Positions 1-64,000 of a DNA stretch of 64,000 nucleotides are shown here, piece after piece. The number at the start of each line of letters is the position of its first letter. The first letter of the stretch is position 1. The stretch comes from Kutzneria viridogrisea (GTDB lineage Bacteria; Actinomycetota; Actinomycetes; Mycobacteriales; Pseudonocardiaceae). Below the pieces are notes generated by a model. The model did not search any database, had not been told where the DNA came from, and saw only the letters and a program-made list of their open reading frames with translations. The stretch is from the NCBI GenBank assembly GCA_014138725.1, contig JACJID010000001.1, positions 1,612,001 through 1,676,000 on the forward strand, in the 5' to 3' direction. A program made the position numbers and the translations under genes.

Positions 1-812
1 CGCCGGACCCGACTCACCCCTTCGACCTCGGCGGGGCCGTCCTGTCGGCAGTCGGCCTGTTCCTTCTCGTCACGGGAATCCTGGCGGCCGACAACAACAT
101 CGTGCTGATGCTCGCCCTGCTCGCTCTCGGCGTGCTGGTCCTGCTGTGGTTCTTCCGTTGGATCCACGCCAAGGACAAGGCTGGCGGCGAGCCCTTGGTG
201 TCACCGAGCGTGTTCGGCAATCGTACGTCCAACCTCGGTCTCGCCACGCAGAACATTCAGTGGCTGCTGCTCATGGGGACCTCGTTCACCGTCGCCGCAT
301 ACCTCCAGGTTGTGCGCGGGTACACCGCGATCCAGACCGGTGTGATCTTCACGGCGGCCACCCTGGGCCTGCTCGTGTCCTCACTGGCCGCCGAGCGCCT
401 GGCGAAACGCCGTGCGCAGAGAACCCTCATCGTGGTCGGCTTCGTGTTGACCATCGTGGGCATCGGTGTGCTGCTCGCGATGGTCGGTGCCTCCCCGAAT
501 CCCTGGGCCTTCGCCCCTGGACTGCTCCTGATCGGACTGGGACTCGGCGTCATGCTGACCCCGTCGGTCAACGTCGTGCAGTCCAGCTTCGGCGAGCAAC
601 AGCAGGGCGAGATCTCCGGCCTCTCGCGCAGCGTGTCCAACCTCGGCTCCGCACTGGGCACGGCCATCGCCGGCACGATCCTCGTCGCCGACCCCACTTC
701 CCGGGCGTACATCGCCGCGATGATCACCTTGGCCGCCATCGGGCTCGCCGGGCTCATCGCCGCGACGTTCCTCCCTCGGGGCGTGGCTCCGACGCCCCGT
801 GACTCGGGATGA
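1..812 (+). CDS. MFS drug-type exporter, C-terminal part (5' end outside window)
   Basis: The reading frame is open from the first bases, so this is the last ~269 residues of a longer protein. It consists of successive hydrophobic segments with short charged loops and a basic cytoplasmic loop (ERLAKRRAQR) typical of major facilitator exporters. The late segment GLGLGVMLTPSVN and the following QQGEISGLSRSVSNLGSALGTA match the 14-helix DHA2/EmrB-QacA drug:proton antiporters. The family exports drugs or metabolites across the cytoplasmic membrane; the substrate cannot be read from sequence. It ends 94 bp before the stop of the convergent carboxylic acid reductase gene. Upstream context is missing, so its operon is unknown. 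Confidence 0.85.
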   Translation, partial: PDPTHPFDLGGAVLSAVGLFLLVTGILAADNNIVLMLALLALGVLVLLWFFRWIHAKDKAGGEPLVSPSVFGNRTSNLGLATQNIQWLLLMGTSFTVAAYLQVVRGYTAIQTGVIFTAATLGLLVSSLAAERLAKRRAQRTLIVVGFVLTIVGIGVLLAMVGASPNPWAFAPGLLLIGLGLGVMLTPSVNVVQSSFGEQQQGEISGLSRSVSNLGSALGTAIAGTILVADPTSRAYIAAMITLAAIGLAGLIAATFLPRGVAPTPRDSG

Positions 813-906
813 GCGGGCAACCGTGTGGACCCGGACGCGGAGACCTCCTCGTCCGCGGTGAGCCACACGGCTGCCGTGTGCGGGACCTCCCGTTCCGCCG
901 TCCGCC

Positions 907-3900
907 TCACACCAGGCCGAGCTGCTCCAGGTCCCGCACGTACTTGGTGATCAGCGAGGCCGACAGGTGCGGGATGTCCTTGTCCGGTCCGATCTTGGCG
1001 GCCCGCACGGCGGCCCGGAACTCGTCCGCGGGAATGACCGAACCCGCGACGGGCACACCGGGTTGCTCGAAGGCGTGCATCAGCGGCAGCAGGCAGTGCT
1101 GGCGCTGCTTCTCCGGCAGGGCCCGCAGGGCGGTGTCGAACCGGGCGAACCACTCCTGGTAGTCCTCGATCCGCTGGATCGGGCGACCGGTCTCGGTCAG
1201 CCAGTCGACGAGGACGTCCAGCGAGATGCCGTCGTCGTGCGGGTTGAGCACGTTGAAGGTCCGGTACCCCGCCGCGGCCCGCGCGCCGAGTTCGGTGATG
1301 GCCTCGGCGGTGAACTCGGCGGGCAGCCCGTCGTAGTGCGCCCGCTGACGGCCCCCGTCGGAACCGGTCCGGTAGAACGACTTCGGCGCGATCCCGGTCA
1401 GCACGAGGCTGAGCAGCAGGCGGGTGAACATGTCGGGCACGTTGAGCTGCCCGGTGTACCGGCTGTGCGCGAGGATCATGTCCGAGCGGAACACGACGGC
1501 GGGCAGGCCGAAGGCTTCGTGCGCCTCCCGCAGGAGGACCTCGCCCGCCCACTTGCTCGTGCCGTAGCCGCTGGCGTAGCTCTGGTCGAGCCGGCGCACG
1601 GGGCTGGTGTCGCGGATGTCCAGGTCCTCGCGCAGCGCCGAGGGCGCGATCTGAGCGGACAGGACGCCCACTGTGGACAGGTACACGAACGGCTTGAGCC
1701 GCTTGGTGATCGCCATCCGGATCAGCCCCGCGGTGCCGACCACGTTCGGCCCGAACAACTGCTTGTACGGCAGCACGTGGTTGACCAGCGCGGCCGGGTG
1801 CACGATCAGGTCCACGCTGTCGGCCAGCCGGTGCCAGGTCTGCTCGTCCAGGCCGAGGTCCGGTTCGCCGATGTCCCCGGCGAGGACCTCCAGGTGCTCG
1901 GCGGCCAGCTCCCGGAAGAGCCGGAGCAGCTCGGCGTCGCCGCTGTCGAAGGCCTGCTCGAGCCGCCGCCTGGCCGCCTCCGCGCTGCTCCCACGCACGA
2001 TGCAGACCAGCTTGCCGCCGTCCTGCGACAGGCGTCGCAGCCACTCAAGGCAGAGAAACCGGCCCAGGTAGCCGTTCGCGCCGGTCAGCAGGACGGTCCG
2101 CGCGGTACCGCTCGGGCCCGGCAGGTCCTTCGCCCCGGCCAGGGTGGCGGAGTCGATGAACTTGTCCAGGGTGAGGTCGGCGGCTCGCACTTCGAGGCTG
2201 CCCTGCCCGTGCACGGTGGCGAACGTGGGCCGCTTGGCCCCGGAACTGAGCTCGGTCTCGACGTAGTTCGCCAACTGCCGCAGGTCGTTGGCCGGGCTGA
2301 TGACCACGCCCACCGGGACCTCGACGGTGAAGATCTCCTGGAGCAGGTTGGACAGCGACAGCGCGGAGAGGGAGTCGCCGCCGAGCTCGGTGAAGTGCGC
2401 GTCGGGGCTCAGGTCGGTGCTCGCACACCCCAACAGCGCCTGGGCGGCCCGGGTGACCGTCTCCAGCACCGGCCGGTCGCGACCGGTCACGCGCAGCGCG
2501 TGCAGTTCGTCCACCTGCCCCTTGGCGAGCTCGGCGTAGAGCTGTTCGAGGCGCTCGCCGTAGTGCTCCTTCAGCCTGGGGCGCAACAGTTTCCTGGCGT
2601 CGGAGAGCAGGCCGTTCTCGGTGCTGAACGGGTCGGTCTCGATCAGGAGGTCGCGCGGGATCTCGTAGGAGTTCAGCTCGGCTTCCCGGGCGATCCGTTG
2701 CAGGGACTCGCTGATCGAGGACTTCAACGCCGCGTTGTCCGTGACGGTCCGCCGCAGCGCCTCCTCGGTGGGCACGACCACGGCGAGCAGGTAGGCTCGC
2801 GCGCTGCTGCCGTAGACGAAGACCTGGCGGACCAGTGGGCTGGTGGCGAAGACGGCCTCCAGCCGCGACACGGCCACGAACTCGCCCTGGGACAGCTTCA
2901 GCACGTTCTTGCGGCGGTCCACGTAGACGAGCTGGTCCGGCCCGATCTCGGCCATGATGTCGCCGGTCTGGTAGTAGCCGTCCGCGTCGAAGATCTCGGC
3001 CGTGGCGTCGGGGCGCTTGAAGTAGCCGGGGATGATGGTCCGCGTCTTGATCAGCAGCTCACCACGCGGGTGCGGCGTGTCGGTGCGGAAGTAGCCGAGC
3101 TCGGGGACATCGACCAGCTTGTAGTCGAGCACCGGCGGCCGGAGCACGTGCTTGTCGATGACGACCCCACCGGCCTCCGTCGAGCCGTAGCCGTCGTGCA
3201 GCTCCAGGTCCAGGCAGGACTCGACGAACGCCGCCATCTCGGCGGACAGTGGTGCGGTGCTGCACATCGCGCGCACGACCCGCCCGCCGAGGAAGCCCTC
3301 CCGCAGCTCCTGCTTCACCTGTGCGTCGACCGCGTCCAGGTCGCTGGTGCCGGGCGCGCGCCGGTCCAGTTCGCTCTGGTAGCGCTGGAAGAGCATGTCG
3401 CAGACCCTCGGGACCAGGTTCAGTTCCGTGGGCCGGATCAGGGCGATGTCCTCGAACAGGGTCGAGAGGTCGCTCTTGGCCGCGAAGTAGCTGGTTCCGC
3501 CGCTGCTGAGCGCCCTGAGCAGTGAGATGCGCCCGGCGAGGTGGCTCATGGGCATGTAGTTGATGCCGATGACGGGCAGGGCGTTCTTGTCGCGCCAGAG
3601 CCCGTCCCACAGCGAGTGCACGAGCCGCTCGGGGTACATGGCGCCCTTGGGCGTACCGGTGCTGCCGGAGGTGTAGATCAGCATCGTGAGCGGGTCCTCG
3701 TCGGGCCCGGGGGTGAACAGCGGAGCGGGCGGCAGCGCGCGCCCGCGCTCGAGGACCGCGGCCAGCGAGTCCACGACCGCCGGGTGCCCGGCCTCGGTCA
3801 GCCGCTGCCGCGCCGACTCCAGTGCCTCGCGCTGCTCGTCGACCTCCGGGTGGGAGTCGAAGACGACCAGCCGCCGCACCGTCGGGCTGCCCAGCGCGAG

Positions 3901-4521
3901 CTCCACGGCGGTGTCCAGGCGCTCGGCACTCGTGGCGAGGATGCTCGGGCCGGTCTCCGCGATGATCGGCCCGAGCTGGGAGGCGGGGGAGCTGGACTGC
4001 AACGGCACGCAGACCGCGCCCAGGTGCAGGCACACCAGGTCCAAGGTCGTGTAGTCGCAGCTGGTGAAGCCCAGGATGCCGACGAACTCGCCCGTGGCCA
4101 GCGGGTGGTCCGGGTGGTGGTGCCAGTCGCTGGCGATCGCGCCGACGCGGGTCCACAGCTCGCGGTAGCTGATGGTGTCGAACCATGGCAGCAGGCGGAT
4201 CGAGGTCCGGCCCGTGCCGGGATCGGTGACCAGTTCCCGCGCGCGTTCCCCGAGGGCGGGCCGGTCCGCGTAGCCCGCCATGATCGCGGCCACCACCTGC
4301 GCGAGCCGCTGCCCGGGCCTGCTCGTCGCCTCGTTGACCGCGTCGAGCGGTGCGGCCGCCCTGACCTGCTCGTCCTGTGCGCGCAGCTGCGCGGCGCGAC
4401 GTTCCTCCCGGGGGCCGGACACCCCGTGGACCTCACTGGTCTCAGACCACGAACCCGTCGTCACCACTGTCAGCCTCCCATCGGTCGCGCCGTGTATGAG
4501 GGGGAACGACGTTGGTCCCAC
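907..4521 (-). CDS. car: Carboxylic acid reductase (adenylation-thiolation-reductase)
   Basis: The ~1200-residue length and A-T-R order match actinobacterial carboxylic acid reductases, which reduce carboxylic acids to aldehydes with ATP and NADPH. The adenylation core [17 protein letters not shown] lies near residue 285. The phosphopantetheine site [15 protein letters not shown] is near residue 705. The reductase Rossmann start [13 protein letters not shown] is near residue 820, followed by a YxxxK-type [10 protein letters not shown] near residue 985. The N-terminus resembles known CARs from about residue 60 (GYADRPALG), so the true start may be an internal GTG ~22 codons in. It needs a phosphopantetheinyl transferase, which is not in this window. 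It is divergent from a MarR regulator, which probably controls it. No peptide cluster adjoins it, so a detoxification or stand-alone biosynthetic role is as likely as a natural-product role. Confidence 0.93.
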
Positions 4522-4565
4522 GAACAGATACTTACCATAGCTAAATATACGTTGGGTACTGCTCT

Positions 4566-4582
4566 ACTCACGAAGGGTGAGT
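4566..4582. promoter_or_regulatory. Inverted repeat between car and marR, candidate MarR operator
   Basis: ACTCAC, five bases, then GTGAGT forms a perfect 6-bp dyad in the 144-bp divergent gap between car (leftward) and the MarR gene (rightward). The gap is also unusually AT-rich (TAGCTAAATATACG just to the left), as promoters here tend to be. MarR proteins bind such dyads and usually repress both divergent genes; assigning this dyad to this regulator is inference. Confidence 0.35.
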
Positions 4583-4665
4583 GTGAGGTCCGCTACAGGT
4601 GGATTTGTTTTGCGATACGTCCAAAGTAGTTGGTGGCACGTACTAACAGCGGCTACAGTAGGGCC

Positions 4666-5163
4666 ATGACCGCATCGCACCGTCCTCGGCAGGTGGCGGA
4701 CCTGGGCATCGTGGACGGGCTTGTACAACTGTCCTTCCTCGTGCAGGGCATCCTGGGCCGCGTCGCCGACGCGCACGACCTGACGCTCCAGCAGACGCGC
4801 CTGCTCGGTGTGCTCCGCGACCGGGAACTGGGCATGGCCCAGTTGTCGGGCGTGCTGGACCTGGACAAGTCCAGCACCACCGGCCTGGTCACCCGTGCTG
4901 AGCGGCGGGGGCTGGTGCGGCGCACCGCGGTTCCCGAGGACCTGCGGGCCGTGCGCGTCGTGCTGACCGCGCAGGGCAAGCGGCTCGCCGAGGAGTTCGC
5001 CGCCGATGTCGCGCTGCGCCTGAACGAAGCCGCCGCCGACCTCACCGAGACCAACCGTGCACGCCTGTCCCGGCTGGCCAGTCAGGTCGTCCACCACCAC
5101 GCCGACCGCCAGGGCATCGACCTGACGGCCGGAACCTCCGCCTCATCACGTGCGCGGCACTGA
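4666..5163 (+). CDS. MarR-family transcriptional regulator
   Basis: A 165-residue winged-helix protein. The DNA-binding region reads LGMAQLSGVLDLDKSSTTG followed by LVTRAERRGLVRR and then the wing VPEDLRAVRVVLTAQGK, the standard MarR layout. I start at the ATG at 4666 because residues before it (from a GTG at 4630) do not resemble the family and overlap the presumed promoter. MarR proteins bind DNA as dimers and are released by small phenolic or acidic ligands. The divergent carboxylic acid reductase and the following FMN reductase are the likely targets, which would fit induction by an aromatic acid substrate of the reductase. Confidence 0.9.
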   Translation: MTASHRPRQVADLGIVDGLVQLSFLVQGILGRVADAHDLTLQQTRLLGVLRDRELGMAQLSGVLDLDKSSTTGLVTRAERRGLVRRTAVPEDLRAVRVVLTAQGKRLAEEFAADVALRLNEAAADLTETNRARLSRLASQVVHHHADRQGIDLTAGTSASSRARH

Positions 5164-5201
5164 GCTGTTCGCGCCTGTCACAGCACAAGGGGTCCACCGC
5201 A

Positions 5202-5771
5202 ATGGAGAACAACGACCGGGTCGCGGTCGTCATCGGAAGCACCCGCCCGGCCCGGATCTGCCCCGGCATCGCCCAGTGGATCCGGGACCTCGCGCAGCAG
5301 GGCAGTCCGCTGCGCTATGAACTGCTCGACCTCGCCGAGGCCAATCTGCCCCTGCTCGACGAGCCGCTGATGGCCGCGCTCCAGCGTTACGAGCACGAGC
5401 ACACCCGGCAGTGGAGCCGTATCGTCAGCTCCTACAGTGCCTTCGTGTTCGTTTTCCCGCAGTACAACTGGGGTTACCCGGCGGTGCTGAAGAACGCGCT
5501 CGACTTCCTGTACCACGAGTGGCGGGACAAGCCCGCGACCGTTGCCTGTTACGGGACCCGTGGTGGCAACCGGGGTGCCGCCCAACTGCTCGACGTGCTC
5601 CAGGGCCTGCACATGCGGACCCTGCCCGACCACCTCGAACTGGTCATCACCGAGCAGGACGTGGACGAGGACTGGCAGCTCAAGGACCTGGACGCGACCC
5701 TGCACCCGTACCGGGACCAGGTCAGGCACATCGACGAGCAGCTGATCAAGGCCCTCCGGGACGGCCGGTAG
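5202..5771 (+). CDS. NADPH-dependent FMN reductase family protein
   Basis: A 189-residue flavodoxin-fold protein. The N-terminus VAVVIGSTRPARICPGIAQW carries the phosphate-binding GSTRxxR loop. The FVFPQYNWGYPAVLKNALD segment is the FMN-binding PxYNxxxPxxLKNAxD signature of this family. The C-terminal part has a short insertion rich in acidic residues. Members reduce FMN or quinones with NAD(P)H in the cytosol. It follows marR by 38 bp on the same strand and is probably cotranscribed, which suggests a redox or aromatic-compound response together with the carboxylic acid reductase. Confidence 0.88.
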   Translation: MENNDRVAVVIGSTRPARICPGIAQWIRDLAQQGSPLRYELLDLAEANLPLLDEPLMAALQRYEHEHTRQWSRIVSSYSAFVFVFPQYNWGYPAVLKNALDFLYHEWRDKPATVACYGTRGGNRGAAQLLDVLQGLHMRTLPDHLELVITEQDVDEDWQLKDLDATLHPYRDQVRHIDEQLIKALRDGR

Positions 5772-5901
5772 CGGGCGGTGTGGGCACCGCGTGCATTCCG
5801 TTGCGAACAACGCGAACTGCGTGAACCGCCCACCAGAACCGCTTTGTCCGCCCTAGAGTCCGTTCCCGGGCTGCCTTCGGCCGGGGAAGCGGGGTACTCA
5901 C

Positions 5902-8763
5902 ATGGGGGACTGTCAAGGTCGAGGTGTGGTGCGCTTCCACCTACTGGGGCCGCTCGCCGTGCTGGTGGACGGCAAGGAGATACCGCTGGGCGGTACGAAG
6001 CAGCGGGTGTTGCTGGCCCACCTGCTGCTCAACGCGAACCGGCTGGTCTCGCCAGGGCAACTGATCGAGACGCTCTGGCCGGGTGAACCGCCCGCCTCGG
6101 CCGCCGCGAACCTGCAGACCTACGTGTGGCGGCTGCGCCGTCGGCTGCCCACGGCGCCGGGGATGCCTGGACTGCGCACCTGCGGCTCCGGTTACTCGCT
6201 GGCCGTCGACCCCGAGGACCTCGACGCGCACCGCTTCACCCGGCTGGTCGAGGAGGCCGCGCGGGCAGCCAGGAAGGGCGCGGCGCGATCGGCGTTGGCG
6301 CTGTTGGCCGAGGCGGAGGCGTTGTGGCGGGGTGACCCGCTGGCGGACCTGCCGACCGCTCCTGCCTGGGACGCCGAACTCGGCAGGCTGGTGGAGAAGC
6401 GGTTGGCCGCCGTCGAGGAGCGGTTGGCGTTACAGGTGTTGCTCGGCGAGCACGACCCGGTGATAGCCGAGCTCACGGTGCTGCTCGCCGAGCACCCGTA
6501 CCGCGAACGGTTGTGGCAGCAGTACATGCTCGCGCTCAACGGCGCCGGGCGCCGGGCCGAGGCGCTCAACGCCTACGCGACGGCGCGGGAACGGCTGGTC
6601 GCCGATCTGGGTGTGGAGCCGGGGCCCGAGCTGCGCGCGATTCAGGACGCGGTCCTGAACGGGGAGAACCTGCCAAGCGGCCCGGTTTCGGCCAGCCCTC
6701 CGCCACCGCTGCGGCAACTCCCCGCCGATCTCCCGGACTTCACCGGCCGCGCGGACCACGTCCGTGAGCTGGCACAGGTCCTCGCCGCGAACAGGGCAAC
6801 CCCGCCGGTGGTGGTGCTGACCGGTTCGCCGGGCACCGGCAAGACCGCGCTGGCCATGCACGTCGCGCACCGGCTGGCGGACCGGTTCCCGGACGGCCAG
6901 CTCTACGTGGACCTCGCGGGTACCGGGGTGGCGCGGGGCCCGGCCGAGGTGCTCGCCGACTTCCTGCACGCGTTGGGCGTCACCGGCAACCTCGTCCCGG
7001 CGCGGCTCGACCAGCGTGCCGCGCTGTTCCGGTCCCAGCTCAGTGGCCGTCAGGTGCTGCTGGTGCTTGACGACGCCGCCTGCGCCGATCAGGTCCGGCC
7101 CCTGCTGCCCGCGGGTGCGGGCTGCGCCGTGCTGGTGACCAGCCGTGGCAGGCTGCCCGAGCTGCCCGGGGCACAGCACCTCGCGCTGGCGGTGTTCGAG
7201 GAGGGGGAGGCCGAGCAGTTGCTCGCCGGGGTGGCCGGTGCGGACCGGGTCCTCGGCGAACCGGCTGAGGCCGCGGCGATCGTGCGGTGCTGCGGGTACC
7301 TGCCGCTGGCGATCCGCATCGCGGGGGCCCGCCTGGCCGGGCGCCAGGCGTGGAGCCTGCGCACCCTGCACGACAGGCTGGCCGACGAGTCGAACCGGCT
7401 GAGCGAGCTGCGCGTCGGCGATCTCGGTGTGCGGTCGAGCTTCGAGCTGAGCCTGCGCCAGCTGTGCGGGCCCGCGCGCACGGCGTTCTGCCGTTCTGCG
7501 CTGCTGGGCGCGCAGGACTTCCCGAGCTGGGTGCTCGACGCGCTGCTCGACCGCCGCGACACCCACGAGGTGCTCGACCTGCTCGTCGACGCGAACCTGA
7601 TCTCCCTGGTCGGCGTGGACGCCGCCGGCCACCCGCGCTACCGCCTGCACGACCTCTTACGGTGCTATGCGGCGGAACTGCTGGAGGCCGAACCGCCGCA
7701 GGACCGCCTGCGGGCACTGGAGCGCGTGCTGTCCGGGCTGCTGTCGCTGGCGAAAGTGGCGGCGGCCGGGTTGCCGCCCGCGTTCGGCGCGATGACCGGG
7801 CCCGTGATCGGGTGGCAGTTCGAGCCTGCGGTGGCGCGGCGGCTGGTGGCCGATCCGCCGGTCTGGTTCGCGGCCAAGCGCACGATGCTGACCCGCGCTG
7901 TGCACATCGCCGCCGAGGCGGGGCTGGACGAGATCGCCTGGCAGCTCACGGCGACCGCGGTGCCGTTCTACGACCTGAGCGGAGCTTACGAGGATTGGCG
8001 GCGTAGTCACCAGGTCGCGCTGGAGGCAGTCGTGGCGGCCGGGAACCGGACGGGGGAGGCGGTGCTGGCGCGCGGCCTGGGCCAGGTCCAGCTCTACCAC
8101 GACGAGTACACCGAGGCCGTGCGGCACATGCGGAGATCGGCTGCGCTGTTCGCCGAACTCGGCGATGTCCGCGGCGAGGCACTGGCCGTGGCCGGACTGG
8201 GCACCGCGGCCAGGGTCCAGCGCCAGCCGGCGGAGGCACTGGGTTTCTACCGGCGTGCGCTCGACGGGCTCCAGCGGGCGGGAGACCACAGCGGGGTGGC
8301 GCAGATGCTGAGCTCCATCGGCTCGGCGCACGCGCTGTGCGGGGAGTTCGCGGAAGCCGAGAACTGGCTCGACCGGGCCCGGGAACTGGCCCGTGGCATC
8401 GGCGACGCGCACCGCGAGGCGAAGGTGCTCACCGAGTTGGGCACCCTGCACCGCGACTGCGGGCGGCTGCCGGAGTCGCTGACCTGCCTGCGGCGCGCAC
8501 TGAGCACGTTGGAGGAACTGGCGGACGAGCGGTGCAGCGCCTACGCGCTGTTGGGCATCGGTCAGACCCTGCTCGCCTCCGGTGAACCGGTGCAGGCCCG
8601 CGGTGTGTGCGACCGAGCGTTGCGGGTTTTCCGGGAGACCGGCAACCGGCAGGGGGAGACGACCGGACTGGCCCTACTGGAACAGGCACAGCGGCGACGG
8701 GGTCCCGCCGCCACCGTGCCCGGGGTGGCTCAGTTGCTGTTGCCCGGCTTCCAGCCGAGGTAG
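5902..8763 (+). CDS. AfsR-like SARP regulator (HTH-BTAD-NB-ARC-TPR)
   Basis: A 953-residue regulator. Residues ~10-95 form an OmpR-type winged helix (VRFHLLGPLAVLVDGKEIPL ... ALLETLWPGEPP region). Residues 100-245 form the bacterial transcriptional activation domain. An NB-ARC ATPase begins ~270, with Walker A LTGSPGTGKTALAMH and Walker B VLLVLDDAACADQV. TPR helices fill 690-920. This is the full AfsR/GHNR layout, activators of secondary metabolism. Two in-frame TTA leucine codons (6430-6432 and 7657-7659) stand out in this GC-rich gene and suggest dependence on the rare leucyl tRNA of bldA type. The gene overlaps the convergent CHAP gene by 34 bp. Its target is not evident; it is 9 kb from the lipopeptide operon. 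Confidence 0.93.
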   Translation: MGDCQGRGVVRFHLLGPLAVLVDGKEIPLGGTKQRVLLAHLLLNANRLVSPGQLIETLWPGEPPASAAANLQTYVWRLRRRLPTAPGMPGLRTCGSGYSLAVDPEDLDAHRFTRLVEEAARAARKGAARSALALLAEAEALWRGDPLADLPTAPAWDAELGRLVEKRLAAVEERLALQVLLGEHDPVIAELTVLLAEHPYRERLWQQYMLALNGAGRRAEALNAYATARERLVADLGVEPGPELRAIQDAVLNGENLPSGPVSASPPPPLRQLPADLPDFTGRADHVRELAQVLAANRATPPVVVLTGSPGTGKTALAMHVAHRLADRFPDGQLYVDLAGTGVARGPAEVLADFLHALGVTGNLVPARLDQRAALFRSQLSGRQVLLVLDDAACADQVRPLLPAGAGCAVLVTSRGRLPELPGAQHLALAVFEEGEAEQLLAGVAGADRVLGEPAEAAAIVRCCGYLPLAIRIAGARLAGRQAWSLRTLHDRLADESNRLSELRVGDLGVRSSFELSLRQLCGPARTAFCRSALLGAQDFPSWVLDALLDRRDTHEVLDLLVDANLISLVGVDAAGHPRYRLHDLLRCYAAELLEAEPPQDRLRALERVLSGLLSLAKVAAAGLPPAFGAMTGPVIGWQFEPAVARRLVADPPVWFAAKRTMLTRAVHIAAEAGLDEIAWQLTATAVPFYDLSGAYEDWRRSHQVALEAVVAAGNRTGEAVLARGLGQVQLYHDEYTEAVRHMRRSAALFAELGDVRGEALAVAGLGTAARVQRQPAEALGFYRRALDGLQRAGDHSGVAQMLSSIGSAHALCGEFAEAENWLDRARELARGIGDAHREAKVLTELGTLHRDCGRLPESLTCLRRALSTLEELADERCSAYALLGIGQTLLASGEPVQARGVCDRALRVFRETGNRQGETTGLALLEQAQRRRGPAATVPGVAQLLLPGFQPR

Positions 8764-9236
8764 TGGCTGAAGTAGCTCTGCTTCGCGTGCCCGATGCGGC
8801 CGTTGACACTGGTCGCCCACACCCCGCCCGCACCGTCGGCGATGCCGACGTGGCCGTACGCGGAGATGTCCCAGAACACGAAGGCGCCCTTCGGCGGGGT
8901 GCCGGTGGTGTGCCGGACGCCGTCGGAGGAGCGCCAGTGCTCGATCGCGCTGGCGTGGTGGGTGGTGCGGTCCCAGGCCAGGCGCGCTGCCTTCTCGCAG
9001 TAGCCCTGGTAGGCGGTGCTGCCGTTGCGGCTGGAGTACCAGGCGATCGCCTGGTCGGCGGTCCGCGCGAGGGCCAGGTCGGCGGGGGAGTCGGCGATGA
9101 GGGCACCGGGGTCGGCGATGTCGGCGGCGGAGATCTCGGCGTAGGTATCGGACGGCACGGCCGAGGCGGCGGCCCCGCCCGCGAACAGCAGTGCCGCCGA
9201 GATGGCGACCACCTGGCACGCGGTCTTGGTGAGCAT
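8730..9236 (-). CDS. Secreted CHAP-like cysteine amidase/peptidase
   Basis: A 168-residue protein with a clear signal peptide: a basic start, the hydrophobic run VVAISAALLFAGGAAASA, and a likely cut after ASA. The mature part has a CHAP/NlpC-P60-like pattern. A cysteine sits in YQGYCEKAARLAWDR (~residue 80), then PPKGAFVFWD, and a histidine in YGHVGIADGAGGVWAT. These are the Cys and His of a peptidoglycan-cleaving amidase or endopeptidase. The C-terminus ends in YLGWKPGNSN, also typical of secreted actinobacterial CHAP proteins. It probably trims cell wall; substrate bond unknown. It is transcribed alone, toward and overlapping the AfsR-like gene. Confidence 0.8.
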   Translation of the reverse strand: MLTKTACQVVAISAALLFAGGAAASAVPSDTYAEISAADIADPGALIADSPADLALARTADQAIAWYSSRNGSTAYQGYCEKAARLAWDRTTHHASAIEHWRSSDGVRHTTGTPPKGAFVFWDISAYGHVGIADGAGGVWATSVNGRIGHAKQSYFSHYLGWKPGNSN

Positions 9237-9306
9237 GGGTTCCTCCCTCTGGTTCCGGGACCGGGATCCCGGCGACTTCGAACGAGGCAGAGCCTGGCGG
9301 CCCCCG

Positions 9307-9326
9307 CTACACCGCCACTACACCGC
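9307..9326. repeat. Two direct repeats CTACACCGC, 11 bp apart
   Basis: CTACACCGC occurs at 9307-9315 and again at 9318-9326, an exact 11-bp period. SARP regulators bind heptameric direct repeats with this one-turn spacing. The site lies between the divergent CHAP and ACT genes and near the AfsR-like gene, so it is a candidate SARP site. Confidence 0.35.
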
Positions 9327-9442
9327 TACGAGCGGGTGTGTGTGACCGCGCTCATCGGCCGATCGGATGGCCTCCGTGCAGGCTTTACCCGGCCGTCACC
9401 ACGGGTCGTGGGCCCGCAACACCCCGCCCCAACCATGGCCGG

Positions 9443-10078
9443 GTGACCAGAAGACGTGTCGTCGGAATCGATTCCGGACCCTCGGGCCAGCTCGCCGCGA
9501 GCACCAGGCCGCGCGGCAAGGCGCGCAGCGGCAGGGCGTGGCGTCACTACCCGTCGCTGTGGCTGATCCGCGCCGCGGTCGAGGACCGGCCCGGCCAGTT
9601 GTCCGTGCTCACCGGAGTGCTCGGCGGGCTGGGCTGTGACATCAGGGCGCTGCACGTGCACACCGGGCAGGAGGGGCCGGTGGACGAGTTCCTGGTGCAC
9701 GCACCGGCGGACATCAGCGCCGAGTCCCTGGTCCGTGCCCTGCACGGAGCGGGTGGCCGCGAAGTCAGGGTGCTGCCCGCGGAGACCCACGACCTGATGG
9801 ACGCCGCCACCGCAGCCATCGGCCTGGCGGGCGACCTCGTCCTGGATCCGGACGGCCTGCCGGGCGTGCTGTCCCGGCTGCTGGCCGCCCGGGTGTCGGC
9901 GCACCCCGCGGGCGCCGGTCCCGTGGACCAGGTGGACGGCACGAGGATCCGGCTGTGCTACCGGGGCGGGGTGCTGGTGCTCGAGCGGCCCCGGATGCCG
10001 TTCACCGGCAACGAGTTCGCCCGTGCCAGGGCGATGGTCGAGCTGACCGGCCAGTTGCGCGAGCAGCGGCCGGGCTGA
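9443..10078 (+). CDS. ACT-domain protein (amino-acid-binding regulatory fold)
   Basis: A 211-residue protein starting at a GTG at 9443; the upstream in-frame residues are proline/arginine-rich and look non-coding. Residues ~45-120 read LIRAAVEDRPGQLSVLTGVLGGLGCDIRAL, the beta-alpha-beta start of an ACT domain with the conserved DRPGxL loop that binds amino acids. The second half is not recognised (IRLCYRGGVLVLERPRMPFT). Stand-alone ACT proteins usually sense amino acids or act as regulatory partners. No enzyme partner lies next to it, so the role is open. Confidence 0.75.
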   Translation: MTRRRVVGIDSGPSGQLAASTRPRGKARSGRAWRHYPSLWLIRAAVEDRPGQLSVLTGVLGGLGCDIRALHVHTGQEGPVDEFLVHAPADISAESLVRALHGAGGREVRVLPAETHDLMDAATAAIGLAGDLVLDPDGLPGVLSRLLAARVSAHPAGAGPVDQVDGTRIRLCYRGGVLVLERPRMPFTGNEFARARAMVELTGQLREQRPG

Positions 10079-10096
10079 GGCGTGCCGCTGAGGGTT

Positions 10097-10116
10097 GGGG
10101 CGCGCGGTGGCGCCCC
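10097..10116. terminator. Hairpin between convergent ACT and DUF1540 genes
   Basis: GGGGCGC, a six-base loop, then GCGCCCC forms a perfect 7-bp stem placed 18 bp after the ACT stop and 10 bp before the DUF1540 stop. It could serve both convergent genes. There is no U-tract, as is usual in GC-rich actinomycetes. Confidence 0.55.
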
Positions 10117-10126
10117 GGCCGGGAGA

Positions 10127-10426
10127 TCAGCTGCTGGAGTAGGTCAGGCAGTTGGCGGCGTGGTCCCCGCCGCCGGGCCCGATGCGCACCCCGGAGGCGG
10201 TGCACTCCAGGTTGGAGTTGTGCGTGCACTCGGCGCGCGAGCAGGCGCCGACCTGGGCGACGACCTTCGGCAGGCCGCCCTTGGTGGACAGCGGCACGAA
10301 GGTGCCGCAGTCGGCGGTCCCGTTCGCCCCGTTCACGGTGATCGCGAATGCGTGGCACCCGTCGTGGTTGTACGAGCAGCCGGTGACGGTGCACTCGTGC
10401 ACGGCGGGCATTTCGGTGGTGGTCAT
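10127..10426 (-). CDS. DUF1540 cysteine-rich protein
   Basis: A 99-residue protein with two Cys-rich repeats. The first is HECTVTGCSYNHDGCHAFAI with a later CGTF. The second is CSRAECTHNSNLECTASGV with a later CLTY. The CxxxxCxYNxxxxCxAxxI pattern defines DUF1540, thought to bind metal. Start chosen at the ATG at 10426 because a GGGAG ribosome site precedes it and homology begins there. Function unknown. It stands alone upstream of the 10607-12277 regulatory operon; the A+T-rich 10.43-10.60 kb gap (TTAGGTGAGGCTTACCTGAA, an imperfect DtxR/IdeR-like iron-box shape) hints at iron control. Confidence 0.8.
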   Translation of the reverse strand: MTTTEMPAVHECTVTGCSYNHDGCHAFAITVNGANGTADCGTFVPLSTKGGLPKVVAQVGACSRAECTHNSNLECTASGVRIGPGGGDHAANCLTYSSS

Positions 10427-10499
10427 GAACGCTCCCGTGAAATGCGGTTCGTGGAATTCACACGGTGCCACTGACCTGCGAGGTCGGCAACCGGAGCGA

Positions 10500-10522
10500 T
10501 TTAGGTGAGGCTTACCTGAATG
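10500..10522. promoter_or_regulatory. Iron-box-like dyad upstream of DUF1540 gene
   Basis: TTAGGTGAGGCTTACCTGAA resembles the 19-bp IdeR/DmdR iron box TTAGGTTAGGCTAACCTAA, with a dyad around the central GGC/GCT. It sits ~75 bp upstream of the DUF1540 start, a promoter position. Iron-dependent repression of this Cys-rich protein is inferred from the motif only. Confidence 0.5.
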
Positions 10523-10606
10523 GTAAATGCTTTCCTGGTGGAGGCGGGAAAAACTCACTAGTCAATACGGTGAGTAAACGCATCGCACCCGACTGAGTGC
10601 CGCGGT

Positions 10607-11077
10607 TCACCGGGCCCGCGACACCGCCCCGGAGTGGTGAGTGCGCAGCTGTGAAGGCGTTGTCCCCGAGCTGTTGCGCCGGTGAGCACGGCCCTCCGGC
10701 GGGCGAGGGCCTGCCGCCTGGGCGACGCGCGCGATCAGTGCCGTGACCACCTGCCGAGCGCGCTGACGCGTCCAGCCCGCGGCACCGCTCGTGCCGGCGG
10801 AGGTGAACAGTTCGACCAGGTGCCTGTCCGGGCCGGGCAGCAGGTCGATCTCGTCGCGGGTGAGGGCGTGCCGGATCGCGGCGTCCACCGCCTGCTGGTC
10901 CGCCTGGTCGGCGAGCACGTGCCGCAGCGCGAGCACGGCCCGCGCGCGGAGGTCGGTGCCGCGCAGACCCGCGGCGTGGTCCACGACCAGGTCGGCCAGC
11001 TCGGTGCGGCCGCACCTGGTCAGCACCGTCCAGATCAGGCGGGTGACGCGGTGCGCGAGTGCTTCAGCCGTGTGCAC
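10607..11077 (-). CDS. Unknown protein, third gene of whiB-merR operon
   Basis: A 156-residue protein that I do not recognise. The first ~110 residues are helical and charged (THLIWTVLTRCGRTELADLV-like start, then ALRHVLADQADQQAVDAAIR). The last ~35 are basic and low-complexity. No signal peptide or membrane segment is visible. The GTG start at 11077 has GGAG eight bases upstream and overlaps the end of merR by 14 bp, so the two are almost certainly translated together. A partner or effector role for the MerR regulator is the simplest reading. Confidence 0.7.
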   Translation of the reverse strand: MHTAEALAHRVTRLIWTVLTRCGRTELADLVVDHAAGLRGTDLRARAVLALRHVLADQADQQAVDAAIRHALTRDEIDLLPGPDRHLVELFTSAGTSGAAGWTRQRARQVVTALIARVAQAAGPRPPEGRAHRRNSSGTTPSQLRTHHSGAVSRAR

Positions 11078-11960
11078 GATCCCAACTCCTGCCGATCAGT
11101 TCCAGCACCGTCCGGACAGCCCCGGGCAGCGTCCGCACCGCCCGCACCGGCTGCGGTGTCCCCACTTGCGACCAGCCCGGTCCGGCGACGACCACCGCCA
11201 CCCCGGGTTCGGCCACCAACGCCGCCAACGGCACCGACCGTGCCAGGTCCTCGCGGTGTGCCCACACCACGACCACCGCGGGGCGCAGCTTGCCGACCGC
11301 GTCCAGCAGCGCCCGCGGCGGTACGCGTGCCCCGAGGGCGCGGTGCGCGCAGTCCCGTTCGGACAGGGCGGCGCCCAGGGCGTCCAAGGCGAGTGTGTGC
11401 AGTTCCTCGGGCGCGCACGCCAGCAGCACCGGTAGCCGCCCCCGGTGCTCCGGCGTGGGGACCTGGCGCAGGGCGTGCCCCACCGTGGCGCTGGCGATGT
11501 GCTCCACCTCGATGCCGCTGCTCCGGTCGGCGACCCGGTCACCGATCTGGATCAGCGCGGGCATGAACACCTGCTCCCAGGCCGTGACCACGCCGTACTC
11601 GCTGATCAGGTCCTGGCTCAGCCCGCGCAGCAGGGGCTCGTCCAGCCGGGTCGCGGCCCTGGCGAATCCCCGCACGGCGGCGGCGTGCGGCCCGATCACG
11701 GCGGCGGGCCCGACATCGCCGTCACGCGGTGGCTGCCCCAGGGCGAGTGCCGCCGCCGATGCCGGGGCCATGCCCATGGCGGTCAGTTCGACCATGCGCC
11801 GCAAGCGGGCCGCGTCCTGGTCGGTGTAGCGGCGGTGCCTGCCGTCCTGCCGTGCGCTGGGGCCCAGTCCGTAGCGGCGGTCCCAGGTCCGCAGGGTGGT
11901 CGGCGAGATGCCCAGCGACCGGGCCAGCGCCCCGGGTGTCCACACCGCGGGGCCGGTCAC
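11064..11960 (-). CDS. MerR-type regulator with B12-binding-like domain (CarH/LitR type)
   Basis: A 298-residue protein. Residues 1-75 are a MerR winged helix (LARSLGISPTTLRTWDRRYG, then RRYTDQDAARLRRMVEL). The rest is the helical-bundle plus Rossmann arrangement of light- or B12-responsive CarH/LitR proteins. EH at about residue 168 (IEVEHIASATV) and the ExH of CAPEELHTLAL keep the expected cobalamin-contacting Glu/His positions. The Trp usually ten residues before the EH pair is Val here (GDRVADRS), and the Gly of ExHxxG is Ala. It may therefore bind an altered corrinoid or have lost photochemistry. GTG start overlaps the whiB stop (GTGA), so the two are coupled. Confidence 0.85.
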   Translation of the reverse strand: MTGPAVWTPGALARSLGISPTTLRTWDRRYGLGPSARQDGRHRRYTDQDAARLRRMVELTAMGMAPASAAALALGQPPRDGDVGPAAVIGPHAAAVRGFARAATRLDEPLLRGLSQDLISEYGVVTAWEQVFMPALIQIGDRVADRSSGIEVEHIASATVGHALRQVPTPEHRGRLPVLLACAPEELHTLALDALGAALSERDCAHRALGARVPPRALLDAVGKLRPAVVVVWAHREDLARSVPLAALVAEPGVAVVVAGPGWSQVGTPQPVRAVRTLPGAVRTVLELIGRSWDRAHG

Positions 11961-12277
11961 GGCGAAAGGCGGGCGGTGCGGCGGCGGTAGGCGATCAGGT
12001 CGCGCAGCTCGCTCTCACCCAGGCCACCCCAGACCCCGAAGGTCTCCTCGACGGTGAGCGCGTGCTCGCGACACTGCGCCAGCACCGGGCAGTGCGCGCA
12101 GATGGCCTTGGCGTGCCGTTCCCGCTCCTCGCGGTGCGAGCCGCGCTCGTTGCGCGGGTGGAAGAACACCGCGTTGTCCCGCCCCCGGCACGCCGCGCGC
12201 AGCTGCCAGTCCCAGGACTCGGCCACGGGGGTGGGCAGTCGACTCAGTTCGGGCATGGCCGTCTCCTTCGCGGTCAT
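11957..12277 (-). CDS. WhiB-family iron-sulfur transcription factor
   Basis: A 106-residue Wbl protein. It has the four cluster cysteines (LRAACRGRD, then AICAHCPVLAQC) and the GVWGGLGESEL turn that follows them, then the basic IAYRRRTARLS tail for DNA contact. Wbl proteins hold a 4Fe-4S cluster, bind the principal sigma factor and respond to redox or NO. The ATG at 12277 is the first of two possible starts eight codons apart. It is the first gene of a three-gene coupled operon and shares a 66-bp divergent promoter region with tspO. Confidence 0.95.
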   Translation of the reverse strand: MTAKETAMPELSRLPTPVAESWDWQLRAACRGRDNAVFFHPRNERGSHREERERHAKAICAHCPVLAQCREHALTVEETFGVWGGLGESELRDLIAYRRRTARLSP

Positions 12278-12297
12278 CGGGCACGCCGGGGAGACCC

Positions 12298-12326
12298 ACT
12301 CTAGAATCGATTCGAAACCGTTTCAA
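12298..12326 (-). promoter_or_regulatory. whiB promoter with two dyads in the -35/spacer
   Basis: Read leftward, TTGAAA (12326-12321), 17 bases, then TAGAGT (12303-12298) is a good vegetative promoter for whiB, 21 bp before its start. Two dyads overlap it: GAAAC-C-GTTTC (12314-12324) on the -35, and GAATCGATTC (12304-12313) inside the spacer. Placement in the spacer is where MerR proteins bind, so the downstream MerR protein is the likely ligand. The same DNA also lies upstream of tspO. Confidence 0.55.
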
Positions 12327-12343
12327 CTTGACCGGGAGTGTGC

Positions 12344-12832
12344 ATGTCCACCCTGCCCCTGCGGCGCCAGGCCGGCGCCGGAGCCGTGTTCGCCCTGCTC
12401 GTCGTGCTCACCGCGGGCACCGGGGTGCTGTCCAGCACTCGCACCGCCCAGGACTACCTCGCCCTGCGACAGCCGTCCTGGGCCCCGCCCTCCTGGCTGT
12501 TCGGGCCGGTCTGGACGCTGCTCTACGCCCTCATCGCGGTCGCGGGCTGGCTGGTCTGGCGGCGAGTCGCGGGCACCGGTCGCGGGCGGGCGGCGCTGAC
12601 CGTCTACGGGGTGCAGCTCCTGCTCAACGCCGCGTGGACCCCGATCTTCTTCGGCGCGCGCCAGTTCGGGGTGGCCTTCGCCGACATCGTGCTGCTGTGG
12701 ATCGCCATCGGGGTGACGGCCGGGCTCTTCGCGCGCCTGCACCGCGGGGCGGCCGCCCTGCTGGTGCCGTACTGGCTGTGGACCACCTTCGCTGCCGCGC
12801 TCAACCTCGCGGTGTGGAGCCTCAACCCCTGA
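12344..12832 (+). CDS. tspO: TspO/MBR family tryptophan-rich sensory protein
   Basis: A 162-residue membrane protein with five hydrophobic helices and the family's Trp/Pro signature: LRQPSWAPPSWLFGPVWTLLY near residue 45, NAAWTPIFF near 95, and WLWTTFAAALNLAVW at the end. TspO proteins bind porphyrins or other tetrapyrroles and take part in light, oxygen and stress responses. Start at the ATG at 12344 with GGGAG ten bases upstream; an in-frame GTG two codons earlier is less likely. It is divergent from whiB-merR(B12 fold), so three possible tetrapyrrole or redox sensors share one control region. Confidence 0.92.
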   Translation: MSTLPLRRQAGAGAVFALLVVLTAGTGVLSSTRTAQDYLALRQPSWAPPSWLFGPVWTLLYALIAVAGWLVWRRVAGTGRGRAALTVYGVQLLLNAAWTPIFFGARQFGVAFADIVLLWIAIGVTAGLFARLHRGAAALLVPYWLWTTFAAALNLAVWSLNP

Positions 12833-12845
12833 CAACCAGTCAGAA

Positions 12846-12879
12846 GCGGCCGGAGGCCTTGACCAATGCCTCCGGCCGC
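12846..12879. terminator. Strong hairpin between tspO and GH128 gene
   Basis: GCGGCCGGAGGC, a ten-base loop, then GCCTCCGGCCGC is a perfect 12-bp stem that starts 14 bp after the tspO stop and ends 20 bp before the convergent GH128 stop. It probably terminates both. Confidence 0.8.
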
Positions 12880-12898
12880 GTGCTGGTGACCGCTGGCG

Positions 12899-13705
12899 TC
12901 ACCGCACGGCGCGGTACGCGGTGCCGACGGCGTTACGTGCCGTGCCCTGGTACAGGCCGGTGGGGTGGGCGTTGGCGGACAGGGTGAACCACGCGTAGCG
13001 CTCAACGAAGGACAGGCCGTTCAGCATGGCCGTGGACGCCCTGACGAAGTCGATCTGCTGTTGCTGGCTGGGGTACCGGGGAGTGCCGGTGGAGTAGTCG
13101 GTCAGCGCGTACTCGGTCAGCCAGATCGGCTTGTGGTAGCGGTCGTGCACGGCTTGCAGGTAGCCGCGCAGTTGGTTGCTGGCCTGCGCGGAGAAGTCCC
13201 CGCCGTACCAGTGCAGGGGGATGAAGTCGACCCGGTAGCCGCGCGCCGCCGCCCCGGACATGAACTGGTCGAGCCAGCCGCCCGGCGTGGCCCCGCCGAA
13301 GGCCACCGCGGGCGCGCCGAGCCGCAGCCCCGTGTCCGCCAGCTGGGGCCAGAGGTCCAGTGCCCGCTGCACCGACATGTTCGCCTGTCCCGGCAGATCG
13401 GGCTCGTTGAAGCCGAGCAGTGTGCTGCCCGCACGGCGTGCGTTGGCCAACTCCGTGGGGTTGACCGAGGCCGCACCCCAGATCATCGGCACGAACTCCA
13501 CGCCCGCGGGCTTGGTGATGCTTCCCGTTGTGGAAGACCAGTCGTAGTACCAGGAGGCGCCGACATCGATCAGGTCCTGGCTCGCGCCGCTGAACGCCTC
13601 GGCGCTCACTCCCTTGCGCGGGCCCGTGGCGGCGTGTGCGGGCTGGACGGCGCCGAGCAGGGTCAGCGTGAGGCCGAGCGCCGCGAGTCGAGTGGAAGTG
13701 CGCAC
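12899..13705 (-). CDS. Secreted GH128-type beta-1,3-glucanase
   Basis: A 268-residue protein with signal peptide (LAALGLTLTLLGAVQPAHA). The mature part matches the glycosyl hydrolase catalytic core family GH128. LLGFNEPDLPGQANMS carries the acid/base Glu (~residue 105). IPLHWYGGDF is a strand-end aromatic cluster. IWLTEYALTDY carries the nucleophile Glu (~residue 205). The family cleaves beta-1,3-glucan of fungal walls. It lies 10 bp behind the thaumatin-like gene and is probably cotranscribed with it, so the pair may attack fungal or oomycete walls. Confidence 0.85.
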   Translation of the reverse strand: MRTSTRLAALGLTLTLLGAVQPAHAATGPRKGVSAEAFSGASQDLIDVGASWYYDWSSTTGSITKPAGVEFVPMIWGAASVNPTELANARRAGSTLLGFNEPDLPGQANMSVQRALDLWPQLADTGLRLGAPAVAFGGATPGGWLDQFMSGAAARGYRVDFIPLHWYGGDFSAQASNQLRGYLQAVHDRYHKPIWLTEYALTDYSTGTPRYPSQQQQIDFVRASTAMLNGLSFVERYAWFTLSANAHPTGLYQGTARNAVGTAYRAVR

Positions 13706-13715
13706 AGTTTCCCCC

Positions 13716-14444
13716 TCAGTGGAAGGTGACCGTGAACCCGGAGCAGGAGGAGCACTGGCGCATCACCCTGTTGCCGGGCACGGTGTCCTGCTTGGACCAG
13801 GTGTACGCCTTGGGGCAGTGGGAGGTCAGGTTGCGGCTGTAGCTGGTTTCCGCGTCCCGGTTGGGGTTCACACACAGCTTCCCGCCCGCGGTGAGGTCTC
13901 CGCTGGGACAGTACGGCAACAGGTTCTCGGGGCAGCCCATCTGCTCACAGCTGCCACCGCCCGGGGGAGGCGCGGGTGCGTTGCGCGGGGAGATGGTGAT
14001 GGGCAGGGAGAAGGCGTTGACGTAGCTGACGTCGTACCAGGGTGCGAGCGAGTCGCCCGCGTCGAAGTTGAACTCGGCGAGGCTGGCGGGCTGCTCGCCG
14101 GTGGTGCAGTGGTCGGCGGCCGGTCCGCAGTCGCCGATCTGGCAGTGGAAGCCGTTGCCGGACTGGCCGGTGCAACCCTGGCGGGCGAAGAACTTGCCGC
14201 GCCAGTGGCCGGGTGCGGACGCCTCCGGGATGGTCACGGTGGCCGACTGGCCCGGTGCGAGCCTGGGCAGCTTGGCGAAGTTCACCGAGCCGTCGGCGTT
14301 GACCGTGCTGCCGATCCACAGGGTTTGCTTGGTGCCATTGACAAAGGTGACCGTGTGCTGGGTGCGGGCGTGGGCCACCGGAGCGGCGGCGATCGTGGCC
14401 AGCAGCAGGGAGCACAGTGCGAAGAGGATTCGTCGAAGGTGCAT
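13716..14444 (-). CDS. Secreted thaumatin-like protein
   Basis: A 242-residue protein with signal peptide (ILFALCSLLLATIAAAPVAHA). The mature part shows thaumatin-family features: TVTFVNGTKQTLWIGS at the start, ATVTIPEASAPGHWRGKFFAR, a core rich in paired cysteines (CQIGDCGPAADHC), AEFNFDAGDSLAPWYDVSYV, and C-terminal KLCVNPNRDAETSYSRNL. Many thaumatin-like proteins bind or cleave beta-1,3-glucan and are antifungal. It is first in a two-gene unit with the GH128 enzyme. A proline/glycine linker (APAPPPGGG) splits off the C-terminal cysteine-rich part. Confidence 0.85.
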   Translation of the reverse strand: MHLRRILFALCSLLLATIAAAPVAHARTQHTVTFVNGTKQTLWIGSTVNADGSVNFAKLPRLAPGQSATVTIPEASAPGHWRGKFFARQGCTGQSGNGFHCQIGDCGPAADHCTTGEQPASLAEFNFDAGDSLAPWYDVSYVNAFSLPITISPRNAPAPPPGGGSCEQMGCPENLLPYCPSGDLTAGGKLCVNPNRDAETSYSRNLTSHCPKAYTWSKQDTVPGNRVMRQCSSCSGFTVTFH

Positions 14445-14587
14445 TGCTGGTTCCTTTCCCGAACCAGCAGCACACTGCTCGGGACGGGCACTCGTCTAGG
14501 TGTTTTCCCCTTTTTCCGCTGAGACGCTGGACAAAGGACGCGCGCCGGGTGGCCCTCGCGCCCGGCGAAGGCCACCCGGTGCCGGTC

Positions 14588-15556
14588 TCAGCCCGTCACG
14601 CTCAGCACGAGCTTGCCCCGGGTGTGGCCGTTCTCACCGCGGGCGTGGGCCTGGGCGGCCTGCTCCAGCGGGAAGACCTCCGCCACCTCCGCCGCCACCG
14701 CACCGGTGTCGATCAGGTCGGCGATCGTGGTCAGCGCGGGGCCGTCCGGCTCCACCAGGAACGGGCTCGTCCGCACCCCAAGAGCCTGCGCGGCCTGATG
14801 CAGCTCGGGGGAGACCCCGGACGGGATCGCGACGAGCAGGCCGCCGGGGTGCAGCACCCGCAACGACCGGGTGCTGGTGCTGTCCTGCCCGTCCCCGATC
14901 AGGTCGATGACCAGGTCCATGTCCTGGACGACTTCCTCGAACCGGGTCGTGGTGTAGTCCACGAGTTCGTCGGCGCCGAGCTTGGTGAGCCAGTCGTGCC
15001 GCTTGGCGCTCGCGGTGCCGATGACGTGGGCGCCCAGGTGCTTGGCGAACTGCACCGCGAAGTGCCCCACCCCGCCCGCGGCCGCGTGGATCAGCACGCG
15101 CTGACCGGGCTGGAGGTCGGCGGTGTCCACCAGTGCCTGCCACGCGGTGAGCGCGGCCAGCGGCACGGCGGCCGCCTGCTCGTGGCTGACACTGCTGGGC
15201 TTGCGGGCGAACTGCCGGGCCGGTGCGGTGACGTACTCGGCGTAGCCGCCCGCGGCACGCGGGAACCAGGGCATGCCGTACACCTCGTCCCCGGGGGCCA
15301 GCGTGGTCACCCCGAAGCCGACCTGCTCCACCACCCCGGACACGTCCCAGCCGAGGATGAACGGCGGCTCGCCCAGCACCCCGGCCATGCCGCCGCCGGA
15401 ACGGGTCTTCCAGTCCACTGGGTTGACGCCCGCGGCGTGCACCCGCACGAGGACCTCGGTCGGCAGCGGCTCGGGCCGGGGCACCCGCTCCAGCCGCAGC
15501 ACGTCCTGGCCGCCGAAGCCGTGCTGGACCACCGCGCGCATTGGGGATGCGGACAT
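14588..15556 (-). CDS. NADP-dependent zinc-free quinone/alkenal oxidoreductase
   Basis: A 322-residue medium-chain dehydrogenase. The N-terminal GroES-like half has VLVRVHAAGVNPVDWKTRSG and ILGWDVSGVVEQVG. The cofactor half has VLIHAAAGGVGHFAVQFAKH, the AAxGGVGxxAxQ motif of zinc-independent quinone reductases, with GTASAKRHDWLTKLGADELV following. No structural zinc Cys cluster is seen. It reduces quinones or activated double bonds with NADPH. It is divergent from an HxlR regulator and separated from it by two dyads, a common redox-responsive pair. Confidence 0.93.
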   Translation of the reverse strand: MSASPMRAVVQHGFGGQDVLRLERVPRPEPLPTEVLVRVHAAGVNPVDWKTRSGGGMAGVLGEPPFILGWDVSGVVEQVGFGVTTLAPGDEVYGMPWFPRAAGGYAEYVTAPARQFARKPSSVSHEQAAAVPLAALTAWQALVDTADLQPGQRVLIHAAAGGVGHFAVQFAKHLGAHVIGTASAKRHDWLTKLGADELVDYTTTRFEEVVQDMDLVIDLIGDGQDSTSTRSLRVLHPGGLLVAIPSGVSPELHQAAQALGVRTSPFLVEPDGPALTTIADLIDTGAVAAEVAEVFPLEQAAQAHARGENGHTRGKLVLSVTG

Positions 15557-15621
15557 GACAACTCCTCAGAGAAATATCGGCCAAGACCGTTGCGTGGCCT
15601 CTCCTTGTACGATGCCGACCG

Positions 15622-15675
15622 TATCTCCGGGGATATAGTTACCCGCAAGGGTTGCTACTTCCCATTGGGAAGTAG
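15622..15675. promoter_or_regulatory. Two dyads between oxidoreductase and HxlR genes
   Basis: CTACTTCCCA-T-TGGGAAGTAG (15655-15675) is a perfect 10-bp-arm palindrome. TATCTCCGGGGATA (15622-15635) is a 14-bp palindrome with one mismatched pair. The first lies 20-40 bp before the HxlR start and the second 66-79 bp before the oxidoreductase start. HxlR proteins bind such sites, so autoregulation and control of the oxidoreductase are likely. Confidence 0.6.
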
Positions 15676-15694
15676 CCTGGTGAGGAGCGTGAGG

Positions 15695-16075
15695 ATGACC
15701 ATCGCCTGCACGACCGGTCAGCACTCGGACCACGACGTGTACGCGGCGCAGTGCCCCTGCCGCGCCATGCTGGACCTGTTGGCCAACAAGTGGTCCGCGC
15801 TGGCCATCGGGGCCCTGGAGGAGGGGCCGCTGCGCTTCGGCGAGTTGCAGCGCTGCCTACAGGGCGTCAGCCCCAAGGTGCTCACGCAGACCCTGCGCAG
15901 GCTGGAGACCTTCGGCTTCCTCGACCGCACAGTCATTCCCGCGGTGCCCCTGCACGTGGAGTACTCGCTGACCGAGCTCGGGCGCAGCGCGGCCGTGCCC
16001 CTGGGCCAGCTGCGCTCCTGGGTGGAGGAGAACGTGGACCGGTCCGCGGCCGTCCAGCCCTGTGCGGGGGACTGA
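15695..16075 (+). CDS. HxlR-family transcriptional regulator
   Basis: A 126-residue winged helix. CPCRAMLDLLANKWSALAIGAL and LRFGELQRCLQGVSPKVLTQ, then LRRLETFGFLDRTV, are the HxlR helices. The cysteine near the N-terminus (AAQCPCRA) is often redox-active in this family. Start at the ATG at 15695 (a GTG two codons upstream is possible). The long open frame further upstream is a shadow of the opposite gene. It is divergent from the quinone oxidoreductase and probably senses quinones or electrophiles. Confidence 0.92.
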   Translation: MTIACTTGQHSDHDVYAAQCPCRAMLDLLANKWSALAIGALEEGPLRFGELQRCLQGVSPKVLTQTLRRLETFGFLDRTVIPAVPLHVEYSLTELGRSAAVPLGQLRSWVEENVDRSAAVQPCAGD

Positions 16076-16106
16076 TCCTCCCGGATCGCCGGTGCCGCTG
16101 AGGACC

Positions 16107-17042
16107 TCAGCGCGCCACGCGGCAGCCCGTGTCCAGGGTGTCCTCGTGGTGGGTCCCCGCCGCCCGGTACCGGGCAGCGCGGTCCGCGGCCTCGGCCGGG
16201 GACACCACCTCGTCGCGGGTGTAGTAGGTCCAGGCCACCTGCTGGGTGTAGGTGCTCCGGCCGCCTTGGTGCCCCTCGGTGTCGATGAGCCAGGTGTTGT
16301 AGCTCAACGACATGGGCTGCCGGGGTGCCACGCTCTCCCCGTCGGGGTCCAGCGAGTGGTCGGCGGTGAGCTCGCCGTCGATGTAGTACTTCACGTGCCC
16401 ATCCGCGACCTGGGTGACCAACTCGTGCCATCCCGCCATGGACCGGGTCTGCGTGTTGTAGGCCCGGTGGGTGAGGTCCAGCGGGTCCGGACGGTAGGTG
16501 TGGTAGCTGGTCTGGTAGTTCGTGGCCTCGCCCACGCCCCAGCCACCGTTGGGCAGGTACTCGGCGAAGTCCAGTTCGCTGTAGAGCGGGTCGTAGTCCC
16601 CGTTGAGCGGGCTGATCGCGAAGTAGGTCTCGTTGACGTGGTCGCCGTCGGCCCCCTCGGACGGGGCGTCGGTGAAGCGGATCCGGCTCGCGTAGGTGCC
16701 CTCGTAGAACCGCCGCCTGCCCTGGGACAGTTCGGCCTGCGTGGTGCCGCCCGCGGACCCGTCGGTGGAGACGCTCAGTTGCAGCACCTTGCCCCCGTCC
16801 CCGTCGGGGAAGGCGATGTTGTCCGGGGACCAGGTCGCGCCAGGCACGCCGGGACCGCCCGAGCCGCCGCGGGCCTGCCAGCCGTTGGCCGAGAAGGCGG
16901 GGTCGGCCGTGGAGGAGTACTGGAAGTCGTCGAAGAACGCGCCGCACCGCGGGGCCGCGGCCGAGGGCAGCGCGGTGGCGGTGGTCGCGAGCGTGCTCAG
17001 CGCACAGCCCAACACAACAGCGCGAGTCCTTGACCAGTGCAC
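16107..17042 (-). CDS. Secreted GH16-type glucanase
   Basis: About 311 residues from a GTG at 17042, which has GAAGGAG eight bases before it. A signal peptide follows (RAVVLGCALSTLATTATALPSAAA). The catalytic motif is YSELDFAEYLPNGGWG, the ExDxxE core of GH16 enzymes. QAELSQGRRRFYEGTYASRI and GWHELVTQVADGHVKYYIDG are the usual jelly-roll strands around it. Members cleave beta-1,3/1,4-glucans or other polysaccharides. With the thaumatin-like and GH128 genes it makes three secreted glucan-active proteins within 4 kb, although this one is in its own transcription unit. Confidence 0.85.
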   Translation of the reverse strand: MHWSRTRAVVLGCALSTLATTATALPSAAAPRCGAFFDDFQYSSTADPAFSANGWQARGGSGGPGVPGATWSPDNIAFPDGDGGKVLQLSVSTDGSAGGTTQAELSQGRRRFYEGTYASRIRFTDAPSEGADGDHVNETYFAISPLNGDYDPLYSELDFAEYLPNGGWGVGEATNYQTSYHTYRPDPLDLTHRAYNTQTRSMAGWHELVTQVADGHVKYYIDGELTADHSLDPDGESVAPRQPMSLSYNTWLIDTEGHQGGRSTYTQQVAWTYYTRDEVVSPAEAADRAARYRAAGTHHEDTLDTGCRVAR

Positions 17043-17137
17043 CAGGCACACTCCTTCTGCCGCTCGTGGCGCCGGAAGGTAGCCCTCGGGCCGGTCCCTG
17101 TACAGACCAAGCGTCCGCAAGGGCAACAAATCCGGTG

Positions 17138-17190
17138 CGCCCGGTCAGTGCCGCCACCTGTCGGACAGGTCGCCGGACCCTGACCGGGCG
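17138..17190. terminator. Nested hairpin downstream of the lipopeptide operon
   Basis: CGCCCGGTCAG (17138-17148) pairs with CTGACCGGGCG (17180-17190). Between them ACCTGTC-G-GACAGGT (17156-17170) forms a second perfect dyad. The outer stem is 84 bp past the PhyH stop, so it is the best candidate for ending the >26-kb leftward operon. The inner palindrome could instead be an operator for the GH16 gene. Confidence 0.55.
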
Positions 17191-17273
17191 TACCGCGACC
17201 GGGACTGGCTCGCAGCCCGGTCAGCGACACGCGGCGCAAGGCCGCGCGGCCGCGGTTCGCCGTTCGATCGGAT

Positions 17274-18068
17274 TCATGCGCCCAGGCCCGCTTCCCACGC
17301 GGTGAGCGCGGTGGTGTCCGTCGACACCAGGAACTCCGGTCGCGGATTGGGGACCGGCACGGGCACGTTGTCCACGCTGTTGTACGTGATCAACAGCAGC
17401 CGCCGGTCCTGCGGGGACATGTTCGTACCGGACCCGTGGATGAGCCGCGGATCGAACAACAGCAGGCTGCCCGCGGTGCCAGTGGCCGCGCGGATACCGA
17501 GGTCCGCCGCGACCGAGGCCAGTTGCCGCGGGCTCAGTTGGTAGTTGAGGTCGGCCTTGAGGTTCGCGGCCCAGTCATCCCCGGCGCTGCGCCGCTCGGT
17601 CCGCACCGTGCCCAGCAGGTGCGAACCTGGCAGGAACAGCAGCGGACCGTTGAAGTCCGTCGCGTCGTCGAGGAACAGCGCGATGTTCATCGCCCGCGGG
17701 GTGCGCATGCCGTCCTCGCGCTCCCAGAAGATGTAGTCCTGGTGCCAAGGCCACACGTCGCCACGCAGCGCCAGCTTGGCGTTGACCTTCGACTGGTACA
17801 CGTAGACCTTGCTCTCAAGGACCTGCTCCGCCGCGCCCAGCAACCTCGGCAGCCGGGTGAGCCGGTCGAACAGCGAGCTGACCTGGTGGCAGCCGTGCAC
17901 GCCGCGCACGGTCGTGCCGTCCGTCTCGAGCATGCGGCCGGGGTGGTCCAGCGCGAACAACGTCTCGACATCGTCCCGCACCAGCGCGAGATCCGCGGGC
18001 GGGATGACGTCGGGAACGACGACGAACCCCTCGGTGTGGTAGGTGGCGAACTGCGAATCGGTGAGCAT
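17274..18068 (-). CDS. Phytanoyl-CoA dioxygenase-family tailoring hydroxylase
   Basis: About 264 residues of a non-haem Fe(II)/2-oxoglutarate oxygenase. The facial triad reads HQD in WPWHQDYIFWERED (~residue 105) and the distal His in DPRLIHGSGTNMS (~residue 205), followed by the 2-oxoglutarate Arg region. MNIALFLDDATDFNGPLLFL is the usual strand between them. I start at the ATG at 18068, preceded by GGGGGAGA; an earlier ATG lacks a site. It is the last gene of the lipopeptide operon, 108 bp after the TE-containing NRPS. It probably hydroxylates an amino acid or the lipid, but the substrate is not shown. Confidence 0.9.
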   Translation of the reverse strand: MLTDSQFATYHTEGFVVVPDVIPPADLALVRDDVETLFALDHPGRMLETDGTTVRGVHGCHQVSSLFDRLTRLPRLLGAAEQVLESKVYVYQSKVNAKLALRGDVWPWHQDYIFWEREDGMRTPRAMNIALFLDDATDFNGPLLFLPGSHLLGTVRTERRSAGDDWAANLKADLNYQLSPRQLASVAADLGIRAATGTAGSLLLFDPRLIHGSGTNMSPQDRRLLLITYNSVDNVPVPVPNPRPEFLVSTDTTALTAWEAGLGA

Positions 18069-18176
18069 GTTCTCCCCCGACAATCTCTCGGTGATTACCC
18101 TGGTGATCTGCACCAGTGGTACTGACTGAACGCGGCGTCGCCCTGTGCGATCGGCTGCACCTCCGTTGGTGCGGGC

Positions 18177-21100
18177 TCAATGGCCCTGGTTTGCCACCTC
18201 CGCCAGGAATTCCGCGATCGCCCCGACTTGGGGCTCCTGGAAGAGCGAGAAGTGGTCGCCCGCGATCACCCGGGTGTCCACCAGACCCGGGCACAACTCC
18301 CGCCACCTCGCGCTGGCCTTCTCCCGCACAGCCGGGTCGGTGTCAGCACTCTGTAGCAGGGCAACGGGTCCGGACCACGGCGCTGGCACGTACCTGCTGG
18401 CCGCCAGCGAGTGCACGTGGTACAGCTCGAGGCGTCGTTGCAGGTGCTCCCTCGCCACCGCCGAGAGCTCGCTCGGGTCCTGGCCGGTGACGTCCTCGAT
18501 GGTCACCGGCTCGCCATCGAGCACCAGCTCAGGCGGGTACGTGTCCACCAGGACCACCATGGCGGGGCGCTCACCCGCGCTGGCCAACCGGCGGGCCAGT
18601 TCCAGCGCGACCAGGCCGCCCATCGACCAGCCGAGCAGCACGTGCGGCCCGGGGACCCCGGCGACCTCCGCGACGTACCGGTCAGCCAGGCCGGTCACGT
18701 CCTGACCGGCGTCCGGTTCGGTGGGAGCTTGCAGGGCGTACACCGGACGGCCCAGTTCCGGCCGCAGAGACAGGGAACGGAACCCCAGCACATCGCCCCC
18801 TGCCGGGTGAACGCAGACCAACGGCAGCCCGGCACCGTCCCTGCGCAACCGCACCAGGCTGCCCAGGGGGACCGACGAGTTGGCGGTGCGCACCAGCCGC
18901 GCCAGGCGTGTGGCGGAGGCCAGCCGATGGCCACCGTCATCGTCATCCACGTCGAACAGCACGGTCACGGGCAGGCGCAGGCCCATCGCCTCGTTGATCC
19001 TCGCGATGAGCTGCACTGCGAGCAACGAGTGCCCACCCAGGTCGAAGAAGTCCTCGTCCGCACCGACCTGGGTACCGAGCAGCTCCTCCATGCAGCGGAG
19101 GATGACCAGTTCCACCGCGTCGACGGGCTGGGCCAGATGGCGCGACCGGGCTGTCGTGGACTGCTCGGCCAGCGAGCGGACATCGACCTTCCCGTTCGTG
19201 GTCAACGGGATCTCGCTGATCCGGTGGTACTCCTCCGGGACCAGCTCCGCAGGGAGGCGCTCGCGGACGAACGCGTCGATCTCCGCCTCGGGCGGGACGT
19301 CGGCGAGGAGGTACGCGACCAGGCGTGTGCCGCGGTTCTCATCGTTGCTCGCCACCACAACCGCATCGCGGACCGCCTCGTGCTCCAGGAGGGCGGCGCG
19401 TACCTCCTCGGGTTCGACGCGGACACCCCTGATCTTGACCTGGTCGTCCACCCTGCCCACGTAGTGCAGGCCCCCGCCGGGCGTGTGGCAGGCCAGGTCA
19501 CCGGTCCGGTAGAGCCGGCCGCCGGGGGTGTCCGCGAACGGGTCCGGCACGAACCGTTGCGCCGTCAGGCCGGGGGCCGAGTGGTAGCCCCTGGCCAGCC
19601 CGGCACCACCGATGTAGATCTCGCCCGTGACACCGACGCCGACCGGTCGTAGCCGCTGGTCCAACACGTAGATCTGGGTGTTCGCGATCGGCCGCCCGAT
19701 CGTCACCGGTCCTGTCGTGGTGGTGACCTCGTGGACGCTGCACCCGACGGTGGCTTCGGTTGGCCCGTACTCGTTGAACAACCTGGTCGGCCCATCGCGC
19801 CACGGCCGGGCGACGTCCGCGGTCAGCGCCTCACCGCCCACGACGAGCGCCCGCACCCGACCGGCGAGTTGGTCAAAGCTGTGGTTCAGTACCTTCAAGT
19901 GCGACGGGGTCAACTTCAGCATCGCGGGTTCGTCCAGAGTGGGCAGGCCCTCGGCCAGCCGTAGCACGTCCCGCCACGCGGGGTTGATCCGCACCGAACC
20001 GCCAGCCACCAACGGTGTGAACAGGCTGGTGACGGTCAGGTCGAACGCGACCGAGGAGTGCAGCACGGCTGCCGTGTCGGCTGTTCCGTACGCGGCGGCA
20101 CTCCACCGCACGTAGTTGGCCACGGCGCTGTGCGGGATCATGACGCCCTTCGGGACACCCGTCGACCCGGAGGTGAAGATCACGTACGCCAGGTTGTCCG
20201 GTGTCACCCCGGAATCGGGGCGAGGGCAGGTCGGCCTGCTCTCGGTGATGTCCAGCACCTCGAAGCCGCCGACCCACCGGTCGGGGTCGTCGGTGACCAG
20301 GTGCGTCGAGCCGACCCGACCCAGCAACGTGGCCACCCGGTGTGCGGGAAGGTCGACGTCCAAGGGCACGTACCCGCCCCCAGCCTTCAGGACGCCGAGC
20401 AACGCCACCACGAGGTTCGCCGAATGCCGCACGCCGACCCCGACCAGGACCTCCGGGCCGACGCCTCGCGCCCGCAGCACCCCGGCGAGGGCGTTCGCCC
20501 GCTCGTCGAGTTCGCGGTACGACAACCGCTCATCACCGCTGTGCACCGCAACCGCGTTCGGGGTCGCGGCCGCCTGGTCCTCGAACAGCTCGTGGAGGCA
20601 GCGGGCAGGTTCGGTGTTGGCCGTCAGGTTGAAGCGGACCACGAGGTCGTGCCGGGTCGGCGCGTCCAGTGGGTCGAGGTCGGCCACCCGGACCGTCGGG
20701 TCACCGGTCACCTCGGCGAGAACGGTGGCGTACTGCCGAGCCAAGACGGTCACGTAGTCGTGTGCGAAGCGGTCCGGTACGTAGTGCCAGACGAATCGGA
20801 CCGTGTCCGCACCGACCACGCACTCCAGTTTGAGGTCGTACGACTCGGCCTCGACGTCCTCCCAGTCCAAGGTGAAGGTGACCGCTCCGGCGGCCAGCGG
20901 TTCGACCGCGGTCTTGTACTCGAAGGCCGCTTCCCATGCGACGGGTTCGGTGGCGTAGGGGTCGAGCAGGCACTCCGCCAACTCGTCCACTTCGGACAGT
21001 TCGGCCTCGGTGCTTGCCACGAGCTCGTTGAACCTGGTGTCCTCGCCGATCTCGCTGCGCACGCCGACCCACCGGGCCAGCGGCCCGGCACAGTCCCGCA

Positions 21101-21908
21101 ACTCGTCCAGGTCCCGGCCGGGAAAGCAGGTGCCGACGGTCAGGTCTGGCCGGCCGGAGACCCGGGACAGCAGGACCTGCCAGCACGCCAGCAAAACGCA
21201 TTCCACCGACGTGTTCAACCTGGCGGCGCAGCTGTGCAGCGCCTGGGGCATCTCGACGGTCACGTACCGGCCGTCGGCCAGTGCGCCCTCCTGATGCCCG
21301 CCCGCGAGTGGCAGACGCAGCAGGGTGTTCACGGACCGGCGGCGCAGCAGCGCGACGGCCTCCTCCTGCGGTTCCTGTCCCAGTTCATGTTGCCACTGCG
21401 CGAGTTGGCTGTGTCGAAGACCGACATGGTCCAACGGATCCTGCCGGTAGGCCGAGACCAGGTCGGCGACTATCGTGCGCAATGCCGCGCTGTCCGCGAC
21501 GAGGGCCGTGGTCGTGATCAGCAGTGCGTGGTCGTCGGGTCCACGCGTGATCAGCACCACCCTGAGCGGCGATCCCGTGTGGAGGTCGCCACGCGCGGTC
21601 CACTCCGCGCGCCGGATCCGCTCCAGATGCGACTGTCCATTAAGGACAATTCGACGCACCGCGACCAGAGGTGCCTCATCGGACACCACCTGGACCGCGG
21701 TCATTCCGTCCTGTACCGGATGGAACGAGGTGCGCAGCATCTCGCGCTCCCGAACCACTGTGGCGACGGCGGACGCCAGCCGGTCCACGTCCAGCTGGCC
21801 ACGGATCCGGACCAGTGCCTGCGCCCGGCACTCCCGGCCGCGTTGCCGTTGCTGCCACACGCGCAACTGCTGTGCAGACAGCCGATATCCCTCGACCTGA
21901 ACCGCCAT
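18177..21908 (-). CDS. Terminal NRPS: degenerate C-A(Asn)-T-TE
   Basis: 1243 residues. Residues 1-430 are a condensation-fold domain whose active-site HHxxxDG reads TTALVADS (~residue 138), so the catalytic His is absent. The A domain spans ~440-930 (AYVIFTSGSTGVPKGVM, NEYGPTEATVG). My reading of the eight pocket residues plus Lys gives D-L-T-K-V-G-E-V-G-K, an asparagine code. The T domain (DLGGHSLLAVQL) is near 960. A type I thioesterase with LLGWSMGGLVALE lies near 1092 and ends the chain by hydrolysis or cyclisation. The upstream NRPS ends with its own intact C domain and a TauD-type oxygenase, so the degenerate domain may act as an interface for beta-hydroxylation rather than condensation (inference). 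Confidence 0.93.
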   Translation of the reverse strand: MAVQVEGYRLSAQQLRVWQQRQRGRECRAQALVRIRGQLDVDRLASAVATVVREREMLRTSFHPVQDGMTAVQVVSDEAPLVAVRRIVLNGQSHLERIRRAEWTARGDLHTGSPLRVVLITRGPDDHALLITTTALVADSAALRTIVADLVSAYRQDPLDHVGLRHSQLAQWQHELGQEPQEEAVALLRRRSVNTLLRLPLAGGHQEGALADGRYVTVEMPQALHSCAARLNTSVECVLLACWQVLLSRVSGRPDLTVGTCFPGRDLDELRDCAGPLARWVGVRSEIGEDTRFNELVASTEAELSEVDELAECLLDPYATEPVAWEAAFEYKTAVEPLAAGAVTFTLDWEDVEAESYDLKLECVVGADTVRFVWHYVPDRFAHDYVTVLARQYATVLAEVTGDPTVRVADLDPLDAPTRHDLVVRFNLTANTEPARCLHELFEDQAAATPNAVAVHSGDERLSYRELDERANALAGVLRARGVGPEVLVGVGVRHSANLVVALLGVLKAGGGYVPLDVDLPAHRVATLLGRVGSTHLVTDDPDRWVGGFEVLDITESRPTCPRPDSGVTPDNLAYVIFTSGSTGVPKGVMIPHSAVANYVRWSAAAYGTADTAAVLHSSVAFDLTVTSLFTPLVAGGSVRINPAWRDVLRLAEGLPTLDEPAMLKLTPSHLKVLNHSFDQLAGRVRALVVGGEALTADVARPWRDGPTRLFNEYGPTEATVGCSVHEVTTTTGPVTIGRPIANTQIYVLDQRLRPVGVGVTGEIYIGGAGLARGYHSAPGLTAQRFVPDPFADTPGGRLYRTGDLACHTPGGGLHYVGRVDDQVKIRGVRVEPEEVRAALLEHEAVRDAVVVASNDENRGTRLVAYLLADVPPEAEIDAFVRERLPAELVPEEYHRISEIPLTTNGKVDVRSLAEQSTTARSRHLAQPVDAVELVILRCMEELLGTQVGADEDFFDLGGHSLLAVQLIARINEAMGLRLPVTVLFDVDDDDGGHRLASATRLARLVRTANSSVPLGSLVRLRRDGAGLPLVCVHPAGGDVLGFRSLSLRPELGRPVYALQAPTEPDAGQDVTGLADRYVAEVAGVPGPHVLLGWSMGGLVALELARRLASAGERPAMVVLVDTYPPELVLDGEPVTIEDVTGQDPSELSAVAREHLQRRLELYHVHSLAASRYVPAPWSGPVALLQSADTDPAVREKASARWRELCPGLVDTRVIAGDHFSLFQEPQVGAIAEFLAEVANQGH
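21631..21652. repeat. Dyad motif GACTGTCC-N5-GGACAATTC, copy 1
   Basis: TGTCC-ATTAA-GGACA forms a perfect 5-bp-arm dyad inside the terminal NRPS gene. On the coding strand it is read with codons rare in this GC-rich gene (ATT, CTT, AAT, GGA). A second 22-bp copy, differing only in the spacer, is at 40460-40481. Confidence 0.5.
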
Positions 21909-21944
21909 GACCTCGTCCGTTCTCGAGCAGCTGATCCCAGTGGA

Positions 21945-24900
21945 TCAGCCGAAACTCATCATGTCGCCCATGGCCACGAGCAGCTTCCGCTCGCCACCGA
22001 ACGGGTTGCGGGCGTGGGCGACCGAGATGTTGTCCAGCATCAGCACATCACCCACCTGCCACGGGAAGCTGACCTCCAACTCCGCGTACACCCGGCAGAT
22101 CTCGGCCATGGCGTCGTCCGGGATGGGAGTGCCGTCGCCGAACCGGCAGTCCCGGGGGAGTTCGTCACGATCGAAGGTCGCCAGGATCGACTTCCGCGTC
22201 CGCTCGTCGAGGCACGAGAGGTGCCAGTGCTGCGCCTGGTTGAACCACGACCACTCGCCGGACACCGGATGGCGGAGTACCGAAGGACGTACCGCCGAGG
22301 TGTACAGCCGGTCGTCCCGCCACTCGTACCGCAGGCCCTGCGCGACGCACCGCGCCTGGACCTCGGCACGGCTGTCGGTCCGGAACGCCGTGCGCCAGTC
22401 GAGGCCCAGGCCGGTGCCGTACCCGCGCAGGTACATCACGTTCTTCGCGGCGAACTCCGCGCGCAGGTCCGGATGGAGGGTCCGGTACATGACCCGGCTG
22501 TCAACGATCGGCGTCTCCCCACCCCATGTCGCCGGGCACTTGACACAGAACCAGATCCGTCCTGGGCCGCTGTCGTTGAAGGAGTCCCGGTTGTGCCACA
22601 GCAGCTTCTCCTCCGGTGGGAAGAGCGTGGGCGGGTAGGCTCGGCCGTTCAGCGAGGACTGCGAGTGCTCGCCGTTGTCGACGAACAGATCCGTCACGAA
22701 GACGGAGGCGAACCGTTCCAGTTCCTCGGATTCGGTGATTTCGAAGCCGCGGAACAACAGCGCCCCGCTGGTGAGGAGCGCATCATCCAGCATGGCTCGG
22801 TTATTCCGCGCCCACGCGACCAGGTCGACCTGTTCCTGATTCGGTGTGGCCACCACCGGCAGGGTGGTCCCCGGTGCGAGAGGAGCCAGGCCAACCAGGT
22901 CCGCGGAGTTCGCGATGACCTTCTTCGGCGCGGTTCGCTTCAGCTCGCGCAGGCGGCCCCGCACGCTGTTCCTGTCCATTCCGTGCGTCTTGCCCCGCTC
23001 CGGTCGGGGGCGGGACAGCTCGGCCCGGTGGTCTGGCTGCTCGGCGAGGGCGGTCACGAGCCGCACGTAGTCCGCCGCCAGCAGGGTGACCGCATCCCGG
23101 TCGAACACCTGAACGTCGTACTCCCAGGCGCCGACGATCGTCGTACCTTCCTCGGCCATCAGCAGGGTCAGGTCGAACCGGGTGGTGTCCAGGTCGAACT
23201 CCAGCGGATCGAGGCGGACACCAGGCAGCGTCCGGTTGCCGCGCCGGGTGTTGTCCAGCATCAGGTTGGTCTGGAACAGCGGGCTGTGGCCGCGGTCGCG
23301 TGGCGGGTTCACCACCTTCACGACCTCCTCGAACGGCAGGTCCTGGTGCGCGTACGCGGCCAAGGTCGTGGCACGTGCCCGGCACACCAGCTCCCGCCAG
23401 GTCGGTTCACCGTCCACAGTGGTGCGCAGCACGACCTGGTTGACGAAGAAGCCGATCAGGTTCTCCACCGCCGGGTCCGACCGGTTGGCGAGGTTCGCGC
23501 CAACGGCGAGGTCGGTCGAGCCGGTCCGCTCGTGCAGCAGCGCGTACAGCGCGGAGAGCAGGACCATGAACAGGGTCGCGTCCTCCTGCCGGGCCAGGGC
23601 GTGGATCTTGTCCGCGGTCGTGCTCGGGATGGTGAACTCCACCCGGTGGCCGACGAACTGCGCCGGGGCCTCGCGGGGACGGGTCATCGGCAGCGCGGGG
23701 ATCTCCAGAATGCCCGCGAGCTGGTCGCGCCAGTAGTCCCGCGCCTTCGCCAGGTGGCCCTCGTCGAGCAGACAACGTTGCCACACGGCGTAGTCCGCGT
23801 ACTGGACCGGGAGATCGGGCAGCACCGGCGGACGGTTCTCCTGCCGCGCCGCGTACAGCTCGCTGAACTCGTCCAGCAGCACGCCGGTGGACCACCCGTC
23901 GAACGAGATGTGGTGCACGCTCACCAGCAGCAAGTGCTCGGTGGCGGACAGCCGGACCAGGTGGGTCCGCATCACGGGGCCGTTGGCCAGGTCGAACGCC
24001 CGGACGGACTCGGCAAGCGCCAATCGCATCGCCTCGGCCTCGGGATCGTCGACGGTGCTGACGTCCACGGTGACCAGGTCGACCGGCTGGTACTGCTGTA
24101 CGGACTGGTAGGGCCGGCCGTCCTCGGTGACGAGCACCGTCCTGAGCACTTCGTGCCGGCGGACGATCTCGTTGAGCGCGTGGTGCAAGGCTGGCACGTC
24201 CAGGTCCCCGGTCAGCCGGACGTACAGGGGGACGTTGTACCGAGGATTGTCGGGCGCGAGCTGGTGCAGGAACCAGAGGCGTTCCTGCGCGCGGGAAGTG
24301 GGCATCAAGGTAGTGCGGGGCACAGGTGCCAGCGCGGGCGTGGTGGAACCCGAGGCCTGAGCGCACAGTTCCTCGACCGCTGCCGCCATGTCGGCCAGGA
24401 CCGGTTTCTCGAAGGGGGTGCGTATCGGGATGTCGACCCCGAGCGCGTCGCGCAGCCGGTACAGCAGCTGGAACGTGAGCAGCGAATGGCCGCCCAGTTC
24501 GAAGAAGTGGTCGTCCGACCCGATGCCGTCCTTGACGAGCAGTTCCTCCCAGATGTCGGCGATCGTCCGCTCGGTCGGTGTCAGCGGCCGTGCGTCCCGG
24601 CCGTGCGCGTGTGATCGGTCGTCGAGCGCCATCAACTCCCGCAGCACCAGGTGGTCCACCTTGCCGCTGGGCGTCAAGGGGAACTCGCGCAGCAGCACGT
24701 AACGGGCGGGCACCATGTGTGCCGGCAGGTGTGCTTTGGCGTGCGCCGCCACCGCGGTGAGCCTTCGTGCGGCGGTCGTTCGCCACATCGGGTCGTTCGC
24801 GTACTCGCCAGAACCGGCAGCCTTGGGCGCGGCGGGGTTGGCAACCGCGGGCGCAGATGTTGGCTGGAGGAGCACGTCGTACGAGCCGTCGGGGGCGCCA

Positions 24901-27900
24901 GCTGCCCAGCTGAGGTCGACCTCGTAGGACAGCCGCTCGGCCAGCGCGCGGACCTCGTCCGGATCGATCCCCTCTGGTGCCGCCACACTCGCGCGCGGCA
25001 CCTCTCCAGCCGGTGCGTCAGCCAGCGCAGCCCGCCCGCCAAGCGCCTCGGACAGCCGGGAGTTGGTCAGGTTCCGCAGCTGGATCCGTCGCGGCTGGCC
25101 CCCGGTCAGCAGGTTCTCGATCGCCGCGAGGTCCATGCCGACCGCGTTGTGACTGTCCCATTCGGACTGTTCAAGTCGGTTCCCGCCGACCTCGATGACG
25201 ACGTCGTACCGGTAGGAGACCAGTTCGTTGCGGTACGGCCCGGGTTTTGGCACCACCCGCACAGCGCTGACACGCTCCCAGCGTTGTGCCAGGTCGGTGA
25301 ACAGGCGCGGGTCGACGCACAGTTCCTCCTCGCCGTCGACACCGCGCCGGACGCGGGCGCGCAGGGTGCCGGCGGTGTCCCCGTTCGCCGCCTGGTGCAT
25401 GACGACGTCGGTGTGGAACAGGTCCAACATCGCGAAATTCCGGACGTCCCCGACGAAGACGTGGCCGCGTACCGGGATCGCGGCGACAGCCTGCCGGATG
25501 ATGTCGGTGAGGTAGTCGACCGACGGGAAGTACTGGACCACCGAGTTCATGATCACGGTGTCGTACTCATCACCTTCGGTGATGCTCCGGTGCGCCGGTG
25601 CGGCCCGCAGGTCGACCCGGTCCACGAGGTCCGGCACGGCCTGGGCCAACGCCTCCCGGACGTGGTCGACCACCGAAGCGGACAGGTCCGTCGCCCGGTA
25701 GCTGACGCACTCGGGTGCGACGCGGGCCAGGATCATTCCGGTGCCACAGCCGATCTCAAGCGCGTGGCGGGGCCGCAGGGCATGGATGGCGGCCACGGTG
25801 TTGTCCAGCCAGGACCGCATCTCGTCCTCGGCGATGGGGCTACCGGTGAAGCTGCTGGTCCAACCGGCCAGGTCGAAGAACGGCGTCGGCGAGGTTTGTA
25901 GGTCCCCGTACAGGTTCTGGTACAGCATCTCCCACTGGTCGACCACGTTCTCCGCCTGACCGGGATCGGGCGTGCCCGCCTCAACCCGGACGAACGCGAC
26001 CAGCTCGGCACCGGAGGGGCGGTCGGCGACCTCGACGGCGGCCTGCCGGACGTGCTGGTGCCCCTCCAGCACCGCTGCGATCTCTCCCGGCTCGACTCGA
26101 TGGCCGCGCACCTTGGCCTGGTCGTCCACCCTGGACAGGAACTCCAGCTCGCCGTCGCCGCGCCACCGGACGAGGTCGCCCGTCCGGTACAGCCGCCCTC
26201 CGGGCAGTTGCCCGAACGGATCCGGCACGAACCGTTCCGCGGTCAGGTCAGGCCGCCGCCAGTACCCGTGCGAGACACCGGCACCGCCGACGTGGAGTTC
26301 CCCCGCCACGCCAACCGGAACCGGACGCATCCGGTCGTCGAGGACGTAGCAGCACGTGTTGTGGATCGGCCGCCCGATCGGCACCCGCGAACCCACCTGG
26401 TCGGCGGTTTCGTAACACGCGCACGCCACAGCTGTCTCGGTGGGCCCGTACTCGTTGAACAGCCTGGCCGTGTGCCACTGGGGGAGTTGTTCCTCGTACA
26501 GGGCTTCACCGCCGACGACCAGAGACCGGGCCCACTGACTGTCGACGGCGGCATCGGCGAGCAGTTGGAGGTGCGATGGCGTGAGCTTGACCAAGCTCAG
26601 GTTGGTCATCCGCTCCGCACAGGTCCGCAACGCCTCCCCGGGCGCGCCGGACTCGTCCAGCAGGATCAACCGCTGTCCGACCAGCAACGGCGCGAACACG
26701 CTCGTCACCGTCATGTCCGCACTCAGCGAGGAGTGCAGCGGCACCCCGTCGCCCTCCGCGACCGCGAACGCCTCCACCGCCCACAGCAGGTAGTTGACGA
26801 GGTTGCGGTGTGACAGCATCACCCCCTTGGGGCCGCCGGTCGAACCCGAGGTGTAGATCACGTACATCGGGTCGTCCGGCCGGCACCGAACCTCGCTCAA
26901 GGCGCCGTCCGCGGACCACTCGTCCACGAGGACGATCCGCGCGGTCTCGGGCCGCAACCGGTTGGCGAACTGGGACTCGGTGACCAGGAACCCGGCGGTG
27001 CTGTCGTCGAGCAGCCACCGCAGCCGAGCGTCGGGGTGCTGGGGATCCAGGGGGACGTAGGCGGCCCCGGCCTTCATGATGCCCAGCAGTGTGACTGGCA
27101 ACGCCGGCGACCGGGAAAGCAGCACGCCCACCAGTGATCCACGTCCGACACCGAGCCCACGCAGGTGTTCGGCGAACGCGCTGGCCCGCTGGCTCAGTTC
27201 GCGGTAGGTCAGCTCTTCGGTCGAGGCGGTGACGGCGATGGCGTCGGGCGTGCGCTGGGCCTGCGCCTCGACCAACTCGACCACCGTCGTGTCCGGGACG
27301 GCGCGGTCGGTGCCGGTGCCCTCGGTGAACAGTCGCCGCTGGTCATCCTCGGTCATCATCGGGAGATCGCGCAGCAGGGTGTCGGGCGCGTGGGCCGCGG
27401 CCTCGAGCAGCACCGTGAACGACCGCGCGATCCGCGCCACCGTCGAGTGGTCGAACAGATCCGTCGCGTAGATCAGCTGGCACTCCAGCCCGGCCGGGGT
27501 CTCGACGAGGCTGAGGTCCAGGTCGAACCGGGCACCGGTCTGCTCGACCTCGAGCGGGGTGATCACCATGCCCGGCGCCATCTCGACCGCCTCGGGCTGG
27601 TTGTGCAGCACACAGTTGACCTGGTAGACGGGGTTGCGGCTGAGGTCGCGCTCCGGCTGGATCGTCTGCACGAGCAGGTCCAGCGGGATGTCCTGGTGCT
27701 CGTAGGCGGCAAGGCAGGTCGTCCTGGTGTGGCGGACGAACTCCCGGAACGGCACGTGCCCGGACGGGCGGCCCCGCAGCACCACCGAGTTGGCGAAGAA
27801 CCCGATGAGGGAGTGGAACTCGGTGAACCTGCGGTTGGCCACGGCCGTACCGACCAGGATGTCGTCCTGCCCGCTGTAACGCGCCAGCACGGTCTGGAAT

Positions 27901-28778
27901 GCTGCCAGGAGCACCATGTAGAGCGTGGCGCCGGTCTCCCGGGCCACCGCGTGGATCCGGTCCAGTACCGTGTCCGGAACGACGAAGTTGTGCGCGGCAC
28001 CGCGATAGCTCGCGTGTGCGGGCCGCGGCCGGTCGGTGGGCAGGCGCAGCAGTTCTGGTGCCCGCGCGAGCTGCGCCGTCCAGTACCCGATCTGGTCGGC
28101 GGCTTCCTCGCTCGCCAACCAGTCCTGTTGCCAGCGGGCGTAGTCGGCGTACTGCAACGGCAACTCGGGCAACGGGCTGGGCTTGTCGGCCAGGTAGGCG
28201 TCGTACAACGCGGCGACCTCACGGGAGAAGACCGCGAGCGCCCAGCCGTCGACGACCGCGTGGTGGAACGTCAACAGCAGGATCGATTCGTGCCAGTCCA
28301 TCCGCAGCAGGTGGAACCGCACCAGGGGGTCGGTGGCGAGGTCGAACGGGGCCGACTCCTCGGTCGCCATCAGCCGACGCAGCTCCTGCTGCCGCTGTGT
28401 CGGCGACAGCCCGGTCAGGTCGATGATCGGCAGCTGGCGTGGTTCGGCGGGGCGTACCCGTTGCTTGATCTCGCCCTCGTGCACCACGAGTGCTGTCCGT
28501 AGCGCCTCGTGGCGAAGCAGGATTTCGTTCAGGGCGTGTTCGAGGGCGTCGGGTCGCACCCGCCCGGTGAGGCGGCACGGGACCGAACTGACGTAGGCGG
28601 TGCTGTGCCGATCCATCTCGTGCAGGAACACCATCCGACGCTGGGTGAACGAGGGCGGGGCGTACTCCTGCTCGCCGTCCAGCGCCTGTGCGACTATCCC
28701 TCTCTCCCAGAGCCGTCGCCGTAGCTCGGCCCGCTTGCCCGGTTGCAGTTCGGCGATCCGCGCCGCCAGGTCCGTCAT
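21945..28778 (-). CDS. NRPS: C-A(N-methyltransferase)-T-C fused to TauD-type oxygenase
   Basis: 2277 residues from an ATG with GAGGGGGTG upstream. C1 ~15-450 has intact HHAVVDG. The A domain begins ~460 ([16 protein letters not shown]); an N-methyltransferase is inserted at ~930-1270 (ALEIGCGTGMILARV), so the loaded amino acid is N-methylated. The pocket reads D-M-T-K-V-G-E-V-A-K, close to the Asn code. T (LGGHSLLTFQLL) is near 1433, C2 ~1480-1915 has HHISFDG. The last ~340 residues are a TauD/SyrP-like Fe/2-oxoglutarate oxygenase ending SVAHARNPFGGERKLLVAMGD. Its usual HNE motif is HNRD here (LLWHNRDSFND), so the metal carboxylate is replaced by Arg with an adjacent Asp. It could hydroxylate Asn on the next module, or be inactive. 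Confidence 0.93.
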   Translation of the reverse strand: MTDLAARIAELQPGKRAELRRRLWERGIVAQALDGEQEYAPPSFTQRRMVFLHEMDRHSTAYVSSVPCRLTGRVRPDALEHALNEILLRHEALRTALVVHEGEIKQRVRPAEPRQLPIIDLTGLSPTQRQQELRRLMATEESAPFDLATDPLVRFHLLRMDWHESILLLTFHHAVVDGWALAVFSREVAALYDAYLADKPSPLPELPLQYADYARWQQDWLASEEAADQIGYWTAQLARAPELLRLPTDRPRPAHASYRGAAHNFVVPDTVLDRIHAVARETGATLYMVLLAAFQTVLARYSGQDDILVGTAVANRRFTEFHSLIGFFANSVVLRGRPSGHVPFREFVRHTRTTCLAAYEHQDIPLDLLVQTIQPERDLSRNPVYQVNCVLHNQPEAVEMAPGMVITPLEVEQTGARFDLDLSLVETPAGLECQLIYATDLFDHSTVARIARSFTVLLEAAAHAPDTLLRDLPMMTEDDQRRLFTEGTGTDRAVPDTTVVELVEAQAQRTPDAIAVTASTEELTYRELSQRASAFAEHLRGLGVGRGSLVGVLLSRSPALPVTLLGIMKAGAAYVPLDPQHPDARLRWLLDDSTAGFLVTESQFANRLRPETARIVLVDEWSADGALSEVRCRPDDPMYVIYTSGSTGGPKGVMLSHRNLVNYLLWAVEAFAVAEGDGVPLHSSLSADMTVTSVFAPLLVGQRLILLDESGAPGEALRTCAERMTNLSLVKLTPSHLQLLADAAVDSQWARSLVVGGEALYEEQLPQWHTARLFNEYGPTETAVACACYETADQVGSRVPIGRPIHNTCCYVLDDRMRPVPVGVAGELHVGGAGVSHGYWRRPDLTAERFVPDPFGQLPGGRLYRTGDLVRWRGDGELEFLSRVDDQAKVRGHRVEPGEIAAVLEGHQHVRQAAVEVADRPSGAELVAFVRVEAGTPDPGQAENVVDQWEMLYQNLYGDLQTSPTPFFDLAGWTSSFTGSPIAEDEMRSWLDNTVAAIHALRPRHALEIGCGTGMILARVAPECVSYRATDLSASVVDHVREALAQAVPDLVDRVDLRAAPAHRSITEGDEYDTVIMNSVVQYFPSVDYLTDIIRQAVAAIPVRGHVFVGDVRNFAMLDLFHTDVVMHQAANGDTAGTLRARVRRGVDGEEELCVDPRLFTDLAQRWERVSAVRVVPKPGPYRNELVSYRYDVVIEVGGNRLEQSEWDSHNAVGMDLAAIENLLTGGQPRRIQLRNLTNSRLSEALGGRAALADAPAGEVPRASVAAPEGIDPDEVRALAERLSYEVDLSWAAGAPDGSYDVLLQPTSAPAVANPAAPKAAGSGEYANDPMWRTTAARRLTAVAAHAKAHLPAHMVPARYVLLREFPLTPSGKVDHLVLRELMALDDRSHAHGRDARPLTPTERTIADIWEELLVKDGIGSDDHFFELGGHSLLTFQLLYRLRDALGVDIPIRTPFEKPVLADMAAAVEELCAQASGSTTPALAPVPRTTLMPTSRAQERLWFLHQLAPDNPRYNVPLYVRLTGDLDVPALHHALNEIVRRHEVLRTVLVTEDGRPYQSVQQYQPVDLVTVDVSTVDDPEAEAMRLALAESVRAFDLANGPVMRTHLVRLSATEHLLLVSVHHISFDGWSTGVLLDEFSELYAARQENRPPVLPDLPVQYADYAVWQRCLLDEGHLAKARDYWRDQLAGILEIPALPMTRPREAPAQFVGHRVEFTIPSTTADKIHALARQEDATLFMVLLSALYALLHERTGSTDLAVGANLANRSDPAVENLIGFFVNQVVLRTTVDGEPTWRELVCRARATTLAAYAHQDLPFEEVVKVVNPPRDRGHSPLFQTNLMLDNTRRGNRTLPGVRLDPLEFDLDTTRFDLTLLMAEEGTTIVGAWEYDVQVFDRDAVTLLAADYVRLVTALAEQPDHRAELSRPRPERGKTHGMDRNSVRGRLRELKRTAPKKVIANSADLVGLAPLAPGTTLPVVATPNQEQVDLVAWARNNRAMLDDALLTSGALLFRGFEITESEELERFASVFVTDLFVDNGEHSQSSLNGRAYPPTLFPPEEKLLWHNRDSFNDSGPGRIWFCVKCPATWGGETPIVDSRVMYRTLHPDLRAEFAAKNVMYLRGYGTGLGLDWRTAFRTDSRAEVQARCVAQGLRYEWRDDRLYTSAVRPSVLRHPVSGEWSWFNQAQHWHLSCLDERTRKSILATFDRDELPRDCRFGDGTPIPDDAMAEICRVYAELEVSFPWQVGDVLMLDNISVAHARNPFGGERKLLVAMGDMMSFG

Positions 28779-28812
28779 CAGGACACCCCCTCGGTTTCCC
28801 CTCAACCGTGCG

Positions 28813-30588
28813 CTACCAGGTGCGAAGCGCGCCTTCCAGGAACAGCTGCCGACTGTGCCGGCGTTGCACCTTCCCGCTCGTAGTGGTCGGCAGGCCGCCC
28901 GGCTTGAGTAACGTGACCGCGGCCACGCCGAGCTGGTGCTCCTCGGCCACCCGCTGGCGAACCGCCTGGAGCAGTTCGGCCTCGGTCACCTCGCCGGACT
29001 TCCGGGACTCGGCCGGGCCGTCCGGTACGACTCGGAACCGGCGTGCGACCTCGGCCACCACCCCCAACCGGGACTCACCGTCCACCTCGTACCGGAAGGC
29101 CGCGCACCGGTTCGACGCCAGGGCCGGGTGGCTCGCGGTGACGGTCAGCTCCACATCGGACGGATAGTGGTTGCGACCGTCGATGATGATCAGGTCGTCC
29201 AGCCGGCCCAGGATGATCAGGTGCCCCTCGCTGAAGAAGCCCAGGTCGCCGGTGCGCAGGAACGAGCCCGCCACCCCGGGTACCTTCCAGTGGAACTTCG
29301 CCGCGGTCGCCTCCGGCTGACCCCAGTACCCCTGCGCGATGCTGGCGCCCGCGACCCAGATCTCGCCGACCTTGTCCGGCGGGCACGGCTCGCACGTCTG
29401 GGGATCGACGATCCGCACGGTCAGGTTCTCCGGAACCCGCCCGCACGGCACCAGTTTCCGTTGAGCGCCTGGGTCTTCCCTGACGATTCCCTTGTCCTCC
29501 AACAGGTCGCTGTCGACGGTCACCAGCCGGCGGTCCTCCGGCCGCCGTCCACCGCTGACGTAGACCGTCGCTTCGGCCAGCCCGTAGCACGGCATGAACG
29601 CCGTGTCGCGGAACCCCGCCGGCCGGAACGCCTGCCGGAACCGCTCCAGGGACTCCGCGCGTACCGGTTCGGCGCCGTTGAGCGCGTACTCCCAGCAGGA
29701 CAGGTCCAGTCGTTCGCGTTGTTCGGGCGTTGTCCTCGTAACGCACAGGTCGTACGCGAAGTTCGGCGCGCTGCACATGACCGCGCGATGCCGATCGATC
29801 GCCTCCAGCCACACCAGCGGCCGCATGATGAACGTCGTCGGTGCCATGAGCACGGCCGTGCCGCCGAGGTACATCGGCAGCAGCAGCTTCGCCAGCCCCA
29901 TGTCGTGGAACAGCGGCAGCCAGCTCACGGTCCGGAACCTCGCCGCGATCGCGGGATCGGTGCTGACCCGCATGGCGCCGGCGACCGCGGCGAAGTTCTC
30001 CAGCACGTTCTCGTGAGCGATCATCGCCCCCTTCGGTGCGCTGGTCGACCCGGAGGTGTACTGGAGGAAGGCGAGGTCGGAGGCAGCGGTGTCCGAGGCC
30101 GTCCACTCCTCCGCCGGGGTGCGGGTCAATTGGTCGACCGTGGCGAGTTCGAGGCCGCCGAGGTCGTACTGGGAGCGCAACTCCGCCGCGGCCGGGGTGG
30201 TCAGCGCCAGCACCGGGGAGGCGTCCTTGACGATCGACTGCACGCGGCTGAGGAACCGCGTCCCGCCGGTCAATGACTCGGGGTAGGGGATGGGCACCGC
30301 GACCAGCCCGGCGTACGCGCAGCCGAAGAAGCTGATCACGAAGTCCAAACCGGACGGTTGCCAGACCAGGACCCGGTCCCCTTGGGTGGTTCGCCGCCGC
30401 AGCGCTGCCGCGACGCTGCGCGCCCTCCGGTCCAAGTCGCCGTACGTCAGGGTCTCCACGGGTTGGCCATCGCGGCCCAGCATGACGCACGCGGGCTGGG
30501 TGGGGGTGCGCGAAGCGTGCCGCTGGATCATCGTCGCCAACGTGTCCACGGCTGCTTCCCGCCGCACCGGGTGCGAGTCAGTCACCAT
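28813..30588 (-). CDS. Fatty acyl-AMP ligase (FAAL)
   Basis: 591 residues, the normal FAAL length. LAFLQYTSGSTSAPKGAMIA (~residue 170) and the N-terminal GDRVLVWQPSGLDFVISFFG are characteristic of FadD32-type ligases. SWLPLFHDMGLA, YALNGAEPV and MPCYGLAEATVYVSGG are the later core motifs. RTGDLGFFSEGHLIILGR is the hinge. FAALs adenylate a free fatty acid and pass it to an acyl carrier protein, here most likely ACP1 of the giant PKS-NRPS. Start ATG at 30588 has GGAGGGAAGGA upstream and overlaps the preceding 82-aa gene by 11 bp. This enzyme starts assembly. Confidence 0.95.
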   Translation of the reverse strand: MVTDSHPVRREAAVDTLATMIQRHASRTPTQPACVMLGRDGQPVETLTYGDLDRRARSVAAALRRRTTQGDRVLVWQPSGLDFVISFFGCAYAGLVAVPIPYPESLTGGTRFLSRVQSIVKDASPVLALTTPAAAELRSQYDLGGLELATVDQLTRTPAEEWTASDTAASDLAFLQYTSGSTSAPKGAMIAHENVLENFAAVAGAMRVSTDPAIAARFRTVSWLPLFHDMGLAKLLLPMYLGGTAVLMAPTTFIMRPLVWLEAIDRHRAVMCSAPNFAYDLCVTRTTPEQRERLDLSCWEYALNGAEPVRAESLERFRQAFRPAGFRDTAFMPCYGLAEATVYVSGGRRPEDRRLVTVDSDLLEDKGIVREDPGAQRKLVPCGRVPENLTVRIVDPQTCEPCPPDKVGEIWVAGASIAQGYWGQPEATAAKFHWKVPGVAGSFLRTGDLGFFSEGHLIILGRLDDLIIIDGRNHYPSDVELTVTASHPALASNRCAAFRYEVDGESRLGVVAEVARRFRVVPDGPAESRKSGEVTEAELLQAVRQRVAEEHQLGVAAVTLLKPGGLPTTTSGKVQRRHSRQLFLEGALRTW

Positions 30589-30826
30589 CTGTCCTTCCCT
30601 CCACCGCTGGGAATCCCAACGTGAACGCGCAGAAGTCCCGCCACTGCGCTGTGGTCGAGCTGAAGATCACGGCGGCCTCGGCGATCACCGGGTCGCGGAC
30701 CACTGCCAGGTCGTCTCGCAGGTACGCGATGTCGTCCTCGTCCAGCGAGCTGTCGAGAGGGCCCGTGGTCCACCCGTCGAAGGCTCGCAGTTCCCGCAGC
30801 TGGTAGCCCTTGCTGTACCCGCTCAT
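30578..30826 (-). CDS. Small protein of unknown function in the lipopeptide operon
   Basis: 82 residues, not recognised. It is acidic in the middle ([20 protein letters not shown]) and aromatic toward the end ([18 protein letters not shown]). No signal peptide or membrane helix. It overlaps mbtH by 4 bp (ATGA) at its start and the FAAL gene by 11 bp at its end, so it is certainly translated within the operon. The tight coupling between an MbtH protein and a FAAL suggests a small partner protein, but no function can be read from the sequence. Confidence 0.8.
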
Positions 30827-31047
30827 GGCCTTTCCTGGTCGAGTTGCCGCCGCAGGCTAAGCGGCCGCATGTCGGTCCACACCTCGTTGATGAAGTCCAG
30901 GCAGGTGCGTTTGTCACCGACCTTGCCGGCATCCCGCCAACCCGCCGGGTTCTCCCGGTCGGTCGGCCAGATGGAGTACTGCTCCTCGTGATTGAGCACG
31001 ACCTTGTACCGCGTGCTGTCCTGGTTCTCATCCGTGTCCAACGGCAC
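30823..31047 (-). CDS. MbtH-like adenylation-domain partner
   Basis: 74 residues with the family signature: [45 protein letters not shown]. MbtH proteins bind NRPS adenylation domains and raise their solubility and activity. I prefer the GTG at 31047 because GGAGG lies five bases before it. The upstream ATG at 31059 would add four residues, has no clear site, and itself contains that GGAGG. It lies 15 to 28 bp after the giant PKS-NRPS gene. One or more of the four A domains here probably needs it. Confidence 0.95.
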
Positions 31048-31074
31048 GTTGTCCTCCATTGTCCGAATGGATAG

Positions 31075-34000
31075 TCATTGCTCGGTGTGCACCGACTTCT
31101 CGACCATCGCGACGAGGTCGTCGAGTTCGTCCGCGACATCGTCAGATTGGGTCAACTGATCCGCGATCTCGCGGGCGAGTGCGGCGACCGTCGGATTCTC
31201 GAACAGTCGACGAAGGGGAATCTCGACCTTGAATTGGTCGCGCACGGCGGCAAGAACAGTGGTCGCCAGCAGGGAGTGACCGCCGATGAGGAAGAAGTCC
31301 TCGGCCACGCCGACTCGGTCGACGCCCAGTACTTCTGCCCAGATTGCTGCCAGTGCGGTTTCGGTGTCGGTGCGTGGGGCGAGGTATTCAGTCTGGTTGA
31401 CTCGGGCAGCTTCGAGGGTGTCGGGTAGTGCCCTGGTGTCGAGTTTTCCGTTCTGTGTCAGTGGCAACGACTCCAGTGGCACGAACAGTGACGGCACCAT
31501 GTAGTCCGGCAGGCTGTCGCGTACCGCGTCGCGCAGTGCCGCGGGGTCCACCTGGCTGCCCGCTGCGGCAACGATGTAGGCGACGAGGACGTCTCCGCGT
31601 CCCACTACTGCGGCCTGTGAGACTCCCGGTTGGCGTTCCAGTACCAGCTCGACCTCGCCGGGTTCCACCCGGTTGCCCCGGACCTTCACCTGACGATCAG
31701 CCCGCCCGAACAACTCCAGGCTGCCGTCCGCGAGCTGCCGACCAAGATCACCGGTCCGGTACAGCCTTGTACCGGGCAGTGGCGTGATCGGATCGGGCAG
31801 GAAGCGTTCGGCGGTGAGGTCCGGCCGGTCGAGGTAGCCGCGGCTGAGTCCCTCGCCGCCGACGTACAACTCACCGGGGACACCCTGCGGGACCGGCCGC
31901 ATCGACTCGTCCAGGACGTAGACGACGGTGTTGGGGAACGGCTTGCCGATCAGGTTCCGGCGTTCGTACTCGCTGTCCTGCGCACGCGCTGGGTGGAAGG
32001 TGCTGTCAGTCGTGCACTCGGTCATGCCGTACTGGTTGACCACGACACAATCCGGCCCGGTCAGTTCCTTGATCGTGGCCAACTCGTCGGCGTAGAGGGT
32101 GTCCGAAGCGACGATCAGCACCTTCATGAAGTCCAGCCGTTCACCGGTCGACCGCAGGTGTGCCACCAGGCCTTTGATCACCGCGGGCACGAATTCGGCG
32201 CAGTCGACCCGTTCGCGGCGCATCAGGTCGAACAGTTCGGCGGGGCGCAGCAGCAGGTCCTGCGGGCAGAGTACGAGCCTGGCGCCGGACAGGATGGCCC
32301 GTACGAGGTCGAAGGTGAAAACGCTGAAGCCCTCGCTGGCCATCTGGAGTATCGAGGTGACCCGGCCACGCAGGCGGTAGGTCTCGTCATATGCCGCGAA
32401 ACCGGATACCAGGTTGTGGTGTTCGAACATGACGCCCTTGGGTGTACCGCTGGACCCCGAGGTGAACACGGTGGTCAACATGTCGTGCGGCCGCACGACC
32501 ACGCCCGAGTTGTCCGTTGGCTCGTTGTCCAGCTTCGGGTTCCCGTTGACGAGAACCGTTGTCGCGTCGAGGTTGTCCAAGTCCTCGGCGAGGCGTCGGT
32601 GTGCGAGCACATGTGTGACGCGAGCTTCGGCGATGATGGCATCCCGGCGCCGCACCGGCATGTCCGAGGGCAGCGGAACCGGGGAGGCGCCGGCCTTCCA
32701 GATCCCGACTACCGCGGCGATCATCTCAGTCGACCGGTCCATCAGCACGCCGACACGGGACTGGTTGCCGAGGCCGTACCGCCGGAGGTGGTGCGCCACC
32801 TGGTTGGCGCGGTCGTTGAGGTCCCGGAACGTCACCTGGTCCGTGCCGCACACGACGGCCACCCCGTCGGGGGTGCGCTCCACCTGTGCCTCGAACAGGT
32901 CCGGGATGGTGTCGACCGGTACCGGGCGTGCGAGTTCGGTCCAGCTCTCGCTCAACCGCTTGTGTTCCGCTGGGGACAGCAGGTCGATCGCACCGCAGCG
33001 GATGTCCGGCTCGGCCACGACTGCCGTGAGGGCTCGGAGGAAGTACGTCGTGATCCGCTCGATCGTTGACCGGTCGAACAGGTCCGTGGCGTATTCGAGG
33101 GAGCTGACGATGCCCGCGGGCGTTCCGTCCGAGCCACGCCGTTCGCGCATCTGGAAGACCAGATCGACCTTCGCGGCCGTGCTGCCGCGGGGGATCTCGG
33201 TCGCATCCAGGTCCACCAGCTGGGTTTGGAAGTCGCTGGTGTTGTCGAAGGCGAGCATCACCTGGAACAACGGGTGCCGCGCCAACGACCGCTCCGGGTT
33301 CAGCACCTCGACCAACCGCTCGAACGGCACGTCCTGGTGCTCCAACGCACCCACGTCGCCGTCACGCACCCGACCGACCAACTCGCCGAAGGTCGGGTCG
33401 CCCGACACGTCCACCCGCAACACCAACGTGTTCACGAAGAACCCGACAAGATCCGCCACGCCCTCGTCCAGCCGGCCAGCCACCGGACTGCCCACCACCA
33501 CGTCAGTCCCGCCGCCCAACCGCGACAACAGCACCGCCAGGCCAGCCCGCACCACCATGAACAACGAGGCGCCCCACTCGGCGGCGATCCGCGCCAACCC
33601 CGCGTGGACCTCCGCAGGCACCACGAAGTCGACCGAATCACCACGGAAGCTCGCCACGGCAGGCCGACGGCGGTCCACCGGCAGGCTGATCTCCAGCGGG
33701 ATGCCAGCCAGCCGCTCGCGCCAGAACGCCAGCTGCCGCGAGACCACGCTCCCCGGATCCTCCTCCGAGCCCAGCAACTCCCGCTGCCACAGCGTGTAGT
33801 CCACGTACTGCACGGGCAACGGCTGCCAGGTGGGCGCGGTGCCCGTTCGGCGGGCCGCGTAGGCGGTACCGAGGTCTTGGGCAAGCGGGCTAGCCGACCA
33901 GGCATCGCCCGCGATGTGGTGCACCACGATGACGAGCACATGTTCGTCTTGCCGCACTTGGAACAGGCAGATCCGCAACGGCAGGTCGGTCGTGAGGTCG

Positions 34001-37000
34001 AAGGGATACTCGCAGGCCCTTTCCACCGCCTGCTCGACCTGATCGCGGTCGACCCGTTGGACCGTCACGTCGACCGTGGCCTCCGCGCTGTCCAGGACCT
34101 GTTGGGTCGGCTGGCCGTCCAACTCGACGAACCGCGTGCGCAGGGTCTCGTGCCGGGCGACCACGTCCTGGACCGCCGCCGTCAACGCGGCGAGGTCGAG
34201 CTCTCCGGTGAGGCGCACCGGCAGGGCCATGTTGTAGGTCGGGTTCGGGCCTTCCAGCCGATTGAGGAACCACAGCCGCGACTGCGCATAGGACAGCGGG
34301 ATCTCGTTGGGACGTACGCGTGGGCACAGCTCCGGACGGGTTTCGCTGGTCGTGCGCGGGCCGTCGAGCAGTGCGGCGAGGCCGGCGATCGTGGGCGCGT
34401 CGAACAGCCAGCGGATCGGGACCTCGCTGCCGAGTTCCGCCCGGATCTTGCTGATCACCCGGGTGACTGCCAGGGAGTGGCCGCCGATGAGGAAGAAGTC
34501 GTCGGACACTCCGACTCGGTCTACGCCCAGCACGTCCGCCCAGATCGCTGCCAGTACGGTTTCGGTGTCGGTGCGTGGGGCGACGTATTCAGTCTGGTTG
34601 ACTCGGGCAGCTTCGAGAGGGTCGGGCAGTGCCTTGGTGTCGAGTTTTCCGTTCTGTGTCAGTGGCAACGACTCCAGTGGCACGAACAGTGACGGCACCA
34701 TGTAGTCCGGAAGGCACTCGCGTACCGCGTCGCGCAGTGCTGCGGCGTCCACCTGGCTGCCAGCTGCGGCGACGATGTAGGCGACGAGGACGTCTCCGCG
34801 TCCCACCACTGCGGCCTGGGAGACTCCCGGCTGGCGATCCAGTGCCAGTTCCACCTCGCCCGGCTCCACCCGGTTTCCCCGGACCTTCACCTGACGATCA
34901 GCCCGCCCGAAGAACTCCAACTGCCCGTCGGGCAACCACCGCGCGAGGTCACCAGTCCGGTACATCCGCGTGCCAGGCTCACCGAACGGGTCGGGCAGGA
35001 ACACCTCCGCGGTACGGGCGGGCATGTTCAGGTAGCCATGCGCCAAACCAACTCCGGCCGCGTACAGGTTGCCCACGACGCCAGGCGGTACCGCCTGCAT
35101 CTCCTCGTCCAGCACGTAGCTGCGGGTGTTGCTGATCGGCCTTCCGATGGGCGCGTTCACCGGCCAGTCCGCGACCTCGGCCGCGAGCTTCGCGGTCGTG
35201 ACCACGTGTGTCTCGCTGGGACCGTAGTGGTTGAACAGCCGACGGTCCTCGACCGCATCGAAGAACCGCCGCACCCGGTCACTCGGGGTCAGTGCCTCGC
35301 CGGCCTGCGTCACCACCTTCAACTCGGGCAGCACCACGCCGAGCTCCTCGGCGGCCTCACACACTGCCTCCAGCACCAGGTTCGGCACGTGCAGCTCGCC
35401 AACGCCGAACAGCTCCAACCACTCCGCCAGCTTCCTGGCGTCCCGCCGTACTTCCTCGGTCGGCACCGCGAGCACCTTGTCGTACAGCAGGGCCGAGAAG
35501 ATCTCATGCGCGGACGCGTCAAACCCCAACGACGCGAACTGGGCCACAACCGCACCAGGTTCGACGGCCATGTCCTTGTGGCTCCAGTCGAACAGGTTCA
35601 CCAAGCTTTCGTGGCTCATCACGACGCCCTTGGGCTTGCCCGTGGAGCCCGAGGTGTACAGCACGTACGCGGGGTTCGCCGGGGTCACCGTCCGGGCGAG
35701 GTTTTCGGTGGGGTATTCCGCCTGGGGCTGTTCATCCAGTGCCACCACCGGGCAGTCCAGTCCCAACCGAGACGCGATCTCGCTGGTGGTCACGACGAGT
35801 CGTGGCCGTGCGTCGGACACGATCGTTTTGACACGCTTGTCGGGGTACGCGATGTCGATCGGCAGATACGCGGCGCCAGCCTTCAACACCGCCAGCACCG
35901 CGACCACCATGTCGATCGACCTCGGCACCATCAGGCCGACTACGCTCTCCTGTGCCACCCCCTGGTTGGCCAGCAGCCGCGCCAGCTGGTTGGCGCGGGC
36001 GTTCAACTCGGCACAGGTGACCTTCTCCTGCTCGAACAGCACCGCGAGCGCATCCGGTGCCCGCTCCACGCGTTCCTCGAACAACGCGTGCAGGGTCGTG
36101 TCCGAAATCGTGGCAGTACCACCGTCTTCCCACTGGTGCAAGGTCGCGCTTGCCGCAGCGGTGATCATCGGGATCCGCTTGGCGTGCTGGTCCGCCTCGG
36201 TCAGGAACGCGTCCAGCAGCAGTGCGAACGTGGCGACGTGACCGCGAATCGTCGGCTCGTCGAAAAGGTCCGCGTTGTACTTGAATACCGCCCTGATCTC
36301 ATCGCCCATCGAGACCATGTCGACCTCGATGTCCGCCTTGGCGTAGTGGGATTCGGCGGTCAGCAGGGTCGCGGACAGACCGTCCAGTTGCGGCGCCGTG
36401 ACGGCGTTGTCCAGGTTGAACGTCGTATTGATCAGCTGGGCGCGGGTTCCGTCGACGCCCGCGAGCATCTCGGTGCGCAGTTCGGCGAACGGGTAGGCCG
36501 CGTGGTCGTGCGCGGCGAACAGGTCCTGTCGCAACGAGGTGAGGAAGTCCGCCACAGTCATGGCGCCGGTCAGTCGGCTGCGGACGGGGACCATGTTGCC
36601 GCAGTTGCCGACCAGCCGGTCCGCACCCTTGTCCTCGCGCAGGGCGATGGGAACGCCGATGACGACGTCCTGGTCACCGGTGACGCGGTGCAGCAGAAGC
36701 GCGTATGCGCCGAGCAGGATGGTGAACGGGGTATTTCCCAGTTCCCGCGCGGTCTTCGCGAGCCGAGTGGCCACGTCCTGCCCCAGCACCATCGGTACCT
36801 GTCCACCGTGGTAGGTGACTCGCGGTGGACGTGGTCGGTCCGTCGGCAGCCGCAGGGTCGGTACGCCGTTGGGGAAGTGGTTCAGCCAGTACGCCCGGTC
36901 GCGCGCCGCGTCCTCACCGCTGAGATAGCGCAGTCGCCGGTCAACGAACTCCTGGTAGCGCGGGGCGGGCGCAAGCCGCTCGGCACCCAGGGACACGCGG

Positions 37001-40000
37001 GTGTTGTAAAGGTGCTCGAGCTCGTTGAAGAGCACGACGAACGACCAACCGTCGAGTACGGTGTGGTGCGCGGCCACGTGCAACTGGTGGCGGTCGTCGG
37101 CGATCTTGAGCACGGCCACGCGGACCAGGGGAGCGGCTGTCAGGTCGAACGTGGTCTCGGTCTGTGCCGTGAGCCACTGCACCCGGGCGGCCGGATCGGC
37201 GGAGAAGTCCAGGACCGGGACGTCCAACTGGAGCGAGTGCGCGACAAGCTGTTCGGAACCGTCTGCGGCAAATGTGGTTCGCAGGGTGTCGTGTCGACGA
37301 ACCAGGTCCTGCAACGACTCCCGCAGCGCGTCGACGCGCAACTCGCCGCGTAGTTCCAGCAAGGCCGTCTCGACGCAGACCCGAGCCTGCTCCGGGCCGA
37401 TCTGGTTGAGCAGCCAGAACTCGCGCTGCATGTCGGTGAGCGGGTACCCGCCGGGTTGGTCGGCCACCGCCTTCGAGCCGGGGAAGAACCCGTGTGCGCG
37501 CAGTTCGTTCACCGTGTCGGCGAAGATCGACACGATCCGGTCCACGTCCTCGTCGGTGTGCGCCGTGGACAGGAAGCAGTTGCGGCCCTCCCAGATGTAG
37601 AGGCCGCGTTCCACCAGCATCAGGTGGAACAGTTCCACGGTCTCCGACAGCATCGGCTCCTCCGGGAACCGCAGCCGGAACAGCGAGCCGAAGTTCACCA
37701 CCGCGATCGGCACACCGGCCTCGCGGCACATCGCGTTCAGCCGGTCGGCCATGCCCTCGACCCGCTGGTTGAGCTCGGCGTGCAGACCCGGGCCGCGGCG
37801 GCGCATCTCCCGCAGCACGGCCCGGCTCGCGGCTAGTGCGAGCGGGTGCTTGCAGAACGTGCCGGTGAAGAAGGTCCTGACCGACTGCGGGTACGGCGTG
37901 TTGCCGAACCCCCAGGCGCCGCCGTCGATCGCGTCGAGGTACTCGCTGTTGCCCGCGACCATGCCGATCGGCAGGCCGCCCCCGATGATCTTGCCGTACA
38001 CGGCCAGGTCCGCCGGCACGTCGAACAGGGCCTGCGCGCCACCGGGGTGCACCCGGAACCCGGTGATGACCTCGTCGAAGATCAGCGCCACCCCGGCCTG
38101 CGCGGTGATCTCTCGCAGCTGCCGTAGGAACTCCACCGGCTGAAGTTCGGGCTTCCTGCTCTGCACCGGTTCGACCAGCACAGCGGCGAGTTCGTGCACG
38201 TGGTCGCGGAGCACGGCGAGGGCTTCGTCCTCCCCGTACGGCAGGATGAGCGTGTCCTGCCCCACGGCGGCCGGCACGCCAGGCGCCAGTGGAGCCGCGT
38301 CGCCGGTGCGGCCGTTGGGGTCCTGCCTGGCCAGGATCGGGTCAGCGGAACCGTGGTAGGAACCGGCGAACAGCGCCACCTTCGTGCGTCCCGACACGGC
38401 CCGCGCCAGTCGCACGGCGACCATCACCGCCTCGGAACCGGTGTTACAGAACACCGCCCGTTGCTTGCCGGTCATCTCGCAGACCAGTTCGGCCACCTCG
38501 GCGGCGAGCAGCGGGTGCGGGCCGAGCTGCATGCCGTGGGCCAGCTGACCGGCGATGGCCTCGTTGATGAAGGATTCGTTGTGCCCGAACAGGTTGACAC
38601 CGAACCCCATGGTGAGGTCGAGGTACTCGTTGCCGTCCACGTCCCACATCCGCGCGCCCTGCGAACGGGTCACCGCGATGGGGTAGCGGGTCTCCCGCAG
38701 GTCGATGTGGGGTTGGGGCGCGTGTCGTACGTCAGCGTGGTACGCGCGTTCCTGGATCGCCTGTTGCTTGGAACCGGCTGTGCGTGCGCAGAACCGGCGG
38801 ACGAACTCCTCGGCGAACGCGTGCTGCTCGGCGTTCCAGGCCCCTGACCGCTTGGCCTCGGTCTGCTGGAAGGCGACGTAGGTTTCCCGCTGCTTGGTCT
38901 GCTGGGTCTGCGGCTCGGCCGGTCGGGGCGGGAGGGGCGCCTTGCGGCCTTGCAGGAGCTCGTATGCCTGGGCCATCACACGTTCGTGCACGCTGAGGAA
39001 CTGGCCGACCGCGTCGTCCGGAGCTGCTCCGTTGGCGGGAGCTGGCGCCGTGCGCGGTTGCGCCGCCACCGGCACAGGTGCCGGCGTGATCAGCTGGTCC
39101 AGTACGTGTTTCGGCGCGTTCTCGGTGATGTACGCGGCCAACCGGTCGACGGTGTTGAGTTCCTCGAACAGCCTGCTGACCGGCAGCCGTACCTGGAAGG
39201 TCTCCTGGACCGTTTGCAGGGTCTGGAACAGTGTCATCGAGTCGGCGCCCAGTTCCAGGAACGAGGCGTGCGGGTCGACCGGACCGTGGTGGTGCAACAA
39301 CCGGCCCACGGTTTCGGCCAGCACGGTGTGGACATCACGAGATGGCTGCGCGGTGAGCACGGGGACCTCAGCCCTTTCTGCTGGCCGTTCGTGGTGCGGG
39401 TCGCCGGGGAGCGGGAACCAGTGGCGCTGGCGGTCGAAGTGGTGGCCGGGCATCGGCTGTTTGCGGGCGCGCTGTCCGCGGTGGTGGCCAGCCCAGTCCA
39501 CCGGTCGACCACTGACGTACAGTTGGGCGAGGCTGTCGGACAGCACGGCCCAGTCGTCGATCGTGGGGCGCAGCGAGGCCAACCACAGCCGCCCGGTGAC
39601 CTCGCGTTGCCCGGCGCCGATCAGCGTCCGACCTGGACCGACCTCCAGATAGGTGTCGCACCCGAGACCGGCCAGCAGCCGGATCCCGTCGGCGTACCGG
39701 ACGGGCTGGGTCAGGTGCCGCTCCCAGTAGGAGGCATCCAGGACGTGCTCGGCGTCGAACAACCGGCCATCCAGGTCGCTGACCAGCGGAATCCGCGGCG
39801 ACGAGTGCGGTACGGCCCTCGCGGCCCGGCCGAAGGCGGTGCCCGCGGCGGCCATCGCCGGGGTGTGGAAGGGGTACGTGGAGTTGAGCGGGCGGGTGTC
39901 GATGCCTCGCTCGGCGAGGTCCTCGGCGAACGTGGCGACCAGCGTCGACGCTCCGGCGACCGCGACGTTGCGGGATCCGTTCACGGCGGCCACGGCGAGC

Positions 40001-42252
40001 CCTGGCCACTCGTCGAGCATCGCACGGACCGCTTGTTCCTCGGTGAACACCGCGAGCATCGCGCCCGGCGGCACCAGTTCCTGGACCAGGCGGCCGCGCT
40101 CGGCGGCCAGCCTCAGGCCTTGTTCCAGGTCGAACACCCCGGCTACGCAGGCGGCTGCCAGCTCACCGACGCTGTGCCCGAGCAGGTAGTCCGGTTCGAT
40201 GCCCCAGGACTGCCAGAGCCGCGCGAGGGCGTACTCGATCGCGAACAACGCCGGCTGCGTGTACCGCGTCTGGTCGAGGAGTCCACGGTCGGCGGGGTCC
40301 GGAAACAGCACTGTCGACAGCGACCGGCCCCAGTACTCGCCGAGCACCTCGTCGCACTGGTCCAGTTCCCGGCGAAACCACGGGTTCGTGGTGTAGAGCT
40401 GCCGTGCCATGTCGGAGAATTGGGCGCCTTGGCCGCTGAAGAGGAAGGCCAATTTGCCAGACTGTCCTAAACGGACAATTCCGTTGTGGACATCCGATGT
40501 GGACCGACGCAGCAGCTGATCGGCCAGCTGTGCACGGTCGCCGCCGACCACGGCCAGCCGGTGGGTGAAGTGCTGTCGGCCCGTGTTCGCGGTCACGCAC
40601 GCGTCCTCGACCGAGACGTCGGTGGCTCCGCGAAGCCTTTCGCCCCAGGCGGTCCTCGCCGCGTCGAGTGCGGATTCGGTGCGGGCGCTGAGGGCCAACA
40701 CGTGGACGGTCCTACCGTCGACCCCGTCGGGTGTCGCGGGTTGTTCGGTCGCCTCCTGGACGATCACGTGCGCGTTCGAACCACCGAACCCGAAACCGCT
40801 CACCCCAGCGGTCCGGGCACCGAGGCGCCGCGGCCAGTCGGACAGGCGGAGCGGGATCCTGACCGGCTTGGCGGCGACGTCCGGGTTGATCCGCGACAGG
40901 TGCAGGTGCGGTGGCACCTGCCGGTGCCGCAGCATCAGGATCACCTTGATCAGTCCCGCGATGCCGGCCGCTGACTCGGCGTGGCCGATATTGGTCTTGA
41001 CCGACCCGACCAGCACGGGCTCCTCCGCGTCACGGCCCTCGGCGAGCACGTCGGTGAGGGCTCGGATCTCGATCGGGTCGCCGAGTGCCGTGCCGGTGCC
41101 GTGGGCCTCGACGTAGTCCACCTCGGCCGGGGTGATCGCGGCCCGCTGCAGGGCGCTCCGGATGACCTCTCGCTGGGCCTGCCCGTTCGGCGCGGCAAGG
41201 CCGTTGCTCCGGCCGTCGTGGTTCACCGCCGAGCCGCGGATCACGGCCAGCACCTGGTCGCCGTCCCGGCGGGCCGCGCTGAGCGTTTTCAGGGCGAGCA
41301 GGCCGCAGCCCTCGGCCCGGACGTACCCGTCCGCGGCGGCGTCGAAGGTCTTGCACCTGCCGTCCGGTGCCATCATCCCGGCCTTGGTGAGGATCTCGGT
41401 CACCTCGGGCAGCACGATCAGGTTCACGCCACCGGCCAGCGCCAGGGTGGACTCGCCCGCGCGCAGGCTCTCGCACGCCATGTGGACCGCCACGAGAGAG
41501 GAGGAGCAGGCAGTGTCCACGGCCACGCTCGGCCCGCGGAAGTCGAAGAAGTACGACATCCGGTTCGCCGCGACACTGAGCGCCGACCCCGTGCCGCTGT
41601 ACTCGGTGAGCTGCTCCGGCGTGTTGGTCTGGACTCTGGTGTAGTCACCGACGCTGATCCCGACGAAGACACCGGTTTGGCTGCCAGCCAACGAGTCTGG
41701 TGGTGTGCCGGCGGACTCCAGCGTTCGCCACGCCACCTCCAGCAGCAGCCGCTGTTGCGGATCGACGTACGGTGTCTCCCGAGCGGAGAGGGCGAAGAAC
41801 TCCGCGTCGAAGGTCTCGATGTCCTCGAGCAGACCGTGGGCGCCAGGCAGCTGGGCGCGGCGTGGGCTGGCGGCGACAGCGTCGACGCCGTCAGCCAGCA
41901 GTCGCCAGAACTCCTCGGGCCCGTCGGCGCCGGGGAACCGGCAGCCGACACCGACGACCGCGATGGGTTCCTGGGCGCCAGCCGGTGGTTCGCTGGCTTC
42001 GACGGCCGGTGCCGGGACTGGGACGTCGGCGATGTGCCGGCTCAACTGGCGAATAGTCGGGTGTTCCCAGATCAGCGCTGGGGACAGCGTACGGGCGGTG
42101 ACCGTCTCCAATTCCCCGATCATCCCGACGGCATCCCGCGAGGACAGGCCATACGACGCGAGGGGCTCGTCGGGGTCGATGTCGGCCGCGGCCCGGCCGA
42201 CGTGTCTGGCTATCCGGTCGATCAGCCACGATTCCATCTGGTCCGGCGTCAT
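31075..42252 (-). CDS. Hybrid PKS-NRPS: ACP-KS-AT-ACP-aminotransferase-C-A-T-C-A-T
   Basis: About 3725 residues from an ATG with GGGGG five bases upstream (TTG at 42264 is less likely). Domains: ACP1 ~1-75; KS ~90-510 (DTACSSSLVAVHMA, VEAHGTGTALGDP, KTNIGHAESAAG); AT ~590-890 (GHSVGELAAA; YPFH, malonyl-like); ACP2 ~970-1040 (LELGADSMTLF); class III PLP aminotransferase ~1150-1590 (VYGKIIGGGLPIGM); C1 ~1600-2040; A1 ~2070-2560; T1 near 2594; C2 from ~2670; A2 ~3110-3600; T2 near 3657. The order fits MycA/ItuA: fatty acyl-ACP is extended by malonate, the beta-ketone is transaminated, and two amino acids are added. The A1 pocket reads D-A-H-L-T-A-H-V-V (unassigned); A2 reads S-V-F-E-I-A-Q-T-D, lacking the usual Asp. 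MbtH follows. Confidence 0.95.
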   Translation of the reverse strand: MTPDQMESWLIDRIARHVGRAAADIDPDEPLASYGLSSRDAVGMIGELETVTARTLSPALIWEHPTIRQLSRHIADVPVPAPAVEASEPPAGAQEPIAVVGVGCRFPGADGPEEFWRLLADGVDAVAASPRRAQLPGAHGLLEDIETFDAEFFALSARETPYVDPQQRLLLEVAWRTLESAGTPPDSLAGSQTGVFVGISVGDYTRVQTNTPEQLTEYSGTGSALSVAANRMSYFFDFRGPSVAVDTACSSSLVAVHMACESLRAGESTLALAGGVNLIVLPEVTEILTKAGMMAPDGRCKTFDAAADGYVRAEGCGLLALKTLSAARRDGDQVLAVIRGSAVNHDGRSNGLAAPNGQAQREVIRSALQRAAITPAEVDYVEAHGTGTALGDPIEIRALTDVLAEGRDAEEPVLVGSVKTNIGHAESAAGIAGLIKVILMLRHRQVPPHLHLSRINPDVAAKPVRIPLRLSDWPRRLGARTAGVSGFGFGGSNAHVIVQEATEQPATPDGVDGRTVHVLALSARTESALDAARTAWGERLRGATDVSVEDACVTANTGRQHFTHRLAVVGGDRAQLADQLLRRSTSDVHNGIVRLGQSGKLAFLFSGQGAQFSDMARQLYTTNPWFRRELDQCDEVLGEYWGRSLSTVLFPDPADRGLLDQTRYTQPALFAIEYALARLWQSWGIEPDYLLGHSVGELAAACVAGVFDLEQGLRLAAERGRLVQELVPPGAMLAVFTEEQAVRAMLDEWPGLAVAAVNGSRNVAVAGASTLVATFAEDLAERGIDTRPLNSTYPFHTPAMAAAGTAFGRAARAVPHSSPRIPLVSDLDGRLFDAEHVLDASYWERHLTQPVRYADGIRLLAGLGCDTYLEVGPGRTLIGAGQREVTGRLWLASLRPTIDDWAVLSDSLAQLYVSGRPVDWAGHHRGQRARKQPMPGHHFDRQRHWFPLPGDPHHERPAERAEVPVLTAQPSRDVHTVLAETVGRLLHHHGPVDPHASFLELGADSMTLFQTLQTVQETFQVRLPVSRLFEELNTVDRLAAYITENAPKHVLDQLITPAPVPVAAQPRTAPAPANGAAPDDAVGQFLSVHERVMAQAYELLQGRKAPLPPRPAEPQTQQTKQRETYVAFQQTEAKRSGAWNAEQHAFAEEFVRRFCARTAGSKQQAIQERAYHADVRHAPQPHIDLRETRYPIAVTRSQGARMWDVDGNEYLDLTMGFGVNLFGHNESFINEAIAGQLAHGMQLGPHPLLAAEVAELVCEMTGKQRAVFCNTGSEAVMVAVRLARAVSGRTKVALFAGSYHGSADPILARQDPNGRTGDAAPLAPGVPAAVGQDTLILPYGEDEALAVLRDHVHELAAVLVEPVQSRKPELQPVEFLRQLREITAQAGVALIFDEVITGFRVHPGGAQALFDVPADLAVYGKIIGGGLPIGMVAGNSEYLDAIDGGAWGFGNTPYPQSVRTFFTGTFCKHPLALAASRAVLREMRRRGPGLHAELNQRVEGMADRLNAMCREAGVPIAVVNFGSLFRLRFPEEPMLSETVELFHLMLVERGLYIWEGRNCFLSTAHTDEDVDRIVSIFADTVNELRAHGFFPGSKAVADQPGGYPLTDMQREFWLLNQIGPEQARVCVETALLELRGELRVDALRESLQDLVRRHDTLRTTFAADGSEQLVAHSLQLDVPVLDFSADPAARVQWLTAQTETTFDLTAAPLVRVAVLKIADDRHQLHVAAHHTVLDGWSFVVLFNELEHLYNTRVSLGAERLAPAPRYQEFVDRRLRYLSGEDAARDRAYWLNHFPNGVPTLRLPTDRPRPPRVTYHGGQVPMVLGQDVATRLAKTARELGNTPFTILLGAYALLLHRVTGDQDVVIGVPIALREDKGADRLVGNCGNMVPVRSRLTGAMTVADFLTSLRQDLFAAHDHAAYPFAELRTEMLAGVDGTRAQLINTTFNLDNAVTAPQLDGLSATLLTAESHYAKADIEVDMVSMGDEIRAVFKYNADLFDEPTIRGHVATFALLLDAFLTEADQHAKRIPMITAAASATLHQWEDGGTATISDTTLHALFEERVERAPDALAVLFEQEKVTCAELNARANQLARLLANQGVAQESVVGLMVPRSIDMVVAVLAVLKAGAAYLPIDIAYPDKRVKTIVSDARPRLVVTTSEIASRLGLDCPVVALDEQPQAEYPTENLARTVTPANPAYVLYTSGSTGKPKGVVMSHESLVNLFDWSHKDMAVEPGAVVAQFASLGFDASAHEIFSALLYDKVLAVPTEEVRRDARKLAEWLELFGVGELHVPNLVLEAVCEAAEELGVVLPELKVVTQAGEALTPSDRVRRFFDAVEDRRLFNHYGPSETHVVTTAKLAAEVADWPVNAPIGRPISNTRSYVLDEEMQAVPPGVVGNLYAAGVGLAHGYLNMPARTAEVFLPDPFGEPGTRMYRTGDLARWLPDGQLEFFGRADRQVKVRGNRVEPGEVELALDRQPGVSQAAVVGRGDVLVAYIVAAAGSQVDAAALRDAVRECLPDYMVPSLFVPLESLPLTQNGKLDTKALPDPLEAARVNQTEYVAPRTDTETVLAAIWADVLGVDRVGVSDDFFLIGGHSLAVTRVISKIRAELGSEVPIRWLFDAPTIAGLAALLDGPRTTSETRPELCPRVRPNEIPLSYAQSRLWFLNRLEGPNPTYNMALPVRLTGELDLAALTAAVQDVVARHETLRTRFVELDGQPTQQVLDSAEATVDVTVQRVDRDQVEQAVERACEYPFDLTTDLPLRICLFQVRQDEHVLVIVVHHIAGDAWSASPLAQDLGTAYAARRTGTAPTWQPLPVQYVDYTLWQRELLGSEEDPGSVVSRQLAFWRERLAGIPLEISLPVDRRRPAVASFRGDSVDFVVPAEVHAGLARIAAEWGASLFMVVRAGLAVLLSRLGGGTDVVVGSPVAGRLDEGVADLVGFFVNTLVLRVDVSGDPTFGELVGRVRDGDVGALEHQDVPFERLVEVLNPERSLARHPLFQVMLAFDNTSDFQTQLVDLDATEIPRGSTAAKVDLVFQMRERRGSDGTPAGIVSSLEYATDLFDRSTIERITTYFLRALTAVVAEPDIRCGAIDLLSPAEHKRLSESWTELARPVPVDTIPDLFEAQVERTPDGVAVVCGTDQVTFRDLNDRANQVAHHLRRYGLGNQSRVGVLMDRSTEMIAAVVGIWKAGASPVPLPSDMPVRRRDAIIAEARVTHVLAHRRLAEDLDNLDATTVLVNGNPKLDNEPTDNSGVVVRPHDMLTTVFTSGSSGTPKGVMFEHHNLVSGFAAYDETYRLRGRVTSILQMASEGFSVFTFDLVRAILSGARLVLCPQDLLLRPAELFDLMRRERVDCAEFVPAVIKGLVAHLRSTGERLDFMKVLIVASDTLYADELATIKELTGPDCVVVNQYGMTECTTDSTFHPARAQDSEYERRNLIGKPFPNTVVYVLDESMRPVPQGVPGELYVGGEGLSRGYLDRPDLTAERFLPDPITPLPGTRLYRTGDLGRQLADGSLELFGRADRQVKVRGNRVEPGEVELVLERQPGVSQAAVVGRGDVLVAYIVAAAGSQVDPAALRDAVRDSLPDYMVPSLFVPLESLPLTQNGKLDTRALPDTLEAARVNQTEYLAPRTDTETALAAIWAEVLGVDRVGVAEDFFLIGGHSLLATTVLAAVRDQFKVEIPLRRLFENPTVAALAREIADQLTQSDDVADELDDLVAMVEKSVHTEQ
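31279..31715. repeat. Near-identical ~437-bp internal repeat, copy B (A2 end/T2)
   Basis: This stretch of the giant PKS-NRPS gene encodes the C-terminal A subdomain and T domain of module 2. It matches 34480-34916 (module 1) base for base apart from scattered changes, at an offset of 3,201 bp. The neighbouring A cores, by contrast, are unrelated in their pockets. Confidence 0.85.
34480..34916. repeat. Near-identical ~437-bp internal repeat, copy A (A1 end/T1)
   Basis: Partner of 31279-31715 at an offset of 3,201 bp. It encodes GEVELALDRQPGVSQAAVVG through FFLIGGHSL. The repeat suggests module duplication followed by replacement of the A core, or continuing gene conversion. Confidence 0.85.
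40460..40481. repeat. Dyad motif GACTGTCC-N5-GGACAATTC, copy 2
   Basis: TGTCC-TAAAC-GGACA lies in the AT region of the giant gene. The coding strand reads it with a cluster of codons rare in this genome (ATT, CGT, TTA, GGA, TCT, AAA), including a TTA leucine. It matches the copy at 21631-21652 in all positions outside the 5-bp spacer. Confidence 0.5.
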
Positions 42253-42315
42253 CTGATCCCCCAACTAGGACGCTTCTTCCCCGGATTTCATTCAGTGCGA
42301 GTTGTCGACTGCTTT

Positions 42316-43620
42316 TCAACAATGATCAGCTGGCGTCAGTAGACCCGGTGCGTTTTCCGGGTGAGCCTGCCGGATTGGGGTGGCCAGTGCGGCGAGCACG
42401 ATCACCAGGTAAAGCGCGCCGACAACGAGCAGCGGCGTCTGGACCCCCACGTGTTGCACCAACGCGGCGAGCACGGCCGCACCAATGGGGCCGGCCGCAC
42501 CGTGAATGGTCCAGAACGCAGACGTCACCCGGCCAAGCAGATGACTCGGAGTCATGCTCTGCCGCAACGACATGTTGCAGACGCCGGCCAATGTCGTCCC
42601 CAAGTTGAACGCGGTCGCCATCAGGGCGACCACCACGACTTGTTCCGACATCCCGAGCAACGCGACCGCGACACCGCAGATGGCGTACGAAATCGTCCAG
42701 CACAGCCCGAACCCCCAGGACCTCCGCAGCGGCGCCGCGAGAACCGCGCCGACCACCGCGCCAGCGCTGACCAACGCCAACACCACACCGACCACCTGGT
42801 CGTCCTGGCCAAGGCCGGAGCGCAGGTAGTAGATGAAAACGTCGGTCAGTCCGAGGCTGAGAAACGTGATCACCGAGAGCAGCACGGTCAGCCAACGCAG
42901 CACGGGAACGCGCCACAGGAACACGACACCCATGAAGAACTCGGCGCGCCGGTCCCGCCACGTGGCGCCGCGCAGCGGCTTCTGGTCGGCCGGCATACGC
43001 AACGTGATCATGCTCAGTCCGGCGGCGGACACCGCGAAGCTGGCCGCGTCGAATCCCACCGCCATGGCCGGGCCGGACGCCGCGGCGACCAGCCCGGCCA
43101 CCACCGGTCCGAGGACGTTGGCCACGCCGAACGTCCCTTGCAGGCGCCCGTTCGCCGCCACGAGCTGGCTGCTGTGCACCAGTCCGGCCACCGCGGTCAC
43201 GTAGGTGACGTCGAAGATCGTGTTGCACACGGAGGTCAGGACCATGACCACGTACAGGAACCAGATCTGGGAGCCGGCCAGCCACAGCACCGGTACCAGG
43301 CCCATCAGCACGACTCGGACGAGGTCGCAGGTGATCATCAGCCGACGGCGGTCCACGTTGTCGGCGAGCAAGCCGGCGAACAACCCGGTCGACAGTGCGC
43401 CCACGCTGGCCGCCGCGGTGAGCAGGCCCATCTGCGCGACCGATCCGGTGGTCTCCAGGACGAGCAGCGGCAGCGCCACGAACGAGAACGAACTGCCCAG
43501 GTTCGACAGCGCCTGCGCCAGCCAGAACACGGTGAAGTCCCGGTTGGCGCGCAGCGGCAGGACAGCCAGCGTGGTGTCGCCGCGGCCAAGGGGGCGCCCG
43601 CCGCCCTCGCTGCGCCTCAC
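42316..43620 (-). CDS. MFS exporter of the EntS type, cluster transporter
   Basis: About 434 residues with 12 hydrophobic segments: FTVFWLAQALSNLGSSFSFV at the start, DNVDRRRLMITCDLVRVVLM as the A-like loop, and SLRQSMTPSHLLGRVTSAFW in the second half. These are the hallmarks of MFS_3/EntS exporters that secrete siderophores and peptides. I start at the GTG at 43620 because it overlaps the preceding small gene's stop (GTGA); the frame upstream of that is arginine-rich shadow. It ends 63 bp before the giant PKS-NRPS start. It probably exports the lipopeptide and gives self-protection. Confidence 0.9.
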   Translation of the reverse strand: MRRSEGGGRPLGRGDTTLAVLPLRANRDFTVFWLAQALSNLGSSFSFVALPLLVLETTGSVAQMGLLTAAASVGALSTGLFAGLLADNVDRRRLMITCDLVRVVLMGLVPVLWLAGSQIWFLYVVMVLTSVCNTIFDVTYVTAVAGLVHSSQLVAANGRLQGTFGVANVLGPVVAGLVAAASGPAMAVGFDAASFAVSAAGLSMITLRMPADQKPLRGATWRDRRAEFFMGVVFLWRVPVLRWLTVLLSVITFLSLGLTDVFIYYLRSGLGQDDQVVGVVLALVSAGAVVGAVLAAPLRRSWGFGLCWTISYAICGVAVALLGMSEQVVVVALMATAFNLGTTLAGVCNMSLRQSMTPSHLLGRVTSAFWTIHGAAGPIGAAVLAALVQHVGVQTPLLVVGALYLVIVLAALATPIRQAHPENAPGLLTPADHC

Positions 43621-43811
43621 GGGGATGGCTCCGCCATCGCCACCGCGCTCCGGCGTTGCCCGGCGAACGGCCCGCGCCCGTGTGCTGCCAGCACGGTGTC
43701 CACCACGTCCGGAATGCTCTCGGCGCCGCACATTTCCAGCTGGCCGTCCGCGTCACCCGTGTGAAACCCGCAGAAGGGCAATGTGTCATACGGGCTCAGT
43801 GCGCCGTCCAT
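43617..43811 (-). CDS. Small leader-position protein, first gene of the lipopeptide operon
   Basis: 64 residues from the ATG at 43811, preceded by GGGGG at good distance; an earlier ATG at 43829 is possible but lacks a site. The sequence begins MDGALSPYDTLPFCGFHTGD and has two cysteines (PFCGFH, LEMCGAES). I do not recognise it. It has no membrane helix. Its TGA overlaps the GTG of the MFS gene, so the two are translationally coupled. Codon use is normal for the region, which supports a real gene. Role unknown. Confidence 0.65.
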   Translation of the reverse strand: MDGALSPYDTLPFCGFHTGDADGQLEMCGAESIPDVVDTVLAAHGRGPFAGQRRSAVAMAEPSP

Positions 43812-44614
43812 GCCGCCCCCAATTTCCATCCGGTTTCGACGACCACCTCGGCGATGTCGCACCCCCGCGCGGCACCGCGTTCATAATGAGTGGACCCAGG
43901 CGGGGTCCTTCTCAATAACTATCTCACACGACACTACAACTTCGCATGGCGAACTAACGGTAATCGGTAGCGGATCTCCGCATCAATACACCTTTTGGAC
44001 CAATCACGCTGTGCGACGCCCCGTTAGTCAAAAAGTTCACGCCAAAGAACCCGTCCAGCTGCGAGGCTGCGCCGCCGCCACACGGGTGACCAAACAGATT
44101 TGAAGGTTCTGAACTGTTGTGGGCGCTGCTCCTCCTACCTCAGCAAACCGGATTCACCGGCGCGGACCTGCCTGGGCGAGGAGGTCGTGAGGCTCGTCGA
44201 ACAAGTGCTGGTGTCGCTCATGGCCGAGGTGGACGTGCGGGTGTTCGGCTCCATGACAACCTCGGTGTGTGGAGCGTCCGGGTCTGGTGGCCGTCGGTCG
44301 TGCTCTTCACGGTGTTCACGATGCCGCCGAGTGAGTGCGGCTCGCGTCGGTGAACATTGCCTACCCGCGGGGCGGTGGCAGGTCAGTCGGGGTCGGGGAT
44401 CCAGTGTCCGTGGCTGGGCGTTGCGGCGCGGTGGTCGTTGGTGGTGGGAACTCGGCGTCCGGGTCGTCCAGTTGCTGCTCACCGATCCACCACCGCCCAC
44501 GGCGTCTCCCCAGTACCACCAGGGGCTGTGTCGGTGCCAGGGCGGCGAAGGGCAGCTATTCCGTCCCCGCTGAAGCTGGAACTATCCCGGTTCGTCGGCC
44601 AGGATCCATTACAT
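43812..44614. promoter_or_regulatory. Divergent control region of lipopeptide operon and LAL regulator
   Basis: About 800 bp with no convincing gene. The left half (43.88-44.05 kb) is markedly AT-rich for this chromosome (CAATAACTATCTCACACG, AATACACCTTTTGG), as expected of promoters. ACTAACGG (43953-43960) and CCGTTAGT (44021-44028) form an inverted pair 60 bp apart, a possible LuxR site. GGACCC-AGGCG-GGGTCC (43892-43908) could form a hairpin in the leftward leader. The right half is GC-rich with open frames in all directions but no homology; I read it as a long 5' leader of the LAL gene. Confidence 0.5.
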
Positions 44615-47230
44615 ATGGATGGCTTGCTCGGGCGGCGGAACGAGACCTCGCGGCTTCAGATACTGCTGGACGATGCGAGGCGATCTCGGGGCGGTGCCGT
44701 GCTGGTGCGCGGGGAGCCGGGCATCGGCAAGAGCGCGCTGATGGCCCACCTTGCCGAATCGGCATCCGGTTTCCTGACCATGCGGGCCTCCGGTGCCGAG
44801 TTCGAGACCGAACTGCCGTATTCCGCGCTGCACCAACTGTGCCTTCCGGTTCTGGCGCACCTGGACGTGCTCCCGGCCCCGCACCGCAAAGCGCTGCGGA
44901 TCGCGTTCGGCATGGAAACCGGTACCCCCGACCTGTTCCTGGCCAGCGCGGCGACGCTGGGCCTGCTGCTGGAACACGACCAGCCGCTGCTGTGCCTGAT
45001 CGACGACGCCCAATGGCTGGACCACGCCTCGGCTCGGGCGTTGGCGTTCGTGGCCCGCCGCGTGACCGCGGAGCGGGTGGCGATGGTCTTCGCCGCCCGC
45101 GAGGGCCTGCACGAACTGGACCACCTGCCCAAGGTGGACGTCCAGCCGCTCAGCGAGCCCGAAGCGCGCGCGTTGCTGGCCCGCGAGATCCGCGCCCCCT
45201 TGGACGAACGGGTCCGCGATCGTGTCCTCGCCGAGGCGCGGGGCAACCCACTGGCCCTGTTGGAACTGGCCAGAACCGCGGGGCTGACCGGGATGGCCGG
45301 AGGCTTCGACATGCCCGCCCCGGCAGCCGCCGAGCGGAGCTTCCGCGCCCGCCTGGAAGGGCTGTCGCCCCAGGTCCGGCTGCTGCTGATCGTGGCGGCC
45401 GCCGAGCCGGTGGGCGATCCAGGCCTGCTGTGGCGGGCGGCGGCGCTGCTGGGCGTCGAGGAGACCGCCGCACAGGACGTACCACTGGTCGAGTTCGGTA
45501 CCCGAGTGCGATTCGTGCACCCGCTGGCCCGCTCGGCGGTCTACCGGGCCGCGACCGAGTCGCAGCGGCGCCGCGCGCACAGCGCACTCGCACTGGTCAG
45601 CGACCCGCTCGCCGATCCGGACCGCGTTGCCTGGCATCGCGCCCGAGCCAGCGTCGGCCCCGACGAGGACGTGGCCGCCGCACTCGCCGAATCGGCCTCT
45701 CGCGCGCAGGCCCGTGGCGGGGTAGCCGCCGCGGCGGCCTTCCTGGAACGCTCCGCCGCGCTGACACTCGAACCTGGGCTGCGGATCGAGCGGGTACTGG
45801 CAGCGGTTGAGGCCAAGATGTCCGCCGGGGACTTCGACGCCGCCGCCGAACTGCTGTCCACCCTCGAACCTGACGATCCCCGCGTCGACCTGCTGCGCGG
45901 CCAGATCTCCTTCGCCCGCTTCCGGGGCGGGAACCTGCCCACCGATCATCTCCTCAGCGCCGCCGCCAAGCTGACGGACAAGGAGCCGGCGGATGCGCGG
46001 ACGATCTACGTGGACGCCATCGAGATGGGCATGCAGACCGGCAGCCTCGCCACGGTGCTCGAGGCCGCGCGGACAGCACCTCCCGCCCCCGACCTTCCCC
46101 GCAGCGCCGACATCATCCTGGACGGCATGGTCGCCTTGGCCGACCGGGGTCACCAGGCTGCCGCGGAACTCCTGCGCCCTGTCGTGGCGGACAGCGGCGA
46201 CCAGGCGTGGACCCGGTGGCCGACCCTCGGTTTCCTGCTCGCCGTCGAACTCTGGGATGCCGACGCCGCGCACGACATCGCCGTCCGGTGCACCGCGTCC
46301 GGCCGTGAGTCCGGCTCCTTCCACATGCTGCCGATCGGGCTGGCCATGCTCGCCACCGTCACCGCCTACACCGGGGATTTCGGCGCCGCCAAGGAGATGA
46401 TCTCCGAGGAGGAGGCGATCGCGGAGGCCACCGGCGCCGCCCCCATCGTCTACCCTCGCCTCCACCTGGCCGCCCTGCACGGGCGGCGCGAGGAAGCTGA
46501 GGAACTGTTCTCCCGAGTCGGCCCGAACATGACCCTCAGCGTGCAGTACGCGACAGCCGTCCTCAACAACGGCCTCGCCGACTATCCCGCTGCCATGCAC
46601 GCCGCTGCGCAGGCGGTCGCAACCGGCGATCTCGGAGTGGTCGGCCAGGCCCTGCCCGAACTGGTCGAAGCCGCCGTGCGCTGCGGCCACGAACAGACGG
46701 CGCGCTCCGCGCTCGCGGCACTGACCGAACGCACGAGCGCGGGCGGACAACCGTGGGGGCTGGGCATCGAAGCCTACGCACGGGCCCTGGTGTACGAGGA
46801 CGAAGACGCCTACCAGCAGGCCATCTCGCTGCTGGATTCCACCACGATGGCGATCTACTGCGGCCGCGCCCACCTGATCTACGGGGAATGGCTGCGCCGA
46901 CAGGGGCGACGCCGCGACGCCCGGACCGAACTTCGGCACGCCCACGAGCTGCTGTCCGGGCTCGGCGCGGAAGCCTTCGCGGCCCGAGCGGCGAACGAGC
47001 TGCGAGCCACCGGCGAACACGCACGCGGCCGCTCCTCCTCAGCCTCCGACATACTCACGGTGCAGGAAGTACACATCGCCCGTCTGGTCTCCGATGGCGC
47101 CACCTCCAAGGAAGTCGCCGCCAAACTGTTCCTCAGCCCACGAACCGTCGACGCCCACCTGCGCAACATCTTCCGCAAACTCGCCATCACCTCGCGACGT
47201 CAACTCCGCGACCTCCCCGCCATCCGATAA
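44615..47230 (+). CDS. LAL-family LuxR regulator (cluster activator)
   Basis: 871 residues from the ATG at 44615, where the family begins (MDGLLGRRNETSRLQILLDD). An in-frame earlier start lacks similarity. AGGA lies ten bases upstream. The Walker A VLVRGEPGIGKSALMAHLAE is at ~residue 35 and Walker B LLCLIDDAQWLDHASARAL near 128. A long helical middle follows. The C-terminus is a LuxR helix-turn-helix (LTVQEVHIARLVSDGATSKE, LFLSPRTVDAHLRNIFRKL). Large ATP-binding LuxR regulators are usually pathway-specific activators. It is divergent from the lipopeptide operon and is the obvious candidate activator. Confidence 0.93.
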   Translation: MDGLLGRRNETSRLQILLDDARRSRGGAVLVRGEPGIGKSALMAHLAESASGFLTMRASGAEFETELPYSALHQLCLPVLAHLDVLPAPHRKALRIAFGMETGTPDLFLASAATLGLLLEHDQPLLCLIDDAQWLDHASARALAFVARRVTAERVAMVFAAREGLHELDHLPKVDVQPLSEPEARALLAREIRAPLDERVRDRVLAEARGNPLALLELARTAGLTGMAGGFDMPAPAAAERSFRARLEGLSPQVRLLLIVAAAEPVGDPGLLWRAAALLGVEETAAQDVPLVEFGTRVRFVHPLARSAVYRAATESQRRRAHSALALVSDPLADPDRVAWHRARASVGPDEDVAAALAESASRAQARGGVAAAAAFLERSAALTLEPGLRIERVLAAVEAKMSAGDFDAAAELLSTLEPDDPRVDLLRGQISFARFRGGNLPTDHLLSAAAKLTDKEPADARTIYVDAIEMGMQTGSLATVLEAARTAPPAPDLPRSADIILDGMVALADRGHQAAAELLRPVVADSGDQAWTRWPTLGFLLAVELWDADAAHDIAVRCTASGRESGSFHMLPIGLAMLATVTAYTGDFGAAKEMISEEEAIAEATGAAPIVYPRLHLAALHGRREEAEELFSRVGPNMTLSVQYATAVLNNGLADYPAAMHAAAQAVATGDLGVVGQALPELVEAAVRCGHEQTARSALAALTERTSAGGQPWGLGIEAYARALVYEDEDAYQQAISLLDSTTMAIYCGRAHLIYGEWLRRQGRRRDARTELRHAHELLSGLGAEAFAARAANELRATGEHARGRSSSASDILTVQEVHIARLVSDGATSKEVAAKLFLSPRTVDAHLRNIFRKLAITSRRQLRDLPAIR

Positions 47231-47405
47231 GCCCAACCGCGGCGGAAGAGGCGGCTCCGCGTGGGACATCGCGTTCATCGGGTATTGATGGCACGCTCGA
47301 TCGGGCCCGCAGGTGTCAAAATCTGGTTTTCATCCGGCTCGGCGGTTGGCTGGTTTCGATTTAGAGCAGCACACCTGGGTCTTCGAGGTGACCTGGCGCA
47401 GACGT

Positions 47406-47446
47406 CGCGTGCCGTATGGGACACGAGGTGCCCCATACGGCACGCG
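47406..47446. terminator. Long hairpin between LAL and peptidase genes
   Basis: CGCGTGCCGTATGGG (47406-47420) and CCCATACGGCACGCG (47432-47446) form a perfect 15-bp stem with an 11-base loop. It starts 8 bp beyond the leftward peptidase stop at 47454 and lies ~175 bp past the LAL stop, so it probably ends the peptidase transcript and may serve both. Confidence 0.85.
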
Positions 47447-47453
47447 GCATGGA

Positions 47454-49106
47454 TCAGAACACGCCGGCGGTGAGCCTCTTCGCGGCGATGTACTGCTGCA
47501 CGGAGTCGGTCAGCGGCGTGCCGGAGGTCTCCGCCTCGGCGCGCGGGGCCAGCGCGGACTTGCCGTCGGCGGGCACGTTCGGGCGCGGGTCACCGGCACA
47601 GGTGGTGCGGGTGCCGGGCAGCACGCCGTCAACCAGGTAGCGGTCGATGATGTCCGAGGCGCAGGCGTTGCGGCCGTAAAGGCCGTGCGTGCCGTCGTCG
47701 GAGACCGACACCAGTTGGTCGTTCAGCTTGGTGGCCATCGCGGGGCCGCCGTCGTACTGGGTCTGCGAGTCGCCCTCGGCCTGGATCACCAGCCCGGTCG
47801 GGTAGCCGTTGCGCTTGAGGTCAGTGACCTTGTCGGTCAGCGCGAAGTTGCGGAAGGTGCACTGGTTGGCCGCGGCATTGGAGACGCCGTAGCCGAAGGG
47901 GTACCTCTCCCGGTACAGCTTCATGTCGCTGTAGTAGATCGACAGGTCCTTGGGCCAGTCGACCTCGCAGGTGACGGTCTGGAACACGCCGTTGATGGTC
48001 CGCGCGATGCCCAGGTCGTTGACCAGCTTGGCGGCCCTGCCCGCGTCCACGACCTGGGCGGAGTCGGCGGCGGCCGTGCCGTCGGCGGCGGCCTTGAGGG
48101 TTTTGATCATCTTGCCGGTGGTGTCCCACGTCGGGCGGTAGGAGGCGAGGGTGCCCAGCACGCCGTCGTAGGTGCTGCCGTCCACCCTGCCGTAGAACGG
48201 GTCGACGACCGGCTTGGCGGTCAGCTTGGCGACCAGTGCCTCGGTGGTGGCGAACACCTCGTCGTGGGACTTGCCCAGGCCGTAGACGGAGTTGCGCTCG
48301 CCGAGCCAGGTGTAGAGGGCGTCGACGTTGGCGCGCGTGGCGACGGCCTGCTCCTTGGACTGCTCGCGCCAGATCCAGTCCGGGCTGACCGAGGAGTCCA
48401 GGACAGTGCGGTCCAGGCTGGCCGGGAACAGGCTGCCGAAGACCGCGCCCAGGTAGGTGCCGTAGGAGAAGCCCAGGTAGTTGATCTTCTTCTCACCCAG
48501 GGCGCCGCGGATGACGTCCATGTCCCGCGCCGTGTTCGGGGTGTTGACGTACGGCCGCAGCCCGCCAGCCGAGCGCTCGCAGTCCGACTCGCCGGTCTGG
48601 GCCTGCGCGGTGAACAACGCGAACTGGCTGTCGGTCGGCCGCGAGGGCAGCTCGCCCAGCGGGTCGGAGACCTCGCACTGCAAGGGGGTCGAGCGGCCGA
48701 CACCGCGCGGGTCGAAGCCGATCAGGTCGTAGGTCCGCGCGATGGGCCGGTCGGCGAAGGCCAGCGGCATGCTCAGGCCGGGACCACCGGGACCACCGGG
48801 GTTGATCAACAGCACCCCGCGGCGCTTGGCGGTGTCCTTGGCGGGCAGCTTGCTGATCGTGACCGAGATGCGCTCGTCACCGGGCTTGCGGTAGTTCATC
48901 GGCACCACGAGCGTGGCGCACTGCAACTTCGCGAGCTGGCCGTCCTTGGCGCAGGGCTCCCACTTGGGCTGCTGGCCGTAGAACTCCGCCAGGCCCGCGG
49001 GCACCTTCGCGGCCGGGGCCGCGAGCGCCGACGGTGCCGTTCCCGCCATCGCGGCGAGCACGCTCACGCTGGCGCAGGCCCACCGACTCAACCTACTAGC
49101 TGACAT
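47454..49106 (-). CDS. Secreted tripeptidyl aminopeptidase-like S33 hydrolase
   Basis: 550 residues from the ATG at 49106 (GAGAGG upstream; family begins there). A signal peptide is present (WACASVSVLAAMAGTAPSALA). RRGVLLINPGGPGGPGLSM is the oxyanion-hole region and INYLGFSYGTYLGAVFG carries the nucleophile (GFSYG). IQAEGDSQTQYDG holds the acid and SDDGTHGLYGRNACAS the His, in the TAP-like C-terminal domain. Actinomycetes secrete such enzymes to remove N-terminal tripeptides from exported proenzymes or peptides. It follows the ABC exporter by 87 bp. Confidence 0.9.
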   Translation of the reverse strand: MSASRLSRWACASVSVLAAMAGTAPSALAAPAAKVPAGLAEFYGQQPKWEPCAKDGQLAKLQCATLVVPMNYRKPGDERISVTISKLPAKDTAKRRGVLLINPGGPGGPGLSMPLAFADRPIARTYDLIGFDPRGVGRSTPLQCEVSDPLGELPSRPTDSQFALFTAQAQTGESDCERSAGGLRPYVNTPNTARDMDVIRGALGEKKINYLGFSYGTYLGAVFGSLFPASLDRTVLDSSVSPDWIWREQSKEQAVATRANVDALYTWLGERNSVYGLGKSHDEVFATTEALVAKLTAKPVVDPFYGRVDGSTYDGVLGTLASYRPTWDTTGKMIKTLKAAADGTAAADSAQVVDAGRAAKLVNDLGIARTINGVFQTVTCEVDWPKDLSIYYSDMKLYRERYPFGYGVSNAAANQCTFRNFALTDKVTDLKRNGYPTGLVIQAEGDSQTQYDGGPAMATKLNDQLVSVSDDGTHGLYGRNACASDIIDRYLVDGVLPGTRTTCAGDPRPNVPADGKSALAPRAEAETSGTPLTDSVQQYIAAKRLTAGVF

Positions 49107-49193
49107 TGACGACCTCTCAGTTCTCGACCGAGCACTGCGGCCGACACTAGGGGTGGTTGCTCGGCCGCACATCAGTCTCACGACGAGTGCAGG

Positions 49194-51161
49194 TCATACC
49201 GAAGGACTACGAGTGCTGCCTTGCTTCGCGGGTGTTGGCGCGTCCTGGTAGCTGGCGGCCTGGATGGTGTAGAGGGTGTGGTAGATGCCGCCGAGCTCCA
49301 TCAGTTCGTGGTGTGTGCCGGATTCGGCGAGGCGGCCGTGGTCGAGGACGTAGATGCGGTCGGCGGTGCGGACGCTGGCCATGCGGTGGGTGATCATCAC
49401 GCAGGTCCGGCCCTGGGCGAGGTGGGCCAGGGACTGGTAGACCGCGGCCTCGGCCTTGGCGTCGAGGTTGGCGGTCGGCTCGTCGGCGATGAGGAGATCG
49501 CCCTCCCGGTACAGCGCCCTGGCGATCGCGAGCCGCTGCTCCTGCCCACCCGACAGGCGGGTGCCGTGTACGAACTGCCGCGACAGCAAGGTCTCCCAGC
49601 CACGGGGCAACTGCGCGGCGACCTCATCGGCTCCCGCCGCGGCCGCGGCCGCGCGCAGCGCCGTGTCCTGGGTGTCGGTGCGGTCGCGGCGGCCCAGGCG
49701 GATGTTGTCGGCCAGCGAGGTGGGGAAGTGGATGGGATCCTGCATCACCAGGGCCACGCGGTCGAACACGCTGTCGGGGTCGGCGGTGGCGATGTCCACC
49801 CCGTCCCAGAGGATCCGGCCGCCCGAGGGCCGGTACAGGCCCGCGATCAGCTTGGCCAGGGTCGACTTGCCCGAGCCGTTCTCCCCGACCAGCGCGATGA
49901 CCTGCCCTGCGGTGAACTCCAGGCTGACCTCGTGCAGGCTGTCCCGCTCGGCGCCGGGGTAGCGGAAGCTGAGGTTCTCCACCCGGTAGCGCGAGGGTGC
50001 CACCGGCGCGGTGACGGCGGTGGTGGGTCGGGTGCGGGTGTGGGCATCGTCGAGGAACCGCTGGTACTCGTTGACGTACAGGCCTTCCTCGTAGATCCGG
50101 TTGACCGAGAGGATGACGTCCTCCAGCCGGGCCCGGCCGACCTGGATCGCGATCAAGGCGCCACCGGCCACCGCCAGCGGCACCCGCCCGGTGGCCAGGA
50201 ACACCCCCAGCAGCACATACGCCGCGCCGAGCCCGACCCCGCCCAGCGCGCGGCCGATCGCCCGGGTGCGGGCCTGCACCTGGGCCAGGCGGGTCTCCTC
50301 GGCCACGAGCAGTCCGGCGATGCGGTCCAGGTCGGCCAGCAGCCACGGCTGGGCCTGGTAGGCGCGGATCTCCGCGGCGGGGGAGTCGTCGCGGGCCATG
50401 CGGGTGCTCAGCCAACGGCGCCGCCGCAGCGTGGAGGTGCGGCGCATCGAGGTGTACAGCAGGCGCGCCACGTGCAGCGCCGCGTAGGCGTCGGGCAGTA
50501 CCGACAGCACCAGCGCGGGCAGCAGCAGCGGGTCCAGCAGCGCGACGGTGCCCGCGGTGGCCAGCAGTCCCGCCAGCGAGCCCAGTGCGGTGGCCAGCCG
50601 GTCGAAGGCGCCGTCCACGTGGGCGACACCGGACTGGTAGGCCAACTCCAGGGAGTCGAACCAGCTCGACTCGTCGTAGGCCGACAGCTCCACGTGCAGT
50701 GCGGCGTCCACGACGCGGCGCTCGGCCAGCCGTTCCAGCCCGGCCCCGATCACCTGGCTGCCGTACCCGCCCAGGATGGTCAGCCCGCGCTGCACCGCCA
50801 GGGCCGCCACGACCACCGCGAGCGCGGGCAGCGCAGCGACCAGCCGGGCCGCGGTCGGACCCTCGGTGATCAGTTCCCGCAGCACGCTGGTGGTGGAGTA
50901 GACGCTGATCCCCGCCGCGAGACCGGACACCACGTTGGCGCCCACCACCAGCAGGGTCATGCTCGGCGAGACCTGCCACGCCAGGCCGAACAGGTAGCGC
51001 GCGGTGGACGGCAGGCGCCGCAGCATCGCCCACAGCGAGGCCGCGTGCGCCTGACGCTCCAGCTTCACCGACCGCCACGCCGGGGCGACGAGCTCGTCGT
51101 CGGTTCCGCTCAACGGATCCTGTGACAGGTCAACCTTGTTGGCACGAAACAGAAACCGCAC
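49194..51161 (-). CDS. ABC exporter, fused permease and ATPase
   Basis: 655 residues. The first ~340 residues have six hydrophobic helices (LLVVGANVVSGLAAGISVYS, LPALAVVVAALAVQRGL and others). The second half is the ATPase: Walker A ALVGENGSGKSTLAKLIAG (~440), signature LSGGQEQRLAIARAL (~560), Walker B LLIADEPTANLD, and the His switch ITHRMASVRTADR. GTG start at 51161 has AAGGAG five bases before it. Type IV exporters of this size often move peptides. No substrate gene adjoins; the following secreted peptidase might process an exported peptide (inference). Confidence 0.92.
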   Translation of the reverse strand: MRFLFRANKVDLSQDPLSGTDDELVAPAWRSVKLERQAHAASLWAMLRRLPSTARYLFGLAWQVSPSMTLLVVGANVVSGLAAGISVYSTTSVLRELITEGPTAARLVAALPALAVVVAALAVQRGLTILGGYGSQVIGAGLERLAERRVVDAALHVELSAYDESSWFDSLELAYQSGVAHVDGAFDRLATALGSLAGLLATAGTVALLDPLLLPALVLSVLPDAYAALHVARLLYTSMRRTSTLRRRRWLSTRMARDDSPAAEIRAYQAQPWLLADLDRIAGLLVAEETRLAQVQARTRAIGRALGGVGLGAAYVLLGVFLATGRVPLAVAGGALIAIQVGRARLEDVILSVNRIYEEGLYVNEYQRFLDDAHTRTRPTTAVTAPVAPSRYRVENLSFRYPGAERDSLHEVSLEFTAGQVIALVGENGSGKSTLAKLIAGLYRPSGGRILWDGVDIATADPDSVFDRVALVMQDPIHFPTSLADNIRLGRRDRTDTQDTALRAAAAAAGADEVAAQLPRGWETLLSRQFVHGTRLSGGQEQRLAIARALYREGDLLIADEPTANLDAKAEAAVYQSLAHLAQGRTCVMITHRMASVRTADRIYVLDHGRLAESGTHHELMELGGIYHTLYTIQAASYQDAPTPAKQGSTRSPSV

Positions 51162-51563
51162 AAGAACTCCTTCGCGCAGTCGCGGGACAACCAGTGAGAT
51201 CCCTTCCTACCTCGACTTTCGCGTTGTGGTCGAATGCGTGTTCACCACGAGCTCAAGTCGCTGGAAGTCCGCTCATCGCGCTCGATGCGGTATGTGCGGA
51301 TGCGCGCCGCTGCCCGCATGGCCCCGGCGGTGGAAGGCGGCTCGGGCCGTACCCGGGGGTCCTTCGAGGGCTGGGGACCCGGTCGGGGTGTCGTTTTCCG
51401 GATTGCGTGCCCGCTGAGCAGGCATGACGAGGGGGCGCGCGGTGGGCAGTGCGGTGGGTTCCCTGGCAGGCAGGCTGGTGCTTGGCCCTCACAGCCGCCC
51501 GGGTAGGCCGCCCAGTCCCTGGCGGCCTGCCCCCGACGCCCGGAGTCCGCGCCGAGGCACGGG
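51162..51563. other. Intergenic stretch without a recognised gene
   Basis: About 400 bp between the ABC exporter start and the end of AraC gene 1. Short open frames run on both strands but none has a ribosome site or recognisable protein. It must contain the promoter of the leftward exporter operon (the stretch just before 51161 reads TCGACTTTCGCGTTGTGG on the plus strand). I see nothing else in it. Confidence 0.5.
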
Positions 51564-52526
51564 TCAGCGAGCGTGGCCGAGCAGGGTCCGCGACGGTGGC
51601 TGGCCGTAGGCGCGGCGGTAGTAGTAGGCGAAGCGGCCGGGGTGGAAGAAGCCCCAGCGGGCGGCGATCTCGGTGACCGTGGTCCCGGTGGTTGGGTCGG
51701 CGGCCACGAGTTCCTGGTGGGCGTGGTGCAGCCGGGCCAAGCGTAGGTAGCCCATGGGGGTGGTGCCGCGGTGGCGGCGGAAGGCGTACTGCAAGGCGCG
51801 GATGCTGACGCGGGTGGCGGCGGCGATGTCGGCGAGGCTGATGTCGTGGTGGGCGTGGTCGTCGATGAACGCGATCGCCCGTCGCAGTGTGGCCGAGTGG
51901 GCGTCGTGGCGGTCCTCGATGGTGGGATCGAGTAGCGCGGTGTGGGGGAAGGTGGCCAGCACCATGGCCGCCAGCAACTGGGTTGCGGTGGAGGCGATCA
52001 ACGGCGCGCCCCGCAGCGCCGGGGCGGTCGCGACGTGGTTGCGCAGGAAGGTGATGGTGCGCAGCAGTTGCTGGCCCGCAGCCGGGGAGATTGGTCGGTA
52101 GCTGGTCAACCGCACCGGGGCCTCGATGTGGCCGGGCGCGGTCCCGGCCACCTGCGACAACAACGCAGGCTCCAGCATGGTGAAGCTGTAGCGCGCATGG
52201 CATACCCGGACGACGTAGGGCCGATCGGGCTGAGCGACCAGGAACACCTCACCCGGACCATAACGGTCCAGCACGCCCTTGACTTCCCCGCGCGAAACGG
52301 TGCCGGATTTCGCCCCGACGAGACCGAGGTAGCTCGGCGGGTTGACGGCCCAGTCCAGCGCGAAACCGCAGTCAACCAGGTCCAGGCTGATCGGACCCAA
52401 CGGATTCCGGATGAGCCGGAACTGGAGCTGATCGTGGAGGCGGGCCTTGAGCCGCATCGGCGCGTAGTGCGCGCTGAGGTATTCCTGCATCTCGTCCAGG
52501 TGGGTGCTTTGGAAGACTATGCCCAT
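51564..52526 (-). CDS. AraC-family regulator, tandem copy 1
   Basis: 320 residues. The N-terminal ~200 residues are a cupin-like ligand domain of the AraC-binding-like type (YSFTMLEPALLSQVAG). The C-terminus has two helix-turn-helices: ISLADIAAATRVSIRALQYA and the second around TVTEIAARWGFFHPGRFAYY, then YRRAYGQPPS. FRRHRGTTPMGYLRLARLHH between them is nearly the same as in the upstream gene. The ATG at 52526 overlaps the preceding gene's end by 10 bp, so the two are coupled. Target unknown. Confidence 0.9.
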   Translation of the reverse strand: MGIVFQSTHLDEMQEYLSAHYAPMRLKARLHDQLQFRLIRNPLGPISLDLVDCGFALDWAVNPPSYLGLVGAKSGTVSRGEVKGVLDRYGPGEVFLVAQPDRPYVVRVCHARYSFTMLEPALLSQVAGTAPGHIEAPVRLTSYRPISPAAGQQLLRTITFLRNHVATAPALRGAPLIASTATQLLAAMVLATFPHTALLDPTIEDRHDAHSATLRRAIAFIDDHAHHDISLADIAAATRVSIRALQYAFRRHRGTTPMGYLRLARLHHAHQELVAADPTTGTTVTEIAARWGFFHPGRFAYYYRRAYGQPPSRTLLGHAR

Positions 52527-53596
52527 GATGGTCCTCGTGCTGTGCTCGGAGAGGGCTGGGCCAGGTCCGTGTGGGGTGGGTGGCCGTAGGTGGCGTGGTA
52601 GCGGGCGGCGAATTGGGCGGGGGTGGTGAATCCCCAGCGGTGGGCGATGGCCGCGATGGTGTCTCCGCGGGTGGGGTCGGCGGTGAGTAGGTCTTGGTGG
52701 GCGTGGTGCAGGCGGGCCTGGCGCAGGTAGCCCATGGGGGTGGTGCCGCGGTGGCGGCGGAAGGCGTCCCGCAACCCGCGTGGGCTCACCCGTGCGGCGG
52801 CGGCGATGGCGGACAGGGTCAGTGGCTGGTCGGCGTGGGCGTCGATGAACGCGACCGCCCGGCGCAGCGCGGCGGGGCCGACACTGCCGGGGCCGGGCAG
52901 GTAGTCCAGGGTCATGGTGGTGTTGGGGAAGGTGGCCAGAGCGATGGTGGCCAGCAGGGTCACCAGCTGGGTGTGCACCAGCGGCTCGCGCAGCGGACTG
53001 TGCGGGGCGCACAGTTGCTGGCGGGCGAACTCGCCGGTGGCCCACCAGTGGTCCTGCATGGCGGTGTTGCTCGGGGCCATGCCCGCGAAGTGCACCTGGT
53101 CCTGGCCGTACTGCTCGAATGCCACCCGCCGCACCGTGCCGGCGGGCAGCATCAGGAGGTAGCAGTCCGACTCTTGCAGGGTGTAGACGCCCGCGTCCTG
53201 CGGTGGAAGCGCGTAGGTCAGTCCGGCCCGGCCGCGCAGCTCCTCCCGTCGGGTGGCGCCGCTCCACCGGCCGGCGCGCAGGAAGCCGAGCACTCCGCGC
53301 GGGAAGGGATCGGTGTCCAGCGACACCGAACCGGTGACCCACACCTGGTGCACACACAGCTCACCGACCCCGCACTGGCGCAACCGCATCGTGAAGCCCT
53401 CCGTGTCCGGGTAGACGATTCGGTTCGGCACAGACAGTTTGTTGAGCGTGGCCCGCGCGACCTCGGGATCTGAGGTCGTGAGATCAAAGTGGTCGACCGG
53501 GAGTAGAGCATGGTGTGCGGGCACGGCCGCGTTCCCTTTCGCTGCGATGCCGGTGGGCAGAACAGCGGCGCGCCAACCGGGTGGGATGTGGGGCAT
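52517..53596 (-). CDS. AraC-family regulator, tandem copy 2
   Basis: About 359 residues from the ATG at 53596; GTG starts at 53632 and 53524 are also possible and the latter would match copy 1 in length. The N-terminal ligand domain is followed by LTLSAIAAAARVSPRGLRDA, FRRHRGTTPMGYLRQARLHH, and TIAAIAHRWGFTTPAQFAAR. It is clearly a paralogue of the downstream gene, from duplication. Such pairs may form heterodimers or divide two signals. No regulated neighbour is obvious because the next gene is a transposase. Confidence 0.88.
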   Translation of the reverse strand: MPHIPPGWRAAVLPTGIAAKGNAAVPAHHALLPVDHFDLTTSDPEVARATLNKLSVPNRIVYPDTEGFTMRLRQCGVGELCVHQVWVTGSVSLDTDPFPRGVLGFLRAGRWSGATRREELRGRAGLTYALPPQDAGVYTLQESDCYLLMLPAGTVRRVAFEQYGQDQVHFAGMAPSNTAMQDHWWATGEFARQQLCAPHSPLREPLVHTQLVTLLATIALATFPNTTMTLDYLPGPGSVGPAALRRAVAFIDAHADQPLTLSAIAAAARVSPRGLRDAFRRHRGTTPMGYLRQARLHHAHQDLLTADPTRGDTIAAIAHRWGFTTPAQFAARYHATYGHPPHTDLAQPSPSTARGPSWA

Positions 53597-53915
53597 GGCA
53601 GGGTGGGCCCCCTCGCACGATGCCGGGGACACAATCTCCGTAGCCTGGTAATCGGCACTAGGGCCTTAAGTCCTTCATTGGGCTGCCGTCAACACGCCCC
53701 CGTTCTGTCGTCACTGTCTGCCCGGCATCGTCGAGACCTCCTCAACTCGACATGCGAGCACGTTCCGCACGAACTTCGCTACGCCACTGGTGTCCTTCGA
53801 CGTCCCCGCGCACGGCTCCCCAGCGCATCCGTAGCCCAGCGTGTCACGTGATCATGCCCGGCTGGTGAGTTCCCATCGCAGGGCGTACTGCCTGCCACGG
53901 AAGGCGTTGGTCTGG
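53597..53915. other. Gap upstream of the IS701-type transposase
   Basis: About 320 bp holding the promoter of the leftward AraC pair and the left end of the insertion sequence. I could not find a matching inverted repeat at the other side. A dyad GAAACT-CA-AGTTTC lies just after the transposase at 55105-55118, but has no partner here. Confidence 0.4.
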
Positions 53916-55100
53916 ATGCCGTACTTGCCGAGGTCCGTGTCGCAACTGCTGGAGGTGTTCCGGCCCTGCTTCTCCGCGCGGACCTACACCACGTTCGTCG
54001 CGCTGGTGACCGGTTTGATCGCCGCGCCCGCGCGACGGACGGTGTGCGGCATGCTCACCGCCGCACGGATGGCCGGGGTGTGGCACCACGGTCGCGCGCA
54101 CCGGTTCTTCGCCACCGCCCAATGGAGCCTGGACCAGGTCGGGCTGACCATGGTCGGGTTGGTGGTCGGCTGGCTCACTCCCGCTGGCGCACCGCTAGTG
54201 GTCGCCGTCGATGACACGCTGTTCCGGCGCGCCGGCCGCAAGGTCCACGGCGCGTTCTGGGCCTACGACGGCTCCCGGAAAGTGGCCGCTGGCCAAGAGA
54301 AACTGTCTCGCGGCACCACGTTCGTGGTCGCGGCCCTCGTCGTCGAGCTTCCTTTCCTGGAACGCCCCATCGCCCTACCGGTGCTGTACCGACTGTGGCG
54401 GCCGGGCGGGCCGACCACACCCACGCTGGCCCAGGAACTGATCACTCTCATCGCGGGCATTCGGCCCGACCGCCGTGTCCACGTCGTCACCGACGGCGCC
54501 TCCCTGTGCCGCACCCTGCGCCACCTACCAAGCAACGTCACCCTCACCGGCCCGCCGCCCCGCCACGCCGGACTCTACGAACTCCACCCCGACAGTGCCC
54601 AGGCGCAGCAATTGCGGCGGAGGGGCCGTCCCCGCGTCCGTGCCCAGTTGGTTCGGGTGATCGCCGTGCGCGAACCCCGCACACCCGGCTTCGCCGTGGT
54701 GACCACCGACCTCACCACCTCGACAGCGCAGATCATCGAACGCCATGCCGCCCGTTGGGCCATCGAGATCGCGTTCCACGACGCCACACACCTCACCGGA
54801 GCAGGCGAGGCCCGTAACCGCACCCGGCGGGCCGTCGAGCGCACCGCGCCGTTCGTCATACTCGTCCACACCCTCGTCGTGCTCTGGTACCACCTGGCTG
54901 GCCACTCACCCAAGGTCGTCACCGAGCACCGGCGCCGCGCCCGCTGGTACACGACCAAGACGCATCCCAGCTACCAGGACATGCTGATCAAGCTTCGCCG
55001 CGTGCTCATCGCCGCCCACTATCGTGCCGACCTGGCCGGCGATCCCACCCTCGAACAAATCCACGCGATACGTCTGGCCTGGGCAGACGCCGCAGCCTGA
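53916..55100 (+). CDS. IS701-family DDE transposase
   Basis: 394 residues from the ATG at 53916 (family proteins begin YLPRSVxxLLEVF as here; a GTG at 53841 would add 25). The catalytic triad is visible: VVAVDDTLFRRAG, VHVVTDGASLCR and the Glu of RWAIEIAFHDATHLTG. ARTYTTFVALVTGLIAAPAR at the start is also typical. It appears intact. The element ends could not be defined. It separates the AraC pair from the TetR/aldehyde dehydrogenase cassette. Confidence 0.9.
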   Translation: MPYLPRSVSQLLEVFRPCFSARTYTTFVALVTGLIAAPARRTVCGMLTAARMAGVWHHGRAHRFFATAQWSLDQVGLTMVGLVVGWLTPAGAPLVVAVDDTLFRRAGRKVHGAFWAYDGSRKVAAGQEKLSRGTTFVVAALVVELPFLERPIALPVLYRLWRPGGPTTPTLAQELITLIAGIRPDRRVHVVTDGASLCRTLRHLPSNVTLTGPPPRHAGLYELHPDSAQAQQLRRRGRPRVRAQLVRVIAVREPRTPGFAVVTTDLTTSTAQIIERHAARWAIEIAFHDATHLTGAGEARNRTRRAVERTAPFVILVHTLVVLWYHLAGHSPKVVTEHRRRARWYTTKTHPSYQDMLIKLRRVLIAAHYRADLAGDPTLEQIHAIRLAWADAAA

Positions 55101-55265
55101 CCGCGAAACTCAAGTTTCCTACCGACAGCGCGGAGGTGTCGAACAGAGGTTCGATCGAGCGTCACCGCAACGGATGTTGACGACACCCGCCCGGAGCAGT
55201 GCCGGTCGCGGCTCGACCGCTGCCGACTTCGTCCATAGTGGACTGACGTGCCGTTGCGGAACCGC

Positions 55266-55799
55266 TCAGGTGCCGACGCCCGTCAGCAGGGTGTGCACCA
55301 GCAGGTCGGCGGCCTGGGGAGCGCTCATGTCCTCGTTCGACGCGAGGTGCAGCAGTTGGATGAGCAGTCGGAGCGCCCAGCCGTCCGGCAGATCCGCGCG
55401 CAGGAAGCCCTCCTCGGTGGCGCGCTGGAGAAACGCCGCCACCTCGGCGGTCGACCGGCCGCGCCGCTCCTGGATCGTCGGCTCGGTGCGCAGCCGGGTG
55501 AGCTCGACCGGCCACCTGCGGTTCACCTCGATGATGCCCTCGGCGAAGCGGTGCAGTGCCACCGGTACGGGCGACTCCCGCAGCCGTGCGGATTCGATGG
55601 CCGCATCGACCGCCGCCAACCTCGCGTCGTAGATCGCGAACAGCAGTTCGTCCCGGGAGGCGAAGCGCCGGTAGACCGTGCGCCGGTCGACGCCGGCGGC
55701 CGCGGCGATCGCGCTGATGCTCGCCGTCGGATCGTCGGCGAGCATCCGTGCGCCGGTGGTCAGCACGGTTTCGAGGTTGCGCACGGCGTCGGCTCTCAC
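55266..55799 (-). CDS. TetR-family regulator
   Basis: 177 residues from a GTG at 55799; a GTG at 55847 would add 16 residues that overlap the likely operators. The N-terminal helix-turn-helix is ISAIAAAAGVDRRTVYRRFASRDELLFAIYD. The C-terminal ligand domain is all-helical (FAEGIIEVNRRWPVELTRL, LRLLIQLLHLASNEDMS). TetR proteins repress adjacent detoxification genes until a ligand binds. Here the divergent aldehyde dehydrogenase and SDR genes are the likely targets. Confidence 0.9.
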   Translation of the reverse strand: MRADAVRNLETVLTTGARMLADDPTASISAIAAAAGVDRRTVYRRFASRDELLFAIYDARLAAVDAAIESARLRESPVPVALHRFAEGIIEVNRRWPVELTRLRTEPTIQERRGRSTAEVAAFLQRATEEGFLRADLPDGWALRLLIQLLHLASNEDMSAPQAADLLVHTLLTGVGT

Positions 55800-55816
55800 G
55801 AGGTGAAGGTACCACC

Positions 55817-55890
55817 TCGGTGTGACTGTAACCGAGCTTACTGGCACATGATCGTCACACTAATCGACACAAGTGCTACAGTGATGTGAC
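55817..55890. promoter_or_regulatory. TetR/aldehyde dehydrogenase divergent operators
   Basis: TCGGT-N9-ACCGA (55817-55835) and GTCACA-N25-TGTGAC (55854-55890) are two dyads in the 114-bp gap. The second immediately precedes the aldehyde dehydrogenase start. They are the natural places for the TetR protein to bind. Confidence 0.45.
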
Positions 55891-55913
55891 AGATCAACCG
55901 GAGGGGTGGGCAA

Positions 55914-57347
55914 GTGCTGACGTACGACAAGCTGTTCATCGGAGGCGCCTGGGTGGCGCCGACCAGCGCGGACCTGCTCGACATCGTGTCGCCGCACGAC
56001 CAGTCCGTGATCGGCCGCGCCGCGCAGGCGCTGCCGGCGGACATCGACCGCGCGGTGGCCGCCGCCCGCACGGCCTTCGACGAGGGGCCGTGGCGGCGGA
56101 CCACACCCGCGGAGCGGATCGAGCTGATCCGCCGCTTCGACCGGCTCCGTCTGGAGCGCGCGGAGGAGATCGCCGCGCTCGTCTCCGCGGAGAACGGCCA
56201 GGCGATCTGGTTCGCGCGCGGCGGTCAGCAGGGAATGTCCCGGCAGGTCGCCGCGTACCTGAAGGCCGCCGAGGAACTCGACTGGGAGCAGGCGCTGCCG
56301 ACGGCGGAACCGATCCGCTCGGTGGTACGGCGTGAGCCGATCGGCGTTGTCGCCGCGATCATCCCGTGGAACTCGCCGTTCTCCTCGGCGCTTGCCAAGA
56401 TCGTGCCAGCGCTGCTGGCCGGGAACACCGTGGTGCTCAAGGTGTCCCCGGAGAACTCGCTGAGCATGAACCTGTTCGCGGACATGCTGCGGGAGATCGG
56501 CCTGCCGGAGGGCGTGATCAGCGTGCTCGCGGCGGACCGGGAGACCAGCGAGCACCTGGTGAAGCACCCGGACGTGGACAAGATCGCCTTCACCGGGTCG
56601 ACGCGGGCCGGCCGCCGGATCGCGTCGCTGGCGGGGGAGCAACTCAAGCGGGTCAGCCTGGAGCTGGGCGGCAAGTCCGCGGCGGTCATCCTGCCCGACG
56701 CCGACATCGCCAAGGCGGTCCAGGGCCTGAAGTTCGCTTCCCTGCTCAACAACGGCGAGGCGTGCATCGCGCAGACCCGGATCCTCGCGCCGCGCGACCG
56801 CTACGAGGAGGTCGTCGCCGGCCTCAAGGACATGATGGAGTCGCTGCCGGTCGGGGATCCGGCCGAGGACAACACGTTCATCGGCCCGATGGTCCGCCCC
56901 GACCAGCAGCAGCGGGTCCGGGACTACATCGAGCTCGGCGTCGAGGAGGGGGCGCGTCTGGTCACCGGCGGCGCCGAGGTGCCTGCGGGGCTGGAGAAGG
57001 GCAACTACGTCACGCCGACCCTGTTCGCCGACGTGGACAACTCGATGCGCATCGCCCAGGAGGAGATCTTCGGGCCGGTGCTGGTCGTCATCGCCTACGA
57101 GGACGAGGACGACGCGGTCCGCATCGCCAACGACTCGGAATACGGCCTGTCCGGCGGTGTCTGGTCCGCCGACGAGGCGCACGCGCTGAGCGTCGCCCGC
57201 CGGATGCGGACCGGGACCGTCACCGTCAACGGCGCCCCGATCGGCTTCGACGGCCCCTTCGGTGGCTTCAAGGCCAGCGGCATCGGCCGCGAGTACGGGG
57301 CCGTCGGGCTCACCCAGTACGTCGAATACAAAACCGTCACCCTGTAA
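55914..57347 (+). CDS. NAD(P)-dependent aldehyde dehydrogenase
   Basis: 477 residues. IIPWNSPFSSALAKIVPAL is the nucleotide region. KIAFTGSTRAGRRI, VSLELGGKSAAVILPDAD (general base Glu) and NNGEACIAQTRILAPR (catalytic Cys) are the active-site motifs. EEIFGPVLVVIAYEDEDDA and the C-terminal GGFKASGIGREYGAVGL complete the family pattern. It oxidises aldehydes to acids. GTG start with GGAGG upstream. The SDR gene follows by 7 bp, so the two form an operon under the TetR regulator. Confidence 0.95.
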   Translation: MLTYDKLFIGGAWVAPTSADLLDIVSPHDQSVIGRAAQALPADIDRAVAAARTAFDEGPWRRTTPAERIELIRRFDRLRLERAEEIAALVSAENGQAIWFARGGQQGMSRQVAAYLKAAEELDWEQALPTAEPIRSVVRREPIGVVAAIIPWNSPFSSALAKIVPALLAGNTVVLKVSPENSLSMNLFADMLREIGLPEGVISVLAADRETSEHLVKHPDVDKIAFTGSTRAGRRIASLAGEQLKRVSLELGGKSAAVILPDADIAKAVQGLKFASLLNNGEACIAQTRILAPRDRYEEVVAGLKDMMESLPVGDPAEDNTFIGPMVRPDQQQRVRDYIELGVEEGARLVTGGAEVPAGLEKGNYVTPTLFADVDNSMRIAQEEIFGPVLVVIAYEDEDDAVRIANDSEYGLSGGVWSADEAHALSVARRMRTGTVTVNGAPIGFDGPFGGFKASGIGREYGAVGLTQYVEYKTVTL

Positions 57348-57354
57348 GGAAGTC

Positions 57355-58071
57355 ATGACCACGATCGCTCTCGTCACCGGTGCCAACAAGGGCATCGGCC
57401 TGGCCACCGTCCGGCAGTTGGTCGAACGCGGCCTCACCGTGCTGCTCGGCAGCCGCGACCTCGAAGGAGGCGAACGCGCCGCCCGGGAGGTCGGGGCGCG
57501 GCCGGTGCAGCTCGACATCACCGACGATCGGTCGGTGCGCAACGCCGCCGAGTTCATCGGCAGCGAGTTCGGCCGCCTCGACGTGCTCGTGAACAACGCC
57601 GGCCTGCTCGTCCGCAAGCCCGCGCTGGAGGTGTCGGCCGAGGACATGCGGGCCGAGTTCGAGACGAACGTGTTCGGCCTGGTCCGGGTCGTGCACGCCA
57701 TGCTGCCGCTGCTGCGCCTGTCCGCGGCGGCGCGGATCGTCAACGTCTCCAGCGACTCCTCGCTGTTCTCCAAGACCACCGATCCGGGCTCGATGTTCGC
57801 CCAGTCGCACGACTCGTTCGTGTACTCCGCGACGAAGGCCGCGGTGAACATGCTGACCGTCAAGTACGCCAACGCCTTCCTCGCCGACCCGGCGCTGAGG
57901 CACATCAAGGTCAACGCCGTCACCCCGGGCTACGTCGCCACTGACCTGAACAACTTCGCCGGTGTGCGCACCACGGACGTGGGAGCCCGCGTCTCGGTGC
58001 ACTGGGCCACCGTCGACGGCGACGCCCCGACCGGCGGCTTCTTCGAGGAGGACGGCCCGATTCCCTGGTGA
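57355..58071 (+). CDS. Short-chain dehydrogenase/reductase
   Basis: 238 residues. TGANKGIGLATVRQL is the cofactor loop and LLGSRDLEGGER suggests NADPH. LVNNAG, IVNVSSDSSL and YSATKAAVNMLTVKYA (Tyr and Lys) form the catalytic set, and VNAVTPGYVATDLNNF the C-terminal strand. It resembles plant-type carbonyl reductase SDRs. AAGGA lies before the ATG at 57355. It probably works with the aldehyde dehydrogenase on a carbonyl compound. Confidence 0.95.
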   Translation: MTTIALVTGANKGIGLATVRQLVERGLTVLLGSRDLEGGERAAREVGARPVQLDITDDRSVRNAAEFIGSEFGRLDVLVNNAGLLVRKPALEVSAEDMRAEFETNVFGLVRVVHAMLPLLRLSAAARIVNVSSDSSLFSKTTDPGSMFAQSHDSFVYSATKAAVNMLTVKYANAFLADPALRHIKVNAVTPGYVATDLNNFAGVRTTDVGARVSVHWATVDGDAPTGGFFEEDGPIPW

Positions 58072-58172
58072 CCGCACAGGTCCCGTCGATCAACCGTCGC
58101 ATGTGGACACCTCTGCGGAGGTAGGCAGGCCGGGGCGCTGTCGGTCGCCTCGATCCGCTTCCTTCTCGGCCG

Positions 58173-58761
58173 TCAGGACACCGGTGAGAAGGAAGCGGAC
58201 TCGGACCAGGTCTCCTGACGCAGGAGTTCGAGCAGGGCCGTCTCGCCCGGGCCCGCGCCGCGCCGGACCACGGCGATGACGGGCTGGGACACGCGGGCGA
58301 CCGTGGTCGGGTCAGATCGTTGCGCCGCAGCACGTCCAACAGCACGCCGTCGAGCGCGCTGTCGCGGTCGAACCTCACCACGGCTCCGCTGGCAGTTCGC
58401 GCGGCTCAACCCGGTCCGCGGCGAGCGGCGCCCAGCACCACGACGAACTCCTCGTCGCCGAGGTGGTGGGCGTCGGCGGGGGACTGCTCGCACGCCGCCA
58501 TCAGGGCGAGGTGCAGCAGCTCCGGCGCCCCAGCCGCTCCAGCTTAGCTGAGCTCGGCTCCTCGAAGACGGTGACCTCCAGCTGCGGGAAGCGGCGGCGC
58601 AGCGCAGCCAGCACGCCCGGCAGCTGCTGCGTGCCAAAGCCCATCTGCACCGCGACCACCAGCTCATCGGCACTGGCCCGCGCCGTCGCCCTCGCCCGCC
58701 GCGCCGCGCTCACCGCGACCTCCGCCTCCCGCAGGAACGCGCGGCCGACCACGGTGGGCAC
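58173..58761 (-). pseudogene. LysR-family regulator, headless and frameshifted
   Basis: Fragments in several frames make one LysR ligand domain. VGRAFLREAEVAVSAARRAR, ELVVAVQMGFGTQQLPGVL and LEVTVFEEPSSAKLE are in the first frame. LLHLALMAACEQSPADA and DEEFVVVLGAARRGPG are in a second. VRFDRDSALDGVLLDVLRR is in a third, and TVARVSQPVIAVVRRG to the stop at 58173 in a fourth. At least three single-base shifts are needed. The DNA-binding helix-turn-helix that should precede residue 1 is missing; the homology stops at 58761, where unrelated plasmid-type sequence begins 11 bp later. Confidence 0.85.
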
Positions 58762-58772
58762 CGTGTCTGGGG

Positions 58773-59648
58773 TTGACCGTCGCGGGCACCAGCAAGCGCT
58801 TCGTGCTGCTCGCTCTCGCCGACCGCGCCAGCGACCGGGGCGAGCGCACCTCGCTGGGGGTACCCACGCTGTGCCGCAAGACCGACATCAAGCGCTCCAC
58901 CATGTACGGGCTCCTGCGTGAGCTCGAAGAGGACGACCTGATCCAGCGCGACAACCGGCGCGGGGTCAGACGCCGTCGCGCCCTGCGGATCTGGATCAAC
59001 CTCCACTCCTGGTGAGCCTCCAGCACACCGAGCAGTGCGAGGCCGACGCCGACGAACACCTCAGCCCGTTCGGCGAGTTCTTAGCTGTCCAGGATCTGGA
59101 CAGATCAAGTCCAGCCGCAGGGTCTGCCCCAGTCCAGTTTCTGGACTCCCAGGAAGTCCAGAAACTGGGCTCGACTGTGCCAGATCCTGGACACCTTAGT
59201 CCGTTCTCTTCTTCCGATACGGAAAGGATCCAGAGACAGATGGACGGATCGAGCTCACGCAGGAACACCAGCGCTTCGCCGCGAGCCTCGTCGCCGATCT
59301 GGACGTGAACCGCTGCGTTCCCTCGCCCCGCCAACGCAGCCAGATCACCCGTGCAGTCGCCTTCACCCCTGACCGAGGCGTGACCCCCGAGGCCCTCACC
59401 GAGTACGCACACCGCAAGATCCAGGAAGCCCGCACCGTGAAGTACCTGGTACCGCGTTCTCGCCCCGCTACCTGCCCGCCGAAACCTCGTGCGCAGCGGT
59501 GCTCTCTTCGCCTGGTGCACCGCCGATCTGCGGATCCTGCGACGCCAGACCCGGCGACCCCATCGGCCTGCGGCGGCTCACCAACGCCCAGGGCCGCGCC
59601 GTCAAGTGCCCCCGTTGCTACCCGCGCGCCAGGGCAGTGACCCGATGA
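58773..59648 (+). pseudogene. Plasmid/ICE-type HTH protein with zinc ribbon, frameshifted
   Basis: The first frame (58773-59015) is a winged helix, SKRFVLLALADRASDRGER then TLCRKTDIKRSTMYGLLREL, typical of actinomycete plasmid and integrative-element proteins. A second frame carries LTQEHQRFAASLVADLDVNR and YAHRKIQEARTVKYL. A third frame, from ~59453, ends AFSPRYLPAE through ICGSCDARPGDPIG and VKCPRCYPRARA, a zinc ribbon. At least two shifts divide what looks like a ~290-residue protein. Its end overlaps the next gene (ATGA). Confidence 0.75.
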
Positions 59649-59888
59649 GCACCACGCGGCTGCAAGCCCAGCTCGATCGGCTGGACGACGCCCTGCTCCT
59701 CTGGAACCACTGCGACGGCAACCACTCCCGACCCTGGCGCCCAGCAGGCTGCCGCCCTGGCCGTCGCGTCCATCGATGCACCGCTCCACAACCTGTACCA
59801 ACTGCGCGCCACCCTGCTCACCGAGATCCGTGCCACCGACGACGTCACTGAGGCCCGCGTCGACGCTCTCCTCCGAGGTGACCGATGA
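59645..59888 (+). pseudogene. Small element-type protein, frameshifted
   Basis: It begins TTRLQAQLDRLDDALLLWNH and, after a shift near 59730, continues AQQAAALAVASIDAPLHNLY to RVDALLRGDR and a stop that overlaps the next ATG. About 80 residues when joined. No function recognised. The ATGA overlaps on both sides show that the three genes formed one coupled operon before damage. Confidence 0.6.
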
Positions 59889-60533
59889 CCGCCCCGACCA
59901 CCGAACTGCTCGACCAACTCCGCCAGGCACTTGCCGCCGCTCGTGAGGCCGGGGGAGTGCTTCCAGGCCGTCCTCGGTTGGCTAAGCTCATCGGCGCCAC
60001 CGAGCACCAGGTCCGCCAGGCCCTGGCGACCCTGGCGGCCGAGGACACCAACCTGGCGACCCAGGAACCTGACCGTCGTCCCCAGACACCCGGTTGCCCT
60101 GCCCGTGGCCGCTGGTGTTCATCGGCTTGGCCGCCGCCGTCGCGGTCTGGGGGGCTGGATCCGCCTCGGCGAACTCACCGGCTTTTGCCCCGTCAACCTG
60201 CTCCCCGGCATCGGCGCCGGCCTCGTCCTCAACACCGCTGTTGTGCTGCCCGTCTCCGTCGAGGCCTACGCCGCCTACGCCCTGCACGTCCTGCTCACCT
60301 TGGCCCACATGTCCGACCGCACCAGGCTGTTCGCCCAGCGCTCGTTCGTCACCAGCCTGGCGATCGGCGCCGCCGCCCAGGTCGCCTCCCACGTCATGGC
60401 CGCCGCCGAAGTCACCACCGCCCCCTGGTGGGTCACCACCGCCGTCTCTACCGTGCCCGTGCTGGTGGTCGGGCTGGCGACCGGCCTGGCGACCTTAGTC
60501 CGCCGGGACAGCAAGATTGGCGGTGATCGATGA
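59885..60533 (+). pseudogene. DUF2637-type membrane protein with HTH start, frameshifted
   Basis: The first frame has LRQALAAAREAGGVLPGRPR and ATEHQVRQALATLAAED, a helix-turn-helix. A second has WPLVFIGLAAAVAVWG. A third has GWIRLGELTGFCPVNLLPGI, then VSVEAYAAYALHVLLTLAHM and two more hydrophobic segments to the stop at 60533. This is the DUF2637 membrane protein of actinomycete plasmids and integrative elements. One shift is exact: the six-G run at 60149-60154 would restore the frame (WGGWIRLG) with one more G. Confidence 0.75.
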
Positions 60534-60638
60534 TATCTGCCTTACCCTCATTTTGAGGGTTCTGGCTACTACTGGCATGGGTGTGTGAATCTTGTCCATC
60601 CGGCTTGTAGTTGCCTTCGATTGAGGCGTGGAGCCGCC

Positions 60639-60681
60639 GGGGTTCTGCCGGACCGTTGGAGAAGTGGTCCGGCAGAACCCC
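60639..60681. terminator. Strong hairpin after the 60687-61340 gene
   Basis: GGGGTTCTGCCGGACC (60639-60654) and GGTCCGGCAGAACCCC (60666-60681) form a perfect 16-bp stem with an 11-base loop. It begins 5 bp after the stop of the leftward unknown gene, as a terminator should. Confidence 0.85.
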
Positions 60682-60686
60682 ATGGT

Positions 60687-61340
60687 TCACGACGCGATCT
60701 TGCGCCAGATGGTCATGAAGTTAGCTACGACGCCTGCAGCGGATGCGTTCAAGCGCTTTGGCGCCGCGTTGGGCCGCAAGGTCCAGAGCTTGCCCCGTCG
60801 TACGTCCAAAATCCCGGCGTGACCGCTTGGAAGGATGTCCGAACAAGCTTGCTCGATCATCCAGAGCGGCACGTTCGCTGTGCCCTGGCTGAGCGGAGCC
60901 TTCTTCATGTAGGTGAAGACTGCTAGAGGTGTTGGACCAGCGTCCAAGTTCAATCCGAGTTGTGGCTTGATCGCGATGGTGTTGACACCGTCGGACCAAG
61001 TTGACGATCGCACAGGTACGAGTGAAGGCCTGTACTTCGAGAGGAACTGCAGCGAACCGTTGTGCAGCTCCCTGAAGTGGGCCAGCTTGATTGGATCATC
61101 AATGGAGTCCACGACTCTCTGCAGGACTTCTGCAGGGTTCAGGCTCGTGATCGCCTGTTTGAGACCTGTCGCCCAGGGCTCGTAGTACAGCCACGGGCGA
61201 GCATCCTCATCCAGGTACGCCTTGCGCAGCTTTTCAACGAGCCTGGTCTGCTCTCCTGGGTTGGAGACGACGAAGTCGACGATTGCCCCGAGCTTGAGCG
61301 CTGGAAGGATGGAACTAGTTGAATGCACGGTGCGCTCCAT
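60687..61340 (-). CDS. Unknown protein, lower-GC gene
   Basis: 217 residues, not recognised. It starts MERTVHSTSSILPALKLGAI and contains PWLYYEPWATGLKQAITSL and LGLNLDAGPTPLAVFTYMKK, a mixed alpha/beta globular pattern without signal peptide or membrane segment. Base composition is lower in GC than its neighbours and codon use is less biased, so it was probably acquired. A strong terminator directly follows it, which supports a real gene. The upstream 360 bp hold its promoter. It might be a phage or element accessory protein. Confidence 0.65.
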   Translation of the reverse strand: MERTVHSTSSILPALKLGAIVDFVVSNPGEQTRLVEKLRKAYLDEDARPWLYYEPWATGLKQAITSLNPAEVLQRVVDSIDDPIKLAHFRELHNGSLQFLSKYRPSLVPVRSSTWSDGVNTIAIKPQLGLNLDAGPTPLAVFTYMKKAPLSQGTANVPLWMIEQACSDILPSGHAGILDVRRGKLWTLRPNAAPKRLNASAAGVVANFMTIWRKIAS

Positions 61341-61700
61341 GGTAGATCGACTACAGGACTCCGCATAGATCGCTCGACCGTGTGAACCCGCCTACTTTTT
61401 GCTGGCGCTGCCAGGCGGACCTCTATAGGACGCGGTCGCGACTCCAGATCCCTCGGCGGAGGTGCTACGCGTAGGGCTTCAGCTAGTGCCTCCGCCTTGG
61501 GTGGAAATCCTAACTGGTGGTTGTTTGCGGTTCTGTGGTACTGGGCAGCGGCGAACATCGGCGCTCGCTCGGGCGTTCGATCTATGCGCTGAGCGGCCGA
61601 GTGCTGACAGTATGGGCTGTTTCCCTATTTTCGGTGAGCGGCAGTTTCTGTCGCCGTTTAGAGGTCGCTAACCCAAGTTAATCCGGAGTGGCTCGCTTAT
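61341..61700. other. Intergenic stretch left of the IS5-type element
   Basis: About 360 bp with lower GC (GGTTGTTTGCGGTTCTGTGG, TGTTTCCCTATTTTCGG) and no protein I can support. It holds the promoter of the leftward unknown gene. I see no repeat or RNA gene in it. Confidence 0.5.
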
Positions 61701-62712
61701 TGAGGTGATCTCAACGACTTTCAGGTCGGTCGGCCGTGTTCGAAATGGGTGAGCACGAGCGCGGCTTTGACGATGTCACCGATCTTGCGTGGACTGGCGG
61801 TGATGTGACGCAGGGCCCGCCAGCGTCCAGTGAGCACGGCGAACCCACGCTCACCCAGACATCGCAGACCCCGCAGCAGCGCGTTGTAGCAGCGGTTGTT
61901 CACGTCGAGCTCCTGGTCACCGGCGGGCCGTTTGATCGGGGTGCGCACGCCGATACCCGCGCCGTTGTAGCCGCCATCGGCCAGCGTGGGCAGATCGAGT
62001 TGCGAGGCGGCCCAGTACAAGGCACCCAGGACATGTTCCCGGGCCGAGGTCAGGTCGTGGACCGAGCCGGGCTCGACACCGGAGACCCACAGCGGGAATC
62101 CATCGGGCGCGGACAGCGCCTGGATGTTGCCACCGTGCTCGTGGGCTTTCCCGGAGAACCAGAGGTCGATGGGCTCGCCTGTGCCGCTGATGGTCTTCTC
62201 GCCGTAACGGTCGGCGGTGAAGACCTCGCCGTCCAGGATCACGTGAGCCGCGCCTTCGGCTTTGGCTTGCCGCAGGGCTTCGTGCAGGTCCGGGGCTTGC
62301 TGGGCGAGCACTGTGATCACCTCGTCGAGGTAGCGGTAGGCTGTCGCCCGGGAGACGCCGTGATCGCGGGCCAACACGGTCGGATCGCTGTTCTGGCGAA
62401 ACCAGCGCAGGCCCAGCACCGCCTGCCAGAAGCAGGTCAGTGCCCTGCTGTCGGTGCGGGTGCCGCGTCGGCGGCGTTCGATGTGCAGGAGTTGGCCGAG
62501 GTGCTGGGCCAGTTCGCGCGGCACGTCGAGTGTGGCACGATACGTGATCACGGGGAGCCTTCTGGTTCGGACTTGATCTTCGCAAATCCAGTCTTACCAG
62601 GGGTTCTCCGGCTCTCTGCGCAGGGGTCGGGCCCGTTGACTGCCTGCTGATTCGTGCAGCTACGACCTATCGCTTGGATGCTCAACACCAGAATCTTGGT
62701 GAGATCACCTCA
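61701..62712. mobile_element. Complete IS5-type insertion sequence (~1,012 bp)
   Basis: Terminal inverted repeats TGAGGTGATCTCA (61701-61713) and TGAGATCACCTCA (62700-62712) are perfect for 13 bp. They continue with partial matches to about 26 bp (TTC and GGT shared). They enclose one transposase gene. No target duplication is visible: the left flank is GCTTAT and the right is GTGGGT. Confidence 0.85.
61721..62551 (-). CDS. IS5-family DDE transposase
   Basis: 276 residues. A helix-turn-helix near the start reads DPTVLARDHGVSRATAYRYL. The catalytic core has AHVILDGEVFTADR, SGKAHEHGGNIQALSAPDG, LPTLADGGYNGAGIG and the Glu of LGERGFAVLTGRWRAL. The order D-D-E and spacing fit the IS5 branch with the DDE_4/Tnp_4 domain. 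It is intact. The start at 62551 lies inside the right terminal region. It inserted between an unknown gene and the 62.8-kb gene. Confidence 0.92.
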   Translation of the reverse strand: MITYRATLDVPRELAQHLGQLLHIERRRRGTRTDSRALTCFWQAVLGLRWFRQNSDPTVLARDHGVSRATAYRYLDEVITVLAQQAPDLHEALRQAKAEGAAHVILDGEVFTADRYGEKTISGTGEPIDLWFSGKAHEHGGNIQALSAPDGFPLWVSGVEPGSVHDLTSAREHVLGALYWAASQLDLPTLADGGYNGAGIGVRTPIKRPAGDQELDVNNRCYNALLRGLRCLGERGFAVLTGRWRALRHITASPRKIGDIVKAALVLTHFEHGRPT

Positions 62713-62775
62713 GTGGGTCTCGTTTGACCGGCTAATGTGGTGAGGCTGCCGGTGTCTCGTCGGGGAGGAATGCGG

Positions 62776-63708
62776 ATGATTCAGGTCGGTGACGAGCAGA
62801 TTTATCGCGCGCGGGACTTCGACTCGTCGCAGCGTGTACGTGTTGTCGCGATCGAGATGGGAAAGAAGAGCGCGAAGTACGAGATCGAGTTCTTGGAGGG
62901 AGACAGGGCCGGGAAGCGGGAGAAAGTTCCCGCGAAGCGGCTCCGCGGAGCGTGGTCTGGAGTACATGAGTACGACGTGCTGATGGCGAACTGGGAACGG
63001 CTTGCCGCGTTCGAGCTGACTGATCTGGAGGAAGCAGCCGTCGAGACCGTGTTTTCGGAGTTGATCCCGGAAGCGGTCGCGAGCTGGGAGTGGTCGGCCC
63101 AGGTGCGATGGGTCACGACGATCCACGACCCGGTAGCGCTCGAGCCGCTCATCGGGATCCCGGTCAGTGAACTCATCGACCAGGTCGATTCGTTCGCGAT
63201 CGACGAAAGTACGACGGTTTCCCCCGAGGGCACGCTCATGATCGCCGAGTTCGCCTGCAGAGTGAACCCGATGCCGATCCTGGACGGCGTGATCGAGGAG
63301 GAACGCAAGTGCCGGGAGAAGACCAAGCGTGGCGAGTCCTACACGAGCCACGACGGGCATGAGAGGACGTCGGATCCGGATTGGGAGTACCAGTGGTACC
63401 TCGAGCGCTACCGGCCTCGGCACGAGCTGCTGCGTGGCTGGTGCGGTCATCGCGCAGTCACCATGCAGGAGCGACTAGCCGCGGCCGAGGCGGAGGTGCA
63501 GCGCCTGGACGTGCTCATCACCCGGCTCATCGACCAGATGAAAGAGCACGAGCACGGCCATTTCGCCGAGGTGATGGAACGTGTGCACGAGGAGGAGCGG
63601 ATCACCGCGGCCAACTACCGCCCCGTGGTCGACCGTCCGTTGAAGCCGTCGGAGATTCCAGTCCGGTACGAGCGGGCGCCACGGCGCTGGGGGTATCGCC
63701 ACTGGTGA
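62776..63708 (+). CDS. Unknown protein with basic N-terminal domain
   Basis: 310 residues, start at the ATG at 62776 with GGGGAGG seven bases before it. Not recognised. The first ~60 residues (QVGDEQIYRARDFDSSQRVR, AKYEIEFLEGDRAGKREKVP) look like a small SH3-like barrel. The middle is acidic (EAAVETVFSELIPEAVASWE). The C-terminal third is a coiled coil (QERLAAAEAEVQRLDVLITR) followed by a basic tail. Similar proteins occur on actinomycete mobile elements, to my recollection. It starts 63 bp after the IS. Confidence 0.75.
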   Translation: MIQVGDEQIYRARDFDSSQRVRVVAIEMGKKSAKYEIEFLEGDRAGKREKVPAKRLRGAWSGVHEYDVLMANWERLAAFELTDLEEAAVETVFSELIPEAVASWEWSAQVRWVTTIHDPVALEPLIGIPVSELIDQVDSFAIDESTTVSPEGTLMIAEFACRVNPMPILDGVIEEERKCREKTKRGESYTSHDGHERTSDPDWEYQWYLERYRPRHELLRGWCGHRAVTMQERLAAAEAEVQRLDVLITRLIDQMKEHEHGHFAEVMERVHEEERITAANYRPVVDRPLKPSEIPVRYERAPRRWGYRHW

Positions 63709-63711
63709 GTG

Positions 63712-64000
63712 TCACTGGTTCATAAAGGCCTGAAGCTCGCTTGCGGTCGGCTCGCCAAGAGCTTGAGGACGGATCGCGCGGTCGGGGAACGGGTCCATCG
63801 CGTCGGCGACCTTCGTGATCCTGTCTGCCCAGTGCAGCGCTTGCGCCCGATGTTCTGCAGTGAAAGCCGAGGCGTGCCGGCGCACTTCCGCCGCATAGGC
63901 GCGTAGCTGGCCTGCTTCGGCCCAGTGCCGGGCTTGGCTCCGTGCCTCCTCGTCGATCAAGTGTTCCCGGTGTGCGATCGCGGCGCGTTCCGCTGCTGCG
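63712..64000 (-). CDS. Unknown helical protein, 5' end outside window
   Basis: The last ~95 residues of a leftward gene; the frame is open to the window edge. It is strongly helical and Ala/Arg/Glu-rich (EARSQARHWAEAGQLRAYAA, FTAEHRAQALHWADRITKVA) and may form a coiled coil. It ends 3 bp after the convergent 62776-63708 gene. No function can be read. Confidence 0.7.
   Translation of the reverse strand, partial: AAAERAAIAHREHLIDEEARSQARHWAEAGQLRAYAAEVRRHASAFTAEHRAQALHWADRITKVADAMDPFPDRAIRPQALGEPTASELQAFMNQ

Follow-up and report, generated by a model that had tools for sequence, protein, structure and literature searches.

An orphan operon of Kutzneria viridogrisea that very probably builds an undescribed beta-amino fatty acyl tetrapeptide

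We analysed a 64,000-nucleotide stretch (the window) of the Kutzneria viridogrisea genome, which comprises 10.25 Mb in 11 contigs, and found an eight-gene operon that very probably builds an undescribed lipotetrapeptide. The minus-strand genes span 43731 to 17274 and encode, in this order, an MFS exporter, a PKS/aminotransferase/NRPS megaenzyme, an MbtH-like protein, an 82-aa protein, a free fatty acyl-AMP ligase (FAAL), NRPS2, NRPS3 and a PhyH-type dioxygenase, with intergenic gaps of about 110 bases or less and two overlaps (Table 1). The product probably reads beta-amino-acyl, hydroxy-Pro-like residue, X2, N-methyl-Asn, beta-hydroxy-Asn. We infer the chemistry of each step, the building blocks used and the way the chain is released from the domains, and consider it likely that this orphan operon makes a beta-amino fatty acyl tetrapeptide by the proposed assembly route as a whole.

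Table 1 Features of the operon and its divergent neighbour, with window coordinates
Feature	Coordinates	Strand	Basis
Large ATP-binding LuxR-type regulator, divergent from the operon	44357..47230	+	Pfam AAA_16, GerE
MFS exporter, first operon gene	42316..43731	-	Pfam MFS_1 1e-29
PKS/aminotransferase/NRPS megaenzyme, 3,729 aa, ACP-KS-AT-ACP-AMT-C1-A1-T1-C2-A2-T2	31075..42264	-	Pfam, motifs
Class III aminotransferase (AMT) domain	37465..38847	-	Pfam Aminotran_3 1e-50, tree
A1, code DAHHTAHVVK, proline/pipecolate-type clade	34585..36081	-	
A2, code SVFEIAQTDK, ornithine-type pocket, D235 replaced by S	31405..32895	-	
MbtH-like protein	30823..31059	-	Pfam MbtH 1e-21
82-aa protein, small family without a name, seen beside MbtH/NRPS genes	30578..30826	-	
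Free FAAL	28813..30588	-	Pfam AMP-binding 1.4e-69
NRPS2, 2,286 aa, C3-A3(DMTKVGEVAK)-NMT-T3-C4-TauD	21945..28805	-	Pfam
TauD dioxygenase domain, fused C-terminally to C4, probable T4-Asn beta-hydroxylase	21969..22844	-	Pfam TauD 7e-38
NRPS3, 1,243 aa, inactive C-like (interface-type)-A4(DLTKVGEVGK)-T4-TE	18177..21908	-	Pfam, motifs, C-domain tree
Condensation-like domain without HHxxxDG, reads TTALVADS	20643..21887	-	Motifs, C-domain tree
PhyH-type 2OG dioxygenase, probable proline hydroxylase	17274..18113	-	Likely ATG start 18068

Which domains are present, how they are arranged, which motifs they carry and where they fall in trees are direct observations on the DNA. An earlier note, made from the letters alone, had described a free FAAL and an ACP-KS-AT-ACP-aminotransferase-NRPS megaenzyme, and both are present with clear Pfam scores and catalytic motifs; Pfam likewise counted the four adenylation (A) domains, one N-methyltransferase and two 2-oxoglutarate oxygenases that it listed. 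Every domain it named is there, but it missed the MbtH-like protein, the 82-aa protein and the inactive condensation-like (C-like) domain. Motif searches recovered DTACSSS, EAHGTG and GSVKTNIGH in the KS, GHSVGE in the AT, the serines of two ACPs, YGKI and FDEV in the aminotransferase, HHxxxD(G/A) in C1 to C4, TSGS, YRTGD and GK in all four A domains, four GGHS carriers, HNRD...NISVAH in TauD, HQD...IHGS in PhyH and GWSMGG in the thioesterase (TE); the N-methyltransferase carries LEIGCGTG and matches Pfam Methyltransf_12 at 5.9e-13. The only failure was at the HHxxxDG position in the first domain of NRPS3. The Pfam tables of the operon proteins hold no ketoreductase, dehydratase or monooxygenase domain and, with five condensation-type domains, place no condensation-family match in an epimerase position. 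With NCBIfam, each of the three NRPS proteins exceeded the cut-off of the generic model for amino acid adenylation domains and other matches fell below theirs; the FAAL matched fatty acyl-AMP ligase models at 7.5e-130 to 1.6e-100, every one under its cut-off. The megaenzyme likely starts at the ATG at 42252. Two frames were rejected as genes: 42326-43789, which has no Pfam match and is overlapped by the MFS frame, and 30582-31139, which has none either and whose place is taken by the MbtH and 82-aa frames. The divergent regulator is, from its position, a possible pathway regulator. Neighbouring MDR, GH16-like, thaumatin and glycosyl hydrolase genes (12899-17129) were left out of the pathway because their annotations suggest secreted or housekeeping proteins; around nine related regions, MDR matches were weak (26-38%, in G124, G021 and G051) and the GH16-like gene had no match.

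That the product starts with a beta-amino acyl unit can be held with high confidence. The FAAL would adenylate a fatty acid and load the first ACP, KS-AT would extend the chain by one malonyl unit, and the beta-keto group, retained with no reductive domain present, would be converted to a beta-amine by the class III aminotransferase. A plain beta-amino acyl unit is expected because no ketoreductase, dehydratase or monooxygenase accompanies KS-AT, and by analogy with iturin and puwainaphycin logic (PMC4219810). The beta-amino fatty acyl front end of the earlier note is thus supported by the KS-AT-ACP-AMT domains and motifs, its chemistry being predicted. Matches to the ACP-AMT region at E <= 1e-60 occur in 32 of 297 genomes of the family, own included. 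In an aminotransferase tree of 97 rows, 14 of them from the family plus the window, the window forms a clade with G259a, G213 and three Dactylosporangium species (SH-aLRT 100), followed by Thermosporothrix (97) and then another Chloroflexi bacterium (98). The bacillomycin and cyanobacterial rows stand apart from this clade, and most family rows belong to other lines, only G259a and G213 grouping with the window.

Residue 1 is very likely of the Pro type and, with somewhat better than even likelihood, hydroxylated: PhyH would hydroxylate a proline-type imino acid beforehand, and C1-A1-T1 would incorporate it. The features of PhyH point to an amino acid hydroxylase: it has 44% identity to a proline hydroxylase of solved structure, and it shows the fold and the active-site HxD...H of the PhyH-type free-proline hydroxylase H11, on which a literature search returned nothing among the matches listed. 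Its place in the tree, beside G060 and G235, is weakly settled and falls in neither the H11 nor the GriE clade. Counting against the Pro link, a Pro-type A domain is absent from 8 of 15 A-bearing PhyH segments; the control for this comparison was a non-random convenience set, 23 segments round AMT matches and the G124 tail. The 20 PhyH segments represent 19 places, two in the window's own genome, with the window itself excluded, and the count omits segment L201, where the DAH-type A domain of G250 lies, as well as the partial A domain of L237, and scores the G060 code DMEFSAQVVK as not Pro-type.

Two other roles for PhyH can be weighed here. On the same assembly line it might make 5-hydroxyleucine for 4-methylproline, as in the griselimycin route, with A1 loading 4-methylproline. 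This is unlikely: the enzyme lies outside the four-row GriE clade (support 100/99), the route needs a GriF-type zinc dehydrogenase, of which the operon has none, and the MDR gene at 14588-15556 is set apart from the operon by the GH16-like gene. The DAH..AHVVK pattern of A1, which departs from the plain proline code, also argues against it. Microginins carry a 2-hydroxy-3-amino acid residue, and PhyH might instead place a hydroxyl group on the chain's alpha carbon, next to the beta-amino position, and thereby create a microginin-like residue that could bind aminopeptidase zinc. Human phytanoyl-CoA 2-hydroxylase is among its fold matches (Foldseek, best 1000 chains only) and a FAAL occurs in 3 of the 20 PhyH segments (L230, L232 and L238). 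The window's aminotransferase has no adjacent oxygenase domain and PhyH resembles amino acid hydroxylases. Inhibition of aminopeptidases by microginins, which would suit this role, is described in PMC12250027. We regard the role as improbable.

Returning to the proposed route, in which PhyH acts on the imino acid of residue 1, C2-A2-T2 would incorporate a non-standard, diamino-type building block. The nearest relatives of A2 are ornithine-type domains, which share with it about 42% of residues across the core and 44-46% across the full domain (both non-own matches of one search and 3 of 10 matches listed of another were examined); such relatives in L170, L171, L173 and L174 carry the codes DVGEIGSIDK, DVGEMGSIDK and DVGEVGSIDK. 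In the alignment, D235 of A2 is changed to Ser and G239 to Phe, and E278 and D331 are retained. Because D235, which contacts the alpha-amine of the substrate, is replaced, X2 may be an unusual substrate that lacks an ordinary alpha-amino group.

The same module bears a mark of recent internal recombination: megaenzyme residues 3514-3663 and 2447-2596 are identical at 136 of 150 positions, in modules that are otherwise about 30-35% identical, so that the C-terminal subdomain of A2 and the start of T2 nearly repeat those of A1 (window 31276-31725 against 34477-34926). This tract and the missing D235 could fit a decayed or silent chimera without a defined product, its A2 inactive through the altered pocket, as could the distribution in the genus, where an AMT match at 1e-60 is found in 2 of 7 genomes, own included; five of the six others lack one, and the sixth (G109) holds one of 43% identity from a different line. 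Such decay is very unlikely, since all eight frames are open across 26 kb with tight operon spacing and the catalytic motifs searched for are present except in the C-like domain, where 11 relatives also lack them.

For an active assembly line, C3-A3-NMT-T3 would incorporate N-methyl-Asn, C4 would join Asn held on T4, and the TauD domain, docking on the inactive C-like domain, would hydroxylate the Asn beta carbon; TE would then free the chain and the MFS protein export the product. We hold N-methyl-Asn at residue 3 with considerable confidence and think beta-hydroxy-Asn at residue 4 quite likely; whether the product is linear rather than cyclic is an even call. The A codes are read throughout as standing for Asn, Asp, Pro, Pip or Orn. 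The order X1-X2-N-Me-(Asn-like)-Asn given in the earlier note agrees with the Pfam domain order and the Asn-type codes of A3 and A4, and can be refined to a Pro-like, probably hydroxylated X1, an unusual X2 and a last Asn that is probably beta-hydroxylated.

Comparison of C domains bears on the fourth module. In a tree of 74 rows, the inactive C-like domain and 11 others form one clade (SH-aLRT 100) in which all 12 lack HHxxxDG. The next A domain is Asp/Asn-type in 10 of the 12 (exceptions G066 and G300), the preceding recognised domain is TauD in 8, and 10 of the 11 other members lie in TauD-holding segments, with no TauD seen in 40 kb of the remaining one (G301b). The TauD association is partly built in because many loci were picked for TauD, AMT or the 82-aa protein; the histidine loss and Asx codes are independent of that selection. 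With intact TauD metal ligands next to an Asx module and an extra C domain without the catalytic His, the module is of the TauD/interface type, and we infer that the C-like domain belongs to the interface domains, reportedly described by Reitz et al. in 2019. antiSMASH 8 has profiles for siderophore beta-hydroxylases and for interface domains (extra inactive C-like domains), PMC12971057 describes families of TauD enzymes whose substrate is Asp bound to a carrier, which they hydroxylate, and for potashchelin the C-fused TauD has been suggested to work on the Asp bound to the neighbouring carrier (PMC7100376).

Among known kinds, the operon comes nearest in layout to the microginin synthetase, and in logic also to the synthetases of iturin and puwainaphycin. 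The Planktothrix genes micACDE share with the window a free FAAL and a KS-AT-ACP-AMT fused to the first NRPS module, and microginin-type systems likewise have few modules, one N-methyltransferase and a terminal TE. The comparator, plasmid NZ_LR882964.1 (L244), presumably makes a microginin; its A codes are of Ser/Leu/Tyr type, whereas those of A3 and A4 are Asn-type, at odds with a Tyr-type C-terminal end. TauD, inactive C-like domain and PhyH, all present in the window, were not seen in 30 kb of L244, and its AMT is 50% identical to the window's but stands elsewhere in the tree. We do not class the operon with the microginins, because the residues differ.

Bacillomycin, an iturin, shares KS, carrier and AMT ahead of the first C domain (BamA, L245) and Asn-type A domains with the window, but its FAAL is fused and its AT lies in a separate gene (bamA/bamD), in contrast to the free FAAL and in-cis AT seen here. 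Iturins are heptapeptides with D-residues made by seven modules with epimerase domains, whereas the window has four A domains and nothing in epimerase position. The operon falls outside the iturins because FAAL fusion, AT position and module number differ. Of the description 'iturin-like', then, the KS-AMT arrangement before the first NRPS module stands, and the free FAAL, in-cis AT, microginin-type layout and separate AMT branch go against the rest. The puwainaphycin product contains N-methyl-Asn. Its synthetases have a separate FAAL and a PKS-AMT-NRPS hybrid like the window's (PMC4219810). The siderophore NRPSs of taiwachelin and potashchelin have a C-fused TauD and an inactive C-like domain as in the window, but their TauD/interface modules take Asp, whereas the A4 code is Asn-type; the flanking ORFs scanned include no siderophore-specific uptake gene. 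The suggestion that no known actinomycete product goes with this set agrees with literature searches judged on the titles and opening abstract lines of the papers listed, and a search for N-methylasparagine or hydroxyasparagine gave no actinomycete match among the matches listed.

Elsewhere, the two halves of the operon occur separately. G124 and G577 hold the tail with the window's domain order (MFS, MbtH, C-A-NMT-T-C-TauD and C-like-A-T-TE), with DLTKVGEVAK for A3, one letter from the window's code, and an identical A4 code. Identity to the window is 55% and 53% for MFS and 63% and 62% for TauD, respectively, and in G577 MFS, MbtH and the 82-aa protein lie upstream of the NRPS genes in the same relative order. 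The stretches covered at these loci, 60 kb and 45 kb, showed no FAAL, KS or AMT, and the first residues differ. G259 and G213 have the front end, MbtH and FAAL, but other A codes. No other genome among the 297 of the family was seen to hold front end and tail together; G124 came from outside the AMT-match set, and other TauDs reached at most 41% among the matches listed. The operon therefore looks chimeric, the simplest reading being that two cassettes inherited separately elsewhere were joined. Paired clusters in G250:C19 (L200, L201) and G210:C1 (L202, L203) combine TauD and PhyH with an Asp-type A domain that follows an inactive C-like domain, a Gly-type A domain and one with the code DAHFLAHVVK; their Asp-Gly order is reminiscent of calcium-dependent lipopeptides.

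If these readings hold, an actinomycete would join Bacillus and cyanobacteria as a source of beta-amino lipopeptides, its compound having an Asn-rich head group that is short and heavily hydroxylated, and the operon would be a sequence-level example of recombining lipid-loading and peptide-tail cassettes. More tentatively, it might represent a new lipopeptide class in which residue 2 is not an ordinary alpha-amino acid, a FAAL/PKS-aminotransferase cassette entered an older operon, and the 82-aa protein is an undescribed NRPS helper of Actinomycetota and Chloroflexota. The ornithine-type A pocket without the alpha-amine aspartate and the nameless NRPS-associated small protein are enzyme handles in themselves. 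New combinations of domains in orphan clusters are common in such genomes, so the operon is of interest without being a great surprise.

Neither Pfam nor NCBIfam gives the 82-aa protein a match above cut-off, and its predicted structure is of moderate confidence (pLDDT 77.5). A survey of 397 genomes of the order showed homologues in 14, the window's own genome among them, and they occur in 3 of 6 named-record genomes tried (Chloroflexota 3 of 3, Dactylosporangium 0 of 3). MbtH lies within 1.5 kb of the gene in 8 of 19 loci, own included, the two weakest matches (G547 and G582) being outside the neighbourhood reading. Longer segments show NRPS/PKS domains nearby save in G323, which has a FAAL only, and G529, with only a weak A-domain match beside TauD and MbtH. 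The protein may be a second NRPS helper beside MbtH, not an obligatory one, because the G124 tail has MbtH and no match to it. Relatives in L122, L123 and L125 carry an N-terminal extension that looks ankyrin-like by eye. In a Ktedonobacteria genome (G301; L163/L164), MbtH and the 82-aa protein belong to a large NRPS cluster in which three inactive C-like domains stand ahead of Asp/Asn-type A domains.

In the flanks of the window, transposase genes lie to the right at 53841-55100 and 61721-62551 (DDE_5/DDE_Tnp_1 and DDE_Tnp_4 families), the last 4 kb have a lower GC content of 63-65%, and a minus-strand gene at 907-4521 encodes an A-T-reductase (AMP-binding, carrier, Male sterility/NAD-binding) with the layout of a carboxylic acid reductase.
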